Origin: Fictibacillus arsenicus
GTDB lineage: Bacteria > Bacillota > Bacilli > Bacillales > Fictibacillaceae
Assembly (NCBI RefSeq): GCF_001642935.1
Contig: NZ_CP016761.1
Coordinates: 2,666,001 to 2,730,000, forward strand
Direction: 5' to 3'
DNA: 64,000 bases
Of this stretch, positions 1 through 64,000 are shown piece by piece. The position numbers were made by a program, and so were the translations under genes. Below the pieces are notes generated by a model. It searched no databases and was not told where the DNA came from. It saw only the letters and a program-made list of their open reading frames with translations. Every line of letters begins with the position of its first letter. The first letter of the stretch is position 1.

Positions 1-1002
1 TTTTAATGTCTGAAGCAATTGTTTATAAGATTGAAGACTGTCCATAGCCTTTTGCTGAAATGCCCAGTTAAGTTCACCTTTCTTTGTATCTTTCAAAGCT
101 AGAAAAGCACCTTCTAGCTGTTTTTCGAAGACTGATGCAGCATTAGCTGTTTCGTCCTTCCAGTTTTTCTTTTGTTTCTGTCCGTATTGTTTCCATTTAT
201 TAAAATCACTTAAAGTTTGATCAAGTCCAGATTCCTTTGTGCCAGGCATTTGTGAAAGGGTTAATACATTTTGCAGAAGAATCTGGCCATTAGTGAAATA
301 TGTTTCGTCTAAATTGCTCGGTGTTTTTAGGTCGTCGAATGAGAAAGACAGTGTTTTAACGAGTGGTTTTTCCATTTCCTTTTGATAGCTTTCACCATAG
401 CTTTCTAGTTGGTGTTTTTCATTTGCTATCCCTACAATTACGGCAGATTTTTCATCACCAGCGGAGATGATTACTGCGGAAAATCCTTTATCTTCAATGG
501 ATTTTACAACGTCTTCAGCTCTTTCTTTTGTTGAAAATACGCCAGCCTGCAGGGCTGAAAATTCTAGGTTTATAGGAGGCAATGAAACAAGTTTTTTTCC
601 AGATGGAGACTTTTCTTTTTGAACCGGAGCAGTTTCAGGTTTTAGATTTCCAGCTTCTGTGATATCTGTTGAAAATACCATCAAAACCATGATTCCTAAA
701 ACGGTTCCAGTTACTATTGCTGCCATAACTGCTGCTAAGATCTGCTTCGGCAATGATTTGCCTTTTTGAGGAAGATAAAAGCCTGTCCTTCTTTTAGAAA
801 ACAAATTCATTTTCTTTCTTTTAAATGATATTTCATTTTTCTTTAAAGGTTCTGCAAGCACCATGAAATTATCTCTATCTAATACTTCAATAGCTGCTGC
901 TATTTCATTGCTTGATTTCTCTTGCTCTTTGTTGGATTCACTTTCACTATATCGTTTTTCCTTACCATTTATTAATATCGAAATCTCCTGTTTCAAGTCC
1001 AT
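1..1002 (-). CDS. spoIIB: SpoIIB, SPOR-domain stage II sporulation protein (3' end outside window)
   Basis: SpoIIB helps dissolve septal peptidoglycan at the start of forespore engulfment. The visible 334 codons show a charged cytoplasmic N-terminus, one transmembrane helix (about residues 85-110, LAAVMAAIVTGTVLGIMVLM) and then a SPOR-like segment (FSALQAGVFSTKERAEDVV, about residues 150-200). This order is typical of the family. B. subtilis SpoIIB is about 330 residues, so the stop should lie just left of position 1. The ATG at 1002 follows an AGAGGAG Shine-Dalgarno at 1006-1012. The reading frame was deduced directly from the minus strand. The neighbours folC and valS agree with the B. subtilis order. 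A repeat element (1086-1362) sits just upstream, so the promoter must be in about 80 bp or inside the repeat. Confidence 0.85.
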   Translation of the reverse strand, partial: MDLKQEISILINGKEKRYSESESNKEQEKSSNEIAAAIEVLDRDNFMVLAEPLKKNEISFKRKKMNLFSKRRTGFYLPQKGKSLPKQILAAVMAAIVTGTVLGIMVLMVFSTDITEAGNLKPETAPVQKEKSPSGKKLVSLPPINLEFSALQAGVFSTKERAEDVVKSIEDKGFSAVIISAGDEKSAVIVGIANEKHQLESYGESYQKEMEKPLVKTLSFSFDDLKTPSNLDETYFTNGQILLQNVLTLSQMPGTKESGLDQTLSDFNKWKQYGQKQKKNWKDETANAASVFEKQLEGAFLALKDTKKGELNWAFQQKAMDSLQSYKQLLQTLK

Positions 1003-1085
1003 CCGCTCCTCTCTAGCATCTACTAAATCATATGCAAATTGTTATTTAATAGAACTGAAAAAGCAGATTCAAATTCAAAATTAAA

Positions 1086-1362
1086 GTCGGTTTTCGTAAA
1101 GTAGGTTGCTTTAGAATGAGGTTGATTTCCGTTGCAGGGCTTGCTTTCCGCAGGGTGTGCGGTAAGCCCATTCATCGCAATGCGACTTTGAATGGTCTCA
1201 CCTGTCCCACTCATCCTGCAGGACAAGGAAGGCTCCGGCAGCTTAACACGCACGAAGAAAATGTGAAGTTCATTTTCGAGGAGTCTCGCCCTTCCACTTC
1301 AATTAACTTTTCAATGAAGGACTGATAAAAAATCTTACTATAGCAACAATCTTTAAAAAAAT
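1086..1362 (-). repeat. Palindromic repeat element copy 1 (module A type)
   Basis: Minus-orientation copy of the dispersed element. The core runs from GTTGATTTCCGTTGCAGG (1121) to the TTCCACTTCAATTAACTTTT segment at 1290-1309. Module A (GAAAATG..CATTTTC palindrome) lies at about 1250-1282. The outer arm AGCAACAATCTTT at 1345-1358 is followed at once by the terminator of the GGDEF gene. It fills most of the 404 bp gap between spoIIB and that gene. Short reading frames inside it are not credible genes. Confidence 0.85.
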
Positions 1363-1371
1363 GCCAAATTA

Positions 1372-1405
1372 AAAGACCCCAGATGAATTCCTGAGGTCTT
1401 TCGGG
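1372..1405 (-). terminator. Terminator of the diguanylate cyclase gene
   Basis: On the minus strand AAGACC and GGTCTT form a stem around an 18-base loop just after the stop codon at 1407, and TTTTAATTT follows. A typical rho-independent terminator. Confidence 0.8.
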
Positions 1406-1406
1406 A

Positions 1407-3128
1407 CTATCCTATATAAGCTGCCACTTTATTGCGGCCTTGTTGTTTTGCACCTGTATACATTGCTCTGTCGGCATTTCTTACTAGTGTTAATGGGTCT
1501 TCTCCTTGATGAGGAGCAGTAGCTACCCCAATACTCGCAGTTATGTATATCTTATGTTTACACTTATCGGTTAAATCATTGTGTATTTCAAATCCGTTGT
1601 CCGAAATTACAGAACGAAGCTCTTCAGCTATTTCTAAACATTCTTTCCCGCCAGATTCAGGCAGAAGAATAATAAATTCTTCCCCGCCATATCGGGCTAC
1701 TGTCCCGCGTTCTCCAATAAAATCCTCCAGCCTTCTAGCAAGCATTATGAGTACATCATTGCCGCTTTGATGACCGTAAGAATCATTTACTGCTTTGAAA
1801 TGATCGATATCTAGCAATATAACAGAGAATTGTTTTCTGAAATATTCGTAGTTGTTATACATACTAGCCAGAAGATCCTCAAAGTACCTGTAATTATATA
1901 GACCAGTTAATGGACACTGCTCACTTTTGAGCTTTGTGGATTCATAGTTTCTAGCATTATCAATGGCAACCGCTAAATAGTTTGCTAAAATCTCTAAAAT
2001 AATCAGATGGTGCTTTTGGTATGCATGTTTCTTCTTAGAAGCAAAAGTAATAATTCCGACGATTTTTTGATTTCGAATCATAGGAACGGCTACTACAGAT
2101 TCTGCTTTACCCTGAAAGAAAGTTTCAGATATTTCCCGCCACGCTTTCAACTTGCAGTACCTGATACTTTTTCCGGTAGACCATACTTTTCCGCTGATCG
2201 CTTCATGCTTTTTAATAGGAACAGAAGCCAGAATGCCTTCTTCACTTTCATACTTTCTAATGATTTTTAAATGTTCACCAGCATCTGCGTCATATATAAA
2301 GGCAAAATCAACAAACATAAATGCAATGAGTTTTTCAATAAAAACATCTAAAATATGATTTACTTTTAAATGCTCCGAAAGCTGCTGACCAATCTCGCTC
2401 GCTTTTTGCAAGGAAACATTTATCTGTTCGCTAGAATGATAGAGTTTAATAATGATTGAAAGTGATATAAACGGAAGCCCTACATAAAAAATAGCAGGCT
2501 GCCCTAATTGGGAATATAGAACGTACAGCATTAGTCCAACTGGTATAGCAAGAACTTCTGAAACTAGATCCCATAACGCATCCCATTCAATAAAACGACT
2601 GGATTCCTCATAAAGAACAGTAATAATGAAGTACAATCCGACATGATTCAGTACTAACCCTGTTAAAACATACCCAAAAACAGGTATTAAATTAATCGGT
2701 TCATTTAAATCAAATGCACCTGTTACTCCACCGAGCTGATAAAAAACACTCGCCTCACAAATAATGAGCCAGGAAAACATAAGGGTATTAGCCATATATC
2801 TGTAATACTCTTTGAAAACATTAACTTTAAGCGAAAAAAACATGGCCATTACAGATAGCAGCGTCATAGATAAAGCAACTGTTAAACCATAGTATAAAAA
2901 GACAGCTAAATTTATACCCGACATAAAAGAAATATTCGTATTAAGAACCTTAATAGGAAACAAAGAAACGATAATCGCTAAAAGCGAAATAATACCCAAG
3001 TCGATTAAATTTAAATCCGGCTGGTTATTTGTCATTTGCACGGCAGTCCACAACGCCAGAGGGAATAAAATCAGCCATGCCACTACTAGATATTTGCGTT
3101 TTCTCATATTATTCATCTGTGAACTCAC
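1407..3128 (-). CDS. Membrane-bound GAF-GGDEF diguanylate cyclase
   Basis: Predicted to make c-di-GMP from two GTP at the membrane. The 573-residue protein has about six to eight hydrophobic helices in residues 12-225, a GAF-type sensory domain (about 250-400) and a C-terminal GGDEF domain (about 410-573). The catalytic motif RYGGEEF is intact. The RxxD inhibitory site expected a few residues before GGEEF is absent (the stretch reads GERGTVARY), so the usual product inhibition should not operate. Translation starts at a GTG (3128) after GGGGGGAAG. In B. subtilis the prepilin peptidase gene comC lies between folC and spoIIB; here this gene takes that place. The signal sensed by the GAF or membrane part cannot be told from sequence. 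Confidence 0.85.
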   Translation of the reverse strand: MSSQMNNMRKRKYLVVAWLILFPLALWTAVQMTNNQPDLNLIDLGIISLLAIIVSLFPIKVLNTNISFMSGINLAVFLYYGLTVALSMTLLSVMAMFFSLKVNVFKEYYRYMANTLMFSWLIICEASVFYQLGGVTGAFDLNEPINLIPVFGYVLTGLVLNHVGLYFIITVLYEESSRFIEWDALWDLVSEVLAIPVGLMLYVLYSQLGQPAIFYVGLPFISLSIIIKLYHSSEQINVSLQKASEIGQQLSEHLKVNHILDVFIEKLIAFMFVDFAFIYDADAGEHLKIIRKYESEEGILASVPIKKHEAISGKVWSTGKSIRYCKLKAWREISETFFQGKAESVVAVPMIRNQKIVGIITFASKKKHAYQKHHLIILEILANYLAVAIDNARNYESTKLKSEQCPLTGLYNYRYFEDLLASMYNNYEYFRKQFSVILLDIDHFKAVNDSYGHQSGNDVLIMLARRLEDFIGERGTVARYGGEEFIILLPESGGKECLEIAEELRSVISDNGFEIHNDLTDKCKHKIYITASIGVATAPHQGEDPLTLVRNADRAMYTGAKQQGRNKVAAYIG

Positions 3129-3228
3129 GGCTTCCCCCCCTATTAATGTTCTATATACACATCTATTTTACTAGTACATTTATCTTATCTTTTTATTTTA
3201 TCAAAAGTTCAAAAAATTACAATAAATG

Positions 3229-4524
3229 TTATTCCATATTTTGAAAACTTTTTCTAACTTCTGAAATAAAGTAAAGAGATCCAGTGATGACAAGGACATC
3301 CTCTTCTTTTAATTTTTTCATTGCCTCTTTTAAAGCATCCTTCCAGGAAGAGATGGCACACGACTTTTGAAAAGGGCTTTCAGCTAATAACTGCTCTGCT
3401 GATGCTGCTCTTGGAAAGTCAAAGGTAGTGAAATATGCCTCATCTATAATATTCTCTAGCTCTTTCATCATGTTTTTATAAGCTTTATCATGCAATGCGG
3501 CAAACAGCAAATAAACCTTTCTGCCCTTATAATGATTTTCTATCGTTAGTCTCAGTGCTTGGATTCCTTGATGATTATGAGCGCCATCAATGATTATATC
3601 GGGTGATGATGAAACTTTTTCAAACCTGCCCGCCCAATTTGCACGAAATAATCCGGTTTTAATTTTTTCTGGATCAATTCTGTAAAAACCCTTTCTTGTC
3701 AAATATTCAACGGCAGCCAGAGCAAGTCCGGCATTTTTTACTTGATGGATGCCTTTCATCGATAATTCTGCTGAAATATTTGAATTTTCAAGCCCTGTGT
3801 ATAAAAACTCTTCTCCATTGTCGGAACTCTTCTTATGCAAAACAGAAAAATCCCTGCCAAGAATATAAGTGTCGGAATGTACTGTATTAGCCTTCTTCTC
3901 TATCACATTTAAAGCTTCAATCTGTTCAACAGTTGTGATTACCGAAACCTCTTTTTTTATGATCCCAGCTTTTTGAAATGCAATTTCTTCAATGGTGTCC
4001 CCTAAAATTCCCATATGGTCATATCCAATATTTGAAATCAGACTTAATATTGGTGAAATTACATTTGTTGAATCATATAAACCGCCTAATCCTGTTTCAT
4101 AAATAACGATATCCGGCTGCTTTTTTGCAAAATATAGCAATGAAATGACAGTGATCACTTCAAACTCTGTCGGACTGCCTAAAGAAGTTTCAGTCAGTTC
4201 ATCAACCAACGGTTTTAGCAATTTTGCATATTCCAGCAATTCATCGTTTTTAATAGGTTCTTTATTAATTGAAACTCTTTCATTAAAAGTAATGAGATAT
4301 GGAGAAGTAAAGGTTCCAACATTGTAGCCAGCTTCATTAAAAATACTCCGTAAATACTCAACAGTAGATCCTTTTCCGTTTGTTCCGGCAATATGTATAC
4401 ATTTAATTTTTTTCTCCGGGTTCCCTGTTCTTTGCAGCAGCCATTCCACTCTCTTCAATCCTGGCTTTATACCAAACTTCAATAAACCATGTATCCATGT
4501 TAATGTTTCATTATAGGAATTCAA
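3229..4524 (-). CDS. folC: Folylpolyglutamate synthase / dihydrofolate synthase
   Basis: Adds glutamate to dihydropteroate and to folates in the cytoplasm, using ATP. The 431-residue protein carries the Mur-ligase-like P-loop AGTNGKGSTVEYLRS (about residue 47), FTSPYLITFNERV and ETGLGGLYDSTNV, the signature blocks of FolC. It ends with the conserved ITGSLYFISEVRK. Length matches the family (about 430). The first codon is TTG at 4524, preceded by AAAGGCGGG at 4536-4544 region; no ATG gives the full N-terminus. It follows valS, with a terminator hairpin between them, so it may be partly uncoupled from the T-box control of valS. Confidence 0.95.
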   Translation of the reverse strand: MNSYNETLTWIHGLLKFGIKPGLKRVEWLLQRTGNPEKKIKCIHIAGTNGKGSTVEYLRSIFNEAGYNVGTFTSPYLITFNERVSINKEPIKNDELLEYAKLLKPLVDELTETSLGSPTEFEVITVISLLYFAKKQPDIVIYETGLGGLYDSTNVISPILSLISNIGYDHMGILGDTIEEIAFQKAGIIKKEVSVITTVEQIEALNVIEKKANTVHSDTYILGRDFSVLHKKSSDNGEEFLYTGLENSNISAELSMKGIHQVKNAGLALAAVEYLTRKGFYRIDPEKIKTGLFRANWAGRFEKVSSSPDIIIDGAHNHQGIQALRLTIENHYKGRKVYLLFAALHDKAYKNMMKELENIIDEAYFTTFDFPRAASAEQLLAESPFQKSCAISSWKDALKEAMKKLKEEDVLVITGSLYFISEVRKSFQNME

Positions 4525-4547
4525 ACTTAAGCCCGCCTTTCATAACG

Positions 4548-4585
4548 TAAAAGAAGGCGAATCCTGCATAAAAGGATCCGCCTCA
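4548..4585 (-). terminator. Terminator downstream of valS
   Basis: Minus strand AGGCGGATCC and GGATTCGCCT pair around TTTTATGCA and are followed by TCTTTTA. It lies between the valS stop (4599) and the folC start (4524). Some read-through into folC is likely, as no separate folC promoter was recognised. Confidence 0.75.
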
Positions 4586-4598
4586 TAATCGTAAACTG

Positions 4599-7250
4599 TT
4601 AGCTTTGAAGCTCTTTTATACGTGCTTGAACGTTATCATATTTTTCCTGATAATCACTTTCTTTTGCACGCTCTTCAGCAATAACCTTTTCAGGTGCTTT
4701 TTTCATAAAACCTTCGTTGCTTAATTTTTTCTGTACACGTTCTACTTCTTTCGCATATTTTTCCGCTTCTTTTTCAAGACGCTTGATCTCTTCTTCAATA
4801 TTCAGCAATCCTTCAAGAGGAAGATACATTTCAAGCCCAGTTAAAACGGTGCTCATGCTCTTTTCTGGTGCTGAGATTTCATCAGAAATCAAAAGTTCGC
4901 TCGGGTTGCAAAAACGTACTAAATAGTTGCGGTTTGTTTCCAGAGCTTTTAAAATCTCTTTATTTTTCGGCTTGATTTGGAGTTCGATCGGCTTGCTCGG
5001 TGCAACGTTCATTTCTGAGCGGATGTTACGAACAGAGCGGATCACTTCAGTTACAAGAGCAAATTCATTTGCAGCTTCTGGGAAATGAAGGTCATCTCGT
5101 TTTACCGGCCAAGAGGCAACAGTGATAGATTCACCTTCGTGAGGCAGATGCTGCCAGATTTCTTCTGTAATAAACGGCATGAACGGGTGAAGCAATCGAA
5201 GTGTCTGGTCCAGTACATAAGCCAAAACAGAACGAGTTGTTTTCTTAGCTTCTTCATCTTCTCCATAAAGCGGCAGTTTTGCCATCTCGATATACCAGTC
5301 ACAAAAATCATCCCAGATGAAGTTATAAAGAAGACGTCCAACTTCTCCAAATTCATAGGCATCAATCAGTCTTGTAATGTCTTCTGACGTTTCGTTAAGA
5401 CGAGTCAGGATCCATTGGTCAGCAAGTGACTTTTTGCCGCTCAAATCAATCTCATCGTATTGCAAGCCATCCATATTCATAAGTGCAAAACGGGATGCGT
5501 TCCAAATTTTATTAGCAAAGTTCCAAGTAGACTCCACTTTTTCCCAATAGAATCGGAGGTCGTTTCCAGGAGAGCTTCCGGTAGTTAAGAAGAATCTTAG
5601 TGCATCCGCACCGTATTTCTCGATAACATCCATCGGATCTACACCGTTTCCAAGTGACTTACTCATCTTACGCCCTTCAGAATCTCGAACAAGTCCGTGA
5701 ATCAATACATCATTAAATGGCTTTTGATCAGTGAACTCAAGCGATTGGAAAATCATTCTTGATACCCAGAATGAAATAATATCATATCCTGTTACAAGCA
5801 CATTTCCAGGGAAGTAGCGTTTTAAATCAGCAGATTCTTCATCCGGCCATCCCATTGTTGAAAAAGGCCAAAGAGCTGACGAGAACCACGTATCAAGGAC
5901 ATCTGTATCCTGCTCCCAATTTTCAGGATCATTAGGTTCTGTTTTTCCAACGTAGATTTCACCTGTTTCTTTATGGAACCAAGCTGGAATACGGTGTCCC
6001 CACCATAGCTGGCGTGAAATACACCAGTCACGGATGTTTTCAATCCAGCGCAAATACGTGTTTTCAAAACGGTCTGGAACGAAATTGACTTTGTCTTCGC
6101 TGCTTTGAAGCTTGATTGCTTCTTCTGCAAGTGGCTTCATTTTTACGAACCATTGAGTAGATAGGTAAGGTTCTACTACAGCACCGCTTCTCTCAGAGTG
6201 CCCCACCGAATGCATGTGTTCTTCAATTTTAAATAGAACTCCTTGATCTTGGAGGTCTTTTACAATTTGTTTTCGGCACTCAAAACGATCAAGCCCTTGA
6301 TATTTCCCGGCATTTTCGTTCATCTTTCCGCCTTCATCCATTACCAAGATACGTTCAAGGTTATGTCTGTTTCCGATCTCAAAGTCGTTAGGGTCATGAG
6401 CAGGTGTGATTTTTACAGCCCCTGAACCAAATTCCATATCTACGTAGTCATCACCTACGATCTCAATCTCACGTCCAACAATTGGCAAGATTGCCTTTTT
6501 ACCGATTAGATGCTGATAGCGCTCATCTTTCGGATGTACTGCGATAGCCGTATCTCCAAGCATTGTTTCTGGACGAGTAGTAGCTACTTCAATATATCCT
6601 GAACCATCTGCCAGCGGATATTTCATATGATAGAAAGCACCCTGAACATCCTGGTGAATAACTTCTATATCAGAAAGTGCTGTTTTTGTTTGAGGATCCC
6701 AGTTGATGATATACTCGCCGCGATAGATCAAACCTTTTTCGTAGAGCGTTACGAATACCTCTTTTACCGCTTCTGAAAGCCCTTCGTCTAATGTAAAGCG
6801 TTCACGGGAGTAATCTAATCCAAGACCAAGTTTTGCCCATTGCTGGCGGATAAAATGAGCATATTCCTCTTTCCATTCCCATGATTTCTCGAGAAACTTT
6901 TCACGCCCAAGATCATAGCGGGAAATTCCCTCTTCACGAAGCTTCCCTTCAACCTTAGCTTGAGTTGCAATGCCTGCGTGATCCATTCCAGGCAGCCATA
7001 AAACATCAAAGCCTTGCATGCGTTTTGTACGTGTAAGAATATCCTGCAGTGCAGTATCCCAAGCATGACCAAGGTGAAGTTTTCCGGTTACGTTCGGCGG
7101 CGGAATAACAATTGTATATGGCTCTTTCTCTTTGTCGCCTTTTGCTTCAAAGAATTTTCCTTTCAGCCAGAATTCATAACGGTTTTCTTCTGTAGCCTTC
7201 GGATCATACTTTGTCGGCATCGTAAGTTCTTTCTGTTCGTTCGTCATCAT
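4599..7250 (-). CDS. valS: Valyl-tRNA synthetase
   Basis: Class I aminoacyl-tRNA synthetase charging tRNA-Val. The protein of about 883 residues has the HIGH-type motif ([16 protein letters not shown], about residue 50), the inserted editing domain ([13 protein letters not shown]), the KMSKS loop ([13 protein letters not shown]) and a C-terminal arginine/lysine/glutamate-rich coiled coil (about 800-880). Two adjacent ATG codons (7250, 7247) follow AAAGGAGGAGAA; the second has the better spacing. Expression should respond to uncharged tRNA-Val through the T-box leader at 7645-7908. A repeat element (7273-7644) separates that leader's terminator from the start codon, giving an unusually long leader. 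Confidence 0.97.
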
Positions 7251-7272
7251 TTCTCCTCCTTTTATTTCTAAA

Positions 7273-7644
7273 GGCTCTTCTCTAAAAGATTTTTGCTTTT
7301 AACTTTTTTGTTGATTCTCTTCATTGACAAGGTTGATTGGAGTGCAAGGTGCGAGACTCCTCGAAAATGAACTTCACATTTTCTTCGTGCGATTTAAAGC
7401 TGCCGAAGCCTTCCTTGTCCTGCGGGATCAGCGTGCCAGCCACCTGAGTATCCTTCTCGCAAGGCATGCGACGAGGAAACTCTCTTCGTTAGGAGTTGCT
7501 TGTAGACGCAGGAGCACACATGCTTCATTGAGACTCCTAATGGTGCGAAGCGCAAAGGAAGCTCACCGCACGCCCCGCGGAAAGCGAGCATCCTGGAACG
7601 GAAATCAACCACTTCAAGGAGCAACAAAGTTTGCGAAAACAACC
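7273..7644 (+). repeat. Palindromic repeat element copy 2 (modules A and B)
   Basis: The largest copy, plus orientation. It begins with GGCTCTTCTCTAAAAGAT and then GGTTGATTGGAGTGCAAGG (7331-7349). It contains module A (about 7361-7394) and module B (CTTCTCGCAAGGCATGCGAC at 7453-7472, then TTGTAGACGCAGGAGCACAC). It closes with GGAAATCAACCACTTCAAGG, AGCAACAAAGTTTGCGAAAA and CAACC. It lies inside the valS leader, downstream of the T-box terminator. A 166-codon open frame across it is an artefact of the GC-rich palindrome. Confidence 0.9.
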
Positions 7645-7908
7645 TTTCTAAAAAACAAAAAAAGCCCAATCGTCTTAAAGGACGAAAGGACTTTTCCGCG
7701 GTACCACCTTAATTTACGGCAAGTTCAAATTAACTTGCTGTACTCTTCATCGATAACGGATTTACCGTCTTCTTCTACTTCATTGTTCAAAGAAGATGCT
7801 CAAGGGCGACTTCCAACCAACTAGCCTTAAGGATTCTTTCAGCAGATGAATCCTCTCTCTAAAAGGTGTTGCATTTGTACTATTCCCTGTCTACGCACAA
7901 TATAGAAT
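7645..7908 (-). promoter_or_regulatory. T-box leader of valS (predicted Val specifier GUC)
   Basis: The conserved T-box sequence GGTGGTACCGCGG is at 7708-7696 on the minus strand. The terminator follows: stem 7663-7674 with 7681-7692, then a T-run at 7651-7662. In stem I the AGGG/CCCT helix brackets an AGTA-containing loop, with GTC at 7810-7808 in the specifier position. GTC is a valine codon and fits the downstream valS. Uncharged tRNA-Val should stabilise the antiterminator. Specifier assignment is by manual folding. Confidence 0.92.
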
Positions 7909-7918
7909 CTGATTATAT

Positions 7919-7946
7919 TTTATACAAGAGTGCTAATTTTAGTCAA
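7919..7946 (-). promoter_or_regulatory. Probable SigA promoter of the valS leader
   Basis: Minus strand TTGACT (7946-7941), 16 bp spacer, TATAAA (7924-7919), just upstream of the T-box leader. Confidence 0.7.
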
Positions 7947-8053
7947 TAGGATAACCTTAACTTGTAAAAGTTATTCTATGCACAAAAATAAATTTGGTGA
8001 AGCCCGTCTTTCACGTCTTTAAACACGATGCATAAGTTATATAAAATGGGCGA

Positions 8054-8263
8054 ATGGGGGGCTTCTTCTTGGCTCGGAGATATTTTAGGAAAGCCCGCTT
8101 TCCTGGCTGGCTTCTAACCGTTAAAAATGCAATCGGGCAATTAACAGTGCCGCTTATTATCTTTCAGCTGATCCGCACTTTATTATTTCCCTCAGCTGTA
8201 GATTTTTTCATTATTTTGATTCTCCTTGCATTGCATTTTGGTATTGCTTATGAAATATTTTAG
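8054..8263 (+). CDS. Small membrane protein, unknown function
   Basis: One of only three convincing plus-strand genes. It has 69 codons: a basic N-terminus (ARRYFRKARFPGW) and then two hydrophobic stretches (about residues 28-45 and 50-68, PLIIFQLIRTLLFPS and FFIILILLALHFG). That suggests a two-helix membrane protein with both ends inside. The ATG at 8054 has no good ribosome site; a TTG at 8066 has a GGGGGG tract at a better distance and could be the real start. A 29-codon frame beginning at 8028 overlaps it in another phase. It is followed by a bidirectional terminator shared with ysxE. The family was not recognised. Confidence 0.6.
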   Translation: MGGFFLARRYFRKARFPGWLLTVKNAIGQLTVPLIIFQLIRTLLFPSAVDFFIILILLALHFGIAYEIF

Positions 8264-8280
8264 GATCAAACTAAACTAAA

Positions 8281-8322
8281 CAAGAAGATCACATATATGG
8301 TGCTATATGTGATCTTCTTCAT
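8281..8322. terminator. Bidirectional terminator
   Basis: A near-perfect 16 bp stem (AAGAAGATCACATATA, 8282-8297, with its complement ending at 8319) between the convergent small membrane gene and ysxE. The stem includes the last codons of ysxE. Confidence 0.75.
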
Positions 8323-9367
8323 TATTTATATGAATTTTATTTGGTGCATTTTCCTCTAGAGCTGGCGGAGGAGCTATCATAATAGCATCACAAAAATCGC
8401 GTATCTTTTTCATGGCTCTTATTCTGCTCTCAAGCCTGTGCACCAATTCGATTTGAGAATATTGAGTTCTTTTGCTGCAGTATAGATCAACTGTATTAAA
8501 TACCGGTTCCGGATATGATAAATAGCTGATTAATAATCCTCGTTCTTCATTTAAAAGCGGTACATGTTTCTCATATAAATCCAATAATAACTTACCTTCT
8601 TCAATCACCCAGTCTCTCTGATGTGCAGCTCTCCGGAAATATAAAGCCAAATCTCTTACAGGAGTGTCCAGCACAGCTTTTTCAAAGTTCAGAAGATGGG
8701 CTTCCCCTGTAGGATTAAATATCAAATGATTACGGGAAACTTTTCCATGGCACAGGACACTTCTATATCGCTTTTCACGCTGACAAGTATCGTACCATTC
8801 TTTTAATCTTCTTTTGGCTTCTTCAGTCATTCTCATTATTTGATGAAAATGGCTTAAATACGTTAATTCAAAAGGTGACATATACGTTTTTTGTTCAGCT
8901 TCTTCCGTAAACCTTTCCATTTCAAACTGCCGGTTTTCCCACCTGTTCATTAAATATTGATAAGAATGTTCGACGACTTCATTTGAAAAGTCTTGTTCTT
9001 TGAGTGTCAGAGCATGCACTTTGCCGAGATGATCAAGCAGCACCTCATCCTTTGCTCTTTCATTTCTCTCATCTGATGCAAACCATGGCATGAGGTAATA
9101 GGTTTTTGGTCCAAGCTGAACAGTATAGTCACCAAATTTGGTCGGATACAATGGTACTACCTGATGGAAACCAATTTCTGAAAGCCTTTGAATAACATGT
9201 GTGAACCAGCTTCGTTCTTCCTCGTTCATCTCTGCTTCTTTAAGTGCAAAAGTTCCTCTTTTCGTTATGACCTTCTTTACTTTTCCGTGACGTTCAAGCT
9301 TTTCAGGAAACAGATCATAATGAAAAAGGACGGGCCCGTAATTTAGTGTTTCCTTTTCCGTTGTCAT
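8303..9367 (-). CDS. ysxE: YsxE-type spore coat protein, kinase-like fold
   Basis: The 354 residues resemble the CotS/YsxE family of spore coat proteins with an aminoglycoside-phosphotransferase-like fold. Seen are an N-lobe-like block (KVKKVITKRGTFALKEAEM) and a C-lobe block (SVLCHGKVSRNHLIFN followed by LNFEKAVLDTPVRDLALYF). The usual catalytic HGD reads HGK and DFE/DxD reads NFE, so catalysis is doubtful and a structural role in the coat is more likely. Overlaps the upstream gene by 4 bp and follows spoVID, which also acts in coat assembly. Length equals B. subtilis YsxE (about 353). Confidence 0.85.
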   Translation of the reverse strand: MTTEKETLNYGPVLFHYDLFPEKLERHGKVKKVITKRGTFALKEAEMNEEERSWFTHVIQRLSEIGFHQVVPLYPTKFGDYTVQLGPKTYYLMPWFASDERNERAKDEVLLDHLGKVHALTLKEQDFSNEVVEHSYQYLMNRWENRQFEMERFTEEAEQKTYMSPFELTYLSHFHQIMRMTEEAKRRLKEWYDTCQREKRYRSVLCHGKVSRNHLIFNPTGEAHLLNFEKAVLDTPVRDLALYFRRAAHQRDWVIEEGKLLLDLYEKHVPLLNEERGLLISYLSYPEPVFNTVDLYCSKRTQYSQIELVHRLESRIRAMKKIRDFCDAIMIAPPPALEENAPNKIHINNEEDHI

Positions 9368-10275
9368 AGGGCCACCTTCCTTCTGTTTTCATCAAACCAT
9401 TCAGTAACCGTTTTAAGGAAAGTCCGGTTTACATCCCAAATGGCTTCGTACATGTTCATGCCTTCAACCATCTTTTCTAAATTGGTGTTGTCTAATCGAT
9501 TCAGACAATCAGTTAGTTCCCATGGTGTTGTAATTTCGGCTAACAATAGCAACCCATGATCACCTTGTAATGGGAAGATACGATCAATTTCAGTCAGAAG
9601 CATTTTTAATGACAAAGGTGAATTGTGTTCCAGCCATTCGAATAAGAAATTTCGTATCGGCTTGTAACTTTGTACCGGTTTAGAATCACCACCTTGGTAA
9701 AATAAAAAGTGAAAGATTCTTTTTCCATTCGCAATTCTTATTTCTTTTTCCAAGATTGGAACTTCGGTGTTTTGAACTTTTTTATTAAGCGCCTCAGCGA
9801 ATAGAAGTCTCTTGTTTGCTTCAGCTATACTTGTATTTAAAATTTGGAAACTTCCATCAGTGTATTTTTGAGCTAATTCCAAACAATGGCTAAAATCAAA
9901 TACAGGGTGTTCAACAGATTGATCATTTTTATAGTTTCCTTGTACAGAAACCTTTAACAACTGACCAATAAATTGTCCCCACCGCTCTACTTCTTCGCAG
10001 CCAAACAGAGTATCAGCATAGTCATGAAGGGTAATCCAGTGCTTGCCGTCAAATACCGCTGCGTCTCCATCTCTTGTTCGAATCATTCTGTCAGGTACGG
10101 CGCCAGAGCCTTTTGAAGACTCATCGCGCCATCTGACATGCCATTTTAACATCTCTTCATCTTTCCAATACCTTAATCGTTTCTCTCCAAAATCGGTCAT
10201 GATAATATGAGGCTCCTGCTTCCATCTCACCCCATATAAATCATATTCATTTTCTAAGAGGTTAATGAGCCCCAT
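9364..10275 (-). CDS. Divergent kinase-like protein of the spore coat operon
   Basis: A 303-residue soluble protein between spoVID and ysxE, with no signal peptide or membrane helix. The N-terminal half (PHIIMTDFGEKRLRYWKDE, then RTRDGDAAVFDGKHWITLHDY and GRWGQFIGQLL-like text at about 115) follows the pattern of CotS-family N-lobes: a lysine-containing strand, a helix, a hinge. I could not find the catalytic loop, so it looks like a degenerate relative. The 4 bp overlap with ysxE and 14 bp gap to spoVID imply one sporulation operon. Function not known; a coat or morphogenetic role is inferred from position only. Confidence 0.7.
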   Translation of the reverse strand: MGLINLLENEYDLYGVRWKQEPHIIMTDFGEKRLRYWKDEEMLKWHVRWRDESSKGSGAVPDRMIRTRDGDAAVFDGKHWITLHDYADTLFGCEEVERWGQFIGQLLKVSVQGNYKNDQSVEHPVFDFSHCLELAQKYTDGSFQILNTSIAEANKRLLFAEALNKKVQNTEVPILEKEIRIANGKRIFHFLFYQGGDSKPVQSYKPIRNFLFEWLEHNSPLSLKMLLTEIDRIFPLQGDHGLLLLAEITTPWELTDCLNRLDNTNLEKMVEGMNMYEAIWDVNRTFLKTVTEWFDENRRKVAL

Positions 10276-10289
10276 GGCAGCACCTCATT

Positions 10290-11753
10290 TTAGCGTGAAC
10301 TTACAGGAATATAGATAATTTGCCCTTCAGATACTTCACCCTGCTGCAATTGATTCATGCGCATCAGCGTATTTAAGGAGATATCATATCTTTCACAGAT
10401 GTGTTCTAAAGAATCTCCGCGCTGAAGAATATACATTCTCATTTTTGAGAAGCGGTCTTCTTTTCCTGAAAGCATCTTCGTTAAATACAAGGCATTTTCA
10501 TCCTTGGGTTCCTCTTCCCGCTCTGCTTGCTGTTCTTCTTGTTCTTCATAGCTGCTGGCTTCTGCTTCATATTCATAAGATTGGTCTTGTTCTTCTGTAT
10601 GCTGATAGCTTTGATCATCGTATTCTTGTTCATCATGATACGCTTGTTCTCCATACTCTCCTGCATCATATGGACGGTCTCCGTAATTTTGCGCCTGGTA
10701 ATCCTGATAATTGTTTTCTTGCGCCGAGTAAGATTGCTGCTGATACGGATTATATTCATATGGTCTTTCTGGTTGTTGATAGGATTGCTGATTCTGATAA
10801 GCGTTCTGCTGATAGTTATAGGCATCTTGAGCCTGATAATTCTGCTCTGCATACGGCTGATCGTAACTCGCGTATTCCTGCTCTTCTGAATGGCTCTCAT
10901 TAAATTTGAGCTCTTCTTGAGCGTCTTCATATTCCGGAAGGTAATGTTCCTCAGTTTCTGGTTCTTCTGTTTCTTCCTCATTATTCGAATTCCTCATATC
11001 CTCATCAGAGAAAGCAATTGACTTTAATGAATCAAAGGTCGCATCCATCGTTGTATCATCAATCTCTTCAAAATGAGGTTTGAACTCGTAAGCTGTTTTC
11101 TTCTCAGATTTAACTTCAGAAGCTTCCTCTCTAAAACTTGCTTGAAATTCATTTTGTTGCGGCTGAGAAGGTACGCCTCCGCTTTGGCGAGCTTCAAATT
11201 GGAAAGGAGTAAATATCTCTGACTTCTCATCATTCTGATCAGAACGTTCCTCGACAGCTGAGCGTACTATTTCTTTCGGCAGTTCAAAGGCCTGACTTTC
11301 CTGGCGCTGTTTTTCATCCTTTATTCCATAAATACAGATGGATGCTGAAAGTTCAAAGCAAGTCGAGTTAGGAAGTTCATATTCAAAAGACTCTACTTCA
11401 ACCTTCACCTGGTTTGAATCTTCAACACGGTAGGACGGAATCGTAATGTCAACAGGAAAGCGATGGACCAGATCTGTAACTCCATCTTCTGCAACATTCA
11501 ACTGGGTGAGTGAACGATATGAGACACCTTCAGATAAAGGGTTCCCTTCTAAATTTTGCCCATCTTGATCACCCTGTTTTTCTGCACGGTATTTACCGTT
11601 TAAAATAAGAGCTCCCTTGATATAAACCTGTCCGGCTTCCTCACTGATGTTTATTTCAGGAACAAGTGACATCGACAAAACTTCAGCTACTTCCTGTCCT
11701 TTCTTTAGCCAAACAGACTCCTCAATGGAGAAACGCAGCTTCGATTGACTCAT
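10290..11753 (-). CDS. spoVID: SpoVID, spore coat encasement protein with C-terminal LysM
   Basis: SpoVID drives encasement of the forespore by coat proteins. The 487-residue protein has the conserved N-terminal domain (about 1-160, starting LRFSIEESVWLKKGQEVAEV). Then come an acidic linker and a strikingly Tyr/Gln/Glu-rich disordered stretch (about residues 300-420). A LysM domain ends the protein (ILQRGDSLEHICERYDISL..GQIIYIPVS, about 440-485). The start follows a GGAGGAG site. A sigma-E type promoter lies at 11795-11823. The middle region is compositionally biased, which makes antisense frames look open. Confidence 0.93.
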   Translation of the reverse strand: MSQSKLRFSIEESVWLKKGQEVAEVLSMSLVPEINISEEAGQVYIKGALILNGKYRAEKQGDQDGQNLEGNPLSEGVSYRSLTQLNVAEDGVTDLVHRFPVDITIPSYRVEDSNQVKVEVESFEYELPNSTCFELSASICIYGIKDEKQRQESQAFELPKEIVRSAVEERSDQNDEKSEIFTPFQFEARQSGGVPSQPQQNEFQASFREEASEVKSEKKTAYEFKPHFEEIDDTTMDATFDSLKSIAFSDEDMRNSNNEEETEEPETEEHYLPEYEDAQEELKFNESHSEEQEYASYDQPYAEQNYQAQDAYNYQQNAYQNQQSYQQPERPYEYNPYQQQSYSAQENNYQDYQAQNYGDRPYDAGEYGEQAYHDEQEYDDQSYQHTEEQDQSYEYEAEASSYEEQEEQQAEREEEPKDENALYLTKMLSGKEDRFSKMRMYILQRGDSLEHICERYDISLNTLMRMNQLQQGEVSEGQIIYIPVSSR

Positions 11754-11794
11754 GCCCTTCTCCTCCTTTCAATTGCATATAGTTATACAATATA

Positions 11795-11823
11795 GGTGTA
11801 TGAGAGAACAGGACGAAATATGA
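11795..11823 (-). promoter_or_regulatory. Probable sigma-E promoter of spoVID
   Basis: Minus strand TCATATT (11823-11817), 14 bp spacer, CATACACC (11802-11795). This fits the sigma-E consensus at both boxes apart from the final T. spoVID is sigma-E dependent in B. subtilis. Confidence 0.7.
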
Positions 11824-11837
11824 TTCCGAGTTCAATC

Positions 11838-11882
11838 GGCAAAAATAAAAATAGCGCCCGTTTTGATAAACGGACGCTATTT
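11838..11882 (-). terminator. Terminator of the hem operon
   Basis: Minus strand AGCGTCCGTTT and AAACGGGCGCT pair around ATCA, followed by ATTTTTATTTTT. It lies beyond repeat copy 3, downstream of hemL. Confidence 0.8.
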
Positions 11883-11884
11883 CG

Positions 11885-12167
11885 CATAAATTGTAGCTCT
11901 TGAAAGTAGTTGATTTCCGCTACGTTGCTCGCTTTCCACGGGGCGTGCGGTGAGCCTCCTGCCGCTTTGCGCCATTAGGATTCTCCACCTGACCGTTTTC
12001 ATGGAAGTATCCTTGCTCCTGCGTCTACAGTTAAATACTACCGATGTGAGATTCCTCGTCGCATGCCTAGCGAGAAGCTTCTTATGTGGTAGGCACGCAC
12101 CTTGCGCTCCTATCAACTTGCAATTGATGAGTACAGAAACAAACAAAAGCAACAATCTTTTAGAAAA
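11885..12167 (-). repeat. Palindromic repeat element copy 3 (module B)
   Basis: Minus orientation. GTTGATTTCCGCTACGTTG begins at 11910; GCGTGCGGTGAGCC follows. Module B is present in reverse (GTCGCATGCCTAGCGAGAAG, about 12058-12077, and GCTCCTGCGTCTAC). The right arm AGCAACAATCTTTTAGAAAA plus CAGCC ends at 12167. It sits between the hemL stop and the hem terminator, so it is transcribed as part of the hem mRNA. Confidence 0.88.
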
Positions 12168-12171
12168 CAGC

Positions 12172-13458
12172 CTATTTCAATAATGAAAAAGCTTTTCTGA
12201 ATGCATCAACTGTTTTGTTAATATCATCTTCAGTATGTGCAGTTGATAAGAATAATCCCTCAAATTGTGAAGGTGGAAGAGAAACCCCTTCATGCAGCAT
12301 CGTGCGGAAACAAGAATTAAAATGATCTAAGTTTGATAACTTAGCTGTTTCATAATTAATTACATCTTGATTAGTAAAGAAGAAACCAATCATGCTTCCT
12401 GCACGGTTGATCGTATGGTCGATCCCGTAATGTTCTGCTGCTTCAGATATTCCGGAAGCAAGCTGATCACCAAGCTTTTTAAAATAATCGTAACTTTCTT
12501 TTGTTAGCTGAGATAGAGTAGCATAACCTGCAGCCATTGCTAATGGATTGCCAGACAATGTTCCTGCCTGATAAATAGGTCCGCTAGGTGCGATTTGCTG
12601 CATGATTTCACGCTTACCTCCATAAGCACCGACGGGAAGACCCCCGCCGATTACTTTCCCTAAACATGTAAGGTCAGGTGTGACACCGAAATACCCTTGA
12701 GCGCATTCATAATCCACACGGAATCCTGTCATAACTTCATCAAAGATTAATAGAGAGCCATGTTGTTCCGTCATTTTACGGATTCCCTCAAGGAACCCTT
12801 TTTGAGGTGGTACTACACCCATGTTCCCAGCCACTGGCTCAACGATTACACAGGCAATATCTTCTCCGAATTGATCGAATGCAACTTGGAGACTTTCAAG
12901 ATCATTGTACGGAACCGTGATCGTATTTTGCGCTATCCCTTCAGGTACACCTGGAGAATCTGGCAGGCCAAGAGTCGCGACCCCTGACCCTGCTTTGATC
13001 AGCAATGAGTCGCCATGACCATGGTAACAGCCCTCGAATTTTACTATCTTGCTTCTCCCTGTATATCCGCGCGCAAGACGAAGCGCGCTCATCGTTGCCT
13101 CTGTTCCGGAGTTGACCATACGAACCACTTCTATAGAGGGAACACGGTCAATTACAAGTTTCGCCAGTTTCGTTTCCATCTCGTTAGGAGCTCCAAAACT
13201 AGTTCCACGTTCAGCAGTCTCTTTAAGAGCTTTTACCACTGCTTCATCTGCATGGCCTAAAATTAATGGACCCCATGATAAAACATAATCAATATATTCA
13301 TTTCCATCGATATCATAAATTTTAGATCCTTTGCCGCGCTCCATAAATACAGGATCCATATTCACTGATTTAAAAGCACGTACAGGACTGTTTACGCCGC
13401 CAGGCATATATTCCTTCGCTTCTTTGAAAGCCGCGATTGATTTTTCAAAGTTTCTCAT
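12172..13458 (-). CDS. hemL: Glutamate-1-semialdehyde 2,1-aminomutase
   Basis: PLP enzyme converting glutamate-1-semialdehyde to 5-aminolevulinate, the last step of the C5 route. 428 residues. PLP motifs are seen: [29 protein letters not shown] and the lysine block [19 protein letters not shown] longer frame begins at 13476, but its first codons are the GGGGGAGGG ribosome site; the ATG at 13458 (MRNFEKS) is properly spaced. Last gene of hemA-X-C-D-B-L. Repeat copy 3 follows its stop codon. Confidence 0.96.
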
Positions 13459-13476
13459 ACTGAAACCCTCCCCCAT

Positions 13477-14451
13477 TTATTGGTTCTCTTTCAGCCATCT
13501 TGCCGCATCTTTAGCAAAGTATGTGATGATGAGATCTGCTCCAGCTCTTTTCATAGAAATTAATTTTTCAAGGACGATACTTTTTTCATCTACCCAGCCA
13601 TTTAAGGCTGCTGCTTTAATCATGGAATATTCTCCGCTCACATTATAAGCAACGAGCGGAAGAGGATATCTATCCTTTAATTCCCGAAGAATGTCCAGAT
13701 AAGAAAGTGCTGGTTTAACCATTAAGAAGTCTGCTCCTTCAGCAATATCTGACTCTGCTTCGCGAAGAGCTTCCAGGCGGTTTGCCGGGTCCATCTGATA
13801 GGTTTTTCTATCACCAAACTGCGGTGTGCTGTGTGCAGCATCACGAAACGGACCGTAAAAGGATGAAGCATACTTAACAGCATAAGACATAATCGGAATT
13901 TCGGTATAACCCGCTTCATCCAATCCTTGTCTTATCGCAGCAACAAAACCGTCCATCATATTAGAAGGTGCTATAATATCAGCTCCTGCTTCTGCTTGAG
14001 AAACTGCTGTTTTTGCCAAAAGTTCAAGCGTTTCGTCGTTACGTACATAGCCGTTCTCAATAACACCGCAATGGCCATGATCTGTAAACTGACAAAGACA
14101 AGTATCTGCGATTACAGTTAGAGAGGGTGCGATCTCTTTAATTTGACGAATGGCTTTTTGTACGATTCCGTTATGGTCATAGGCAGAACTTCCGCATTCA
14201 TCTTTCTCACCAGGTACACCGAAAACAATAATAGACTGAATACCTAAGCTTTCAACCTCTTTAATTTCTTCCTCCAATAAATCGAGTGAAATATGATAAA
14301 CGCCTGGCATTGAAGGAACTTCTTTTTTAACATTCTCACCTTCCACAAAAAATAATGGATAAATGAAATCAGATACATGAAGATGTGTTTCTCGTACAAG
14401 TGAACGCATTGAGGCAGTTCTTCTTAAACGGCGGTGACGCTGGAAATTCAT
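13477..14451 (-). CDS. hemB: Delta-aminolevulinic acid dehydratase (porphobilinogen synthase)
   Basis: Condenses two 5-aminolevulinates to porphobilinogen. 324 residues, as in B. subtilis. Visible are the zinc-binding cysteine cluster ([15 protein letters not shown]), the Schiff-base lysine blocks ([16 protein letters not shown] and [11 protein letters not shown]) and YNVSGEYSM. The start at 14451 follows AAGGAGG; it is one base after the hemD stop, suggesting coupling. The cysteine cluster predicts a zinc enzyme. Confidence 0.97.
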
Positions 14452-14452
14452 A

Positions 14453-15214
14453 TTAGCTTCCTCCTTGAAAATAAATTGCAGCAAGTTTCACCATGTCCTC
14501 AGCTGTATATCTTTCTGGCATAAAAACATGTTGGAACCCTTTCTCGACCGCTGCTTTTTTTGTAGTCGGCCCAATACAAAAAGCAGGCGTTTTCAAAATC
14601 CTGCTGATTTGTTTCTTTTCATAATACGCAGTCATAAATGAGACAGCAGAAGGACTTAAGAAAAAGCAGCAATCTGCTTTTAAGGCTAAACCCCAGTCAA
14701 GGTCCTCGGCTGGTTTTGTCTCGTAGACTACTAGTTCTTCCACATCTGCTTTATCTTTTAGTTGATCTTTAATGTAAGAAGGAGCGAGATTTCCCTTTGG
14801 AAAAAGTACTTTCTCTCCATCTTTAACTTCTTTTTTTAATAGTTCAGCAAGTGCTTCAGCATCATAACGTTTCGGAACAAGGATTGAATGGATTCCCCGC
14901 TCCTGCATCGCTTGAGCAGTTTTCTCTCCAACTGCAGCAAATTTATGCTGGTCAAACGACAATTCCTTATCTTTGATTATCCGAAAAAAATGATCAACAC
15001 CATTCTTGCTGGTGAAAATAATCCACTTATAGCTGGATAAGTGCTGTATCGAATACTCATCTAATGGTTTGTCCGTTCCTGTTATTGTCACAACCGGAAA
15101 AGGGAGCGGGATACCCCCTTCATCTTTGATTAGTGATAACAATGAATCAGCGTGTTCTATAGGTCGGGTAACAAGTACAGTTTTACCTGCTAATGGACCT
15201 TCTGGTGTCTTCAT
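14453..15214 (-). CDS. hemD: Uroporphyrinogen-III synthase
   Basis: Closes and inverts ring D of hydroxymethylbilane to give uroporphyrinogen III. 253 residues. It begins [20 protein letters not shown] and carries [14 protein letters not shown] and [11 protein letters not shown], the sparse conserved blocks of this weakly conserved family. The ATG overlaps the hemC stop by one base (TAATG). Position between hemC and hemB supports the call. Confidence 0.93.
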
Positions 15215-16143
15215 TAAATGTCCAGGTCCTTTTTCACATCATCAAGAATCTTTTTTGCACCGATTTCTTTTAATTCCTGAGCGAGTTCAACCCCTACCTG
15301 ATGAGGGTCTTTTCCTGTTTTCATTTCTTTTAATACTTTTTTTCCAGACGGGTCTGCAACTAGTCCTGTTAATGTTACTTCATCATTCGTTAAAGTTGCA
15401 TATGCAGCGATAGGTACTTGGCAGCCGCCTTCTAAAGTATCCAAGAAGGCACGCTCCGCCTGAACCGTCTGAAACGTATACGAGTCATTTAAAGTGGCTA
15501 ATAACTCTTTTACTTCATCGTCCTCACTTCTGCATTCAATCGCCAGCGAACCTTGTCCTACTGCAGGTAAACAAAGATCTGTATCCAAAAATTCCGTTAC
15601 AACATCCTTAGACCAGCCCATTCTCTCTAACCCAGCTGCAGCGAGAATAATAGCATCAAATTCACCGGATTTCAGCTTTTCCAATCGTGTATCAATATTT
15701 CCTCGAATGGACTTAATCGATAAATCAGGGCGGGTATGTAAAAGCTGTGCCGCTCTTCTTAAAGAACTTGTTCCAACAACAGCACCCTCTGGCAATTCAC
15801 GTAAAGAAGAGTATTTTTCAGAAATAAGAGCATCTCGCGGATCCACACGTTTAGGCGTACATGCGATCTCAAGACCTTCTGGCAGAGCTGCAGGCATATC
15901 CTTCATACTATGAACAGCTATATCAATCTCTTTATCTAACATAGCCTGCTCAATTTCTTTAACAAAAAGACCTTTTCCGCCTACTTTAGATAAGGTAACG
16001 TTTAAGATGACATCACCTTTTGTTACAATCTCTTTCACTTCAAAATCAAAAGGAAGACCTTTTTTCTTTAACTGGTCGATTACCCAGTTCGTCTGAGTAA
16101 GAGCCAGTTTGCTTCTCCTTGAACCTACTATTATTTTTCTCAT
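15214..16143 (-). CDS. hemC: Hydroxymethylbilane synthase (porphobilinogen deaminase)
   Basis: Links four porphobilinogens into hydroxymethylbilane. 309 residues. Substrate- and cofactor-binding motifs [38 protein letters not shown] and [11 protein letters not shown] are intact. The dipyrromethane-bearing cysteine lies in [13 protein letters not shown]. Start at 16143. Confidence 0.97.
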
Positions 16144-16163
16144 TTTATAAAACTCCTATCTCG

Positions 16164-16982
16164 TTACTTATACCAAAGATGAAACTCAGTAAATGTAGAT
16201 GCTAAAAAGTAATTTATAAGGACTACAAGAAATGCTGCTGTGTTCCAGAGAGCAAGGGTTTTGCCTTGAACACCTCTGGCTACTTTTTGGTATAAGTAAG
16301 TGCTGTAAACCAAAAGTACGATAAACGATGAGATGACTTTCACATCGAGAAGTGTAAAGTTATTTATCTTCCAGAATGCCCATATCACACCTAATATTAA
16401 ACTAAGCAGCAGGAGCGGGACACCCACTGTATTTAAACGGAACGAAAGCTTTTCAAGATAAGAAAGACTTCCGAAACGCTGCAGCCTTTTGCTCCACTTT
16501 TTCTTTTTAAGCATTCCGTGCTGAATTAAATACATAAAAGAAAAAATAAAAGATAATGAGAAAGCCCCATAAGATATAAAAGCCATCGTAATGTGAATGA
16601 TTAATAGTTCTGAAATGAGCTGTTTTTCTATAACTGCACTTGCTTGCCCGGTTGGTGCAAATAAATGTATAGATACAAGCAAAAACCCAAGTACGTTTGT
16701 AAAGAATACGAGGAAATCCACTCTGAAAAATTTACTCATTACAACAGAAAAAGTAACGAGGATCCAAGCATAAAAAAACAGGCCTTCTGACGGTGTTAAG
16801 ATTGGAAACCGCTGATCTTCCAGCATCCGTAACACAAAGAAGACCGTTTGCAGCACCCAGACAATAGAAAGCAACCAGAAAGCAAACTGATTCGCTTTCC
16901 GGTTGTTTTGAAGAAAATCTATAAAATAGCCCGTGATGCTTAGTGCATATAAGACAATTGTAAGATCATATATCCAATTCAT
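16164..16982 (-). CDS. hemX: HemX, CcsA-like membrane protein
   Basis: Polytopic membrane protein of 272 residues with about eight hydrophobic helices; B. subtilis HemX is about 276. It belongs to the cytochrome-c assembly (CcsA/HemX) family. In B. subtilis HemX lowers the level of HemA protein. The frame stays open upstream to 17174, overlapping hemA, but residues there are uncharacteristic and the ATG at 16982 (MNWIYDLTIVLYALS) starts the first helix. Lies between hemA and hemC. Confidence 0.92.
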   Translation of the reverse strand: MNWIYDLTIVLYALSITGYFIDFLQNNRKANQFAFWLLSIVWVLQTVFFVLRMLEDQRFPILTPSEGLFFYAWILVTFSVVMSKFFRVDFLVFFTNVLGFLLVSIHLFAPTGQASAVIEKQLISELLIIHITMAFISYGAFSLSFIFSFMYLIQHGMLKKKKWSKRLQRFGSLSYLEKLSFRLNTVGVPLLLLSLILGVIWAFWKINNFTLLDVKVISSFIVLLVYSTYLYQKVARGVQGKTLALWNTAAFLVVLINYFLASTFTEFHLWYK

Positions 16983-17019
16983 TTTGCTCACACTCCATGA
17001 GCCCGAGGGAAACAATAAA

Positions 17020-18387
17020 TTATGTTCTTGCCGTAAAAGGATTGACAGCCTCATCAGATAATGATGCTTTGTCTTCTCTGTTTCCAGCAAAACCTGTTTC
17101 CAACTGCTTTTGTTTATCCAAATAGTCTTCCAATGCAAAAATCTCTGTAAATAACTGCAGCTGCTCTTCTGCATCAGCTTGTCCTGCTATTTCTTTAGCT
17201 CTCGTAACAGGATCACGCAAAAGCTGATTTACAATGCTCTTTGTATGTTTGCTTAAGATCTTTTTCTCTCGATCCGTTAAATCAGGCAATTTGCGTTTTA
17301 TACTCTGCATCGTTTCTGCTTGAATGTTCAATGCTTTTTCACGAAGTGCAGAAATTAAAGGTACTACACCAAGCATTGAGATCCAGGATTGGAAATCAAC
17401 GATTTCTGATTCAATGAGAATCTCAATCTTTTCCGCTTCTTTTTTGCGCTCTGCCAAGTTTGATTCAACGATTCCTTCTAAATCATCAATATCATATAAG
17501 AAAACGCTGTCCAAATCATGCAATGCAGGATCTAAATCCCTCGGAACTGCAATATCCACCATAAAAAGCGGAAGCCCTTTCCGTTTCTTAATTGCAGGTG
17601 CAGCCATTTCTTTTGTGATGACAAAATCACTTGCTCCTGTGGACGAAATAACAATATCGGCTCTAACAAGTAATTTCTCTAAATCGTTAAAAGGGTGAGC
17701 GACGCCATGAAACTTTTCTGCTACTTCTTTTGCTTTTTCGAATGTACGGTTAATTACCAGCACTTCATTGCCGCCGCTGGCATGAAGGTGTTTAGCTGTT
17801 AACTCGCCCATTTTCCCTGCCCCAACGATTAGAATAGTCTTATTCTGCAGTCCGCCAAAGATTTTCTTTGCAAGTTCAACAGCCGCGTAGCTGACAGAAA
17901 CTGCGTTTTCGCCAATATCAGTTTCGGAATGGCACTTTTTCGCAAATGTAATTGCCTGCTTCATTAATTTATTAAAGATGGTTCCTGTAGCTGATAGCTT
18001 TTGTGATTCAAGAAAGCTGTCTTTTACCTGGCCAAGAATTTGAGTCTCTCCAATTACCATTGAATCCAATCCAGCTGATACACGGAATAAATGCTCCACA
18101 GCTGCTTCTCCGTCTCTTATGCTTAAAAAAGGAGAAAGTTCTTCTTTGTCAATGTTAAACCAATCTGCTAAAAACGATTTGATGTAGTATCTTCCTGTAT
18201 GAAGCTGATCGGCAACCGCATAAATTTCAGTACGGTTACATGTAGAAACGATTACACATTCAAGTATACTTTTTTGTTTGCGGAGTAAAGAGATCGCATC
18301 CTGTATTTCAGCGGGCTGAAACGCAACTTTTTCTCGGATTTCCACGGGAGCCGTTTTGTAATTAAGTCCTACCACTAAGATATGCAT
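17020..18387 (-). CDS. hemA: Glutamyl-tRNA reductase
   Basis: NADPH-dependent reduction of glutamyl-tRNA to glutamate-1-semialdehyde, the committed step of heme synthesis. 455 residues. Seen are the catalytic cysteine in [14 protein letters not shown] (about residue 50), the NADPH fold [14 protein letters not shown] (about 190) and a C-terminal dimerisation helix region. The start at 18387 follows AAAGGAGGTGAGC. First gene of the hem operon. Confidence 0.97.
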
Positions 18388-18618
18388 GCGCTCACCTCCT
18401 TTTTATGTATGTTTTCTGTGTTCATTATACCATGGACAAAAATACAAATTGCCGGTATATTGTGAACAGAATTTAAACGTTTATGCTATGATAGGGTTAA
18501 TAATTTTATGGTATGTAACTGTCTTATGATTTCCTGAACTTCTAAAACTTAACACCATTATTTAAAATAACAAATTTCGACCAAATTAGCAAAGGTTATA
18601 CGCAATATTGGAGGACTT

Positions 18619-19095
18619 ATGAAACAACAAAGCAAATTCAGCGGATTTATTTTAATTGGAATTGGTTTATTCTTTTTCGCAATTCAAATGAACATTGAAG
18701 TGATTCAGCCTTATCTGACATGGCCAACATTGATTCTAATTATTGGACTGGCACTCCTTATGCAAGCAGGTTCAGGAAAAGATTCAGCAAGTCTGTTTTC
18801 AGGTGTTTTCCTTACTGGACTCGGCATACATTTTCATGCTGTTTCAAAGCTTCCTTCCTGGCCGGAGCCGCTGCAAATGATAACTCTGCTTACAGGGATA
18901 GCATTCTTAATACAGTATAAAAAGGCGAAAGACGGCCTTATACCCGGACTATTAATAACTAGTTTGTCACTTTGGCTTATCTTTTTTAACCATAATACCC
19001 CTTCTGTAGAAAATATATTTGCAAAAGCAGAAAGTTTCTGGCCGATCATCTTGATGGTATTAGGTGCCTATTTCATATTTTTCAAGAAAAAATAA
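18619..19095 (+). CDS. Small polytopic membrane protein, unknown
   Basis: 158 residues on the plus strand, divergent from hemA and convergent with engB. Five to six hydrophobic helices (FILIGIGLFFFAIQMN, TLILIIGLALLMQA, MITLLTGIAFLIQ, GLLITSLSLWLIFF, FWPIILMVLGAYFIFF) and a lysine-rich tail. The pattern of paired helices with LGxxLL-type text resembles LiaI/DUF5668-like proteins. Position corresponds to B. subtilis ysxD, but homology was not tested. The start follows TTGGAGGACTT. It has its own terminator. Confidence 0.8.
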   Translation: MKQQSKFSGFILIGIGLFFFAIQMNIEVIQPYLTWPTLILIIGLALLMQAGSGKDSASLFSGVFLTGLGIHFHAVSKLPSWPEPLQMITLLTGIAFLIQYKKAKDGLIPGLLITSLSLWLIFFNHNTPSVENIFAKAESFWPIILMVLGAYFIFFKKK

Positions 19096-19131
19096 AAGCA
19101 GTGTTCGATTTTGAACACTGCTTTTTTTCTT
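19096..19131 (+). terminator. Terminator of the small membrane gene
   Basis: AAAAGCAGTGTTC and GAACACTGCTTTT pair around GATTTT; a T-run follows. Repeat copy 4 begins right after it. Confidence 0.88.
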
Positions 19132-19132
19132 G

Positions 19133-19366
19133 GGCTCTTTTCTAAAGATTGTCTTCGCATACATTGTTGCTTTTGAAAGTAGTTGACCTGCGCTCCAGGC
19201 TGCTCGCTTTCCACGGGGCGTGCGGTGAGCCTCCTGCCGCTTTGCGCCATTAGGAGTCTCCACCTGACCGCTCGTCCCGTAGGAGTCTCGCCACCTTGCG
19301 CTCCAATCAACGTGCAAATGATGAGAATAGAAAAAGCCAAAAGCAACAATCCTTTAGAAAAGAGCC
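19133..19366 (-). repeat. Palindromic repeat element copy 4
   Basis: Minus orientation; basic type. GTTGACCTGCGCTCCAGG at 19183, GGGGCGTGCGGTGAGCC, then CTTGCGCTCCAATCAAC. The right arm AGCAACAATCCTTTAGAAAA ends at 19366. It shares its right arm border with copy 5. Confidence 0.88.
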
Positions 19367-19535
19367 TTTCTAAAAGATTGTTGCTACTTAGAGATTCTCG
19401 CAAAATTCTTCGATGAAAAGTTAATTGGAGTGGAAGGGCTGCAGGACGAACGGGCTCACCGCACACCCTGCGGACAGCGAGTCCTGCAACGGAAATTAAC
19501 CACTTCCAAGAGCAACAAAGCGTTCGAAATAAGCC
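19364..19535 (+). repeat. Palindromic repeat element copy 5 (short)
   Basis: Plus orientation, shortened inside: GTTAATTGGAGTGGAAGGGC (19419) runs soon into GGGCTCACCGCACACCCTGC and GGAAATTAACCACTTCCAAG. It ends with AGCAACAAAGCGTTCGAAAT at the engB stop. With copy 4 it forms an inverted pair of whole elements. Confidence 0.8.
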
Positions 19536-19537
19536 TC

Positions 19538-20125
19538 TTATTTTGTTAAATAAGAGTTCAGCACTCCCCAAGCTTCGTCTTTCCCATGTCCTGTTTCAGA
19601 AGAAAAAAGAATGATCTTGTCTGTCGGATCCATGTTTAATGTTTCTTTAACTACCTTTTTGTGCTTATCCCATTTCCCTTTTGGAATCTTATCACTTTTT
19701 GTAGCCACAATGATAACCGGCAGTTCGTGATACTTAAGCCAATCATACATCAAACAATCATCCTTTGAAGGAGGATGTCTAAGATCGACAAGCTGAACAA
19801 CGGCTTTCAGCTGATCCCTTTCAACAAGATATTGCTCGATCATCTTGCCCCAAGCTTCTCTTTCTGTTTTAGAAACTTTAGCAAATCCATAGCCTGGCAC
19901 ATCTACAAAATAAAAGCTTTCATTTAAAATATAAAAATTAAGAGTTTGCGTTTTTCCTGGCCTTGAAGAAGTACGCGCTAAATTTTTACGGTGGATCATC
20001 TTATTGATAAAGGAAGATTTCCCTACGTTTGAACGGCCTGCCAAAGCAATTTCCGGAAGATTGCCTTCCGGATATTGCTTTGGCCCTACGGCTGATATGA
20101 CTATCTCTGCTGTATTTACTTTCAC
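19538..20125 (-). CDS. engB: Ribosome biogenesis GTPase EngB/YsxC
   Basis: Essential GTPase needed for maturation of the 50S subunit. 195 residues. G1 [13 protein letters not shown]2-region [15 protein letters not shown]3 DVPGYG, G4 ATKSDKI and G5-region [12 protein letters not shown] are in order. The start overlaps the lonA stop by 4 bp, so the two are translationally coupled, as in B. subtilis. Confidence 0.96.
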
Positions 20126-22440
20126 TTTTCATCACCTGCTAATGCTACTTTTAAGACTTCATCCAAGTGGGAGACTAGAATAAATGAAAGTCCTTCTTTT
20201 ACAGTTTCCGGAATTTCTTCAATATCCTTTTCATTCTCTTTAGGAAGAATGATTGTCTTTATCCCCGCTCGGTGTGCGCTTAAAGATTTTTCTTTCAAAC
20301 CGCCAATAGGCAGAACACGCCCTCTTAGCGTTATCTCACCTGTCATGCCAACATCACGCCTCACCGCTCTCTTTGTAAGGGCAGAAACAAGGGCTGTGGC
20401 AATTGTAATCCCCGCAGAAGGTCCATCTTTTGGAGTGGCACCTTCTGGGACATGAATATGAATATCTGTTTTCTCGTAAAAGTCTGGAGCAATCCCCAGT
20501 TCTTCTACTTTCGTTCGGACATAGCTTAATGCTGCTTGTGCAGACTCTTTCATCACATCGCCTAGTTTACCAGTTAAAATAAGCTTCCCTTTTCCAGGAG
20601 AAAGAGCTACTTCAATAGAAAGCGTATCTCCGCCTGCAGTCGTATAGGCAAGTCCTGTAGCGGCTCCAATCTGATCTTCAAGCTCCGCCTGACCATATCG
20701 AAAACGAGGCTTCCCAAGGTATTCTTCAATGTTCTTAGCAGACAAGATAACCTTTTTCTTTTCAGACGACACAATCTGTTTTGCAGCTTTTCTGCATAAA
20801 CCAGCAATCTGACGCTCTAAATTACGCACACCAGCTTCACGTGTGTAATTACGGACGAGCTTTAAAATACAATCATCCTTGAACTGAATCTGGCTCTTCT
20901 TAAGACCATGCTCTTTTAATTGTTTAGGAATTAAGTGATTTTTGGAGATATGAAGTTTTTCAACTTCTGTATATCCAGCAATCGAAATTACTTCCATTCT
21001 GTCTAAGAGAGGTCCAGGAATTGTAGAAAGTGAGTTTGCGGTCGTAACGAACATAACTTTTGATAAATCATAAGGCTCTTCGATGTAGTGATCGCTGAAT
21101 GTGCTGTTTTGCTCAGGATCTAACACTTCAAGCATAGCTGAAGATGGATCACCTCTAAAATCACTCGACATCTTATCGATCTCATCCAGCAAAAATACAG
21201 GATTTACTGTTCCTGCTTTCTTCATACCTTGAATCAATCTGCCTGGCATAGCACCTACATACGTTCTGCGGTGGCCTCTGATTTCTGCTTCATCCCTTAC
21301 TCCGCCTAAGGAGATTCTCACAAAGTTGCGGCCGATGGCACGGGCAATCGAACGCGCTAAAGAAGTTTTACCAACTCCTGGCGGTCCTACAAGGCATAGA
21401 ATAGGACCTTTTAATGAATTCGTCAGTTTTTGAACAGCTAAATATTCTAAAACGCGATCCTTCACTTTTTCAAGTCCATAATGGTCTTCATTAAGAACTG
21501 TTTCTGCATGTGGAATATCCAGATTATCTACAGTCTCTTGTTTCCATGGCAAGTTAACAAGCCATTCTATATAAGTCCGGATTACAGAACTTTCAGCAGA
21601 AGAATTAGGCATTTTTTCATATCGGTCCAATTCTTTTTTTGCTATCTCCATAACGTTTTCAGGCATATCAGACGCTTCAATACGTTCTTTTAATGAGCTG
21701 ACTTCGCCAATCTTGCCTTCTTTATCGCCAAGTTCTTTCTGAATAGCCTTCATCTGTTCACGCAAATAATACTCTTTTTGCGTTTTTTCCATCGCCTTTT
21801 TAACCCGCTGGCCAATTTTCTTTTCAAGTCCCAGCACTTCTTTTTCGTTATTTAGAAGTGCCAGCAAGTGTTCAAGTCTTTCTTTAACATTAAAGATTTC
21901 TAGGATCTTTTGTTTTTCTTTAATCTTCAATGAAAGATGTGAAGAAATAACGTCAGCAAGTCTTCCAGGTTCTGTTATATCTTGAACAGAAGCTAAGGTT
22001 TCAGGAGTTACTTTTTTAGAAAGGTTTATGTATTGTTCGAACTGTGCCAAAACTGCTCGCATCAACGCTTCCGTTTCAGCCTCTTTCTCTTCCACATCAT
22101 CTGTTAGCTCTATTTCTACTTCCACATGTGTTTTTTCATCCATAAAAGAAGTAATATTTCCACGCTGAATACCTTCTACCAATACTCTTATCGTGCCATT
22201 AGGCAGTTTAAGCATCTGATTGACTTTTGATAAAGTCCCAACATTGTAAATTTCCTCTTCAGCTGGATCTTCGATAGAAACTTCCTTTTGAGTTGAAAGA
22301 AAAATCATTTGATCATCGAGCATCACTTTTTCAAGTGCTTGAATCGACTTTTCTCTTCCAACATCCAAGTGAAGCACCATTGTCGGATAGACCAACAATC
22401 CGCGTAGAGGGAGGAGCGGAAGAACTCGTTTTTCCCCCAT
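20122..22440 (-). CDS. lonA: ATP-dependent protease LonA
   Basis: Cytoplasmic AAA+ serine protease for damaged and regulatory proteins. 772 residues: N-terminal substrate-binding domain (1-200), coiled coil (200-300), AAA module with Walker [14 protein letters not shown] and Walker [11 protein letters not shown], and protease domain with the Ser-Lys dyad ([24 protein letters not shown]). The ATG at 22440 ([14 protein letters not shown]) follows GGAGG. No CtsR operator was recognised upstream. Confidence 0.97.
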
Positions 22441-22558
22441 TAAAAACACCTCCGAAAACTACTGTGTAATCATTATTTATATGCATAGTCTTTGTACAAT
22501 TCTACCGATAATGCTTAACTTTGTCTAATGTTAGCTATTCGGAAAACTTTTATTAAAC

Positions 22559-22602
22559 AAAAAAGAAACCCCTTCTTCTCCTTAAACTGAAGAAGGAGGG
22601 GA
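22559..22602 (-). terminator. Terminator of lonB
   Basis: Minus strand CCCCTCCTTCTTCAG and the partner GAAGAAGGGG pair around TTTAAGGA, followed by TTTCTTTTTT. The stem begins inside the last lonB codons. Confidence 0.82.
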
Positions 22603-24246
22603 ATTTATAGCTGCAGCTGGAATCGATTCTTCAGAGCTGTCATCTAGAAAAACATATTGAAACACTTCTGAAAGTTTTTTCACCGGAATGATTTCTACAT
22701 CTTCAATACTCTCAAAGATCTTTTGATTGTTCTCAAATGGAATAAGCACACGTTTCGCTCCAGCGTCCTTGGCAGCTAATATTTTTGCCATTACACCGCC
22801 AACTGGCTTTACTTTACCATGTATACTTATCTCACCTGTCATGGCTACCTCATGATCAACGCGAACTTTATGGATCGCAGAATAGATTGAAGAAGCAATC
22901 GCGATACCTGCTGATGGGCCATCCACTGGTCCGCCTCCAGGGAAATTCACATGAATGTCGTACATGGAAGCATCAACACCCATAAATCGAAGGACTGTTA
23001 TAACATTCTCAACAGATCCTTTTGCCATACTTTTTCTTCGAATTGACTTAGACTGATTGCCGATGCTCTCTTCTTCAGCAATTCCTGTAATCGTAATCGA
23101 TCCTTGCTTCTTAGCTGGAAGCACAGTTGTTTCTATTTCAAGAAGCGCACCGCTTGTAGGACCGTAAACAGCCAGTCCATTTACTAAACCAATTTTCGGT
23201 TTGCTGCCGATCTTTCTCTCGGGTCTTGGCGCCATTCTGCTTGAATGAGTAACCCATTCAACGTCTCCTTTTGTAATGTCCTTTCGCTGTTCAGTAATGG
23301 CTAATCCGGCAGCAATCTGAATCATATTAACTGCCTCACGTCCGTTTTTAGCGTACTGAGCCATATATTTTAGAGACTCATCGTCAATCCCAAGCTGAAT
23401 TTTATCTGCAGCACGTTTGGCGATCTGCTCTATTTCCATAGGCTGAAGCTCTCTAAAAAAGACCTCCAGACATCTGGATCTGATTGCAGGCGGAATCTCG
23501 TCCGGCATACGAGTAGTGGCACCGATCATTCTAAAGTCAGCCGGAAGCCCATTTTGAAAAATATCATGAATATGGTGCGGTATGTTTGCATTTTCTTCTG
23601 AATAATAGGCACTTTCAAGATATACTTTGCGGTCTTCTAATACTTTTAATAGTTTGTTCATTTGAATAGGATGCAGTTCGCCAATTTCGTCAATAAAAAG
23701 AACACCGCCATGTGCATTCGTAACAGCACCTTGTTTAGGCTGTGGTATACCTGCTTGCCCCATGGCACCTGCACCTTGATAAATAGGGTCATGAACTGAA
23801 CCAATCAGTGGATCAGCTATTCCGCGTTCATCAAAACGTGCTGTTGTTGCATCTAATTCAACAAATACTGCTGTTGAACGAAATGGTGACGTTTTATTCC
23901 TTTTTGCCTCTTCAAGAACCAACCTTGCTGCTGCAGTCTTACCAACCCCAGGCGGTCCATATACGATTACGTGCTGCGGGTTTGGACCGCACAAGGCTGC
24001 TTTTAATGCTTTGATGCCATCCTCCTGGCCAATAATATCTTCGAACTTTCCTGGGCGTACCCGCTCAGACAATGGTTCAGATAATGAGATAGATCGCAGT
24101 CTTTTTAATTGTTCCATCTCTTTTCTTGATTCTTTATCTACGCTTACTTTTTGAGACCTCTGGTTTCGCAGCAAGTTCCAAAAATACAGACCGATTATAA
24201 TCCCAAAGAATAATTGAATGATTAACGCTATCCCTGTCCAGTTCAT
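22582..24246 (-). CDS. lonB: LonB, forespore Lon-like protease
   Basis: Membrane-anchored Lon-type protease expressed in the forespore in B. subtilis. 554 residues: one N-terminal helix (IALIIQLFFGIIIGLYFW), AAA domain (Walker [27 protein letters not shown]), and C-terminal protease domain with the catalytic serine in DGPSAGIAIAS and lysine in GVMAKILAAKDAG. A longer frame to 24324 exists, but the ATG at 24246 follows GGGAGGAAAACG. A sigma-F-type promoter lies at 24281-24310, in agreement with forespore expression. Confidence 0.95.
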   Translation of the reverse strand: MNWTGIALIIQLFFGIIIGLYFWNLLRNQRSQKVSVDKESRKEMEQLKRLRSISLSEPLSERVRPGKFEDIIGQEDGIKALKAALCGPNPQHVIVYGPPGVGKTAAARLVLEEAKRNKTSPFRSTAVFVELDATTARFDERGIADPLIGSVHDPIYQGAGAMGQAGIPQPKQGAVTNAHGGVLFIDEIGELHPIQMNKLLKVLEDRKVYLESAYYSEENANIPHHIHDIFQNGLPADFRMIGATTRMPDEIPPAIRSRCLEVFFRELQPMEIEQIAKRAADKIQLGIDDESLKYMAQYAKNGREAVNMIQIAAGLAITEQRKDITKGDVEWVTHSSRMAPRPERKIGSKPKIGLVNGLAVYGPTSGALLEIETTVLPAKKQGSITITGIAEEESIGNQSKSIRRKSMAKGSVENVITVLRFMGVDASMYDIHVNFPGGGPVDGPSAGIAIASSIYSAIHKVRVDHEVAMTGEISIHGKVKPVGGVMAKILAAKDAGAKRVLIPFENNQKIFESIEDVEIIPVKKLSEVFQYVFLDDSSEESIPAAAINSPPSSV

Positions 24247-24280
24247 CGTTTTCCTCCCGATACATATGTAGTGATAACCA

Positions 24281-24310
24281 TAGTATCTCCGAGGATATGA
24301 GGACCTAAAC
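24281..24310 (-). promoter_or_regulatory. Probable sigma-F/sigma-G promoter of lonB
   Basis: Minus strand GTTTA (24310-24306), 15 bp spacer, GGAGATACTA (24290-24281). The -10 box matches the sigma-F/G pattern GGnnAnAMTn at every fixed position. Confidence 0.7.
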
Positions 24311-24396
24311 GGTAATAATGCCAAAACAAATATTGTTTATATGGAAGTTTGTGGGGGATGGAAATAGATTAGGCAGTTCAGAAGTAAAAAGGACAA

Positions 24397-24520
24397 GTTC
24401 ATCCTATAAATTTCTATTTATAGGCCATCAAGGAAACTTATGTGCTTAAAAAAGTTTTATGGTCCTCCAAAAAATTTTATGAGCCTTCGTCCATTTTCAT
24501 AAAGTTGTTTTGGCTTTGCA
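24397..24520 (-). repeat. Phased degenerate boxes (about 20 bp period)
   Basis: On the plus strand TTCATCC, TTTATAGG, CTTATGTG, TTTATGGTCC, TTTATGAGCC and TTCATAAAG recur near 24398, 24417, 24437, 24456, 24476 and 24496. Spacings are 19-20 bp. On the minus strand the best two read GACCATAAAA and GCTCATAAAA. It occupies most of the 340 bp gap between clpX and lonB, about 90 bp upstream of the lonB promoter. No gene seen here. Confidence 0.5.
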
Positions 24521-24523
24521 GAT

Positions 24524-24583
24524 AAAAAAAGGAAAAAAGACTGACTCGTCAGCCGTTAATGATAACAGCTAATGAGCCAGCCT
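24524..24583 (-). terminator. Terminator of clpX
   Basis: Minus strand GGCTGGCTCATTAGC pairs with GCTGACGAGTCAGTC (some G-U pairs) and is followed by TTTTTTCCTTTTTTT. Confidence 0.8.
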
Positions 24584-24586
24584 CTA

Positions 24587-25861
24587 TTAAGCACTCTCTT
24601 TAGGAGTTTCTTTTGATTGTTCGATAACAGTACCATCTTCAAGTTCTAAAGTTGGTGGAACCTTATCAGAAATTGTTTCTTTTGTAACAATACATTTTAC
24701 AACATCTTCACGAGAAGGAAGCTCAAACATTACATCAAGCATAACTCCTTCAATAATGGAACGGAGTCCTCGCGCACCTGTTTTGCGTTCAATGGCTTGG
24801 GCTGAGATTTCACGAAGCGCTTCATCTGTAAACTCAAGCTCTACTCCATCGATATCTAAAAGTTTTTGATATTGTTTTACCAATGCATTTTTAGGTTTTG
24901 TCAGGATTTCGATCAGCGCATCCTCATCCAATGGATTCAAGTTAGAGATTACTGGCAAACGGCCGATAAACTCTGGAATCAATCCAAAACGAAGTAAATC
25001 TTCAGGAAGTACTTTAGACAAGTATTCACCTGCTTTTAAATCCGCTTGTTTTGAATCTGAACTGAACCCAATAACTTTTTTACCTAAACGGCGTTTAATA
25101 ATTTGTTCGATTCCATCGAATGCTCCGCCACAGATGAATAGAATATTCGTAGTATCGATTTGGATGAATTCTTGATGTGGGTGTTTTCTCCCGCCTTGCG
25201 GAGGAACACTCGCAACCGTGCCTTCTAAAATTTTAAGAAGGGCTTGCTGCACACCTTCACCAGAAACATCACGTGTAATTGATGGGTTTTCTGATTTACG
25301 TGCAATCTTATCGATCTCATCAATGTAAATAATCCCTTTTTCTGCTTTTTCAACATCATAATCAGCAGACTGAATTAATTTAAGAAGGATGTTTTCTACG
25401 TCCTCACCTACATAACCAGCTTCTGTTAAAGATGTAGCATCAGCAATAGCAAAAGGCACATTCAAAATTCGCGCTAAAGTCTGTGCAAGTAGCGTTTTAC
25501 CGCTTCCTGTCGGTCCGATCATCGCGATATTACTTTTTGCCAGTTCAACTTCATCTGATTTTTGAGAAGAATTGATTCTCTTATAATGATTGTAAACGGC
25601 TACAGAAAGCGATTTCTTCGCCTGATCCTGACCGATTACATACTCATCAAGAATTTTACGGATTTCTACTGGTTTTGGGACTTCTTTTAGTTCTACATCC
25701 TCTTCTGTACCTAATTCTTCTTCTACAATTTCAGTACAGAGTTCGATACATTCATCACAAATATATACACCTGGTCCAGCAACCAGTTTTCTAACTTGAT
25801 CTTGTGTTTTGCCACAGAAAGAACATTTTAATTGCCCTTTTTCATCATTAAATTTAAACAA
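24587..25861 (-). CDS. clpX: ClpX, ATPase subunit of ClpXP
   Basis: AAA+ unfoldase that feeds substrates to ClpP. 424 residues. N-terminal zinc domain with four cysteines ([21 protein letters not shown]), Walker [15 protein letters not shown], the GYVGEDVE pore loop and Walker [18 protein letters not shown] at 25870 opens the frame, but it lies in the ribosome site AGGGGTGA; alignment with known ClpX N-termini (MFKFN..) indicates a TTG start at 25861. This is the same arrangement as in gerE here. Confidence 0.96.
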
Positions 25862-25965
25862 TGATATCACCCCTAAAACGATAATATGGATGAAACGCTT
25901 GACCTTTTTTTACAATTTCTATAGTAAAGGTCTGTATTTATTTCTACTGCTTAAGCATTCCGTTG

Positions 25966-25995
25966 ATTATAATGGATTGTATCACACTTCCACAA
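25966..25995 (-). promoter_or_regulatory. Candidate clpX promoter
   Basis: Minus strand TTGTGG (25995-25990), 18 bp, TATAAT (25971-25966). The rest of the 325 bp clpX-tig gap (25862-26186) shows nothing except this and the tig terminator. Confidence 0.45.
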
Positions 25996-26124
25996 TAAAA
26001 CGGAAATAAAAACCCTTATTAAATATGTATGGTATGGCTCTATATAAGTATGAACAATCCTGCGTGTTTTAAAACCTATTTTTCAAATAGCAGTAGAAAA
26101 TACCTAAATAATGTTATGTATTGA

Positions 26125-26162
26125 AAAAAAAGGCACGATAGTAAGGATCGCGCCTTGTTTCA
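26125..26162 (-). terminator. Terminator of tig
   Basis: Minus strand AAGGCGCGAT and ATCGTGCCTT pair around CCTTACT, followed by eight T. Confidence 0.85.
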
Positions 26163-26186
26163 TTTCATGCATTGATATAATTTTAA

Positions 26187-27479
26187 TTAAACAGTTTTGC
26201 TGTTTTCAACAAGGAAGTCGATTGCTTTGCGAACTTTCAAGTCAGCAGCAACTGCATCGTTTCCACCTTGCATTGCAAGCATTTGCTTAATTTGTTCAAC
26301 TTCCATCTTGTACATTTCAGCCATCTTATTAAGCTCTGCATCGATTTCCTCTTCAGAAACTTCAATGTTTTCTGCTTCAACAATCGCTTCTAATACAAGG
26401 TTTGTGCGAACACGCTTCTGAGCGTCTTCTTTCATTTGCTCACGAAGTGCTTCTTCACTTGTTCCAGAGAACTGGTAGTAAAGGTCAAGGTTCATGCCTT
26501 GCATTTGAAGGCGTTGACCAAACTCTTGAACCATACGGTCTAGCTCAGTATTAACCATAGCTTCTGGAATTTCTATTTCAGCATTTTCAGAAGCTTTTTC
26601 AATCACAGTTTCACGTGTTTGGTTTTCAGCTTCTTGTTTCTTGCTTTCTTCAAGCTTCGTACGAAGCTCTTTTTTCAAGTCTTCAAGTGTTTCAGCATCG
26701 CCTTCAGCTTCTTTTGCGAACTCATCGTTAAGTTCTGGAAGCTGTTTGGATTTGATGTCATGAATTTTCACTTTGAAAACTGCAGGCTTACCAGCTAATT
26801 CTTCAGCATGGTACTCTTCAGGGAAAGTAACGTTAACATCCTTTTCCGCTCCAGCTTTTTCACCAACAAGTTGGTCTTCAAAACCTGGAATGAATGAACC
26901 AGATCCAATTTCTAATGAATAGTTCTCTGCTTTTCCTCCTTCGAAAGCTTCTCCGTCAACAAATCCTTCGAAATCCAAGTTTACTGTGTCGCCATTTTCA
27001 ATAGCGCCATCTTCTTTAACAACTAATTCAGCTTGTTGTTCTTGTAAACGAGTAAGTTCGCTTTGAACATCTTCATCAGTTACTTCAGTTTCAGTCTTTT
27101 CAACTTCAAGACCTTTGTACTCGCCAAGTTTAACTTCTGGCTTAACGATTACTTTAGCAGTGAATACAAGGCTGCTTCCTTGTTCCATTTTTTCGATATC
27201 AACTTCTGGACGATCTACAGGCTCGATTCCTGTTTCTTCAACTGCATCGCCATAAGCTTTTGGCAATAAAATGTCTAAAGCATCTTGATAAAGAGACTCT
27301 ACACCAAAGCGTTGTTCAAAAAGTTTGCGCGGCATTTTCCCTTTACGGAAACCTGGCACATTTACCTTTTTAACCACTTTTTTAAACGCTTGGTCTAGCG
27401 CTGTATCTACTTCAGAAGCCTCAACTTCAACAGTTAAGACACCTTGATTGCCTTCTAACTTTTCCCATTTAGCACTCAT
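26187..27479 (-). CDS. tig: Trigger factor, ribosome-associated chaperone and prolyl isomerase
   Basis: Binds nascent chains at the ribosome exit. 430 residues: N-terminal ribosome-binding domain with the signature [17 protein letters not shown] (about residue 43), central FKBP-type PPIase domain (about 150-245, with [18 protein letters not shown] and [11 protein letters not shown]) and an all-helical C-terminal chaperone domain. Start ATG 27479 after GGAGGGAA. Its own terminator separates it from clpX. Confidence 0.97.
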
Positions 27480-27586
27480 TAATATATTCCCTCCAACATC
27501 GGTATTTCCATAAATATCATATAGATTACAACCATTCCATTATAGCATAGACATACTGTATTTCAACAAGTTACATCACTTTCTCA

Positions 27587-28603
27587 TCAAGTCTGCAAAT
27601 AAAATCTTTCCAGTTCGACCAGAAGCTTTACTGCTTTCTGTATTTCAGAGTCTTCATTTTCCATGTCTTCTTCAATTCCGCATAAGACAGAAGCAGCTAT
27701 TATAGATGCTTCAAACCACAAAAGTTTATTTTCAGGCTGAGGAATGAATGGATAAAGCGCTAATGTGTAGTCCTTCCAGACAGCCAATGCTATATCAAGT
27801 AAAGACGGATTTTCTTGCTCCAATTCATCTTGAATTAAAGCTTTTACTTCCTTGTAAAAAGAATGTTCATTCCACTCGGCCAATTCTTGGATATTAACAT
27901 CTTCAACCTGCCCATACTTTTCAAGCTTGACGATTTTATTAATTTGATTTTCTTTTAAATACTGGAGAATCAAACTCTTCACAGCTGGGTGTTTAGATTC
28001 ATCAAGCAAAAAGGATTCAAATAAAGGCACCGTTAACTCGGGTCCTAGTTTTTTCAGCTGTTGAACCGCCATCCATTGGGAGTCCGCTCTTTCACTTTGG
28101 AGCATATCCTTTAAAGTACTTAAATTAGGATTTTCTTTTGAAACTGTTTCTTCAGGATTTATCTTTACTTCTGGAACTCCTTCTTGTTCGATGACCTTCC
28201 TGCTGAATTGAAGAAGCTGATAGAAAGTTTCTGCTTTATCAGCCGGAATTTTTTGTTCTTCTAAAACAGCTTCAATAACTGAAACGACCGTTATGTATTC
28301 TGATAATTGAACAAGTATGCTTAAATAGATTTGAAGGACGTCGTAATACTCCCCAATCCCCTCTTTAAGCATCCTGTCACAACGTGTTTTTGCTTCCTGC
28401 AATCTTCCTAACTCGACCAAACTTAAGACAAGTCCGAGATTCCCCTGTGAATGCAGCGGATCTGAATGCAGAAGCTGTTCAAAACAAGACAGCGATTCAT
28501 CATATTGTTTGTTTTTTAAAGAATCCATACCTTTTTCTAAAAGCCGTCCTGTTAAATTTGGAAACCGAATGATATTGTTTTTGTTTTCCTTATCTTTTGT
28601 CAT
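27587..28603 (-). CDS. ysoA: YsoA-like TPR protein
   Basis: 338-residue soluble protein. Residues 20-130 form tetratricopeptide-like helix pairs (LLEKGMDSLKNKQYDESLSC, QGNLGLVLSLVELGRLQEAK). The C-terminal half is helical, acidic and unremarkable. The name rests on position between tig and the leu genes and on the TPR N-terminus, as in B. subtilis YsoA. Function unknown. The ATG at 28603 has a GGAG seven bases upstream; a GTG directly before it also opens the frame. Confidence 0.75.
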   Translation of the reverse strand: MTKDKENKNNIIRFPNLTGRLLEKGMDSLKNKQYDESLSCFEQLLHSDPLHSQGNLGLVLSLVELGRLQEAKTRCDRMLKEGIGEYYDVLQIYLSILVQLSEYITVVSVIEAVLEEQKIPADKAETFYQLLQFSRKVIEQEGVPEVKINPEETVSKENPNLSTLKDMLQSERADSQWMAVQQLKKLGPELTVPLFESFLLDESKHPAVKSLILQYLKENQINKIVKLEKYGQVEDVNIQELAEWNEHSFYKEVKALIQDELEQENPSLLDIALAVWKDYTLALYPFIPQPENKLLWFEASIIAASVLCGIEEDMENEDSEIQKAVKLLVELERFYLQT

Positions 28604-28636
28604 CACAATTCTCCGCTTCCGTTTAGATTTGACTAA

Positions 28637-28665
28637 AGAATATCAGTTTCGACTTAGGAACTCAA
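28637..28665 (-). promoter_or_regulatory. Probable SigA promoter of ysoA
   Basis: Minus strand TTGAGT (28665-28660), 17 bp, TATTCT (28642-28637), about 35 bp before the ysoA start. Confidence 0.55.
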
Positions 28666-28751
28666 GAAAGGGATGGCTATTCCTAATTGCTCAGCCTCAA
28701 AAGAGCTATGATTTTTTTTGAGAAATACACGAAACTTACAGGTAATGAGCA

Positions 28752-28845
28752 ATCACATAAAAGAGCCTATCATCACATAAAAAACTCAAGCTATCACATA
28801 AAAATTTATATTAATCATATTAAAATCACAATTCATCACATAAAA
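28752..28845 (+). repeat. Five helically phased ATCACATAAAA boxes
   Basis: The 11-mer ATCACATAAAA occurs at 28752, 28772, 28793 and 28835 without change. A degenerate copy (ATCATATTAAAA) is at 28814. Spacings are 20, 21, 21 and 21 bp; the DNA between boxes is not conserved. It lies in the 348 bp gap between ilvA and ysoA, about 90 bp upstream of the ysoA promoter. Nothing else is seen in that gap except the ysoA promoter and the ilv-leu terminator. Confidence 0.85.
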
Positions 28846-28907
28846 TTTCTTTTACTGGAAAATTAAGGTCCACTTGAGAAGGACACCTACTATACCTCTT
28901 AACAGTA

Positions 28908-28946
28908 AAAAACTCTTAAAGGAGTAGGTACTCCTTTAAGAGTTCT
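28908..28946 (-). terminator. Terminator of the ilv-leu operon
   Basis: Minus strand AACTCTTAAAGGAGTA and its full complement TACTCCTTTAAGAGTT pair around CC, then TTTT. A very strong hairpin directly after ilvA. Confidence 0.92.
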
Positions 28947-28951
28947 TAATA

Positions 28952-29902
28952 TCAGCTGATCCGTTTCATGTTAAGTTTGTCAGCCATACCTTTGTATTGT
29001 GACCATTTGTGAGGATCGACATTACCGCCGCTTATAATCACGCCTACTTTTTGATCTATAGCGAGTTGATTGTGGAAAAGTACAGCTGCAAGGCTCGCCG
29101 CTCCAGCTCCTTCAACTACAACTTTCTCACGCTCCAGCATGAACATCATCGCAAACGCAATCTGTTCTTCTGTTACAGTAACCATTTCATCTACATATTT
29201 AGAGATCAAAGGTACAGTAAGTTCTCCTGGTTTTTTCACCGCAATTCCATCAGCAATTGAAGAGCGAGACAATGTTTTTACATTCGCACCTGTGAATGCT
29301 TGATAAACCGCACTCGCATTTGCAGATTGAACACCAATGACTCTTACGTCCGGTCTCAGCCTTTTAACCGCTAGACTGATTCCAGCAAGAAGACCTCCTC
29401 CACCAACAGGAACGATGATCGTTTTCAATTCTGGCTTCTGCTGCAGCATTTCAAGCGCCACTGTACTTTGTCCTGCAATGACGTCATAATCGTCAAATGC
29501 ATGAACAAACTTAGATCCGTTCGTTTGTTCTTCCCTTTTTGCAGCTTCAAAGGCAGCTTGATAGTTTTCACCTTGCAATACGATATCTGCTCCATAAGAC
29601 TTTACTGCTTCTATTTTAGATAGGGGAGCGTTTTCCGGCATAAAGATTCTTGACTTAATGCCCCGCTTAGAACATGAAAGAGCCAAACCTTGCGCATGAT
29701 TTCCTGCAGAAGCTGCTATTACACCTCGAGCAGCTTCAAAGTCGTTGAACGTAGAAACTTTGTAATAAGCGCCTCTTAATTTGAACGACCCTGTTTTTTG
29801 AAGGTTTTCTAATTTCATATAAACCTTGCCGCCCGTCCATTTGTTTAAAGTAGCAGATTGTTTTAAAGGTGTACGGTGTGCAATTTTTGAAACTTCCTCC
29901 AT
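28952..29902 (-). CDS. ilvA: Threonine ammonia-lyase, short form without ACT domain
   Basis: PLP enzyme turning threonine into 2-oxobutyrate, the entry to isoleucine. 316 residues from the first ATG. PLP lysine in TGSFKLRGAYYKV, phosphate loop PVGGGGLLAG; no C-terminal regulatory domain, so feedback inhibition by isoleucine is not expected in the usual way. The first ATG (29902) lacks a ribosome site and would cut about 12 residues off the family's N-terminus. The codons before it (GDLTVTNEKLFHA, after the leuD stop) look like the missing N-terminus but contain no ATG, GTG or TTG start. Could equally be a catabolic (TdcB-like) enzyme; its place at the end of ilv-leu favours biosynthesis. Confidence 0.85.
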   Translation of the reverse strand: MEEVSKIAHRTPLKQSATLNKWTGGKVYMKLENLQKTGSFKLRGAYYKVSTFNDFEAARGVIAASAGNHAQGLALSCSKRGIKSRIFMPENAPLSKIEAVKSYGADIVLQGENYQAAFEAAKREEQTNGSKFVHAFDDYDVIAGQSTVALEMLQQKPELKTIIVPVGGGGLLAGISLAVKRLRPDVRVIGVQSANASAVYQAFTGANVKTLSRSSIADGIAVKKPGELTVPLISKYVDEMVTVTEEQIAFAMMFMLEREKVVVEGAGAASLAAVLFHNQLAIDQKVGVIISGGNVDPHKWSQYKGMADKLNMKRIS

Positions 29903-29944
29903 CGCATGAAATAACTTTTCATTCGTGACTGTTAAATCCCCATG

Positions 29945-30538
29945 TCAATTCACAATCCTTTCATATTCATATTTTTTAATTTTATCTTCATATTGAAGGG
30001 TTACTGAAATTTCGTCCCAGCCATTTAAGAGCATCTTTTTCCAATACGGATCAAATTCGAAATCAAACCGGTCACCGCGTTCATTCACAACTTGCTGGTT
30101 CTCCAAACTGACGGTTAAGTGATGGATAACAGCTGCGGAACGATTGGTATATAATTGTTGAATCTCATTTGCAGAAAGCCTAATAGGCAAGATGCCATTT
30201 TTTACACAGTTATTAAAGAAGATATCAGCAAAACTCTCAGCAATAATAATGTGAAAACCATAATCTTTTAGCGCCCAAGGGGCATGTTCTCTGGACGAAC
30301 CGCATCCAAAGTTCTTACCTGTAATTAAAATAGAAGAATCTTTTGTTTCTTCTTTATTAAGGTCAAAATCCGGATTTTCTTGCCCTTGTGAATGATACCT
30401 CCAATCATAGAACAAAAATTCTCCATATCCCGCTTTATCAATTTTTTTCAAAAATTGCTTCGGAATAATTTGATCGGTATCCACGTGGTCCCTTTTTAGA
30501 GAAGCGGCTTTTCCCGTATGTGTTTTAAATCCCGACAT
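29945..30538 (-). CDS. leuD: 3-isopropylmalate dehydratase, small subunit
   Basis: Swivel domain of isopropylmalate isomerase. 197 residues with [11 protein letters not shown] near the N-terminus and [17 protein letters not shown]. The frame is open to 30724, but the upstream part is the leuC 3' end in another phase. The ATG at 30538 follows GGAGGTGG and overlaps the leuC end by 14 bp. Confidence 0.96.
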
Positions 30539-31961
30539 ATCGGTCCACCTCCGGATTTTTTGATTGCAGCATTGATCGGACATCCGTAAATTTACCGTTA
30601 ATCGCAGCGGCTGCAGCCATAATGGGGCTAACGAGATGCGTTCTTGCTCCTTTTCCTTGTCTTCCGGCAAAATTCCGGTTTGAAGTAGATGCGCATCTTT
30701 CCCCTTCAGGAACAATGTCATCATTCATCCCTAAACACATGGAGCATCCAGAGTCCCGCCATTCAAAACCTGCATACTGGAAAACCTTATGAATCCCTAG
30801 ACTTTCAGCTTCCCGTTTTACCGATTGTGACCCCGGTACAACGATAGCCCTCACATTAGGATGAACCTTTTGACCTTCAACGACAGCTGAAGCTTCTATT
30901 AAATCACTTAATCTGGAGTTCGTGCATGACCCGATAAAAACATGCTGTACCTCTACATCTTCTAACCTTTCATGGCCATGAAAACCCATATAAGAGAGCG
31001 CGCTCTCTATCGATTGCTTTTCTTCTATTGAAATAGAAGATTCTGCAGAGGGAATCTGCCCGCTTATCGGCAGGCACATAGATGGAGTAGTTCCCCATGT
31101 AATCATAGGTTCAATGTCAGAAGCATTAATTTCGATTACATGATCAAATACTGCATTACTATCTGAAACAAGCTTTTTCCAATCCTCGCATTTTTCGTTA
31201 AACTCACTTTCTTTTGGTGCATATGTTTTTCCCTGAATATAGTTGAACGTTTTTTCGTCCGGCGCAATAACAGAAGCCTTTGCACCTGCTTCAATTGACA
31301 TATTACAAAGCGTCATTCTTTCTTCCATCGCAAAATCACGAACCGTACTCCCTGAAAATTCAATGATGTAGCCTGTTCCTGCATTTGTACCGTAATTGGC
31401 GATAAACCATAATATTACATCCTTTGCTGTAACCCCATAGCCCAGCTCTCCTTCAATCTTTACGTTCATCTGCTTTGGTTTGTTCTGCCAAAGCGTTTGC
31501 GTAGCCAGAACATGTTCTACTTCACTCGTGCCAATTCCAAAGGCAAGCGCTCCAAATGCTCCATGTGTAGAGGTATGGCTGTCACCGCAAACGATCGTTT
31601 TCCCTGGAAGAGTCAACCCCAGTTCAGGACCGATTACATGAACGATTCCTTGCTGAAGGGAATCAAGTCCTTCCAGTTTAATCTCAAATTCTTCACAGTT
31701 TTTTTCGAGCGTCTGAACTTGAAGGCGAGAGGTCTCATCTTTAATATTGAACCGGTCTACAGTCGGGATATTATGATCCATAGTGGCGAAACATAGATCT
31801 GGTCTTCTTACCTTCCTGTTCTTTTCTCTTAAACCGGCAAACGCCTGTGGAGAAGTGACTTCATGAAGCAGATGCAGATCAATATATAAGAGGTCGGGTT
31901 TATTCACTTCTTTTGCTACAACATGACTTTCCCATAATTTATCTATTATTGTTTTACCCAA
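30525..31961 (-). CDS. leuC: 3-isopropylmalate dehydratase, large subunit
   Basis: Aconitase-family [4Fe-4S] enzyme of leucine synthesis, works with LeuD. 478 residues. Motifs: [19 protein letters not shown], cluster cysteines in [12 protein letters not shown] and [13 protein letters not shown], and [18 protein letters not shown]. Start [15 protein letters not shown] at 31961. Confidence 0.97.
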
Positions 31962-31978
31962 GACTGAGGCCTCCCTTC

Positions 31979-33073
31979 TTACACATACACCTCAAGCAGT
32001 GTTGCGCTTGTTGAGTCTTCAATCATCCTGAAATGAATCTGATTAACCATCTCTTTCGTAGAAACAAGATTGCCCGTTCCATCATAAATATCTTGCGTCC
32101 GGTAACCTGCTTGCAATGTTTCAAAAACTGCCAGTTCCACAGCAGCAGCTTCTTTTTCGAGCTTGAACGAGTGGCGAAGCATCATGGCTGTACTTAAAAT
32201 CATCCCAATAGGATTTGCTTTCCCGCTTCCTGCAATATCGGGTGCCGAACCGTGAATCGGTTCATACAGGCCAGGACCCTTTTGACTGATCGAAGCAGAA
32301 GGCATCATGCCAAGAGATCCTGGAATAACAGATGCTTCATCAGATAAAATGTCACCAAACATATTTTCAGTTACGACAACATCAAAACTTGAAGGACTGC
32401 TGATCATCCTCATTGCTGCGTAGTCAACTAGTAAATGCTCTGTTTCAACATCGCTGTATTTCTTTGCTGTTTCTTCAACGATTTCTCTCCACAGCTTACT
32501 AGTCTCCAGAACATTCGCTTTATCAACTGAAGTAACTTTTTTTCTTCTCACTCTCGCCAATTCATACGCTTTTTCAATAATTCTCGTGATCTCTTCTCTC
32601 GTATAAGAAAGCGTATCAACAGCATGTTTTTCGTCTCTTGTTTTCGGCTCTGAAAAGTAGATTCCGCCCGTTAATTCTCTTACAAATACAAAATCCGCAC
32701 CTTTAACTCTGTTTGATTTAAGGGGAGATAGATTTTCAAGACCAGGAAAGACTGTAACAGGTCTTAAATTGGCAAACACATTCAATTCTTTTCTTAATGC
32801 CAAAAGTCCTTGTTCAGGTCTTACAGTTTGACTGTCCCATTTAGGTCCTCCAACTGCTCCTAACAGAACAGCATCACTATTTTTACAAGTTTCTAAAGTA
32901 TCGTCAGGCAGAGGTTTGCCATCTTGGTCAATGGCTGTACCTCCAAACCGTTTTTCTGTTGTTTGAAATTCGTGGCCGAATCTTGCAGCAACACCTTCTA
33001 ATACTTGCAGAGCACCCTTCATCACTTCAGGACCGATTCCGTCACCAGGCAAAACTGTTATCTTCTTTTTCAT
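31979..33073 (-). CDS. leuB: 3-isopropylmalate dehydrogenase
   Basis: NAD-dependent oxidative decarboxylation of 3-isopropylmalate. 364 residues. [15 protein letters not shown] at the N-terminus, substrate motif [14 protein letters not shown], metal-binding aspartates in [19 protein letters not shown] and the NAD loop [16 protein letters not shown]. Confidence 0.97.
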
Positions 33074-33091
33074 CTAACTTCCCTCCCTAAA

Positions 33092-35660
<2,569 letters not shown>

Positions 35661-36179
35661 TTACATAATAGAATAGGGGTGAAGCTCTAAAACTTTCTTT
35701 TGCGTTCCTCTTGGAATAGCTGTTATGCCAGTTCTTGAAATCTCTTTAATTCCATAAGGACGAAGCAGTTCTATCAGTGCATCTACTTTTTCACTGTCTC
35801 CGGTTACTTCGAGCGTAACGTTCTCTAATGAAACATCGAGAACTGTAGCCCTGAATGGTTCAATCAGCATTTTTATTTCACTTCGTGTATCCGGAGTGGT
35901 TAATACTTTAATAAGTGCCAGTTCTCTTGAAACAAGAGCCATATTTGTGAGATCACGGACTTTTAAAATATTGATCTGCTTATGAAGCTGTTTAACCAGC
36001 TGTTCGGCTTTTCTGTCATCCTCTACCCAAACTGTTAAAGTCACTTTTGAAACGGCAGGATCCTCCGTATGTCCGACTGTAATGTTTTCGATGTTAAATT
36101 GCCTTTTTGTAAGCAAACCGGTTAAGCGATTCAGAACACCGCTTTCGTTTAACACTGTTGCAGAAATAATACGCCTCAT
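35661..36179 (-). CDS. ilvN: Acetolactate synthase, regulatory subunit
   Basis: 172 residues with an N-terminal ACT domain ([20 protein letters not shown]) that binds valine, and a C-terminal domain that activates IlvB. Its ATG overlaps the ilvB stop by 4 bp (ATGA), a sign of stoichiometric coupling. Also named ilvH in Bacillus. Confidence 0.95.
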
Positions 36180-37894
36180 CCTCTCACTCCAATCATTTCG
36201 TGAAGTCCTTTTCCTGGAGCAATCATTGGATATACATTTTCATCAGCCGATACTGCGCAATCTAATACGAAAGGTTTGTTTGAAGAAAGTGCAGCCTCTA
36301 ATGCCTCCCTTACCTCAGCTTCGTTTTCAGCACGCCTGCCTTCAATCCCATATGCTGATGCAAGTTTTACAAAATCAGGCTGAATATCAAGGAGAGAATG
36401 TGAGTATCTTTTTTCGTAAAAAATCTCCTGCCATTGCCGGACCATACCGAGTGATTTATTGTTAACAATTACTACAATTACAGGCAGTTCCCAATCCTGC
36501 AGAACACCCAATTCCTGCAGAGTCATCTGGAATCCTCCGTCTCCTACAACGGCGACTACTGGAAGATCTGGTCTTCCTACTTTTGCTCCTATTGCGGCTG
36601 GAAAGCCAAAGCCCATCGTTCCTAATCCTCCAGATGTAATCCATCTGTTTGAAGTTGAAAACGTATAATATTGTGCTGCCCACATCTGATGCTGTCCAAC
36701 ATCTGTCGAAACGATCGCAGCTCCTTTTGTAACTTCGTGTAAAATTTCCATTAATTTTTGGGGTTTTAATTCTTTATCATTAGTTTTATACATGAGTGGA
36801 AGCTCGCTTCGGTATTTTGAAAGCTGTATCACCCATTCGTTCGAATTGCCTTTTTCACCGCATGTCTGGTTTAAAGCAGTCAAGGTTTCTTTGGCACACC
36901 CTACAATAGGTAACTCTGTCGGTACATTTTTTCCGATCTCCGCGGGATCGATATCGATATGGGCAACCACCGCTTTTTTAGCAAAATGCTCTAGATTTCC
37001 AGTTAACCTGTCATCAAATCTAGCACCAACACCTATTAAAAGATCGCAATCATAGAGCGCCATATTTGCTGCATATGTGCCATGCATACCGGCCATTCCG
37101 TAGCATAAAGGATGATCTGCCGGGAAACCTCCAAGTCCAAGCAGTGTTTGAACAACAGGAATCTGATGATATTCCGCAAAGGCTAAAAGCTCTTCCTCGG
37201 CATTAGCAGCAAGTACACCTGCTCCTGTAAGGAGAACAGGTTTCTTAGACATCTGCAAAGCTTCGTTCAGCCTTTTTACTTGGAGGATGTTTGGCTTCAA
37301 AGTCGGCTGATAACCGGGCAGATGAATGTCTGAAACCTCTTTTAAAGGCGCTTTATTTACTGCGATGTCTTTTGGTATATCGATTAACACAGGTCCTTTT
37401 CTGCCAGTGTTCGCAATATGAAAGGCTTCTTTCATGATCCGAGGCAGATCTTCCGCCTTTTGCACTTGATAATTGTGCTTTGTGATCGGCATCGTAATCC
37501 CTACAATATCCGCTTCTTGAAAAGCATCAGTTCCAATTACTTTTGTAGCCACTTGCCCTGTAAAGATAACAAGAGGGATGGAATCAATCATGGCATCAGC
37601 AATGCCGGTTACAAGGTTGGTAGCACCTGGTCCTGAAGTCGCAAGCACTACACCTGGGTTTCCAGTCACTCTCGCATAGCCTTGAGCTGCGTGAATCGCA
37701 CCTTGTTCGTGCCTTGTTAGTACATGCTTCATTTCTGCTTTGTAAAGAGCATCATATATCGGAAGCACCGCACCTCCTGGATACCCAAAAACAACTTCTA
37801 CCTTTTCATTCTTCAGTCCTTGAATAAATAGTTCAGCGCCAGAGACTAATGAAGATTCAACCGTTTTTTGTTCAGCCACCCAACTGGCCTTCAT
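36176..37894 (-). CDS. ilvB: Acetolactate synthase, catalytic subunit
   Basis: Thiamine-diphosphate enzyme making acetolactate and acetohydroxybutyrate. 572 residues: YGYPGG-type Pyr domain start ([17 protein letters not shown]), catalytic glutamate in [19 protein letters not shown]-binding middle domain and ThDP motif [16 protein letters not shown]...NNKSLGM. Several ATGs are possible; 37894 (MKASWVAEQ) lies eight bases after AAGGAGG. Repeat copy 6 lies between this start and the T-box terminator. Confidence 0.97.
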
Positions 37895-37951
37895 TTTCAT
37901 TCCTCCTTCATCTTTTGGACCCATTTATTTAATAAAAAAGCATTTCCCTAA

Positions 37952-38145
37952 ATCTTAGCAGCTCTTAGGAGGGTTGATTTCCGCTCCAGGTGCTCGCTTT
38001 CCGCGGGGCGTGCGGTGAGCCTCCCTATCGCTTCGCGCTGGCGGGGTCTCACCTGTCCCGCTGATCCCGCAGGAGTCTCGCACCTTACGCTCCAATCAAC
38101 TAGTCAATGAAGCGCTTTATAAAGAGCAAAATTTAGAAAACAGCC
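37952..38145 (-). repeat. Palindromic repeat element copy 6
   Basis: Minus orientation, basic type: GTTGATTTCCGCTCCAGGTG (37973), GGGGCGTGCGGTGAGCC, CTCACCTGTCCCGCTGATCC, CCAATCAAC, then the arm AGAGCAAAATTTAGAAAACA and GCC. It sits between the ilvB start and the terminator of the T-box, the same arrangement as at valS. Confidence 0.9.
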
Positions 38146-38146
38146 A

Positions 38147-38450
38147 ATAAAAAAACTTCCCCACCCAAATGGACAGGAAAATCCTATCCAAAGGGGTGAA
38201 AAAGTTTCATTTTCACGGTACCACCCTTTTTCGCGGCATCTTCGTAATAAGACACCGCCTCGTGACGGACAAGCCGTCATTTGATAACAAGCGTTTAAAA
38301 ATGGAAATAACCGCTTGGCCCTTCCTACTCATGTTACTTTCAAAAGGACACTCAGGAGGGATGTCCTGGTATTAGGAATAACCGGCTCACAGCAACCCGG
38401 CTCTCTGTGTATTCCACATCTACCATTGTTCTCCGTCATCGTTTTTAAGG
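38147..38450 (-). promoter_or_regulatory. T-box leader of ilvB (predicted Ile specifier AUC)
   Basis: Conserved GGGTGGTACCGTG at 38226-38214 on the minus strand, terminator stem at about 38154-38205 followed by a T-run at 38147-38153. The stem I top has GAGCCGGGTTGCTGTGAGCC, the usual apical loop. Pairing GGAG with CTCC leaves ATC (38362-38360) in the specifier position, one base before the helix, as in the valS leader. ATC is an isoleucine codon. The leader begins directly at the ilvD stop codon. Confidence 0.9.
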
Positions 38451-38452
38451 TA

Positions 38453-40120
38453 TTAAATTTTTAAAATTCCGCCAGTATTTGCTGAAGTAACTAAAGCAGC
38501 GTAACGGGCTAAATAGCCTTTTTTAATCTTTGGCTCGGGTTTGACCCAGTTACTTTTTCTTGCTTTCAACTCATCTTCTGTCAGCATTAAATGAATCGTT
38601 CTATTTACTAAATCAATTAATATCGGGTCTCCACTTTCGATAAATGCAATCGGACCACCTTGTGCAGCTTCCGGTGAGATGTGACCGATGGAAATTCCTC
38701 TGGATGCCCCTGAAAAGCGTCCATCTGTTATTAGCGCAACTTTTGTGCTTAATCCCATTCCTGCAATAGCAGATGTTGGAGTAAGCATCTCAGGCATTCC
38801 CGGTCCACCTTTAGGTCCTTCATAGCGAATGACTACAACATGGCCTTCTCGTACTTCACCATTGTTGATTCCCTGGATCGCTTCGTCCTGAGATTCATAC
38901 ACGATCGCTTCTCCTTGAAATGTCTTGATTGAAGGGTCAACCGCTCCAACTTTGATAACACAGCCATCTGGTGCAATGTTTCCATAAAGGATCGATAACC
39001 CGCCAACTGGTGAATACGCATTATCCTTTTTGCGAATGACATCATCATCTAAAATCTCAGCGTTACGAACCCTCTCTTGAAGAGTTTCACCGGAAATCGT
39101 AATACGGTCGTTATGAATTGCGCTTTCCATTTTGCAAAGTTCATTGATGATCGCACTTACGCCTCCAGCCCGGTGAACGTCTTGCATGGAATAATCCGAA
39201 GCAGGAGAAATCTTAGACAGGTAGGGAATCCTTTCTGCAATTTCATTGATCCGGGTCAGATCGTAATCAATTTCAGCTTCATTTGCTATCGCCAGCATAT
39301 GGAGAACAGTATTTGTTGAGCCTCCCATTGCCATGTCGAGTGCAAAAGCATCGTCAATCGCTTCTTTCGTAATAATATCTCTAGGGCGAATATTCTCTTT
39401 TACTAGATTCATGAGAGAGTTTGCCGCATCACGGATCAGCTCTCTCCGCTCATCTGATGTTGCTACGATTGTGCCGTTACCCGGCAAAGTAATCCCCAGC
39501 ATTTCCATAATTGAATTCATGCTGTTAGCTGTAAACATTCCTGAACAGGATCCGCATGTTGGACAAGCACTTGTTTCAAGCTCCAGCAGCTCTTCTCGGG
39601 TCATTTTTCCGGCTAAATGAGAACCAACACCTTCAAAAACAGAGGCAAGTGAAAGTGATTTCCCTGCCATTGATTTTCCGGCCTCCATCGGTCCGCCTGA
39701 AACAAATACGGCAGGGACGTTCGTCCTGACAGCCGCCATCAGCATACCTGGTGTGATCTTGTCACAGTTTGGAATATAAAAGACTCCATCAAACCAATGA
39801 GCGTTGATTACTGTTTCTGCTGCATCTGCAATTACTTCTCGGCTTGGGAGCGAGTAGCGCATTCCGATATGCCCCATCGCGATGCCATCATCGACACCAA
39901 TCGTATTAAATTCAAATGGTATACCGCCTGCTTCCCTTATGGCTTCTTTAACCCATTGACCCACTTTATTTAAATGCATGTGCCCCGGAATAATATCAAC
40001 ATAGGAATTACAAACACCGATAAATGGTTTATCCATATCTTCTGGTGCAACACCCGCTGCGTGGAGAAGACTTCTATGCGGGGCTCTATCGATTCCTTGT
40101 TTGATCATATTACTGCGCAT
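38453..40120 (-). CDS. ilvD: Dihydroxy-acid dehydratase
   Basis: Iron-sulfur dehydratase common to valine, leucine and isoleucine synthesis. 555 residues. Cluster and active-site cysteines in [25 protein letters not shown] and [18 protein letters not shown]. The start ATG 40120 follows TAGGAGTG; the frame extends to 40141 through a TTG. The ilvB T-box starts immediately after its stop, so ilvD itself is upstream of T-box control. Confidence 0.97.
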
Positions 40121-40144
40121 GTTTGAAACACTCCTATACAACTT

Positions 40145-41047
40145 TTATCCTGCTTGCACGGTCTGTCCTGTATAAACTTTTACACCTTCTTCAACAACTT
40201 TCTTCCTGAAGGCTTCTAACAACTTATTTGTATGTTCACCAGGTGCTCCGTTTCCGATCACCCTTCCGTCAACTTTTACAACCGCAATTACTTCTGCAGC
40301 AGTTCCGGTAAGGAAGACTTCATCAGCAACGTACACATCATGTCTCGTAAACGGTTCTTCTACCATTTTGTATCCAAGTTCATTAGCGATTTCAACAATT
40401 GCGTTTCTTGTAATTCCTTCTAATGCTCCTAGATAGCCAGGCGGAGTTTTGATCGTGTTTCCTTTAACGATGAATACATTATCTGCAGAACCCTCTGCTA
40501 CATATCCTTGATCATTAAGCATCAGCGCTTCACTAACACCTGCCAGGCTCGCTTCAATTTTTACTAAAATATTATTTAAGTAATTCAATGATTTCACTTT
40601 TGGACTTAATACATCAGGTCTGTTTCTTCTGCTAGCCACAGTGATGATTTCAAGACCTGTTTCATAAAGTTTTTTAGGAAAGAGAGCAAGCTGCTCTGTA
40701 ATTACAATGACTCCAGGTTTTCCGCATGTAAACGGATCTAATCCCAAATTGCCTTTACCTCGTGAAACAACTAATCGGATATAAGCATCACGATATTGGT
40801 TTTTCTGGAGCGTTTCTACAATGATGTTTGTTAACTCTTCTTTCGTGTGTGGAATGTTTAGCATAATGGATTGAGCTGATTCGTATAAGCGCTGAAGATG
40901 TTCATCTAACCGATAAACGTTGCCGTTATAGACCCGAATGCCTTCGAACACCCCATCTCCATATAAAAAACCATGATCATAAACTGAAACCTTAGCATCG
41001 TCTTTTAATACGTACTCACCATTTACATAAACCCATTGCTCCTGCAT
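40145..41047 (-). CDS. ilvE: Branched-chain amino acid aminotransferase
   Basis: Class IV PLP aminotransferase for the last step of valine, leucine and isoleucine synthesis. 300 residues. YDHGFLYGDGVFEGIRVYNG, PLP lysine in SPKVKSLNYLNNILVK, and EGITRNAIVEIANELG. Start after AAAGGAGGATCACG. First gene of the operon, with a strong SigA promoter at 41116-41144. In class IV, D-amino acid transaminase is an alternative, but the context decides. Confidence 0.95.
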   Translation of the reverse strand: MQEQWVYVNGEYVLKDDAKVSVYDHGFLYGDGVFEGIRVYNGNVYRLDEHLQRLYESAQSIMLNIPHTKEELTNIIVETLQKNQYRDAYIRLVVSRGKGNLGLDPFTCGKPGVIVITEQLALFPKKLYETGLEIITVASRRNRPDVLSPKVKSLNYLNNILVKIEASLAGVSEALMLNDQGYVAEGSADNVFIVKGNTIKTPPGYLGALEGITRNAIVEIANELGYKMVEEPFTRHDVYVADEVFLTGTAAEVIAVVKVDGRVIGNGAPGEHTNKLLEAFRKKVVEEGVKVYTGQTVQAG

Positions 41048-41115
41048 CGTGATCCTCCTTTTCTTCGGAAATTAAATTATTAGAATTTTTTAAAAACAAT
41101 TAATAATTGTTGACA

Positions 41116-41144
41116 ATATTACGCCCATATCACCGCAGGGTCAA
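41116..41144 (-). promoter_or_regulatory. SigA promoter of ilvE-ilvD(-ilvB...)
   Basis: Minus strand TTGACC (41144-41139), 17 bp, TAATAT (41121-41116), about 70 bp before the ilvE start. Confidence 0.8.
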
Positions 41145-41175
41145 CCATGAATTTCATTAAAAATATTTAATTCTG

Positions 41176-41190
41176 ACTTTTCTGATATTT
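41176..41190 (-). promoter_or_regulatory. Probable CodY box
   Basis: Minus strand AAATATCAGAAAAGT matches the CodY consensus AATTTTCWGAAAATT at 12 of 15 positions. It lies about 30 bp upstream of the -35. CodY represses ilv-leu in B. subtilis. Confidence 0.6.
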
Positions 41191-41204
41191 TGTAGGCGCT
41201 TTCA
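41191..41204 (+). promoter_or_regulatory. Probable cre (CcpA) site
   Basis: TGTAGGCGCTTTCA differs from the cre consensus TGWAANCGNTNWCA at one position. It abuts the CodY box. CcpA activates ilv-leu from an upstream cre in B. subtilis. Confidence 0.65.
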
Positions 41205-41255
41205 TTCCCATGGTTGAGGCAAATAAAGGTTTTAAAACGATATTTGTAAACATTT

Positions 41256-41269
41256 ATAAAGCGCTTACA
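41256..41269 (-). promoter_or_regulatory. Second cre-like site
   Basis: Minus strand TGTAAGCGCTTTAT matches cre at all but the last two positions; 65 bp from the first site. Confidence 0.4.
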
Positions 41270-41284
41270 ACAAAACAGGATAGA

Positions 41285-41337
41285 ACACAAAAAAACACGC
41301 TCCACATCCTTTAATAGAGGACATGAAACGTGTTTGA
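41285..41337 (-). terminator. Terminator of the tRNA-Gly-tRNA-Arg unit
   Basis: Minus strand AAACACGTTTCATGTCCTC pairs with GGATGTGGAGCGTGTTT; a T-run follows. Immediately downstream of tRNA-Arg. Confidence 0.8.
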
Positions 41338-41360
41338 TTATGTAATAAAAAATAATTATA

Positions 41361-41437
41361 TGGCGTCCCAGGAGAGATTCGAACTCCCGACCGTACGCTT
41401 AGAAGGCGTATGCTCTATCCGGCTGAGCTACTGGGAC
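41361..41437 (-). tRNA. tRNA-Arg (anticodon UCU), CCA encoded
   Basis: The minus strand folds as a cloverleaf: acceptor GTCCCAG/CTGGGAC, anticodon stem TACGC/GCGTA with loop CTTCTAA (anticodon TCT), T arm GGGAGTTCGAATCTCTC, discriminator G and an encoded CCA. Reads AGA/AGG arginine codons. Confidence 0.95.
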
Positions 41438-41626
41438 ATATGTATTGGAGCCCCTTTCGCATAGCAATGCGCTTTCCGCAATTACCATGCGCTGCGGGCA
41501 CACAGTGATTTGTTCCACCTGTCGACCGTGGATACAAATATGTTTTTTATAACATGCATTTTAAATGTAAGATCTGTAAACTTCAGATGTAACTCTTTTG
41601 TGCCATTTGAACGTGAGAAAAACAAA

Positions 41627-41700
41627 TGGAGCGGGTGATGAGAATCGAACTCACGACCAGAGCTTGGAAGGCTCTTGTTTTACCACTAAACTACACCCGC
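41627..41700 (-). tRNA. tRNA-Gly (anticodon UCC), CCA encoded
   Basis: Acceptor GCGGGTG/CACCCGC, anticodon stem AGAGC/GCTCT with loop CTTCCAA (anticodon TCC), T arm GTGAGTTCGATTCTCAT, discriminator T then encoded CCA. The 189 bp between the two tRNAs contain no gene; about 41440-41545 may be a decayed repeat element. Confidence 0.95.
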
Positions 41701-41794
41701 AGACATATTAGATCTTGTCGCGACGACATAACTTAATATACATGATATCCACAAAAGAGTCAACCTATTTCTTTAATTTTTTCACGATTTCTCT

Positions 41795-42313
41795 TTAATT
41801 CCCTTTAAACTCTTTTGAAAGATGGTCAATTTGCTTTCCTTCCAGTGAATAAAAAACTACAGTGATATTTAAATCATTTATCTCTAATATAGCATACGTT
41901 TTTTCAAAAGTTCCTCTGGGCAGTCTTATGCTTCCCGGGTTAATAAAGATCATTCCTTCTCGTTCATAAGCCTCAGCAATATGTGAATGACCGAAACAAG
42001 CAATAACTGCACCTGTTTCTTCTGCTCTGTAAGCAAGAGACATATGAGACATCTTAACATCATACAAATGCCCATGAGTAATATACAAACACTTATTCCC
42101 AAGCATCTCAATCGCTTCATTGGGGAAATCCTTGCCAAGAAAATCCATATTCCCCCTTACAGTAACATATCCAGACAGTTCTTTTGCATTTGTTTCAAGT
42201 TCAGAATCTCCACAATGAATCATTAGATCAATTTCATCCTCATGACGCTTTTTTATCATAATTAATTCTTCTTTTAACCCATGACTGTCACTAACAATCA
42301 AGGCTTTTGCCAT
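41795..42313 (-). CDS. ysnB: YfcE/MJ0936-type metallophosphoesterase
   Basis: 172-residue calcineurin-like phosphoesterase. Metal ligands are seen in VSDSHG (residue 8), MIHCGDSE, VRGNMD, ITHGHLYDV and CFGHSHIAEA, followed by FINPGSIRLPRG. Its substrate is not known; relatives hydrolyse phosphodiesters in vitro. It overlaps the 3' end of rdgB by 16 bp, as in B. subtilis. Confidence 0.92.
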   Translation of the reverse strand: MAKALIVSDSHGLKEELIMIKKRHEDEIDLMIHCGDSELETNAKELSGYVTVRGNMDFLGKDFPNEAIEMLGNKCLYITHGHLYDVKMSHMSLAYRAEETGAVIACFGHSHIAEAYEREGMIFINPGSIRLPRGTFEKTYAILEINDLNITVVFYSLEGKQIDHLSKEFKGN

Positions 42314-42906
42314 AGCATGTCCTCCTTGCTGATAAAATCTTTTAATTTTTGCAATGCGACAGCTCTGTGGCTGATCTTATTCTTTTCTTCTTTTGACAAT
42401 TCTGCCATGGAACATTCTAATTGGGGAAGGTAGAAGATCGGGTCATATCCAAACCCTTCATTACCACGTCTTTCTGACAATATTTCACCTTCGCATGTAC
42501 CTCTTACGACAAATGTTTTTTTGTCTGGTCTTGCAAAAGCTAATGCACAAACAAAACGTGCTGTCCGATTTGGTTCAGCTACACCCCTAAGTTCACTTAA
42601 AACTTTATCCATATTAGCCTCATCACTTTTCTCGCTTCCCGCATATCTTGCAGAATAAACTCCTGGTCTTCCTTCGAGTGCATCCACCTCAAGACCTGAA
42701 TCATCAGCGATAACCGGAATTTTCATAATGGAACAAATGGCTTCTGCCTTTATAATTGAATTTTCTTCAAAAGTAACCCCAGTTTCTTCAACATCTGGAC
42801 TATTTTTTATGTCAAGCAGCGATATGACTTCAATACCTAAATCTTTGAACATGGATTGAAACTCTTTGACTTTACCTATGTTTTTTGTAGCAATTAAAAT
42901 TTTCAT
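42298..42906 (-). CDS. rdgB: XTP/dITP pyrophosphatase (RdgB/HAM1 family)
   Basis: House-cleaning enzyme removing deaminated purine nucleoside triphosphates. 202 residues from the ATG at 42906 (after GGAGGACA). Motifs: ATKNIGKVKEFQSM, EENSIIKAEA, ADDSGLEVDALEGRPGVYSARYAG, EGFGYDPIFYLP, ISHRAVAL. Called ysnA in B. subtilis. There rph (RNase PH) lies between this gene and gerM; here they are about 100 bp apart with no rph. Confidence 0.95.
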   Translation of the reverse strand: MKILIATKNIGKVKEFQSMFKDLGIEVISLLDIKNSPDVEETGVTFEENSIIKAEAICSIMKIPVIADDSGLEVDALEGRPGVYSARYAGSEKSDEANMDKVLSELRGVAEPNRTARFVCALAFARPDKKTFVVRGTCEGEILSERRGNEGFGYDPIFYLPQLECSMAELSKEEKNKISHRAVALQKLKDFISKEDMLWQKP

Positions 42907-42949
42907 ATTGTCCTCCGCTATCTTTGTAAATAAAGAAAATTTGCTGAAG

Positions 42950-42990
42950 CGCAAAAAAGAGACGATTTTCTCGTCTCTTTACTTTATCAC
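42950..42990 (-). terminator. Terminator of gerM
   Basis: Minus strand AAAGAGACGAG and CTCGTCTCTTT-type complement (AAAGAGACGAGAAAATCGTC then TCTTTTTT). Lies after the gerM stop. Confidence 0.85.
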
Positions 42991-43003
42991 ATCGATTGCT
43001 GAT

Positions 43004-44050
43004 TTAAAATTCACCTGTATTAACTTCTTTCGGACGGGAAACTGGGGCTGTTAGCTCTTTTCCTTTCTCGGTAAAGATCTTAGACTTTCCATCTACTTTT
43101 ATAGCGACCTTCTTAACCTCTGAAAGCTCAGTTAAAGAAAGAACAATCGAATTTAATACTTCATCTGCAATCATACTTTCTTCTTTGTTATCTAATACAG
43201 CACCATTGAAATTAAGAGTAACCACTCCATCTTTTACAACAGGAGTACTCAATAGTTTTACATCCGTTCTAAAATCAGTCAGAAGGTTGCTTTCAGCTGA
43301 AGGACCGTCTATTAAATGTTCAATTGTAGCTGTGACCTTGTCGGTTCCTTCTTTCGCTACACGGCGCGTTACGGGTACATAGTAAGTTTGATCTTGCGTC
43401 TGGGCTAAAAAGTAAAGTGTTACAAGTTCACTGTTTGTTATATCTGCTACGCTGCCGTTCTCGAGGTTAATTCCATCTACTCTGCTTACACCTTCACCAA
43501 CAGGTGTATTATTTACTGGCATTGAGTTTTGGTTCTTGCCTTCGATCTGTATCTTCACTTTTTTAATATTATCAAACTGTGTAAGCGTAAAGGTTATGGC
43601 CTGAAGAATCTTCATTTCATCTTTTGCATTATACTCCTTAAATTCTTTTGAAAAGTTTGCAGTCGCCGTACCTTTTTTTATATTTACCGATAGAACTTCC
43701 GTATCTGCAGGCAATACAGCTTGAAAGCCATTCGGAATCATATTGCTTACCGGACCATCTTTTACGAGATATTGCAGAACTTGCTTGGCCGTTTCATCAT
43801 TTTTCGGCAAAGCAAGGACTTGAGGTACAACCATACCGTTGCTGTCGAATAAAAACAGCTGTCTTTTTTGAGTGCTCTCGGTCTTGGCTGTTTTTTCTTT
43901 TTTATCAAGCGACTTTCCTTCCTTCACGTAATTCACTTTTGGGGGATCAAGCTCAGTTCCTGCTTTCTCTCCCCCTATTCCGCAACCTGATACCAGTAAT
44001 GACACTGATAAAAAAAGCAGCGGAGCCCCTGACTTCATTATTTTGCGCAT
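43004..44050 (-). CDS. gerM: GerM lipoprotein, two GerMN domains
   Basis: Sporulation and germination lipoprotein. 348 residues from the ATG at 44050, which follows GGAGGG. The signal peptide ends in a lipobox (LLVSGCG), so it is anchored to the outer face of the membrane. Two repeated GerMN domains (about 80-190 and 220-335), each with a QxLxxG / VNFNKEF-like pattern (GTATANFSKEFKEY and GVVTLNFNGAVLD). The frame extends to 44113, but that start has no ribosome site. Confidence 0.92.
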   Translation of the reverse strand: MRKIMKSGAPLLFLSVSLLVSGCGIGGEKAGTELDPPKVNYVKEGKSLDKKEKTAKTESTQKRQLFLFDSNGMVVPQVLALPKNDETAKQVLQYLVKDGPVSNMIPNGFQAVLPADTEVLSVNIKKGTATANFSKEFKEYNAKDEMKILQAITFTLTQFDNIKKVKIQIEGKNQNSMPVNNTPVGEGVSRVDGINLENGSVADITNSELVTLYFLAQTQDQTYYVPVTRRVAKEGTDKVTATIEHLIDGPSAESNLLTDFRTDVKLLSTPVVKDGVVTLNFNGAVLDNKEESMIADEVLNSIVLSLTELSEVKKVAIKVDGKSKIFTEKGKELTAPVSRPKEVNTGEF

Positions 44051-44117
44051 ACTTTCCCTCCTCAAGTGGTTTGTACTATTATGTATACGAGCTATCTTCT
44101 TCTGATAGACCACTTGT

Positions 44118-44166
44118 ACAAAAATAAAAAGAACAGCTTCACAAAAAATGTGAGTCTGCTCTTTTT
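44118..44166. terminator. Terminator between racE and gerM (bidirectional)
   Basis: AAAAGAACAGCTTCACA and TGTGAGTCTGCTCTTTT pair with A-run left and T-run right. Serves racE on the minus strand; repeat copy 7 starts directly at its right side. Confidence 0.8.
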
Positions 44167-44168
44167 TA

Positions 44169-44448
44169 GGCTAGTTTCTAAATAAATGTTGCTTTCGAGT
44201 ATTTTGTTACCTCTCTTCATTGCAAGTTGATTGGAGCGGAAGGTGCGAGACTCCTCGAAAATGAAAATCAACATTTTCTTCGTGCGATGTAATGCTGTCG
44301 AAGCCCTCCTTGTCCTGCGGGATCAGCGGGACAGGTGAGACCCCGCCAGCGCGAAGCGATAGGGGGCTCACCGCACGCCCCGCGGAAAGCGAGCATCCTG
44401 GAGCGGAGATCAACTACTTACAAGTACAACAAAGATAGCGAAAACGGT
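44169..44448 (+). repeat. Palindromic repeat element copy 7 (module A)
   Basis: Plus orientation. GGCTAGTTTCTAAATAAATG arm, GTTGATTGGAGCGGAAGGTG (44226), module A at about 44253-44287, GGGCTCACCGCACGCCCCGC, GAGCGGAGATCAACTACTTA and the arm ACAACAAAGATAGCGAAAAC. It lies between the racE stop and the racE terminator. Confidence 0.9.
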
Positions 44449-44453
44449 ATTTT

Positions 44454-45257
44454 TTAAAGCTTGATACATTCTACCTTATCTATTTTTGTATTAAGCCAAT
44501 GATTGGCTATTTTTAAAAACTGGCTGCTTTCTGCAGTCGCTAAAAATCTGTGCACCGGTTTCTTTTCTCCAGTGTTTAAAATTCCGCTATGATCGAGAAT
44601 AACGGAAACCTCCCGGGCGGTTTCTGCACCTGAACATAAGATTTTGATATGTTCACCCATTACTCGCTGAATTACCGGCCGTAACAAAGGGTAATGTGTA
44701 CAGCCTAAAATCAGCGTGTCTATTGAAACATCCTTAAGAGGATATAATGTTTCTGAAACAGCATTCAATGTTTCTTCTCCGGAAAGCTTCCCTTGTTCAA
44801 CTAAAGGAACGAATAATGGACAAGCCAAGCTCTCCACGATTACATCACTGCGGATCTGCTGAAGGGCCTGCTTATACGCTCCGCTATTTATTGTTCCTAT
44901 CGTACCAATCACGCCTACATGGTTATTCTTAGTTGCTTTTAAGGCAGAGCGCGCCCCAGGGTGTATAACCCCTATTACAGGTATATCGAGCTTCTTTTTC
45001 GCTTCATCTAATACAGCAGCTGTAGCGGTATTACATGCGATTACAAGTAATTTAATCTCCTGGTCTATAAGAAAGTTAATCATTTCCCACGTATATGTTC
45101 TTACCTCTTCAAAAGGTCTAGGACCATATGGACAACGCTTAGTATCACCTAAATATATGATTTCTTCTTTTGGGAGCTGTTTCATCAGCTCTCTGACAAC
45201 GGTTAATCCGCCCACTCCTGAATCTATTACGCCTATAGGTCTATTCAAAACATACAT
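44454..45257 (-). CDS. racE: Glutamate racemase
   Basis: Makes D-glutamate for peptidoglycan (and poly-glutamate). About 267 residues. Catalytic cysteines in [10 protein letters not shown] and [27 protein letters not shown] and [16 protein letters not shown]. Start uncertain: ATG 45275, ATG 45257 or a TTG a few codons later; the family's usual N-terminus favours a short leader. Confidence 0.93.
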
Positions 45258-45389
45258 CGCCTCATCTCTATACACAATACTGAAAACAAAAGGCGTTTAT
45301 CATTGTTTTCTATTCTGCTAATATTTTTATGAAAATGCAATAAAAATCGTTCGAATGTAAACTATTCTTGAAAGAAACTCGAAAATTTC

Positions 45390-45575
45390 AGCAACATCCG
45401 TTCTAGCAATCCTTGTTGCACTTGAAAGAGGTTGATTTCCGTTACAGGTGCTCGCTTTCCGTGGGGCGGGCGGTGAGCCTCCTTCACCCTTTGGGTAATT
45501 AGGAGTCTCACCTGTCCCACTCGTCCCACAGGAGTCTCCCACCTTTCACTCCAATCAACTTTATCAATGAAGAAA
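45390..45575 (-). repeat. Palindromic repeat element copy 8
   Basis: Minus orientation, basic type, with poor outer arms: CTTGTTGCACTTGAAAGAGG, GTTGATTTCCGTTACAGGTG (45431), GTGGGGCGGGCGGTGAGCC, CTCACCTGTCCCACTCGTCC, CTCCAATCAACTTTATCAAT. Lies in the 478 bp gap between racE and ptsI; the rest of the gap (45260-45390, 45576-45670) shows no feature. Confidence 0.85.
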
Positions 45576-45671
45576 TTTACGAAATGAACAGTATGCAAAA
45601 CGATCTAGTCCAGCCTTGACGTCCAAAAATAGATTTTGTTCCTTTTTTTACTGCAAAGACTAGAATGTACG

Positions 45672-45709
45672 TAAAAGGACTATGGAAACATCCCATAGTC
45701 CTTTTTAAA
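45672..45709 (-). terminator. Terminator of the pts operon
   Basis: Minus strand AAAAAGGACTATGGGATGTT then CCATAGTCCTTTTA: a 13 bp stem after ptsI. Confidence 0.9.
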
Positions 45710-45735
45710 TTTAAAATCAACTAGAATACATACTA

Positions 45736-47451
45736 TTATTTAAAGTTCTGCTCTACAAATTCTACAACATCTTTCATTGTATCCATTTGGAGAATTTCAT
45801 CGATGTGCGCACTGATTTTTTCTTTTGAAAGCCCTCTGATCTGGCTTCTAGCTGGCAGCACTGAAGTGGCACTCATAGAGAATTCATCCAAGCCTAATCC
45901 TAAAAGAATAGGAATAGCAATTGGATCTCCTGCCATTTCACCGCACATGCCAGTCCATTTACCTTCTTTATGAGAAGCATCGATAACCATTTTTACAAGT
46001 CTTAAAATCGCCGGACTGTATGGCTGGTATAAATATGATACTTGCTCATTCATTCGGTCCGCAGCCATCGTATACTGAATCAGGTCATTTGTTCCGATAC
46101 TGAAGAAATCTACTTCCTTCGCAAACGTATCTGCCATTACAGCGGTTGATGGAATTTCAACCATGATACCTACTTCGATGTTCTCTGAAACTTCTGTTCC
46201 TTCTTTAACTAGCTTTTCTTTTTCTTCGATAAGAATGCTTTTTGCAGTACGGAATTCGTCAAGAGTCGCGATCATCGGGAACATAATCTTCAAGTTGCCA
46301 AATGTGCTGGCACGAAGCAGTGCTCTCAGCTGTGTACGGAAGATATCTTGTTCTTCCAGACAAAGACGGATCGCACGGAACCCTAAGAATGGATTCAATT
46401 CTTTAGGAAGATTTAAGTATGGAAGTTCTTTGTCGCCGCCAATGTCCAATGTACGGATGACAACAGGCTTTCCTTCCATTTTTTCGAGAACTTCTTTATA
46501 TGCCTTATATTGCTCTTCTTCAGTCGGAAGCTGATCACGGCCCATGTACAAGAATTCTGTACGATATAATCCAACGCCTTCTGCTCCATTTTCCAGAACT
46601 CCTTTTACATCTGCAGGAGTACCAATATTGGCAGCAAGTTCAACTTGAACGTTATCAGATGAAAGGGTTTTTTCGTTTACAAGCTTCGCCCACTCTTCCT
46701 TTTGTTGCTGATATTGCTTCTGTTTCTCTTGATAGGCTACGATTTCATCTTGTGTTGGATCAACAATAACTTGTCCATCCAAACCGTCGATGATAATCAT
46801 AACGCCATTCTCCACTTTTTCTGTAATGGTCTTGGTTCCTACAACTGCAGGAATTTCCATTGAACGGGACATGATAGCTGAGTGCGAAGTTCTTCCGCCG
46901 ATATCAGTTGCAAAACCTTTTACAAATTTACGGTTCAACTGTGCTGTATCTGATGGCGTTAAGTCTTCTGCAAGAATAACAACTTCCTCAGAAATACTCG
47001 CAGGTGTTGCAAATTTAACATCTAATAGATGAGCTAATACACGCTTAGATACATCACGAATATCTGCAGCACGCTCTTTCATATATTCGTTGTCCATTTG
47101 TTCAAACATGTCGATAAACATGGAAGAAACATCATTCATAGCTGATTCAGCGTTTACTTTTTCGCTTTCAATCTTTTGTTTTACAGCATCAACCAGTTCA
47201 GGGTCACTAAGGACCAGAAGATGGGCAGCAAAAATCGCTGCCTTATCTTCGCCCAATTCTTCATTTGCTTTATCTTTAATAACAGTCAACTCTTCCTTAG
47301 ATTTTTCAAGAGCTGACTGGAATCGCTCGATTTCCTGAGATGAATCTTCAATTGATTTTTTTTCAATCGTTAATTCCGGATTTTGAAGTACAAACGCTTT
47401 AGCAATTGCAATGCCGGCTGATGCTGCAATACCTGAAATTTTTTCAGACAT
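45736..47451 (-). CDS. ptsI: PTS enzyme I
   Basis: PEP-protein phosphotransferase that phosphorylates HPr. 571 residues. Active histidine in [22 protein letters not shown]-binding barrel with [21 protein letters not shown] and the cysteine block [13 protein letters not shown]. Its ATG overlaps the ptsH stop by one base (TAATG). Confidence 0.98.
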
Positions 47452-47717
47452 TACTCACCAAGCCCTTCCTTTTTCATTACATCTTCTAGTGCAGCGATTG
47501 CTTCGTCTGCATCTGAACCTTCAGCTTTGATCGTAATCTCAGCTCCTGATTGAATACCTAAGCTCATAACACCCATGATGGACTTTAAGTTAACACTCTT
47601 TCCGTTATAATCAAGAGTAATATCAGAGCTGAATTGACCTGCTTGGTTTACTAATGTTGTTGCTGGTCGAGCGTGGATTCCTGATTCACTAGTTACTTTA
47701 AATGTTTTTTCTGCCAT
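47451..47717 (-). CDS. ptsH: HPr phosphocarrier protein
   Basis: 88 residues. Active-site histidine in [11 protein letters not shown] (His15) and the regulatory serine in [13 protein letters not shown] (Ser46), so it can be phosphorylated by HPr kinase and act with CcpA at cre sites such as those upstream of ilvE and sdhC. Start 47717 follows AAAGGGG; the open frame to 47861 is a ptsG overlap in another phase. Confidence 0.98.
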
Positions 47718-47730
47718 TTTAATTACCCCT

Positions 47731-49803
47731 TTATTTTTTGAATGTAATAATGTTTTCTTCTTCAATTGCCACTGTTCCTGTTTTTTCGACTGAAACAGTT
47801 TCACCCGATAAGTTTGTAAACACAATCGGTGTAATAATAGATGGTGCATTTTCTTTAACAAAGTTCAGATCAACTTGCAGGAGCTTTTGACCGGCTGTTA
47901 CCTTGTCTCCCTCAGATACAAAGCATTCGAAACCTTCACCTTTTAATTTAACAGTGTCGATTCCAAAATGGATCAAAATTTCTTTTCCGTTATCTGATTC
48001 AATTCCGATCGCATGTTTAGTCGGGAAGACATTAATTATCTTACCATTTACCGGTGATACAACCAAACCTTCTGCTGGTTCGATCGCAAATCCGTCACCC
48101 ATCATTTTACCTGAGAAAACTTGATCGGGAACTTCGGTAATCGGAATTATTTTCCCTTTAATCGGTGATACAAACCGTTCTTCAGTCGAAATCGAAGACG
48201 TTGGGGTTACAGTTCCTTGCCCAGAAGTATCAGCAAGTTCTCCTTGTTCAGGAGTTGCTTCACTGTTTTTAGGCTTTGCAACTGTCTTGCCGCTCATAAT
48301 ATCTCGTATTTCGCTCTTGATTGTATCTGAACGAGTTCCGAAAATAGCTTGAATGCTGTTCCCCATTTCAAGAACTCCTGATGCACCTAGCTTTTTCAAA
48401 CGATCTTTATCAACTTCCTTAGGATCACGTACAGAAACACGAAGACGTGTAATACATGCGTCCAAATCAGCTATGTTAGATTCTCCGCCTAAGCCTTCTA
48501 AAATATTCGCAGCTAATGAATCTTTATTAGACGGTCCAACGTTCGTTTCTACTTCATCATCAACGATTTCACGTCCAGGTGTTTTTAAGTTCCATTTTTG
48601 AATCGCAAAACGGAAACCAAAGTAATAGATAACTGAGAAGACTAAACCTACTGGAATAACAAGCCACCAGTCTGTGCGGTTTGGAAGAACTCCGAATAGT
48701 AAATAGTCGATTACTCCACCAGAGAAAGTCATACCAATTTTAACATTTAAAATGTGCATAACCATGAATGAAAGTCCTGCAAAAATGGCATGAATTCCAA
48801 AAAGAACTGGCGCAACAAACAAGAATGTAAATTCAATTGGTTCTGTAATCCCTGTTAAGAATGAAGTCAAGGCAGCAGAACCCATGATACCTGCAACTAC
48901 TTTCTTTTGCTCAGGACGAGCAGCATGGTACATAGCAAGTGCTGCGGCTGGAAGTCCAAACATCATGAATGGGAACTTACCAGTCATGAATGTACCAGCT
49001 GTCAGTTCTACATTATCTTTTAATTGAGCAAAGAAGATGGCCTGGTCACCACGTACAAGACCTTCTGCAGCTGACTTATAAGAACCAAACTCAAACCAGA
49101 ATGGTGAATAAAAAATGTGATGAAGACCAAAAGGAATCAATGATCTTTCAATTACACCAAAGATAAAGGCTGCAACTGTAAGGTTAGAATTGATCATGCT
49201 CTCAGAGAAAGCGTTAAGACCATTCTGCACAGGAGGCCAAATAAATGTCATTAAAATACCAAGAACTAGTGCTGATACTGCTGTAATAATTGGAACAAAA
49301 CGTTTACCTGCAAAGAAACCTAAGTATTGAGGAAGTTCTATGTTGTAAAAACGTTTGTAGAGATACGATGCAAGGATACCGACAATAATACCTCCGAATA
49401 CCCCAGTCTGAAGAGTGGGGATTCCAAGAACGCTGGCAAATGACGGATCTTTTCCGATCATATCAGGTGTAACACCCTCAATGACACTCATCGTTACATT
49501 CATAATTAAGTAACCGATAATAGCAGCAAGACCTGCTACACCTTCACCGCCTGCAAGACCAACGGCAACACCTACTGCAAATAATAATGACAAGTTCGCA
49601 AATACGATGTCTCCAGATTTCTCCATTACATCTGCAACAAGCTGAAACCATGCTGCATCTAATGCTGGTATTCGTTCAATCAATGCAGGGTTTTTAAATG
49701 CATTACCAAAAGCAAGTAACAGACCAGCTGCTGGCAAGATCGCTACTGGCAGCATTAAAGCTTTACCTACACGCTGAAGTACACCAAAAAGCTTTTTCCA
49801 CAT
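47731..49803 (-). CDS. ptsG: Glucose-specific PTS permease IICBA
   Basis: Imports and phosphorylates glucose. 690 residues: membrane IIC domain with about ten helices (1-420), IIB with the phosphorylated cysteine in [14 protein letters not shown] (about 465), a Pro/Thr/Ser-rich linker, and IIA with the active histidine in [17 protein letters not shown] (about 625). The start ATG 49803 follows AAAGGAGGACTTCCT. Its leader contains a GlcT antiterminator site. Confidence 0.97.
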
Positions 49804-49945
49804 AGGAAGTCCTCCTTTTTTATTATGATAACCCTTCCATTTACTTCCGCTAAAAACAAAAAAGACATAAATAAAGAACATGAGCAAATTTACCTAATCA
49901 GATATAATATATCCTAATTAAGCATTCGCTACACTTTGTTCTTTA

Positions 49946-49973
49946 CTTATGCCTGATCGAATCAGTAACACGT
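49946..49973 (-). promoter_or_regulatory. RAT, GlcT antitermination site of ptsG
   Basis: Minus strand ACGTGTTACTGATTCGATCA (49973-49954) followed by GGCATAAG, almost the same as the B. subtilis ptsG RAT as I remember it. It lies between glcT and ptsG. A weak hairpin further down (TAATTAGGATATA / TATATCTGATTAG) could be the terminator; the overlap was not modelled. Confidence 0.8.
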
Positions 49974-50012
49974 AAAAACGCTGTATATATTTAATTACTC
50001 GTTACATTTTGT

Positions 50013-50858
50013 CTAATTGTCATATCGCGAAAGCCTTTGCAAATGCATGGTTAAGTAAACTGCCTCTGCATGTGGCACGGGCTTGTTCAAGGAATTTTGC
50101 ATAACCTTGATCAACTTCCAAGCCAAATTGTAGCACACCGGATATTCTTCTTTCAACACTTTTGCTAACTTTTCTTGTTCTTCCATAATGTCACCCATTG
50201 AGATCCGCTCAATAGCATGTCTCAAGTGTCTTACTAAACGAAGATAATTTATGCTCTTCGTATCAATTTCAAGATCCATTGAATGCTGAATCATCTGCAT
50301 AAGTTTATTAATAAGCTCAGAATGTTTTTTTATATCTTTAACACTTTTATTTGTAATCGCACTATGAATATGGAGGGCAACAAAGCCTATTTCTCCTTCA
50401 GGAAGATGGATTTTAAGGGATTTGTTAATCACCTCGATCACTTCTTCTGCGACCGTATATTCTTTAGGATACAACGTCTGCGTCTCAGTCAGAAATGGAT
50501 TTTTAATATCCATCCCTTGCTGCAGGCGTTTAATAGCAAACGCGATATGATCTGTTAAAGCGACATGTATATGCTCGTTCAAATCATTCTCAAAACGTGT
50601 TCCGATATGAACGATAACATCATTTATCAACTCAACAGTTTCTTCATCTATATAAGTCAGGAGTGTCTTATATTGCTCTTGTTCATTTTCATTTCTTAAA
50701 ACAAACAATTTGTCAACTTGGTTAGAGAGAACTGGATCACCTAGTTTTTTTCCAAAACCAATTCCTTTTCCAATGACAATCTGTTCTTTTTGGTTGGAGT
50801 CTGTCACGATCACAACATTGTTGTTTAGTACCTTTTTAACTTGCAGGCTATTATTCAT
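50013..50858 (-). CDS. glcT: GlcT, transcriptional antiterminator of the BglG family
   Basis: RNA-binding antiterminator for ptsGHI, controlled by phosphorylation by PtsG. 281 residues: CAT RNA-binding domain (1-58, with VKKVLNNNVVIVTD and GKGIGFGKKLGD) and two PRD domains (about 65-170 and 172-281) with the histidines in HVALTDHIAFAI, VALHIHSAI and PHAEAVYLTMHL. The start 50858 follows AAAGGTGA. Its target is at 49946-49973. Confidence 0.95.
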   Translation of the reverse strand: MNNSLQVKKVLNNNVVIVTDSNQKEQIVIGKGIGFGKKLGDPVLSNQVDKLFVLRNENEQEQYKTLLTYIDEETVELINDVIVHIGTRFENDLNEHIHVALTDHIAFAIKRLQQGMDIKNPFLTETQTLYPKEYTVAEEVIEVINKSLKIHLPEGEIGFVALHIHSAITNKSVKDIKKHSELINKLMQMIQHSMDLEIDTKSINYLRLVRHLRHAIERISMGDIMEEQEKLAKVLKEEYPVCYNLAWKLIKVMQNSLNKPVPHAEAVYLTMHLQRLSRYDN

Positions 50859-50997
50859 GATTTTCACCTTTTTCATAATCTGGCCAGAGACCATAGACCA
50901 TCTTAGTCATCATATCTGAAAAAGAGCTAAAAAATCAATTGCAACTTTTACCTGTATAGCAAACAATTAAGTCTTATCTAAACATAAATGCAAACCG

Positions 50998-51027
50998 AAA
51001 ACGGCTTTCACGTGAAAGCCGCTTCCT
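50998..51027 (-). terminator. Terminator of gerE
   Basis: Minus strand GCGGCTTTCACGTGAAAGCCG, a palindromic stem, then TTTTCGGTTT; right after the gerE stop. Confidence 0.85.
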
Positions 51028-51029
51028 GA

Positions 51030-51254
51030 CTAAATCTCGAGTTCTCCAAGCCTCAATAACTCTACAACGGCTTGAGAGCGTCCTTTAACCCCAAGCTTTT
51101 GCATGGTATTCGAAATATGGTTTCGAACTGTTTTCTCACTAATAAATAATTGTTCCGCAATATCTTTTGTGGTTTTGTCTTGGACTAATAGTTCGAAAAC
51201 TTCTCTCTCTCTTTTTGTAAGTAGAGGCTTCGGTCGGTAGTGTTTATCTTTCAA
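51030..51254 (-). CDS. gerE: GerE, late mother-cell transcription regulator
   Basis: LuxR-type DNA-binding protein controlling coat genes late in sporulation with sigma-K. 74 residues, the same as in B. subtilis: almost entirely a LuxR helix-turn-helix (LLTKREREVFELLV..SEKTVRNHISNTMQKLGVKGRSQAV). The start is a TTG at 51254; a GTG at 51263 lies within the AGGAGGGGTGA ribosome site. Confidence 0.97.
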   Translation of the reverse strand: MKDKHYRPKPLLTKREREVFELLVQDKTTKDIAEQLFISEKTVRNHISNTMQKLGVKGRSQAVVELLRLGELEI

Positions 51255-51319
51255 TGAATTCACCCCTCCTTGCTAGGGTTTAGGAACCGCCAACGAATAT
51301 TGGAAGTATTTAGTCAACA

Positions 51320-51349
51320 TATACTATGTCATAACACATGTGTAAGTGA
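51320..51349 (-). promoter_or_regulatory. Probable sigma-K promoter of gerE
   Basis: Minus strand TCAC (51349-51346), 17 bp, CATAGTATA (51328-51320). The -10 fits CATANNNTA exactly. gerE is sigma-K dependent in B. subtilis. Confidence 0.6.
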
Positions 51350-51389
51350 CTTGGTTAAGTTAAAAAGTCCCCATAATATTCCATAATAA

Positions 51390-51428
51390 ATTAAAAAAAA
51401 AGCCCATTTTTTATAAACAGGCTTTTTG
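51390..51428 (-). terminator. Terminator of ysmA
   Basis: Minus strand AAAAAGCCTG and CGGGCTT-like partner (ATGGGCTTTTTTTTTT) around TTTATAAAAA; overlaps the ysmA 3' end. Confidence 0.75.
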
Positions 51429-51878
51429 TGAAAAGTTATCAAGTTGTCTTTTTAACGTTTCCGTCCACTTTGAAGGGCGCCCGCTCTTTCTGGAAATCTG
51501 AACAATCGCTCCTCTTCCAGTGAAAACCGGTTTATTTTCCTCATTCATGCCCAAGTAATGCAGATCAATGGAAGATGACCCTACCTCGTTAATTTTTACA
51601 TATATCTTTAATTTCTCATCATACAAAATTTGAGCAAGATAATCACATTGCAGATCTGCGACAACAGGAATTTCTATTGAATCAGGAGCCCCCCACGTCC
51701 TCATCAATCCTAGTTCCTTAAACAGCGCAATTCTTGCTTCTTCCATATAAATGAAGACATTCGTGTTATTTACATGTCCAAACCCATCAATTTCACCAAA
51801 GCGAACATTCAATTCATGGGAAAAATAAAATCCATTCTTCCATTCTTCCATATTTGAAATATAATCTTGTCTCGCCAT
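51411..51878 (-). CDS. ysmA: Acyl-CoA thioesterase, 4HBT hotdog family (YsmA)
   Basis: 155 residues with one hotdog domain. Motif VRFGEIDGFGHVNNTNVFIYMEEARIALF carries the catalytic aspartate (D in GEIDGFGHVNN). Likely hydrolyses an acyl-CoA; the substrate is unknown. The ATG at 51878 follows AAAGGTGG. Position between gerE and sdhB matches B. subtilis. Confidence 0.88.
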   Translation of the reverse strand: MARQDYISNMEEWKNGFYFSHELNVRFGEIDGFGHVNNTNVFIYMEEARIALFKELGLMRTWGAPDSIEIPVVADLQCDYLAQILYDEKLKIYVKINEVGSSSIDLHYLGMNEENKPVFTGRGAIVQISRKSGRPSKWTETLKRQLDNFSQKACL

Positions 51879-51951
51879 CACAATACCACCTTTTTAGACA
51901 ACTTAGCACATGTTAATTATTCAGTTAAACGAGTTATCATTTCAAATCCTA

Positions 51952-51988
51952 TTAAAAAGCTTCTCCCGATTGAGAGAAGCCTTCTTCG
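51952..51988 (-). terminator. Terminator of the sdh operon
   Basis: Minus strand AAGGCTTCTCTC and GGGAGAAGCTTTTTAA pair around AATC; right after sdhB. Confidence 0.85.
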
Positions 51989-51993
51989 TTCAT

Positions 51994-52749
51994 TTATCTG
52001 TCACTTCCAAAGAAGTTCTTAAACGCTTGGAAAGTAGTATCACGGTTAAGAGCTGCAATAGAAGTTGTTAGAGGAATTCCTTTCGGACAAGACTGTACAC
52101 AGTTTTGAGAGTTACCGCACTCTGCAAGTCCTCCATCATCCATAATCGCATTCAGACGCTCTTCTTTATTCATTTCACCAGTTGGATGTGCGTTAAACAG
52201 ACGAACTTGTGAAAGCGGAGCAGGTCCAATAAAGTCTGAATTGCTGTTAACATTCGGACAAGCCTCTAAACAAACACCGCAAGTCATACACTTTGAAAGT
52301 TCATATGCCCATTGGCGTTTTGTTTCTGGCATTCTCGGTCCTGGACCAAGATCGTACGTACCATCGATCGGAATCCATGCTTTAACACGCTTAAGCGCAT
52401 CAAACATTCTGCTTCTATCGATCGCGAGGTCACGAACAACTGGAAAAGTCTTCATTGGTTCAAGTCTGATCGGCTGTTCTAACTGATCAACGAGAGCCGT
52501 ACAAGATTGACGGGGCTTTCCGTTGATAACCATTGAACATGCACCACAAACTTCTTCAAGACATCCCATCTCCCATGTTACGGGAGTCGTAGCTTCACCT
52601 TTTGCATTTACAGGATTTCTACGAATTTCCATAAGAGCAGATATAACGTTCATATTTGGACGATGCGGAATCTCAAACTCTTCTAAATACGGGGCAGTCT
52701 CTGGGTTATCCTGTCTTGAGATGATGAATTTCACCATTTTTGTGCTCAT
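51994..52749 (-). CDS. sdhB: Succinate dehydrogenase, iron-sulfur subunit
   Basis: 251 residues. Plant-ferredoxin-type [2Fe-2S] cysteines in CLEEVCGACSMVING...SCTAL, then CMTCGVCLEACPN and CGNSQNCVQSCPKGI for the [4Fe-4S] and [3Fe-4S] clusters. Carries electrons from SdhA to the heme subunit. Two bases after the sdhA stop. Confidence 0.97.
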   Translation of the reverse strand: MSTKMVKFIISRQDNPETAPYLEEFEIPHRPNMNVISALMEIRRNPVNAKGEATTPVTWEMGCLEEVCGACSMVINGKPRQSCTALVDQLEQPIRLEPMKTFPVVRDLAIDRSRMFDALKRVKAWIPIDGTYDLGPGPRMPETKRQWAYELSKCMTCGVCLEACPNVNSNSDFIGPAPLSQVRLFNAHPTGEMNKEERLNAIMDDGGLAECGNSQNCVQSCPKGIPLTTSIAALNRDTTFQAFKNFFGSDR

Positions 52750-52751
52750 GT

Positions 52752-54512
52752 TTACACCCCTGCCTTCTTCTTAGAATAGTCACGTTTACGTGGCTGGATA
52801 AGCGAAACATCTACATCTTCGTACTCAAACTCAGGTCCGTTTGTTGCAGGATTAAATTTCGCTTTTGTTGTTTTTAACCATTGTTCATCATTACGTTCAG
52901 GGAAATCAGGTTTGTAATGCGCACCACGGCTCTCATCACGGTTTAATGCTCCAAGAGTAATAACACGTGCAAGCTGAAGCATGTGCCACAGCTGGCGAGT
53001 AAACGATGCACCTTGATTGCTCCACTTAGAAGTATCATTTATATTGATGTTTTTATAGCGCTGCATTAATTCCTGTATCTTTTCGTCTGTTTGTTTCAAT
53101 TTATCATTGTATCTAACAACTGTTACATTATCAGTCATCCATTCTCCTAATTCTTTATGAATCACATATGCATTTTCCGTTCCATCCATAGAAAGGATGT
53201 TGTTATATACTTCTTGATCTTTCTTCACTTGGTTTTCGAATACAGAAGAAGAAACATCTTCGACTGTCTTTTCTAAACCTCTAATGTATTTTACCGCAGA
53301 CGGCCCAGCCATCATTCCGCCAAAAATTGCAGATAATAGAGAGTTAGCTCCTAATCTGTTAGCACCGTGGTATTGGTACTCACACTCACCTGCAGCGAAA
53401 AGACCTGGAATGTTCGTCATTTGATCATAATCTACCCACATGCCGCCCATAGAATAGTGTACCGCAGGGAAGATCTTCATTGGAACTTTACGAGGATCAT
53501 CACCCATGAACTTTTCATAAATCTCAATGATTCCACCAAGTTTAATATCTAGTTCTTTCGGATCTTTGTGTGAAAGATCCAGGTATACCATGTTCTCTCC
53601 ATTAATACCAAGCTTTAAATCAACACAAACGTGGAAGATCTCACGTGTTGCGATATCACGCGGAACAAGGTTTCCATAAGCAGGATATTTCTCTTCAAGG
53701 AAATACCATGGCTTTCCATCTTTATATGTCCAAACACGGCCGCCTTCACCACGCGCAGATTCACTCATTAATCGAAGCTTATCATCACCTGGAATAGCTG
53801 TTGGATGAATTTGAATAAATTCACCATTGGCATAATGTACGCCCTGCTGATAAAGAGCTGACGCTGCTCCACCCGTGTTGATTACGGAGTTCGTAGATTT
53901 ACCGAAGATGATACCAGGTCCGCCTGTTGCCATGATAACAGCATCTGCTGCAAAACTGACAATTTCCATAGTCTTTAAGTTTTGAGCAGTAACACCGCGG
54001 CATTGTCCTTCATCATCAATGATGGCAGATAGGAATTCCCAGCCTTCATACTTTGTAACAAGTCCTGCAACTTCATGACGGCGAACCTGCTCGTCAAGCG
54101 CATATAATAATTGCTGTCCTGTTGTCGCACCAGCAAACGCTGTACGGTGATGCTGAGTTCCTCCGAAACGGCGGAAATCAAGCAATCCTTCAGGTGTTCT
54201 GTTAAACATAACACCCATACGGTCCATCAAGTGGATAATTCCAGGAGCAGCATCACACATAGCTTTTACAGGCGGCTGATTTGCTAAGAAGTCACCGCCA
54301 TAAACTGAATCATCAAAGTGTTCCCATGGTGAATCCCCTTCACCCTTTGTATTTACAGCACCGTTTATACCGCCTTGAGCACAAACAGAATGCGAACGTT
54401 TTACTGGAACTACTGAAAAGAGGTCGACATTTACACCAGCTTCAGCTGCTTTAATTGTAGCCATTAACCCGGCGAGACCTCCGCCAACAACGATAATTTT
54501 TTGATTACTCAA
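52752..54512 (-). CDS. sdhA: Succinate dehydrogenase, flavoprotein subunit
   Basis: 586 residues. FAD fold VVGGGLAGLMATIKAAEAG, covalent-FAD histidine region RSHSVCAQGGING, substrate site QIHPTAIPGD and the catalytic arginine in ARGEGGRVW. Oxidises succinate to fumarate at the inner membrane face. 15 bp after sdhC. Confidence 0.98.
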   Translation of the reverse strand: MSNQKIIVVGGGLAGLMATIKAAEAGVNVDLFSVVPVKRSHSVCAQGGINGAVNTKGEGDSPWEHFDDSVYGGDFLANQPPVKAMCDAAPGIIHLMDRMGVMFNRTPEGLLDFRRFGGTQHHRTAFAGATTGQQLLYALDEQVRRHEVAGLVTKYEGWEFLSAIIDDEGQCRGVTAQNLKTMEIVSFAADAVIMATGGPGIIFGKSTNSVINTGGAASALYQQGVHYANGEFIQIHPTAIPGDDKLRLMSESARGEGGRVWTYKDGKPWYFLEEKYPAYGNLVPRDIATREIFHVCVDLKLGINGENMVYLDLSHKDPKELDIKLGGIIEIYEKFMGDDPRKVPMKIFPAVHYSMGGMWVDYDQMTNIPGLFAAGECEYQYHGANRLGANSLLSAIFGGMMAGPSAVKYIRGLEKTVEDVSSSVFENQVKKDQEVYNNILSMDGTENAYVIHKELGEWMTDNVTVVRYNDKLKQTDEKIQELMQRYKNININDTSKWSNQGASFTRQLWHMLQLARVITLGALNRDESRGAHYKPDFPERNDEQWLKTTKAKFNPATNGPEFEYEDVDVSLIQPRKRDYSKKKAGV

Positions 54513-54527
54513 TTTGTCTCACCCCTT

Positions 54528-55136
54528 TTAAATGAATGCAAAAATAGTACGTACGCTAACGATAGCAAGTGCTACGAACACACCCATCGTTACGTAAGTT
54601 GAAATCTTCTGTGAACGAGGCGAAACAGTAAGGCCCCAGCTGACAAAGAACGACCATAGTCCGTTAGCAAAATGAAATACTGCAGATAATACTCCGATTA
54701 AGTAGAACGCGATCATAAATGGAGAACTTAAAATATCAGCCATCATAGAGAAGTTTACTTCCGCCCCCAGCGCAGCCTGAACGCGTGTTTCCCAAACATG
54801 CCATGCAATGAAAATTAATGTGATAACTCCTGTTACACGCTGAACAAGGAACATCATATTGCGGAAATATCCATAGCGGCTAACGTTATTCTTAGCCTGG
54901 AATGTAATATAAAGACCATAAACCGCATGAAATAAAATCGGTAAGTAAATTACAAATGTTTCTAGGAAAATACGAAACGGCAGATTTTCCATAAAATGTG
55001 CTGCGGCATTAAATGCATCAGCATCCCTAGTTGCAAAATGGTTTACAACCAAGTGCTGAACGAGAAAAAGCCCTATAGGAATAACTCCTAAAAGTGAATG
55101 AATCCTTCTGTTTACAAAATCCTTACTGCCAGCCAT
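54528..55136 (-). CDS. sdhC: Succinate dehydrogenase, cytochrome b558 subunit
   Basis: 202 residues with five membrane helices and conserved heme-ligand histidines (RRIHSLLGVIP, VQHLVVNHFA, ILFHAVYGLYI, IAWHVWETR, AVFHFANGLW). Single-subunit di-heme anchor of the Bacillus type. First gene of sdhC-A-B with a clear SigA promoter at 55273-55301 and cre-like sites around it. Confidence 0.96.
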   Translation of the reverse strand: MAGSKDFVNRRIHSLLGVIPIGLFLVQHLVVNHFATRDADAFNAAAHFMENLPFRIFLETFVIYLPILFHAVYGLYITFQAKNNVSRYGYFRNMMFLVQRVTGVITLIFIAWHVWETRVQAALGAEVNFSMMADILSSPFMIAFYLIGVLSAVFHFANGLWSFFVSWGLTVSPRSQKISTYVTMGVFVALAIVSVRTIFAFI

Positions 55137-55196
55137 TTTCTTGCCCCCTTCAAATTTAGCCTCTCTCTGGCTGCTAATCTTTTGTTCCTCTCCACA

Positions 55197-55210
55197 TGTA
55201 AGCGTTTTAA
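55197..55210 (+). promoter_or_regulatory. cre-like site in the sdh leader
   Basis: TGTAAGCGTTTTAA matches the cre consensus except one position. It lies between the sdhC promoter and the sdhC start, where CcpA could act as a roadblock. Confidence 0.55.
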
Positions 55211-55272
55211 GTTCCCTCTTTTTTAGAGGAAAAAGTGTTAAACAATTAGTTTAATCAACTAGCAACATGTCC

Positions 55273-55301
55273 ATTTTACTCCCATCGTTTGACACCGTCA
55301 A
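55273..55301 (-). promoter_or_regulatory. SigA promoter of sdhCAB
   Basis: Minus strand TTGACG (55301-55296), 17 bp, TAAAAT (55278-55273). Gives an RNA leader of about 130 bases. Confidence 0.78.
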
Positions 55302-55314
55302 GAAAACGCTAACA
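55301..55314 (-). promoter_or_regulatory. cre-like site at the sdh -35
   Basis: Minus strand TGTTAGCGTTTTCT, two mismatches to cre, abutting the -35 hexamer. No other feature is seen in the 305 bp between sdhC and yslB. Confidence 0.45.
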
Positions 55315-55441
55315 ACTTAATTGGGATATTTTATTGATACATAAGCGTTTGTTCTTTATTACTTTTTCGACAAATACCGAGTTGCTATAGAGTTTGCTCC
55401 CTTAACCCGTTATAATAAAAATTAGAAAGAAGGGATGCAGA

Positions 55442-55888
55442 ATGTTTAAACAAAAAACAAAGGACGAGACTACCCCTGTCGAAAAGCCTTCTGTTTCAGC
55501 TTTTGGGTACGAGATCCTTCGCAGCGATTTATTACCTGAACTTCTTGGTAAACAAGAAAGAAATATTCTATATTGGGCTGGCAGACACCTTGCCAGAAAA
55601 TACCCTTTACATACAATGGAAGAAGTAAGTGCTTTTTTCAATGAAGCAGGCTGGGGTAATCTCGAAATGATTGAAGCATCAAAAACAGAAATGGTGTTCT
55701 CACTTCATTCGTTACTTATCGAACAGCGGATCGAGAATTTCCAGCACAACACTTTCAGTTTAGAAGCTGGTTTTCTAGCAGAACAAATTCAGCTGCAAAA
55801 AAAATGTACAACAGAAGCACTTGAGTCAATGAAACGCAATAAAGTTTCCATTACGGTCCAATGGGACAAAAAAGATACAATTGAATGA
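55442..55888 (+). CDS. yslB: YslB family protein (DUF2507)
   Basis: 148-residue soluble protein divergent from sdhC. GYEILRSDLLPELLGKQER, ILYWAGRHLARKYPL and FFNEAGWGNLEMIEA form the compact alpha/beta domain of the DUF2507/V4R-like family; no active site is known. Charged ends. The start follows AGAAAGAAGGGATGCAG. Function unknown. Confidence 0.88.
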   Translation: MFKQKTKDETTPVEKPSVSAFGYEILRSDLLPELLGKQERNILYWAGRHLARKYPLHTMEEVSAFFNEAGWGNLEMIEASKTEMVFSLHSLLIEQRIENFQHNTFSLEAGFLAEQIQLQKKCTTEALESMKRNKVSITVQWDKKDTIE

Positions 55889-55920
55889 ACAAAAGCCGGC
55901 TGATGCCGGCTTTCTTTAAT
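55889..55920 (+). terminator. Terminator of yslB
   Basis: AAAGCCGGC and GCCGGCTTT pair around TGAT, then CTTTAATT. Repeat copy 9 begins just after. Confidence 0.85.
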
Positions 55921-55925
55921 TGTAA

Positions 55926-56142
55926 GGCTCTTTTCTAAAAGCCTATTTCTAAAAGATTGTTACTTTTAATATTTAAATGAGTACGCTTCCTTGAAAGTTG
56001 ATTGGAGCGCAAGGTGCGAGACTCCTGCGGGTCGAGCGGGACAGGTGAGACTCCTAAGGGCGCAAAGCGCGAGGAGGCTCACCGCACGCCCCGCGGAAAA
56101 CGAGTATCCTGAAGCGGAAATCAACTGCTTCTACTTAAAGCC
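55926..56142 (+). repeat. Palindromic repeat element copy 9
   Basis: Plus orientation, basic type: GGCTCTTTTCTAAAAG, GTTGATTGGAGCGCAAGGTG (55998), GGGACAGGTGAGACTCC, GGCTCACCGCACGCCCCGC, GAAGCGGAAATCAAC; the right arm has decayed. Confidence 0.9.
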
Positions 56143-56171
56143 GTCCGATAAAAGTCGATGGCAAATAATGC

Positions 56172-56669
56172 TTATTTTTGAACAGGAACACGTGCATCCA
56201 GTTCAAATGTGTCATGAAGAGTTTCAATTGATTTAATCATATCTTCCTGTTTCACTACAGTTGAAACTTTAATTTCAGATGTACTTACCATTTTAATCAT
56301 CACATCTTGGTCGGATAGAGCTTTAAACATCATTGCCGCTACACCAGGGTTAGAGATCATTCCTGAACCAACGATGGAAACTTTAGCAAGATTGCCTTCA
56401 TAGCTGATAGATTCAAAGCCTAGTTTATCTTGGTTTTCAGCAAGTACTTCTTGAGTATCTGACAATATACTGGAGTCGATAGAAAAAGAGATATTGGTCT
56501 TTTCCTGGTTCATCACGTTTTGAATGATAATGTCTACATTTATTCCGTTGCTTGCCAAGATCGTGAACAAATCCGACAAAGCATTAATTTCGTTTGGCAT
56601 GTTGGTTACCGTAATCTTTGTTATGTTACCTTCAAAAGCTAAACCTCTAACCATTAAGTTTTGTTCCAT
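56172..56669 (-). CDS. Aspartokinase beta subunit from an internal start
   Basis: In-frame ATG at 56669 (MEQNLMVRGLAFEGN) with a strong AGAGGAGGAAG site at the right distance inside lysC. The product of 165 residues would be the two ACT domains only. B. subtilis lysC makes its beta subunit in the same way, so this is expected rather than accidental. Confidence 0.8.
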   Translation of the reverse strand: MEQNLMVRGLAFEGNITKITVTNMPNEINALSDLFTILASNGINVDIIIQNVMNQEKTNISFSIDSSILSDTQEVLAENQDKLGFESISYEGNLAKVSIVGSGMISNPGVAAMMFKALSDQDVMIKMVSTSEIKVSTVVKQEDMIKSIETLHDTFELDARVPVQK

Positions 56670-57407
56670 AGTTGCTTCCTCCTCTACTAGCGTTCCTCGT
56701 TCATCACTCATACTTGATCTGACTTCTAAAACAATCGAATAGTTTTTTGCAAACTCCACAGCTCTCGGGTGCAAGACACCTGCCCCAAGATTAGCCATTT
56801 CAAGCATCTCATCATAAGAAATAGATGGTATTTTTCTTGCTGTCTTAACTGCACGAGGGTCAGTCGTGTAAACACCGGTAACATCTGTATAAATGTCACA
56901 GCGATCAGCTTTCAGAACGGCCGCCAGCGCTACAGCGGTTGTGTCTGATCCGCCTCTTCCAAGTGTTGCAATATCATTCGTCTCAGGAATCAAGCCTTGA
57001 AATCCTGCAACCACCACAATATTCCCGTCTTTCAACAAACCGTTGATCCGTTCAGAATCAATGTCTAGTATTCTGGCATTTGAATGATTATTCTCTGTTT
57101 GAATGCCTGCTTGCCAGCCTGTCAGGGAAAGGGCTTTATAACCTTCCTGATGCAAAGCCATCGTTAATAAGGCTATAGTGACTTGTTCACCTGTTGTGAG
57201 GAGCATATCCATTTCACGTTTAGAAGGATTTTTGCTGATTTCTCCAGCCAATCTGACAAGTTCATCTGTTGTTTTGCCCATTGCAGATACGACAACAACG
57301 ACTTCATTGCCATTGTTGACTTCGTTAATAATTCTTTTTGCAGCGTTTTGGATCCGTTCAACCGAACCGACACTTGTACCGCCAAATTTTTGTACGATTC
57401 TCCCCAT
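56172..57407 (-). CDS. lysC: Lysine-sensitive aspartokinase (alpha subunit)
   Basis: Phosphorylates aspartate, the first step to lysine, methionine and threonine. 411 residues: kinase domain (VQKFGGTSVGSVERIQ; LGRGGSDTTAVALAA) and two ACT domains (about 260-411). Start 57407 after TTGGAGAAG. Two layers of control are visible: a lysine riboswitch upstream and an internal start for the beta subunit at 56669. Corresponds to aspartokinase II of B. subtilis. Confidence 0.96.
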   Translation of the reverse strand: MGRIVQKFGGTSVGSVERIQNAAKRIINEVNNGNEVVVVVSAMGKTTDELVRLAGEISKNPSKREMDMLLTTGEQVTIALLTMALHQEGYKALSLTGWQAGIQTENNHSNARILDIDSERINGLLKDGNIVVVAGFQGLIPETNDIATLGRGGSDTTAVALAAVLKADRCDIYTDVTGVYTTDPRAVKTARKIPSISYDEMLEMANLGAGVLHPRAVEFAKNYSIVLEVRSSMSDERGTLVEEEATMEQNLMVRGLAFEGNITKITVTNMPNEINALSDLFTILASNGINVDIIIQNVMNQEKTNISFSIDSSILSDTQEVLAENQDKLGFESISYEGNLAKVSIVGSGMISNPGVAAMMFKALSDQDVMIKMVSTSEIKVSTVVKQEDMIKSIETLHDTFELDARVPVQK

Positions 57408-57460
57408 CTTCTCCAAATCCTTTCCTGTTTTAATTTTCTATCTCTTTAAGAAACAAAAAA

Positions 57461-57735
57461 GCAACAATAAGGAAAAACCCTATTGTTGCTATATCCGCAG
57501 CAAGCCAAGTTTGTTTCCCCCTAGTGAGATAGTCCTCCACACAAGTCCTGGGGGGAATTGTGTGACAGCTCTGTATTTATTCAATACAGGTCCAGCATAA
57601 AAGGCTAGAAGTCCTTTTAAACTTCGGCAAGAATCCCCTTTCTTCCACCCTCACAAGAGCTTCTTCTCTTCAGATGGGATACTATTGGTTCCTGCTCCTC
57701 TACCATCACTTCATCAGAAGCATGGCATATTTATA
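57461..57735 (-). promoter_or_regulatory. Lysine riboswitch (L box) of lysC
   Basis: Minus strand shows the L-box landmarks GTAGAGGAGC, GAGGGTGGAAGAAAGGGG, GCCGAAG and GCTGGACCTGTATTG in the right order. They are followed by a terminator AGCAACAATAGGG / CCTTATTGTTGCT with a T-run ending at about 57461. Lysine should cause early termination upstream of lysC. Confidence 0.92.
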
Positions 57736-57775
57736 AAGTTGGTCTCATTTTAACAAAGTTACTAAATGACTGCAA

Positions 57776-59551
57776 CTAGTCTTTTGATAAAAAAGCTTTG
57801 TTTATTTCTTCCGCAACTGCTCTTGGAACTCCCGCTTCCTGAATCTCTTCCACCGTTGCCTCTTTCATTTTTTTCATTGACCCGAAATGACGGAGCAGCA
57901 TCTTCTTTCTTTTTTCTCCTATCCCAGCAATCCCATCCAAAATAGACTCGAACATACTTTTTGACCGGACTTTGCGATGAAAAGAAATGGCAAAACGGTG
58001 CACTTCATCCTGCACTCTTTGAAGCAAGTAAAATTCTTGGCTGTTTCTCGGAAGTTGAATCATCTCAGGCGGATCACCGAGCCATAATTGAGATGTACGG
58101 TGCTTCTCGTCCTTTGACAGCCCTGCCACAGGGATGAAAAGATTAAGTTCGTTTTCAAGTACATCTTGAGCAGCTGAAATCTGACCTTTCCCGCCATCAA
58201 TAAGGATTAAGCTTGGCAATTCACCTTCTTCTCTAAGCAATCTCGAATACCTTCTGCGAACAACTTCCTTCATAGAAGCATAGTCATCAGGACCCTCTAC
58301 AGATTTTATTTTATACTTTCGATAATCCTTTTTATAAGGCTTCCCGTCAACAAAGACAACCATAGCTGAAACTGGGTCTGTACCGTGAATGTTTGAGTTA
58401 TCAAATGCCTCAATCCTATAAGGCGGAGCAATACCCATTCTTTCGCCTAAGTTTTCAACTGCTTTTATTGTCCGTGCTTCATCTTGCTCGATTAGTGCAA
58501 ACTTTTCGTGCAGTGCAAGAGTTGCATTTTTTGTGGCCAATTCAACTAGTTCCTTCTTTTGCCCTTTTTGCGGCTGAAGAACTTTAACTTTAAGAAGCTC
58601 TTGAATCATATTAGCATCCACCTGTTTGGGCAAAAGAATTTCTTTTGGAAGCAGATGATTTTTTTGAAGATAAAACTGGCCAATAAAAGTAAGCAGGTCT
58701 TCGTGCGCTTCCCCGTAAAAAGGAAATACAGATATATCTCTAGCAATAACTTTCCCTTGACGAATAAAAAACACCTGTACACACATCCAGCCTTTATCGA
58801 AATGATAACCGAATACATCTCTGTCGACTAAATCGGAAGTCATCATCTTTTGTTTTTCCATAACGGCTTCAATATGCTGGATCTGGTCACGCAGCTCTTT
58901 TGCCCGTTCAAAATTTAAGGCTTCAGATGCTTCAAGCATTTTTTCTGACAGCTGTGTCTTCACATCCTGGTAACCGCCGTTCAGGAACTTTATGATACCT
59001 TCTACCATTTGTTTGTTCTGTTCATCTGAAACTTCATAAACACATGGACCAAGACATTGACCAATATGGTAATAGAGGCATACTCTTTTCGGCATCGTAT
59101 CACATTTTCTTAGCGGAAAAATACGATCCAGAAGCTTTTTTGTTTCTTGTGCAGCATATGCGTTAACAAATGGACCAAAATATTTTCCGCCGTCTTTCTT
59201 AATCTTCCTTGTATATAAAAGACGAGGTTGTTTTTCAGAAGTAACTTTTAAGTATGGATAGCTTTTATCATCTTTTAACATGACGTTATAACGAGGATCA
59301 TGTTTTTTGATTAAGTTCATCTCGAGAACTAAGGCTTCCATTTCAGTAGAAGTAACAATATATTCAAAGTCTCTGATCTCACTGACTAACCGCTGGGTTT
59401 TTCCGTCATGCGATCCAGAAAAATATGATTTCACTCTATTTTTTAATACTTTTGCTTTCCCTACATAGATTACTTTTCCAAATTCATTCTTCATTAAATA
59501 GCAGCCAGGCTGATCTGGAAGCAGCATTAATTTTTGTTTAATTGAGGTCAA
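57776..59551 (-). CDS. uvrC: Excinuclease ABC subunit C
   Basis: Makes both incisions in nucleotide excision repair. 591 residues: N-terminal GIY-YIG nuclease ([19 protein letters not shown]), a cysteine-containing middle ([12 protein letters not shown]), UVR domain binding UvrB (about 200-235, [14 protein letters not shown]), RNase H-like nuclease with [15 protein letters not shown] and [10 protein letters not shown], and C-terminal helix-hairpin-helix pair. Starts with TTG (59551) after AGGGGTGGAAAG. Confidence 0.96.
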
Positions 59552-59655
59552 TATCTTTCCACCCCTCTGGTGTACCTGTTATTTAATCATAATATCATAG
59601 AAAATGACTTTTTTAGTTCTTTACCGCTCATCACTTTTTTGTTTACTTTATAAAA

Positions 59656-59968
59656 AAGCTCTTCTCTAAAAGATTGTTGCTTTTGGCTCATTTTTTTTAT
59701 TCTCTTCATTGACAAGTTGATTGGAGTGCAAGGTGCGAGTCTCCTGCGGGAGCAGCGTGCCAGCTACCTGAGTATTCTTCTCGCAAGGCATGCGACGAGG
59801 AAGCTCGCTTCGTTAGGAGTTGCTTGTAGACGCAGGAGCACACATGCTTAATTGAGACTTCTAATGGCGCAAAGCGCCGAGAAGGCTCACCTCACGCCCC
59901 GCGGAAAGCGAGCATCCTGTAACGGAAATCAACCACTTCCAAAAGTATCAAAGTTTGCGAAAACAGCC
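59656..59968 (+). repeat. Palindromic repeat element copy 10 (module B)
   Basis: Plus orientation: AGCTCTTCTCTAAAAGATTG, GTTGATTGGAGTGCAAGGTG (59716), module B (CTTCTCGCAAGGCATGCGAC at 59777-59796; TTGTAGACGCAGGAGCACAC), GCTCACCTCACGCCCCGC, GGAAATCAACCACTTCC, TTTGCGAAAACAGCC. It abuts the T-run of the next terminator and fills most of the gap between uvrC and the frameshifted gene. Confidence 0.92.
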
Positions 59969-59969
59969 T

Positions 59970-60002
59970 AAAAAAAGACCTGCAAAAGAAAGCAGGTCTT
60001 GG
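59970..60002 (-). terminator. Terminator of the small frameshifted gene
   Basis: Minus strand AAGACCTGC and GCAGGTCTT pair around TTTCTTTT, then seven T. Shows that the 60010-60251 region is, or was, a transcription unit. Confidence 0.88.
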
Positions 60003-60009
60003 ATGGCCA

Positions 60010-60251
60010 TCATTCATTTGTATCACAGGAAGGATACTCTCTAATCTTTCTTACGGGTCTTCTCATTTCATTCCATATTCCTGGGATCACATTCCCTAAG
60101 TATTTCTTGAATGTAATAAATGAAGTACCTGTCGTTCTGACTTTGTAGGTGATTGGAACTTCTTTTTACCGTGTTCTTCTGGGGAACACTTTATTACCAT
60201 TTGAGCGTGAACATACTGGTAACAAGTGGGGCAGGCTTTATTGGGAGCCAT
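60010..60251 (-). pseudogene. Small Cys-containing gene with a one-base frameshift
   Basis: Not recognised. From the ATG at 60251 the minus strand encodes MAPNKACPTCYQYVHAQMVI and continues to HGK, then 51 codons in all to a stop at 60096. In the -1 frame, right after an A5 tract (60167-60163), a second protein-like stretch follows: EVPITYKVRTTGTSFITFKK, then YLGNVIPGIWNEMRRPVRKI, ending SCDTNE at the TGA at 60012-60010. It has no start codon of its own. Joined by one added A the product would be about 80 residues with a CPTC motif. A terminator follows at the expected place. Either a one-base deletion, a sequencing error, or translational slippage. Confidence 0.55.
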
Positions 60252-60261
60252 TTGCTTCGTT

Positions 60262-60290
60262 CCCTAAACTTTAGGCGTCAACAGCTCCCA
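60262..60290. other. Nested inverted repeats before the small gene
   Basis: CCTAAACTTTAGG (60263-60275) is a perfect 13 bp palindrome around one base. A second pair, TGGGAGC (60242-60248) and GCTCCCA (60284-60290), encloses it and the ATG at 60249-60251. Could be an operator or a leader hairpin; both are inference. Confidence 0.4.
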
Positions 60291-60295
60291 TAGAA

Positions 60296-60320
60296 AAAAG
60301 CCCGGAATACCGGGCTTTGA
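60296..60320 (-). terminator. Terminator of trxA
   Basis: Minus strand AAAGCCCGG and CCGGGCTTT pair around TATT, then TTTT. Confidence 0.9.
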
Positions 60321-60326
60321 CGATGT

Positions 60327-60638
60327 TTACTTATGTTTGTTTAAAAGCTCAACCAATGCGTCTTTTGGCTGGAAGCCTACAACTTGATCAACGACTTGGC
60401 CGTCTTTGAATACTAGAAGTGTAGGAATACTCATTACACCATATTTCCCAGCTGTTTCTTGGTTTTCATCTACATCAAGTTTAACAACTTTAACTTCTTC
60501 AAGCTCTTGGTCTAGTTCTTCAAGAACTGGAGCGATCATTTTACAAGGTCCGCACCAAGGTGCCCAGAAATCAGCAAGTACTAAACCTTCATTTGTTTCT
60601 GTATTAAATGTTTGATCTGATGCATTTACAATAGCCAT
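60327..60638 (-). CDS. trxA: Thioredoxin
   Basis: 103-residue cytoplasmic thiol-disulfide reductant with the active site [11 protein letters not shown] and the cis-proline MSIPTLLVF. Start follows AAGGAGGGCC. Normal length and complete. Confidence 0.98.
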
Positions 60639-60754
60639 TTATTTGGCCCTCCTTTTAAATTAACAAAGTGTAAACAAAGTATATCACCACAAATTACACA
60701 GTTGCTAATAGTTTGCTCAACTTTATGGTACCCAAGTTTTAATTATGACAAACG

Positions 60755-61345
60755 TTATATGGTTTTTGCCTCTTCTAGATGCTTGTGACAATTAAACAAT
60801 TCACAAGACCAATTTTGGTCCTGAAGTTTAAAGATCGAAAGAGACGTATTATTTAATCCATACCACTTATCCGTTTTATCCTGTAAAAAAGATTTGTAAA
60901 TCCTCACAAGGAGTGCGCCGTGAGTCACGATGAGAACTTTTTGGTTCTCGTGGTTCTGAACAATTTCCTTTAAAGCTTCTTGCCACCGTGTGTCAGCCAG
61001 CTCATTTGATTCCCTGCCGAGCTCAAGCTTAATCCAATCTTCTCCCCAGCGTTCTATTCTTTCAGCTTCAGTAGTTCCTTCTGTTTCTCCAAATGAGATC
61101 TCGCGCAGCCTATCATCCGGCAAAATATCCAGTCCTGTTAATTCCTGAATCGCTTCTGCGGTTTTAAAAGCTCTTGATAATGGACTCGCATAGATCGCAT
61201 CCCATTTTTCTGTACGAAGACGTTCCGCAAGGGCTTTAGCCTGCTTTATTCCCTGTTCATTCAATGGAATATCCATACATCCTTGAGCCCTTCTTTCAAT
61301 GTTCCAATCCGTTTCTCCATGGCGAATAAAGGCTATAGTCGTCAC
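60755..61345 (-). CDS. Histidine phosphatase family protein (phosphoglycerate-mutase-like)
   Basis: 196 residues. The phosphohistidine motif AFIRHGETDWN at the N-terminus, YASPLSRAFKTAEAI, REISFGETEG and the second histidine in LIVTHGALLV are all present. Broad-specificity phosphatase or a cobalamin/alpha-ribazole type enzyme are both possible. A GTG at 61345 after GAGGGGGAG is preferred over the ATG at 61375. In B. subtilis a different gene occupies the place between trxA and etfA. Confidence 0.9.
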   Translation of the reverse strand: MTTIAFIRHGETDWNIERRAQGCMDIPLNEQGIKQAKALAERLRTEKWDAIYASPLSRAFKTAEAIQELTGLDILPDDRLREISFGETEGTTEAERIERWGEDWIKLELGRESNELADTRWQEALKEIVQNHENQKVLIVTHGALLVRIYKSFLQDKTDKWYGLNNTSLSIFKLQDQNWSCELFNCHKHLEEAKTI

Positions 61346-61397
61346 CAAAAACTCCCCCTCTTCAATACACATCAAAGTACATTGTTATCTTTTTAAA

Positions 61398-61684
61398 GGC
61401 TCTTTTCAAATAGATTGTTGTTTTTGAATCGTTTTTTAAAGACACTTCGTTGAAAAGTTGATTGGAGCGCAAGGTGCGAGACTCCTGCGTGCCAACCACC
61501 TGAATATACTTCTTGCAAGGCATGCGACGAGGAACACGCTTCTATGCTGTTTTGCTTGTAGACGCAGGAGCACACAAACTTCCTTGAAGGTGAGACCACG
61601 GCAGGCTTATTAGCCTCACCGCACGACCCGCGGAAAGCGAGCATCCTGGAGCGGAAATCAACCCTTTCAAATAGCAACAAAGCC
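61398..61684 (+). repeat. Palindromic repeat element copy 11 (module B)
   Basis: Plus orientation: GGCTCTTTTCAAATAGATTG, GTTGATTGGAGCGCAAGGTG (61458), module B from CTTCTTGCAAGGCATGCGAC (61509), GAGCGGAAATCAACC, AGCAACAAAGCC. Its end touches the T-run of the etfA terminator. Confidence 0.92.
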
Positions 61685-61685
61685 C

Positions 61686-61722
61686 CATAAAAAAACGTCC
61701 AGCGAACCGGACGTTTTTGGGT
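61686..61722 (-). terminator. Terminator of the fad-etf operon
   Basis: Minus strand AAAACGTCCGG and CTGGACGTTTT pair around TTCG, then a T-run; directly after etfA. Confidence 0.92.
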
Positions 61723-61729
61723 ATTCATT

Positions 61730-62701
61730 TTATACTAACACTTTTTTAAATTCTTCTGTTAACAAAGGTACTACTTCAAAGAGATCCCCAACAATTCCGT
61801 AGTCTGCTACTGAGAAGATGCTTGCTTCTGGATCTTTGTTGATAGCAACAATTACTTTTGAATTCGACATACCAGCTAAATGCTGAATAGCACCAGAGAT
61901 TCCACAAGCGATGTACAAATCAGGTGTTACAACTTTACCTGTCTGGCCGATTTGAAGTGAGTAATCGCAATAATCTGCATCACATGCTCCGCGGGATGCC
62001 CCAACAGCTGCTCCCAGCACGTCTGCAAGTTCTTGAAGAGGCTTAAATCCATCTTCAGATTTCACTCCGCGTCCGCCAGCAACGATAATCTTTGCTTCTG
62101 ATAAGTCAACACCTGTAGAAGCTTTGCGAACGACTTCTTTAACAATCGTTCTTAGATTCTTAATTTCAATAGATACAGATTTTACTTCTCCAGAACGTGA
62201 TTCGTCTTTCTCTAATGGTGCGATATTGTTTGGACGAATTGTAACAAAGATTAGTCCATCATTGATTAATTTCTTTTCGAATGCTTTTCCTGAATATACT
62301 GGACGTGTAAACACAGTATTTTCACCCGCTTGTTCCAATCCAGTTACATCTGAGATCAGACCGGATTCTAAACGTGCTGCAAGTCTTGGTGATAAATCTT
62401 TTCCTAGTGATGTATGTCCGAAAACAATTGCTTCCGGTTTTTCTTCATCGATAATTTGTTTCAAAGCTTGATAGTAGCCATCTGTCGTATAGTTTGCGAG
62501 CTTTTCATTTTCCGCTGTAAGTACACGATCAGCCCCGTAATGAATTAATTCATTTGCAAGAGATTGTACAGAGTCGCCGCACAATACAGCAAATACTTCT
62601 CCCCCGCCTGAAATTTCTTTTGCTGCTGCAATCGCTTCAAATGATACGTTACGCAATGCACCGTCACGAGATTCTGCAAGTACTAAAACTTTTTTTGCCA
62701 T
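61730..62701 (-). CDS. etfA: Electron transfer flavoprotein, alpha subunit
   Basis: 323 residues; binds FAD and passes electrons from acyl-CoA dehydrogenases to the quinone pool. N-terminal ETF domain, then the C-terminal FAD domain with VAGGRGVKSEDGFKP, GASRGACDADYC, QIGQTGKVVTPDLYIACGIS and the AINKDPEASIFSVADYGIVG signature. Confidence 0.97.
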   Translation of the reverse strand: MAKKVLVLAESRDGALRNVSFEAIAAAKEISGGGEVFAVLCGDSVQSLANELIHYGADRVLTAENEKLANYTTDGYYQALKQIIDEEKPEAIVFGHTSLGKDLSPRLAARLESGLISDVTGLEQAGENTVFTRPVYSGKAFEKKLINDGLIFVTIRPNNIAPLEKDESRSGEVKSVSIEIKNLRTIVKEVVRKASTGVDLSEAKIIVAGGRGVKSEDGFKPLQELADVLGAAVGASRGACDADYCDYSLQIGQTGKVVTPDLYIACGISGAIQHLAGMSNSKVIVAINKDPEASIFSVADYGIVGDLFEVVPLLTEEFKKVLV

Positions 62702-62713
62702 GATGACTCCTCC

Positions 62714-63484
62714 TTATATAACCTTTGCTTCGTTTCTTAACAGAGATACAAGTTCTTTCACTTGATCTGCTGTGTCACCAGATAAGATTTTTCCAGCTTC
62801 CTTTTTAGGAGGAAGATAAATTTCTACTGTTTTTGTTTTAGCTTCTACATCGTCTTCATCAATATCAAGATCATCAAGCTCTAATGTTTCAAGGGGCTTT
62901 TTCTTAGCTTTCATAATCCCTGGAAGCGATGGGTAGCGCGGCTCATTCAAGCCTTGCTGTGCTGTCACCAGTAACGGAAGAGAAGTTTCAATCTTTTCTA
63001 GATCTCCTTCTACGTCGCGCTCAATATTTACAGTTGTACCGTTAATTTCAATTTTAGTTATCGTAGTTACATGAGGAATATCAAGCAGTTCTGCTAAACG
63101 CGGACCCACTTGTCCAGTTCCGTTATCAATCGCTACATTTCCGCCTAAAATGATGTCATATTCTTTATCTTTAAAATATGCAGCTAAAACGGAAGAAGTT
63201 GTGAACTGGTCCTGGCTGTCTAAGTCTTCGTTTGAAATAAGCACAGCTTGATCGGCACCCATAGCCAAAGCTGTACGAAGCTCTTTCTCAGAGTCTTCAT
63301 CGCCCACAGTTACAACTGTAACGGTTCCGCCATGTGCATCTTTTAATGTGATCGCTTCTTCAATCGCATACTCGTCATAAGGATTGATGATAAATTCAGC
63401 ACTGTCTTCGGAAATTTTATTATTTGTAACCGAGATCTTTTCTTCTGTATCAAAAGTACGTTTTAAAATAACAAAAATATTCAT
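62714..63484 (-). CDS. etfB: Electron transfer flavoprotein, beta subunit
   Basis: 256 residues, AMP-binding partner of EtfA. MNIFVILKRTFDTEEKI, NPYDEYAIEEAI, GGNVAIDNGTGQVGPRLAE and QGLNEPRYPSLPGIMKAKKKP, the EtfB signature. 12 bp before etfA; follows the enoyl-CoA hydratase, as in the B. subtilis fatty-acid degradation operon. Confidence 0.97.
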   Translation of the reverse strand: MNIFVILKRTFDTEEKISVTNNKISEDSAEFIINPYDEYAIEEAITLKDAHGGTVTVVTVGDEDSEKELRTALAMGADQAVLISNEDLDSQDQFTTSSVLAAYFKDKEYDIILGGNVAIDNGTGQVGPRLAELLDIPHVTTITKIEINGTTVNIERDVEGDLEKIETSLPLLVTAQQGLNEPRYPSLPGIMKAKKKPLETLELDDLDIDEDDVEAKTKTVEIYLPPKKEAGKILSGDTADQVKELVSLLRNEAKVI

Positions 63485-63500
63485 TATTTACCCCTCCTAA

Positions 63501-64000
63501 TTATCGGTCCTGAAATACAGGCTTTCTTTTTTCTATGAATGCTTGGATCCCCTCTTGGCCATCATGGCTTTTAAAAGCTTTTCCAAACAATTCCTGTTCT
63601 TTCTCTGCGCCCTTTTCATAGAGACCATGTTTAGCATAATTCAGTAATTCTAATGTGTATTTAATGGATACAGCACTTTTTTCTGAAAAGCTCTCTGCCA
63701 TTTTGTAAGCCTTTTCAAAAAGTTCTTCAGCTGGACAGGAGTCATTCGCTAATCCAAAAGATACAGCTTCTTTTCCTGAGATAGGCTGGCTGGATAAGAG
63801 CATCTCACATGCTTTCGGAACACCTACTAACTGAGGCAGCCTTTGAGTTCCTGCAAATCCTGGAATTAGACCTAGAGTCAGTTCCGGAAGACCAAGCTTT
63901 GCATCTTCTGCAACTAGTCTGATATGACAGCTCATCGCCAGTTCCAGACCGCCGCCGAGAGCTGCTCCGTGAATTGCAGCAATAACCGGTTTTGAAAATT
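63501..64000 (-). CDS. fadB: Enoyl-CoA hydratase/isomerase (5' end outside window)
   Basis: Crotonase-fold enzyme of beta-oxidation. The frame runs on beyond 63935 to the window edge, reading SKPVIAAIHGAALGGGLELA before MSCHIRLVAEDAKLGLPELT. The oxyanion-hole and catalytic block LGLIPGFAGTQRLPQLVG is intact, with the catalytic glutamate in LPELTLG. About 166 of some 255 residues are visible. The ysiB/fadB name rests on family and position upstream of etfB. Confidence 0.9.
   Translation of the reverse strand, partial: FSKPVIAAIHGAALGGGLELAMSCHIRLVAEDAKLGLPELTLGLIPGFAGTQRLPQLVGVPKACEMLLSSQPISGKEAVSFGLANDSCPAEELFEKAYKMAESFSEKSAVSIKYTLELLNYAKHGLYEKGAEKEQELFGKAFKSHDGQEGIQAFIEKRKPVFQDR

Follow-up and report, generated by a model that had tools for sequence, protein, structure and literature searches.

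The 64,000-nucleotide stretch of the Fictibacillus arsenicus genome analyzed here (contig NZ_CP016761.1, positions 2,666,001 to 2,730,000; hereafter the window) contains eleven dispersed palindromic repeats, which raise the question of whether they are mobile elements or copies of a transcribed structural RNA, the two readings offered by an original prediction.

Results

Copies in the window share their edges

All eleven predicted copies were present. Their limits, strands, and target duplications, together with the reference compact core, were as follows.

e1: 1086 to 1365, minus strand, long form; duplication AAATTAAA at 1078–1085 and 1366–1373
e7: 7273 to 7644, plus strand, long form; duplication TTTCTAAA at 7265–7272 and 7645–7652
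e12: 11875 to 12172, minus strand, long form; adjoins a terminator-like hairpin, left end approximate
e19b: 19133 to 19535, plus strand, most of the center gone; split at 19147–19366 by e19a
e19a: 19147 to 19366, minus strand, compact, within the left arm of e19b; duplication TTTCTAAA at 19139–19146 and 19367–19374
e38: 37939 to 38145, minus strand, compact; duplication AATAAAAA at 37931–37938 and 38146–38153
e44: 44169 to 44448, plus strand, long form; near-duplication CTTTTTTA (44161–44168) and ATTTTTTA (44449–44456)
e45: 45390 to 45620, minus strand, compact; both ends approximate, duplication not recognized
e56: 55926 to 56145, plus strand, compact; right end approximate, duplication not recognized
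e59: 59657 to 59968, plus strand, long form; near-duplication TATAAAAA and TAAAAAAA
e61: 61398 to 61675, plus strand, long form; right end approximate, duplication not recognized
Reference compact core: 55997 to 56126, plus strand, GTTGATT...AATCAAC, about 130 nt, one irregular hairpin

The 20-mer GGCTCACCGCACGCCCCGCG matched the window 11 times with at most 3 mismatches, once per copy (0.00 expected by shuffling), the left motif 10 times (0.05 expected), and GAGCGGAAATCAACC 13 times (1.48 expected), with 10 of these 13 matches lying within copies. The proposal of a single layout held for these edges but not for the interior: the compact copies (e19a, e38, e45, and e56) have a core of about 130 nt, the longer forms (e1, e7, e12, e44, e59, and e61) carry internal modules inserted between the same edges, and e19b, with e19a nested in its left terminal arm, has lost most of its center. 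The halves were found to be imperfect inverted repeats that can fold into a hairpin, as proposed, and resolved into two nested repeats, namely outer terminal repeats and an inner hairpin core; RNA folding z-scores for three copies were −3.3, −3.7, and −3.0. A frequency of about one copy per 6 kb applied to the window only, because 400 kb sampled from this genome yielded 27 further elements above 40 bits, or about one per 15 kb (two adjacent elements in L020 were merged and counted as one). A wrong-strand match of 16.7 bits (window 55930–56096) and a 20-bit piece (L016:8690–8717) were left out of the element counts. On the basis of the 27 sampled elements and the 11 in the window, the genome would hold approximately 270 to 330 copies.

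Termini and target duplications resemble those of IS1595 elements

The element termini read GGCTnTTTTC...TTGTTGC. Perfect 8-bp target duplications flanked 8 of the 21 copies having both termini, where 0.46 were expected; the other 36 of 57 copies were excluded from this count as both termini were not recognized. Among the other duplication lengths from 4 to 12 bp, 5 bp occurred twice (0.23 expected) and the remainder at most twice, near expectation. The 8-bp duplications were AT-rich and varied in sequence, and exact repeats of this length also flanked many cores in named records and, in other families, cores whose ends are of the GGCTnTGTTAAA type (L048, L066, L057, and L059).

A search for a transposase with matching terminal repeats identified L077, an element from another family of the order that NCBIfam assigns to the IS1595 family (203.9 bits, cut-off 75) and whose termini, GGCTGTTTTCGTAAGGATTGTGGC and GGCTGTTTTCGTATAGATTGTTGC, are nearly the same as the 24-nt termini of the window copies. 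Both ends were recognizable in only 4 of 11 IS1595 loci: L077, which alone has the GGCTnTTTTC type, and L076, L082, and L083, which match the GGCTnTGTTAA type; none of these is in the genome under study. L082, the only same-genus IS1595 element with both ends, has the GGCTATGTTAA type. A search of this genome (G000) with PF12762 (IS1595) gave 0 matches, and thus no autonomous partner of that family within it; IS1595 matches were absent also from 15 of 17 other genomes of the genus. The original statement that no transposase is present was therefore correct for IS1595 but not for IS1182-type transposases, of which this genome has 13 matches. Duplications of 8 bp and ends beginning with GG are also found in the ISL3 and IS6 families, so that the ends could derive from such a family; the near identity of the L077 termini argues for IS1595 instead and makes this origin very unlikely. 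For ISL3, the PF01610 profile had 0 matches in this genome, and we rejected it as the source of the ends.

The elements are short, have terminal inverted repeats, and contain no transposase gene. We conclude that the eleven copies are MITEs, i.e. non-autonomous DNA transposons; the mobile-element half of the original prediction is borne out by the terminal inverted repeats, the 8-bp duplications, the empty and filled sites described below, and the IS1595-family transposon of a related genome, whose ends are nearly identical. Judged from these sequences, an IS1595 transposase is the probable mover of the family.

Sites are polymorphic among relatives

Comparison with five syntenic relatives showed the element to be missing, or reduced to a scrap, in 15 of 44 site-by-genome comparisons. 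The e1 site had an orthologous span of at most 81 bp in three of five relatives; in one of these, G012, a scrap of the element seems to survive. The e7 site was empty in two of five aligned relatives and held a core-less remnant in a third; that of e12 was empty in two of five. Among the four relatives compared for each, the site was empty in two for e44, one for e45, three for e56, and two for e61. Two of ten sites, e19 and e38, were filled in all relatives compared (four of four for e38). An insertion missing from the window is present in both G006 and G014 at window positions 49817–49824, where the alignments on its two sides share 8 and 7 bp. The orientations of copies in relatives were not used because the palindrome matches both strands. 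The copies are thus not confined to orthologous sites filled in all relatives, the pattern that would speak against mobility.

Insertions favor terminators and are randomly oriented

A terminator lay beside the junction in 7 of the 11 window copies (p = 5e-4) and 11 of 19 other copies (p = 4e-5), compared with 158 of 1000 all-AT intergenic points; the former count corresponds to 7 of 10 separate sites, since e19a is nested in e19b and the terminator scored for it adjoins the outer left end of the latter. We conclude that insertions favor the T-tracts of intrinsic terminators. No element (0 of 37) was inside an ORF, but we place no weight on this count, which is biased in that direction because ORFs of less than 200 aa overlapping an element had been removed beforehand. 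Orientation relative to genes was unbiased (11 sense and 13 antisense, with 1 of 38 elements left out for having no ORF on both sides), and a host function bound to one strand was rejected on that basis.

Two copies lie between a leader and its gene: e7 between a T-box leader (7675–7902, minus strand) and valS (4599–7250, minus strand), and e38 between a T-box-like leader (38189–38448, minus strand) and ilvB (36176–37924, minus strand). Both would be transcribed, a point in favor of a regulatory or structural RNA serving the host (e.g. a 3′ UTR stabilizer or leader element), dispersed by transposition and then retained locus by locus; the random orientation and the polymorphism of sites among close relatives count against it.

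The core hairpin covaries

Compensatory double changes, sought in the stems as evidence of an RNA role, were found at 26 of the 44 pairs of the approximately 130-nt core hairpin; none of 500 shuffles reached this value, and slid structures scored far lower. Cores outside 118–136 nt were excluded from the variant analysis (11 of 225 in one set and 1 of 106 in the other). With each one-sided stem variant type counted once, 40 of 49 single-copy types broke the pair, as did 12 of 20 types present in two or three copies and 8 of 18 types common to at least four copies (p = 0.005 versus single-copy types). The single-copy variants look neutral (G-U 4, A-C 7, other 22), and the strand asymmetry, an excess of G-U over A-C among shared types, is borderline (p = 0.06, types counted once). 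The all-copy G-U to A-C counts, 435:254 and 96:26, are inflated by kinship and were for that reason set aside in favor of distinct types. The unpaired-column control was uninformative, few of its columns being C or T, and in it G>A exceeded C>T. Pair 56–80 is C-A in 132 of 214 cores, which runs against the proposed strand.

No copy in the window reached the gathering score of any Rfam family, and in evalue mode the sole overlap within 55800–61800 was a partial BSnc120 match at the start of e56 (24.9 of 114 bits); a known RNA family was rejected accordingly. The suggestion of a transcribed structural RNA gains from the covariation but loses from the gene orientations and the single-copy variants. 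The latter two findings speak against an RNA that is retained at every locus to serve the host, a reading we consider unlikely despite the strong covariation.

Palindromic arms can correct each other, and some of the double changes could have arisen by arm-to-arm gene conversion. The elements might then be ordinary MITEs whose functionless core is an early-spread founder sequence with palindromic arms, its covariation produced by correction between arms during replication. The neutral-looking single-copy variants and unbiased orientation agree with this explanation, but conversion alone does not predict the preference of shared one-sided variants for pair-keeping states.

The core is order-wide and occurs between other transposon ends

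Of 299 genomes of the order, 230 contained the core according to a covariance model, representing 94 of 116 genera sampled, so that Bacillaceae, the range first proposed, is too narrow; a phylum-wide draw gave 3 of 299 genomes (two of the order and one of the class). Fifteen plasmid records matched the core, which on some lies under annotated hypothetical proteins. In three that were inspected, the copies lay between metabolic or transport genes with no special context, one region having a recombinase and a Tn3-family transposase nearby. Spread by phage was rejected, as phage records yielded no match at E 1e-5.

In G034, duplicated terminator-like hairpins enclose a similar core with CAGTGTGTAGACAAAG-like, IS1182-type ends; the same arrangement is seen for the PF13751 elements L162 (IS1182 family by NCBIfam), L166, and L170, whose ends are also CAGTGTGTAGACAAAG-like. 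No IS1182 element with exactly such ends was found in G034, where the one PF13751 match, L159, has other ends. Similar cores occur between GGGGCTGTCC ends at further loci. We rejected the core as an internal part of IS1595 elements, because 11 IS1595 loci, each about 3 kb long (one cut by a contig end), gave no match even at a cut-off of E 10. We know of no structured MITE family with one core common to several unrelated transposon ends.

The persistence of a recognizable fold across those genera and the recurrence of the core between unrelated ends both weigh against the ordinary MITE with a functionless core, to which we assign somewhat less than even odds. The core may instead be a portable selfish module (folded RNA or single-strand DNA) that persists across the order, packaged between whatever ends are available (two IS1595 types, IS1182-type, and GGGGCTGTCC), the fold being under selection only in copies that multiply; this is possible but rather doubtful. 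Core and ends are not wholly independent, since the IS inner terminal repeat (TGTTGATTT) and the right edge of the core overlap in elements of the GGCTCTGTTAA type.

Discussion

The best explanation, with a probability of about 75%, is a MITE family with IS1595-type ends that an IS1595-family transposase moves in trans, into AT-rich targets of 8 bp and preferably near terminator T-tracts, and that carries a conserved 130-nt module. The ends, target duplications, polymorphism, and target bias were observed directly, and the IS1595 transposase is the putative mover; given that this genome now has no IS1595 match, the family may be stranded, or reactivated by IS1595 elements that are gained and lost again. 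The module between the ends had no match in the examined IS1595 loci, and it is present between the ends of other transposons as well. Its folded single strand, as a transcript or an extruded DNA strand, may help the element to multiply or survive, for example by halting read-through into the element ends or by offering a structure to the machinery of transposition or replication. Lineages that keep the fold intact would then leave more descendants, and inserted copies would decay freely. That the fold serves the propagation of the element itself and not the host is, in our estimate, close to an even bet.

The core has no Rfam family and, in the 230 genomes, can be studied in as many as hundreds of natural copies per genome. 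The family opens the questions of why a transposon conserves a hairpin, whether one passenger can switch transposon ends, and what insertion beside terminators and within T-box leaders does to gene expression.

A literature search that included sequence words, with subscription papers mostly outside its reach, found no description of these elements. IS1182 elements are linked to the family by the similar core with CAGTGTGTAGACAAAG-like ends in G034, but their ends differ from those of the window copies. The bcr1-bcr3 repeats of the Bacillus cereus group have been described as MITE-like and as frequently situated in UTRs (PMC3446304); a further account has the first bcr element restricted to that group and ties the mobility of bcr repeats to a TTTAT motif (PMC6542083). 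According to these descriptions, bcr1 and other repeats of the group resemble the present family in being dispersed and intergenic, whereas bcr1-bcr18 are set apart, by their published description, from a family that is order-wide and has 8-bp duplications of varied sequence. Other bacteria likewise have structured MITEs, small palindromic non-autonomous elements whose transcripts are able to form stable folds (PMC10969869, PMC3733652); ERIC/RU-1, NEMIS/Correia, RUP, and QMITE are families of this kind. Unlike IS1595 insertion sequences, the window copies have no transposase gene and contain a 130-nt core with no match in the 11 loci examined, but they share with these sequences and their derived MITEs the GGCTnTTTTC or GGCTnTGTTAA termini and the AT-rich 8-bp target duplications.

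Copies, layout and copy number

All eleven copies claimed in the original prediction were present in the window (e1, e7, e12, e19a, e19b, e38, e44, e45, e56, e59, and e61, named by approximate kb position), far above chance when motif counts were compared with shuffling. Alignment of all eleven, together with the oriented sequences, revealed two nested levels: terminal repeats on the outside and, within them, a core with GTTGATT and AATCAAC as its edges; this core is ∼130 nt in the compact copies e19a, e38, e45, and e56. Two internal modules occur in the long copies, singly or together and at the same places, as judged by eye from the alignment and oriented sequences, and one of these modules is also present in another genus of the family (loci L051 and L061). 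Copy e19b has e19a nested in its terminal arm. A first look at the genome, a single contig of 4.06 Mb, yielded 334 candidates for the compact core, and each of the 40 that were scored was a match. Beyond the window, a 400-kb sample of the genome (20 stretches of 20 kb, with two adjacent elements in locus L020 counted once) contained 27 elements above 40 bits. Three ORFs cross repeat copies:

7324-7824, + strand, ORF
19068-19571, - strand, ORF
61393-61728, - strand, ORF

A core-matching stretch is annotated as a hypothetical protein in two plasmid records (H4 and H6). Another repeat of the window, family D15 (28772-28848), comprises three imperfect tandem copies with 21-bp spacing that begin ATCACATAAAA or similar.

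Termini and target sites

The elements begin with GGCTcTTTTCTAAAAGATTGTTGCTTTTG and end with CAAnAGCAACAAAGTTTGCGAAAACAGCC, imperfect inverted repeats of each other. Among 57 compact copies from the genome, both termini could be recognised in 21, and perfect 8-bp repeats flanked the ends in 8 of these 21, compared with 0.46 expected when the right flanks were shuffled. The same copies gave two repeats of 5 bp (0.23 expected), two of 4 bp (1.5 expected), one of 6 bp (0.3 expected), and none of the other lengths. Within the window, e1, e7, e19a, and e38 have exact 8-bp flanking repeats, the flanking 8-mers of e44 and e59 agree at 7 of 8 positions, and none was recognised on reading the window ends of e12, e19b, e45, e56, and e61. 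A terminator-like hairpin with a T-run, directed at the junction and no more than 30 nt from it, was found for 7 of the 11 window copies (7 of 10 if the nested pair is counted as one site) and for 11 of 19 other copies; the control frequencies were 100/1000 for random intergenic points and 158/1000 for all-AT intergenic 8-mers. Copy e7 is placed between a T-box and valS, and e38 lies between ilvB and the T-box leader upstream of it:

38189-38448, - strand, T-box leader (87.9 bits, E 5.9e-20, slightly under the Rfam gathering score of 93)

Insertion polymorphism

Five relatives of the same genus were aligned to the window across 27-62 kb, and the comparison of empty with filled sites bore out the suggested mobility at ten sites taken together (e19a and e19b as one). 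Six of the 50 site-by-genome comparisons were without a flank; in 15 of the remaining 44 the orthologous span was at most 81 bp, affecting e1, e7, e12, e44, e45, e56, and e61, although the short span at e1 in G012 seems to retain a scrap of the element. Contrary to polymorphism, e19 and e38 were filled in all genomes compared. Remnants account for some intermediate spans, such as that at e7 in G012, where the core is gone. At e59, the spans in G009 and G011 are 160 and 468 bp, and in G006 and G014 a core match adjoins the left flank and is followed by other DNA in a span of 4.4 kb. The empty e7 site of G014, CCTTTTATTGCTAAAAAACAAAAAAAG, has a single copy of the stretch that is duplicated in the window. 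Conversely, G006 and G014 carry an insertion at window position 49817-49824, where the window has none, and their flanking alignments overlap by 8 and 7 bp. Because occupancy of the e7 site is patchy among relatives (filled in G006, G011, and G005, a remnant in G012, and empty in G014, G009, G016, G002, and G004), the site is suggested to be either a hot spot that was hit repeatedly or one from which the element was lost.

Probable transposase and source of the ends

An IS1595-family transposase with nearly matching terminal repeats was found outside this genome but not within it. No match to the IS1595 domain (PF12762) was found in this genome; a search of 60 genomes gave such matches in 11 (8 above the cut-off), and 2 of 17 other genomes of the genus had one. 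ISL3 was rejected as a partner since PF01610 is absent from this genome. Both ends were found for 4 of 11 IS1595 loci. L077, a ∼1.6-kb element from another family of Bacillales, starts with GGCTGTTTTCGTAAGGATTGTGGCTATTG and has GGCTGTTTTCGTATAGATTGTTGCTATTT at its other end, close to the window ends; its flanks agree at 7 of 8 positions and its protein is an IS1595 family transposase by NCBIfam (203.9 bits, cut-off 75). The other three (L076, L082, and L083, of which L082 belongs to the window's genus) have the end variant GGCTCTGTTAA or GGCTATGTTAA and exact 8-bp duplications; L076 has two overlapping frames with partial matches to NCBIfam IS1595 models. In genomes of two other families (G027 and G028), cores have GGCTnTGTTAAA-type ends and exact 8-bp duplications (L048, L066, L057, and L059), and of the best end pairs for 123 full-length core matches from named and plasmid loci, 36 begin with GGCTCT (23) or GGCTGT (13). 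No core was detected in the 11 IS1595 loci at E values up to 10. We conclude that there is good support for the mobile nature of the elements, their ends, their target, and the probable transposase class.

Structure and possible role of the core

The consensus core forms one irregular hairpin of 44 pairs. Across 66 distinct cores 93.4% of cells were paired, and the compensatory changes sought in the stems were present, with double-sided changes in 26 pairs (120 cells). None of 500 shuffles was as high on any of five measures, and with the partner shifted by 1-3 columns 38-45% were paired. RNAalifold unaided arrived at a similar fold, in which 17 of 31 pairs had double changes.

Distinct one-sided stem variants were counted in 105 Fictibacillus compact cores. 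Types found in one copy comprised 9 G-U, 11 A-C, and 29 other; those in two or three copies, 8, 4, and 8; and those in at least four copies, 10, 2, and 6, respectively. Pair-breaking types (40 of 49 in one copy) fell to 8 of 18 in at least four copies (p 0.005), whereas A-C versus G-U alone gave p 0.06. Because pair-breaking falls with copy sharing, inserted copies seem to decay regardless of the fold and variants that are passed on seem to retain it more often. We infer that the core has a function, with a core lacking any function as a strong rival.

Orientation relative to flanking genes showed no preference among 37 elements (tandem, 11 sense and 13 antisense; convergent, 10; divergent, 3). 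A host regulatory RNA fits the data less well, given this random orientation, the polymorphic sites, and the decay of inserted copies, and for the same reasons a fold needed for the element's own multiplication suits the data better. Such a fold would act as a transcript or as single-stranded DNA. There is a weak hint that GTTGATTGG...AATCAAC is the strand that folds as RNA, but the C-A combination seen at pair 56-80 in 132 of 214 cores counts against it.

Spread of the core and other transposon ends

A covariance model, which the original prediction had proposed to build from the eleven copies, was built from 69 cores and matched (E up to 1e-4, at most 11 candidates scored per genome) 230 of 299 genomes of Bacillales and 94 of 116 genera. 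When 299 genomes were drawn across the phylum, it matched this genome, one more of the order, and one from another order of the same class. Exact pattern matches covered, among those listed, at least Fictibacillus, Priestia, Peribacillus, Cytobacillus, Metabacillus, Neobacillus, Lederbergia, Mesobacillus, Niallia, and Thalassobacillus. One more was in L204 (JAGGRA010000050.1, titled Pseudomonas sp. ISL-84), which, at a guess, may come from a Bacillales assembly that was mislabelled or contaminated. G489, from another order of the class, has at least 11 matches with a diverged core, GTTGAGT...ACTCAAC (L372-L376), whose flanks are unlike IS1595 ends.

In genome G034, a left motif resembling GTGTAGACAAAG was seen by eye at 10 of 15 cores inspected, eight of which (L135, L138, L141-L145, and L060) have a copy of a terminator-like hairpin on either side; the remaining five cores have different flanks. 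The paired hairpins of L141 and L142 are alike in stem and different in loop, as if stems were kept while loops drift. Elements with the IS1182-type transposase domain PF13751 (L162, L166, and L170) similarly have duplicated hairpins on both sides; L157 and L163 start with CAGATTGTAGACAAAAGG, and NCBIfam assigns L157, L159, and L162 to the IS1182 family. In G034 the one PF13751 match, L159, has other ends, and no IS1182 element with exactly the ends of the MITEs turned up there. At L159 (G034 contig C6, ∼205 kb), an IS1182-family transposon lies within the apical hairpin of one core, as expected because this family targets hairpins. This genome has 13 PF13751 matches (own-genome loci L155, L161, L165, L169, and L173), with L173 within a duplicated hairpin.

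Ends of the form GGGGCTGTCC...GGACAGCCCC, or near variants, were found at six loci (L185, L218, L220, L237, L272, and L292), with four listed under Fictibacillus sp. FJAT-27399. Counting the IS1595-type and IS1182-like ends as well, at least three kinds of ends therefore enclose the core. One caution is that in GGCTCTGTTAA-type elements the right edge of the core and the inner terminal repeat of the IS (TGTTGATTT) fall together, a hint that the core began as part of a GGCTCTGTTAA-type MITE.

Comparison with known families

Our literature search found no description of these elements, which is no proof that none exists, and the main text of a 2024 review of prokaryotic MITEs (PMC10969869) is without Bacillus, Bacillaceae, or IS1595. 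Compared with bcr1-bcr18 of the Bacillus cereus group, as far as the portions consulted of PMC6542083 and PMC3446304 describe them, the window elements differ in range and in target duplication.
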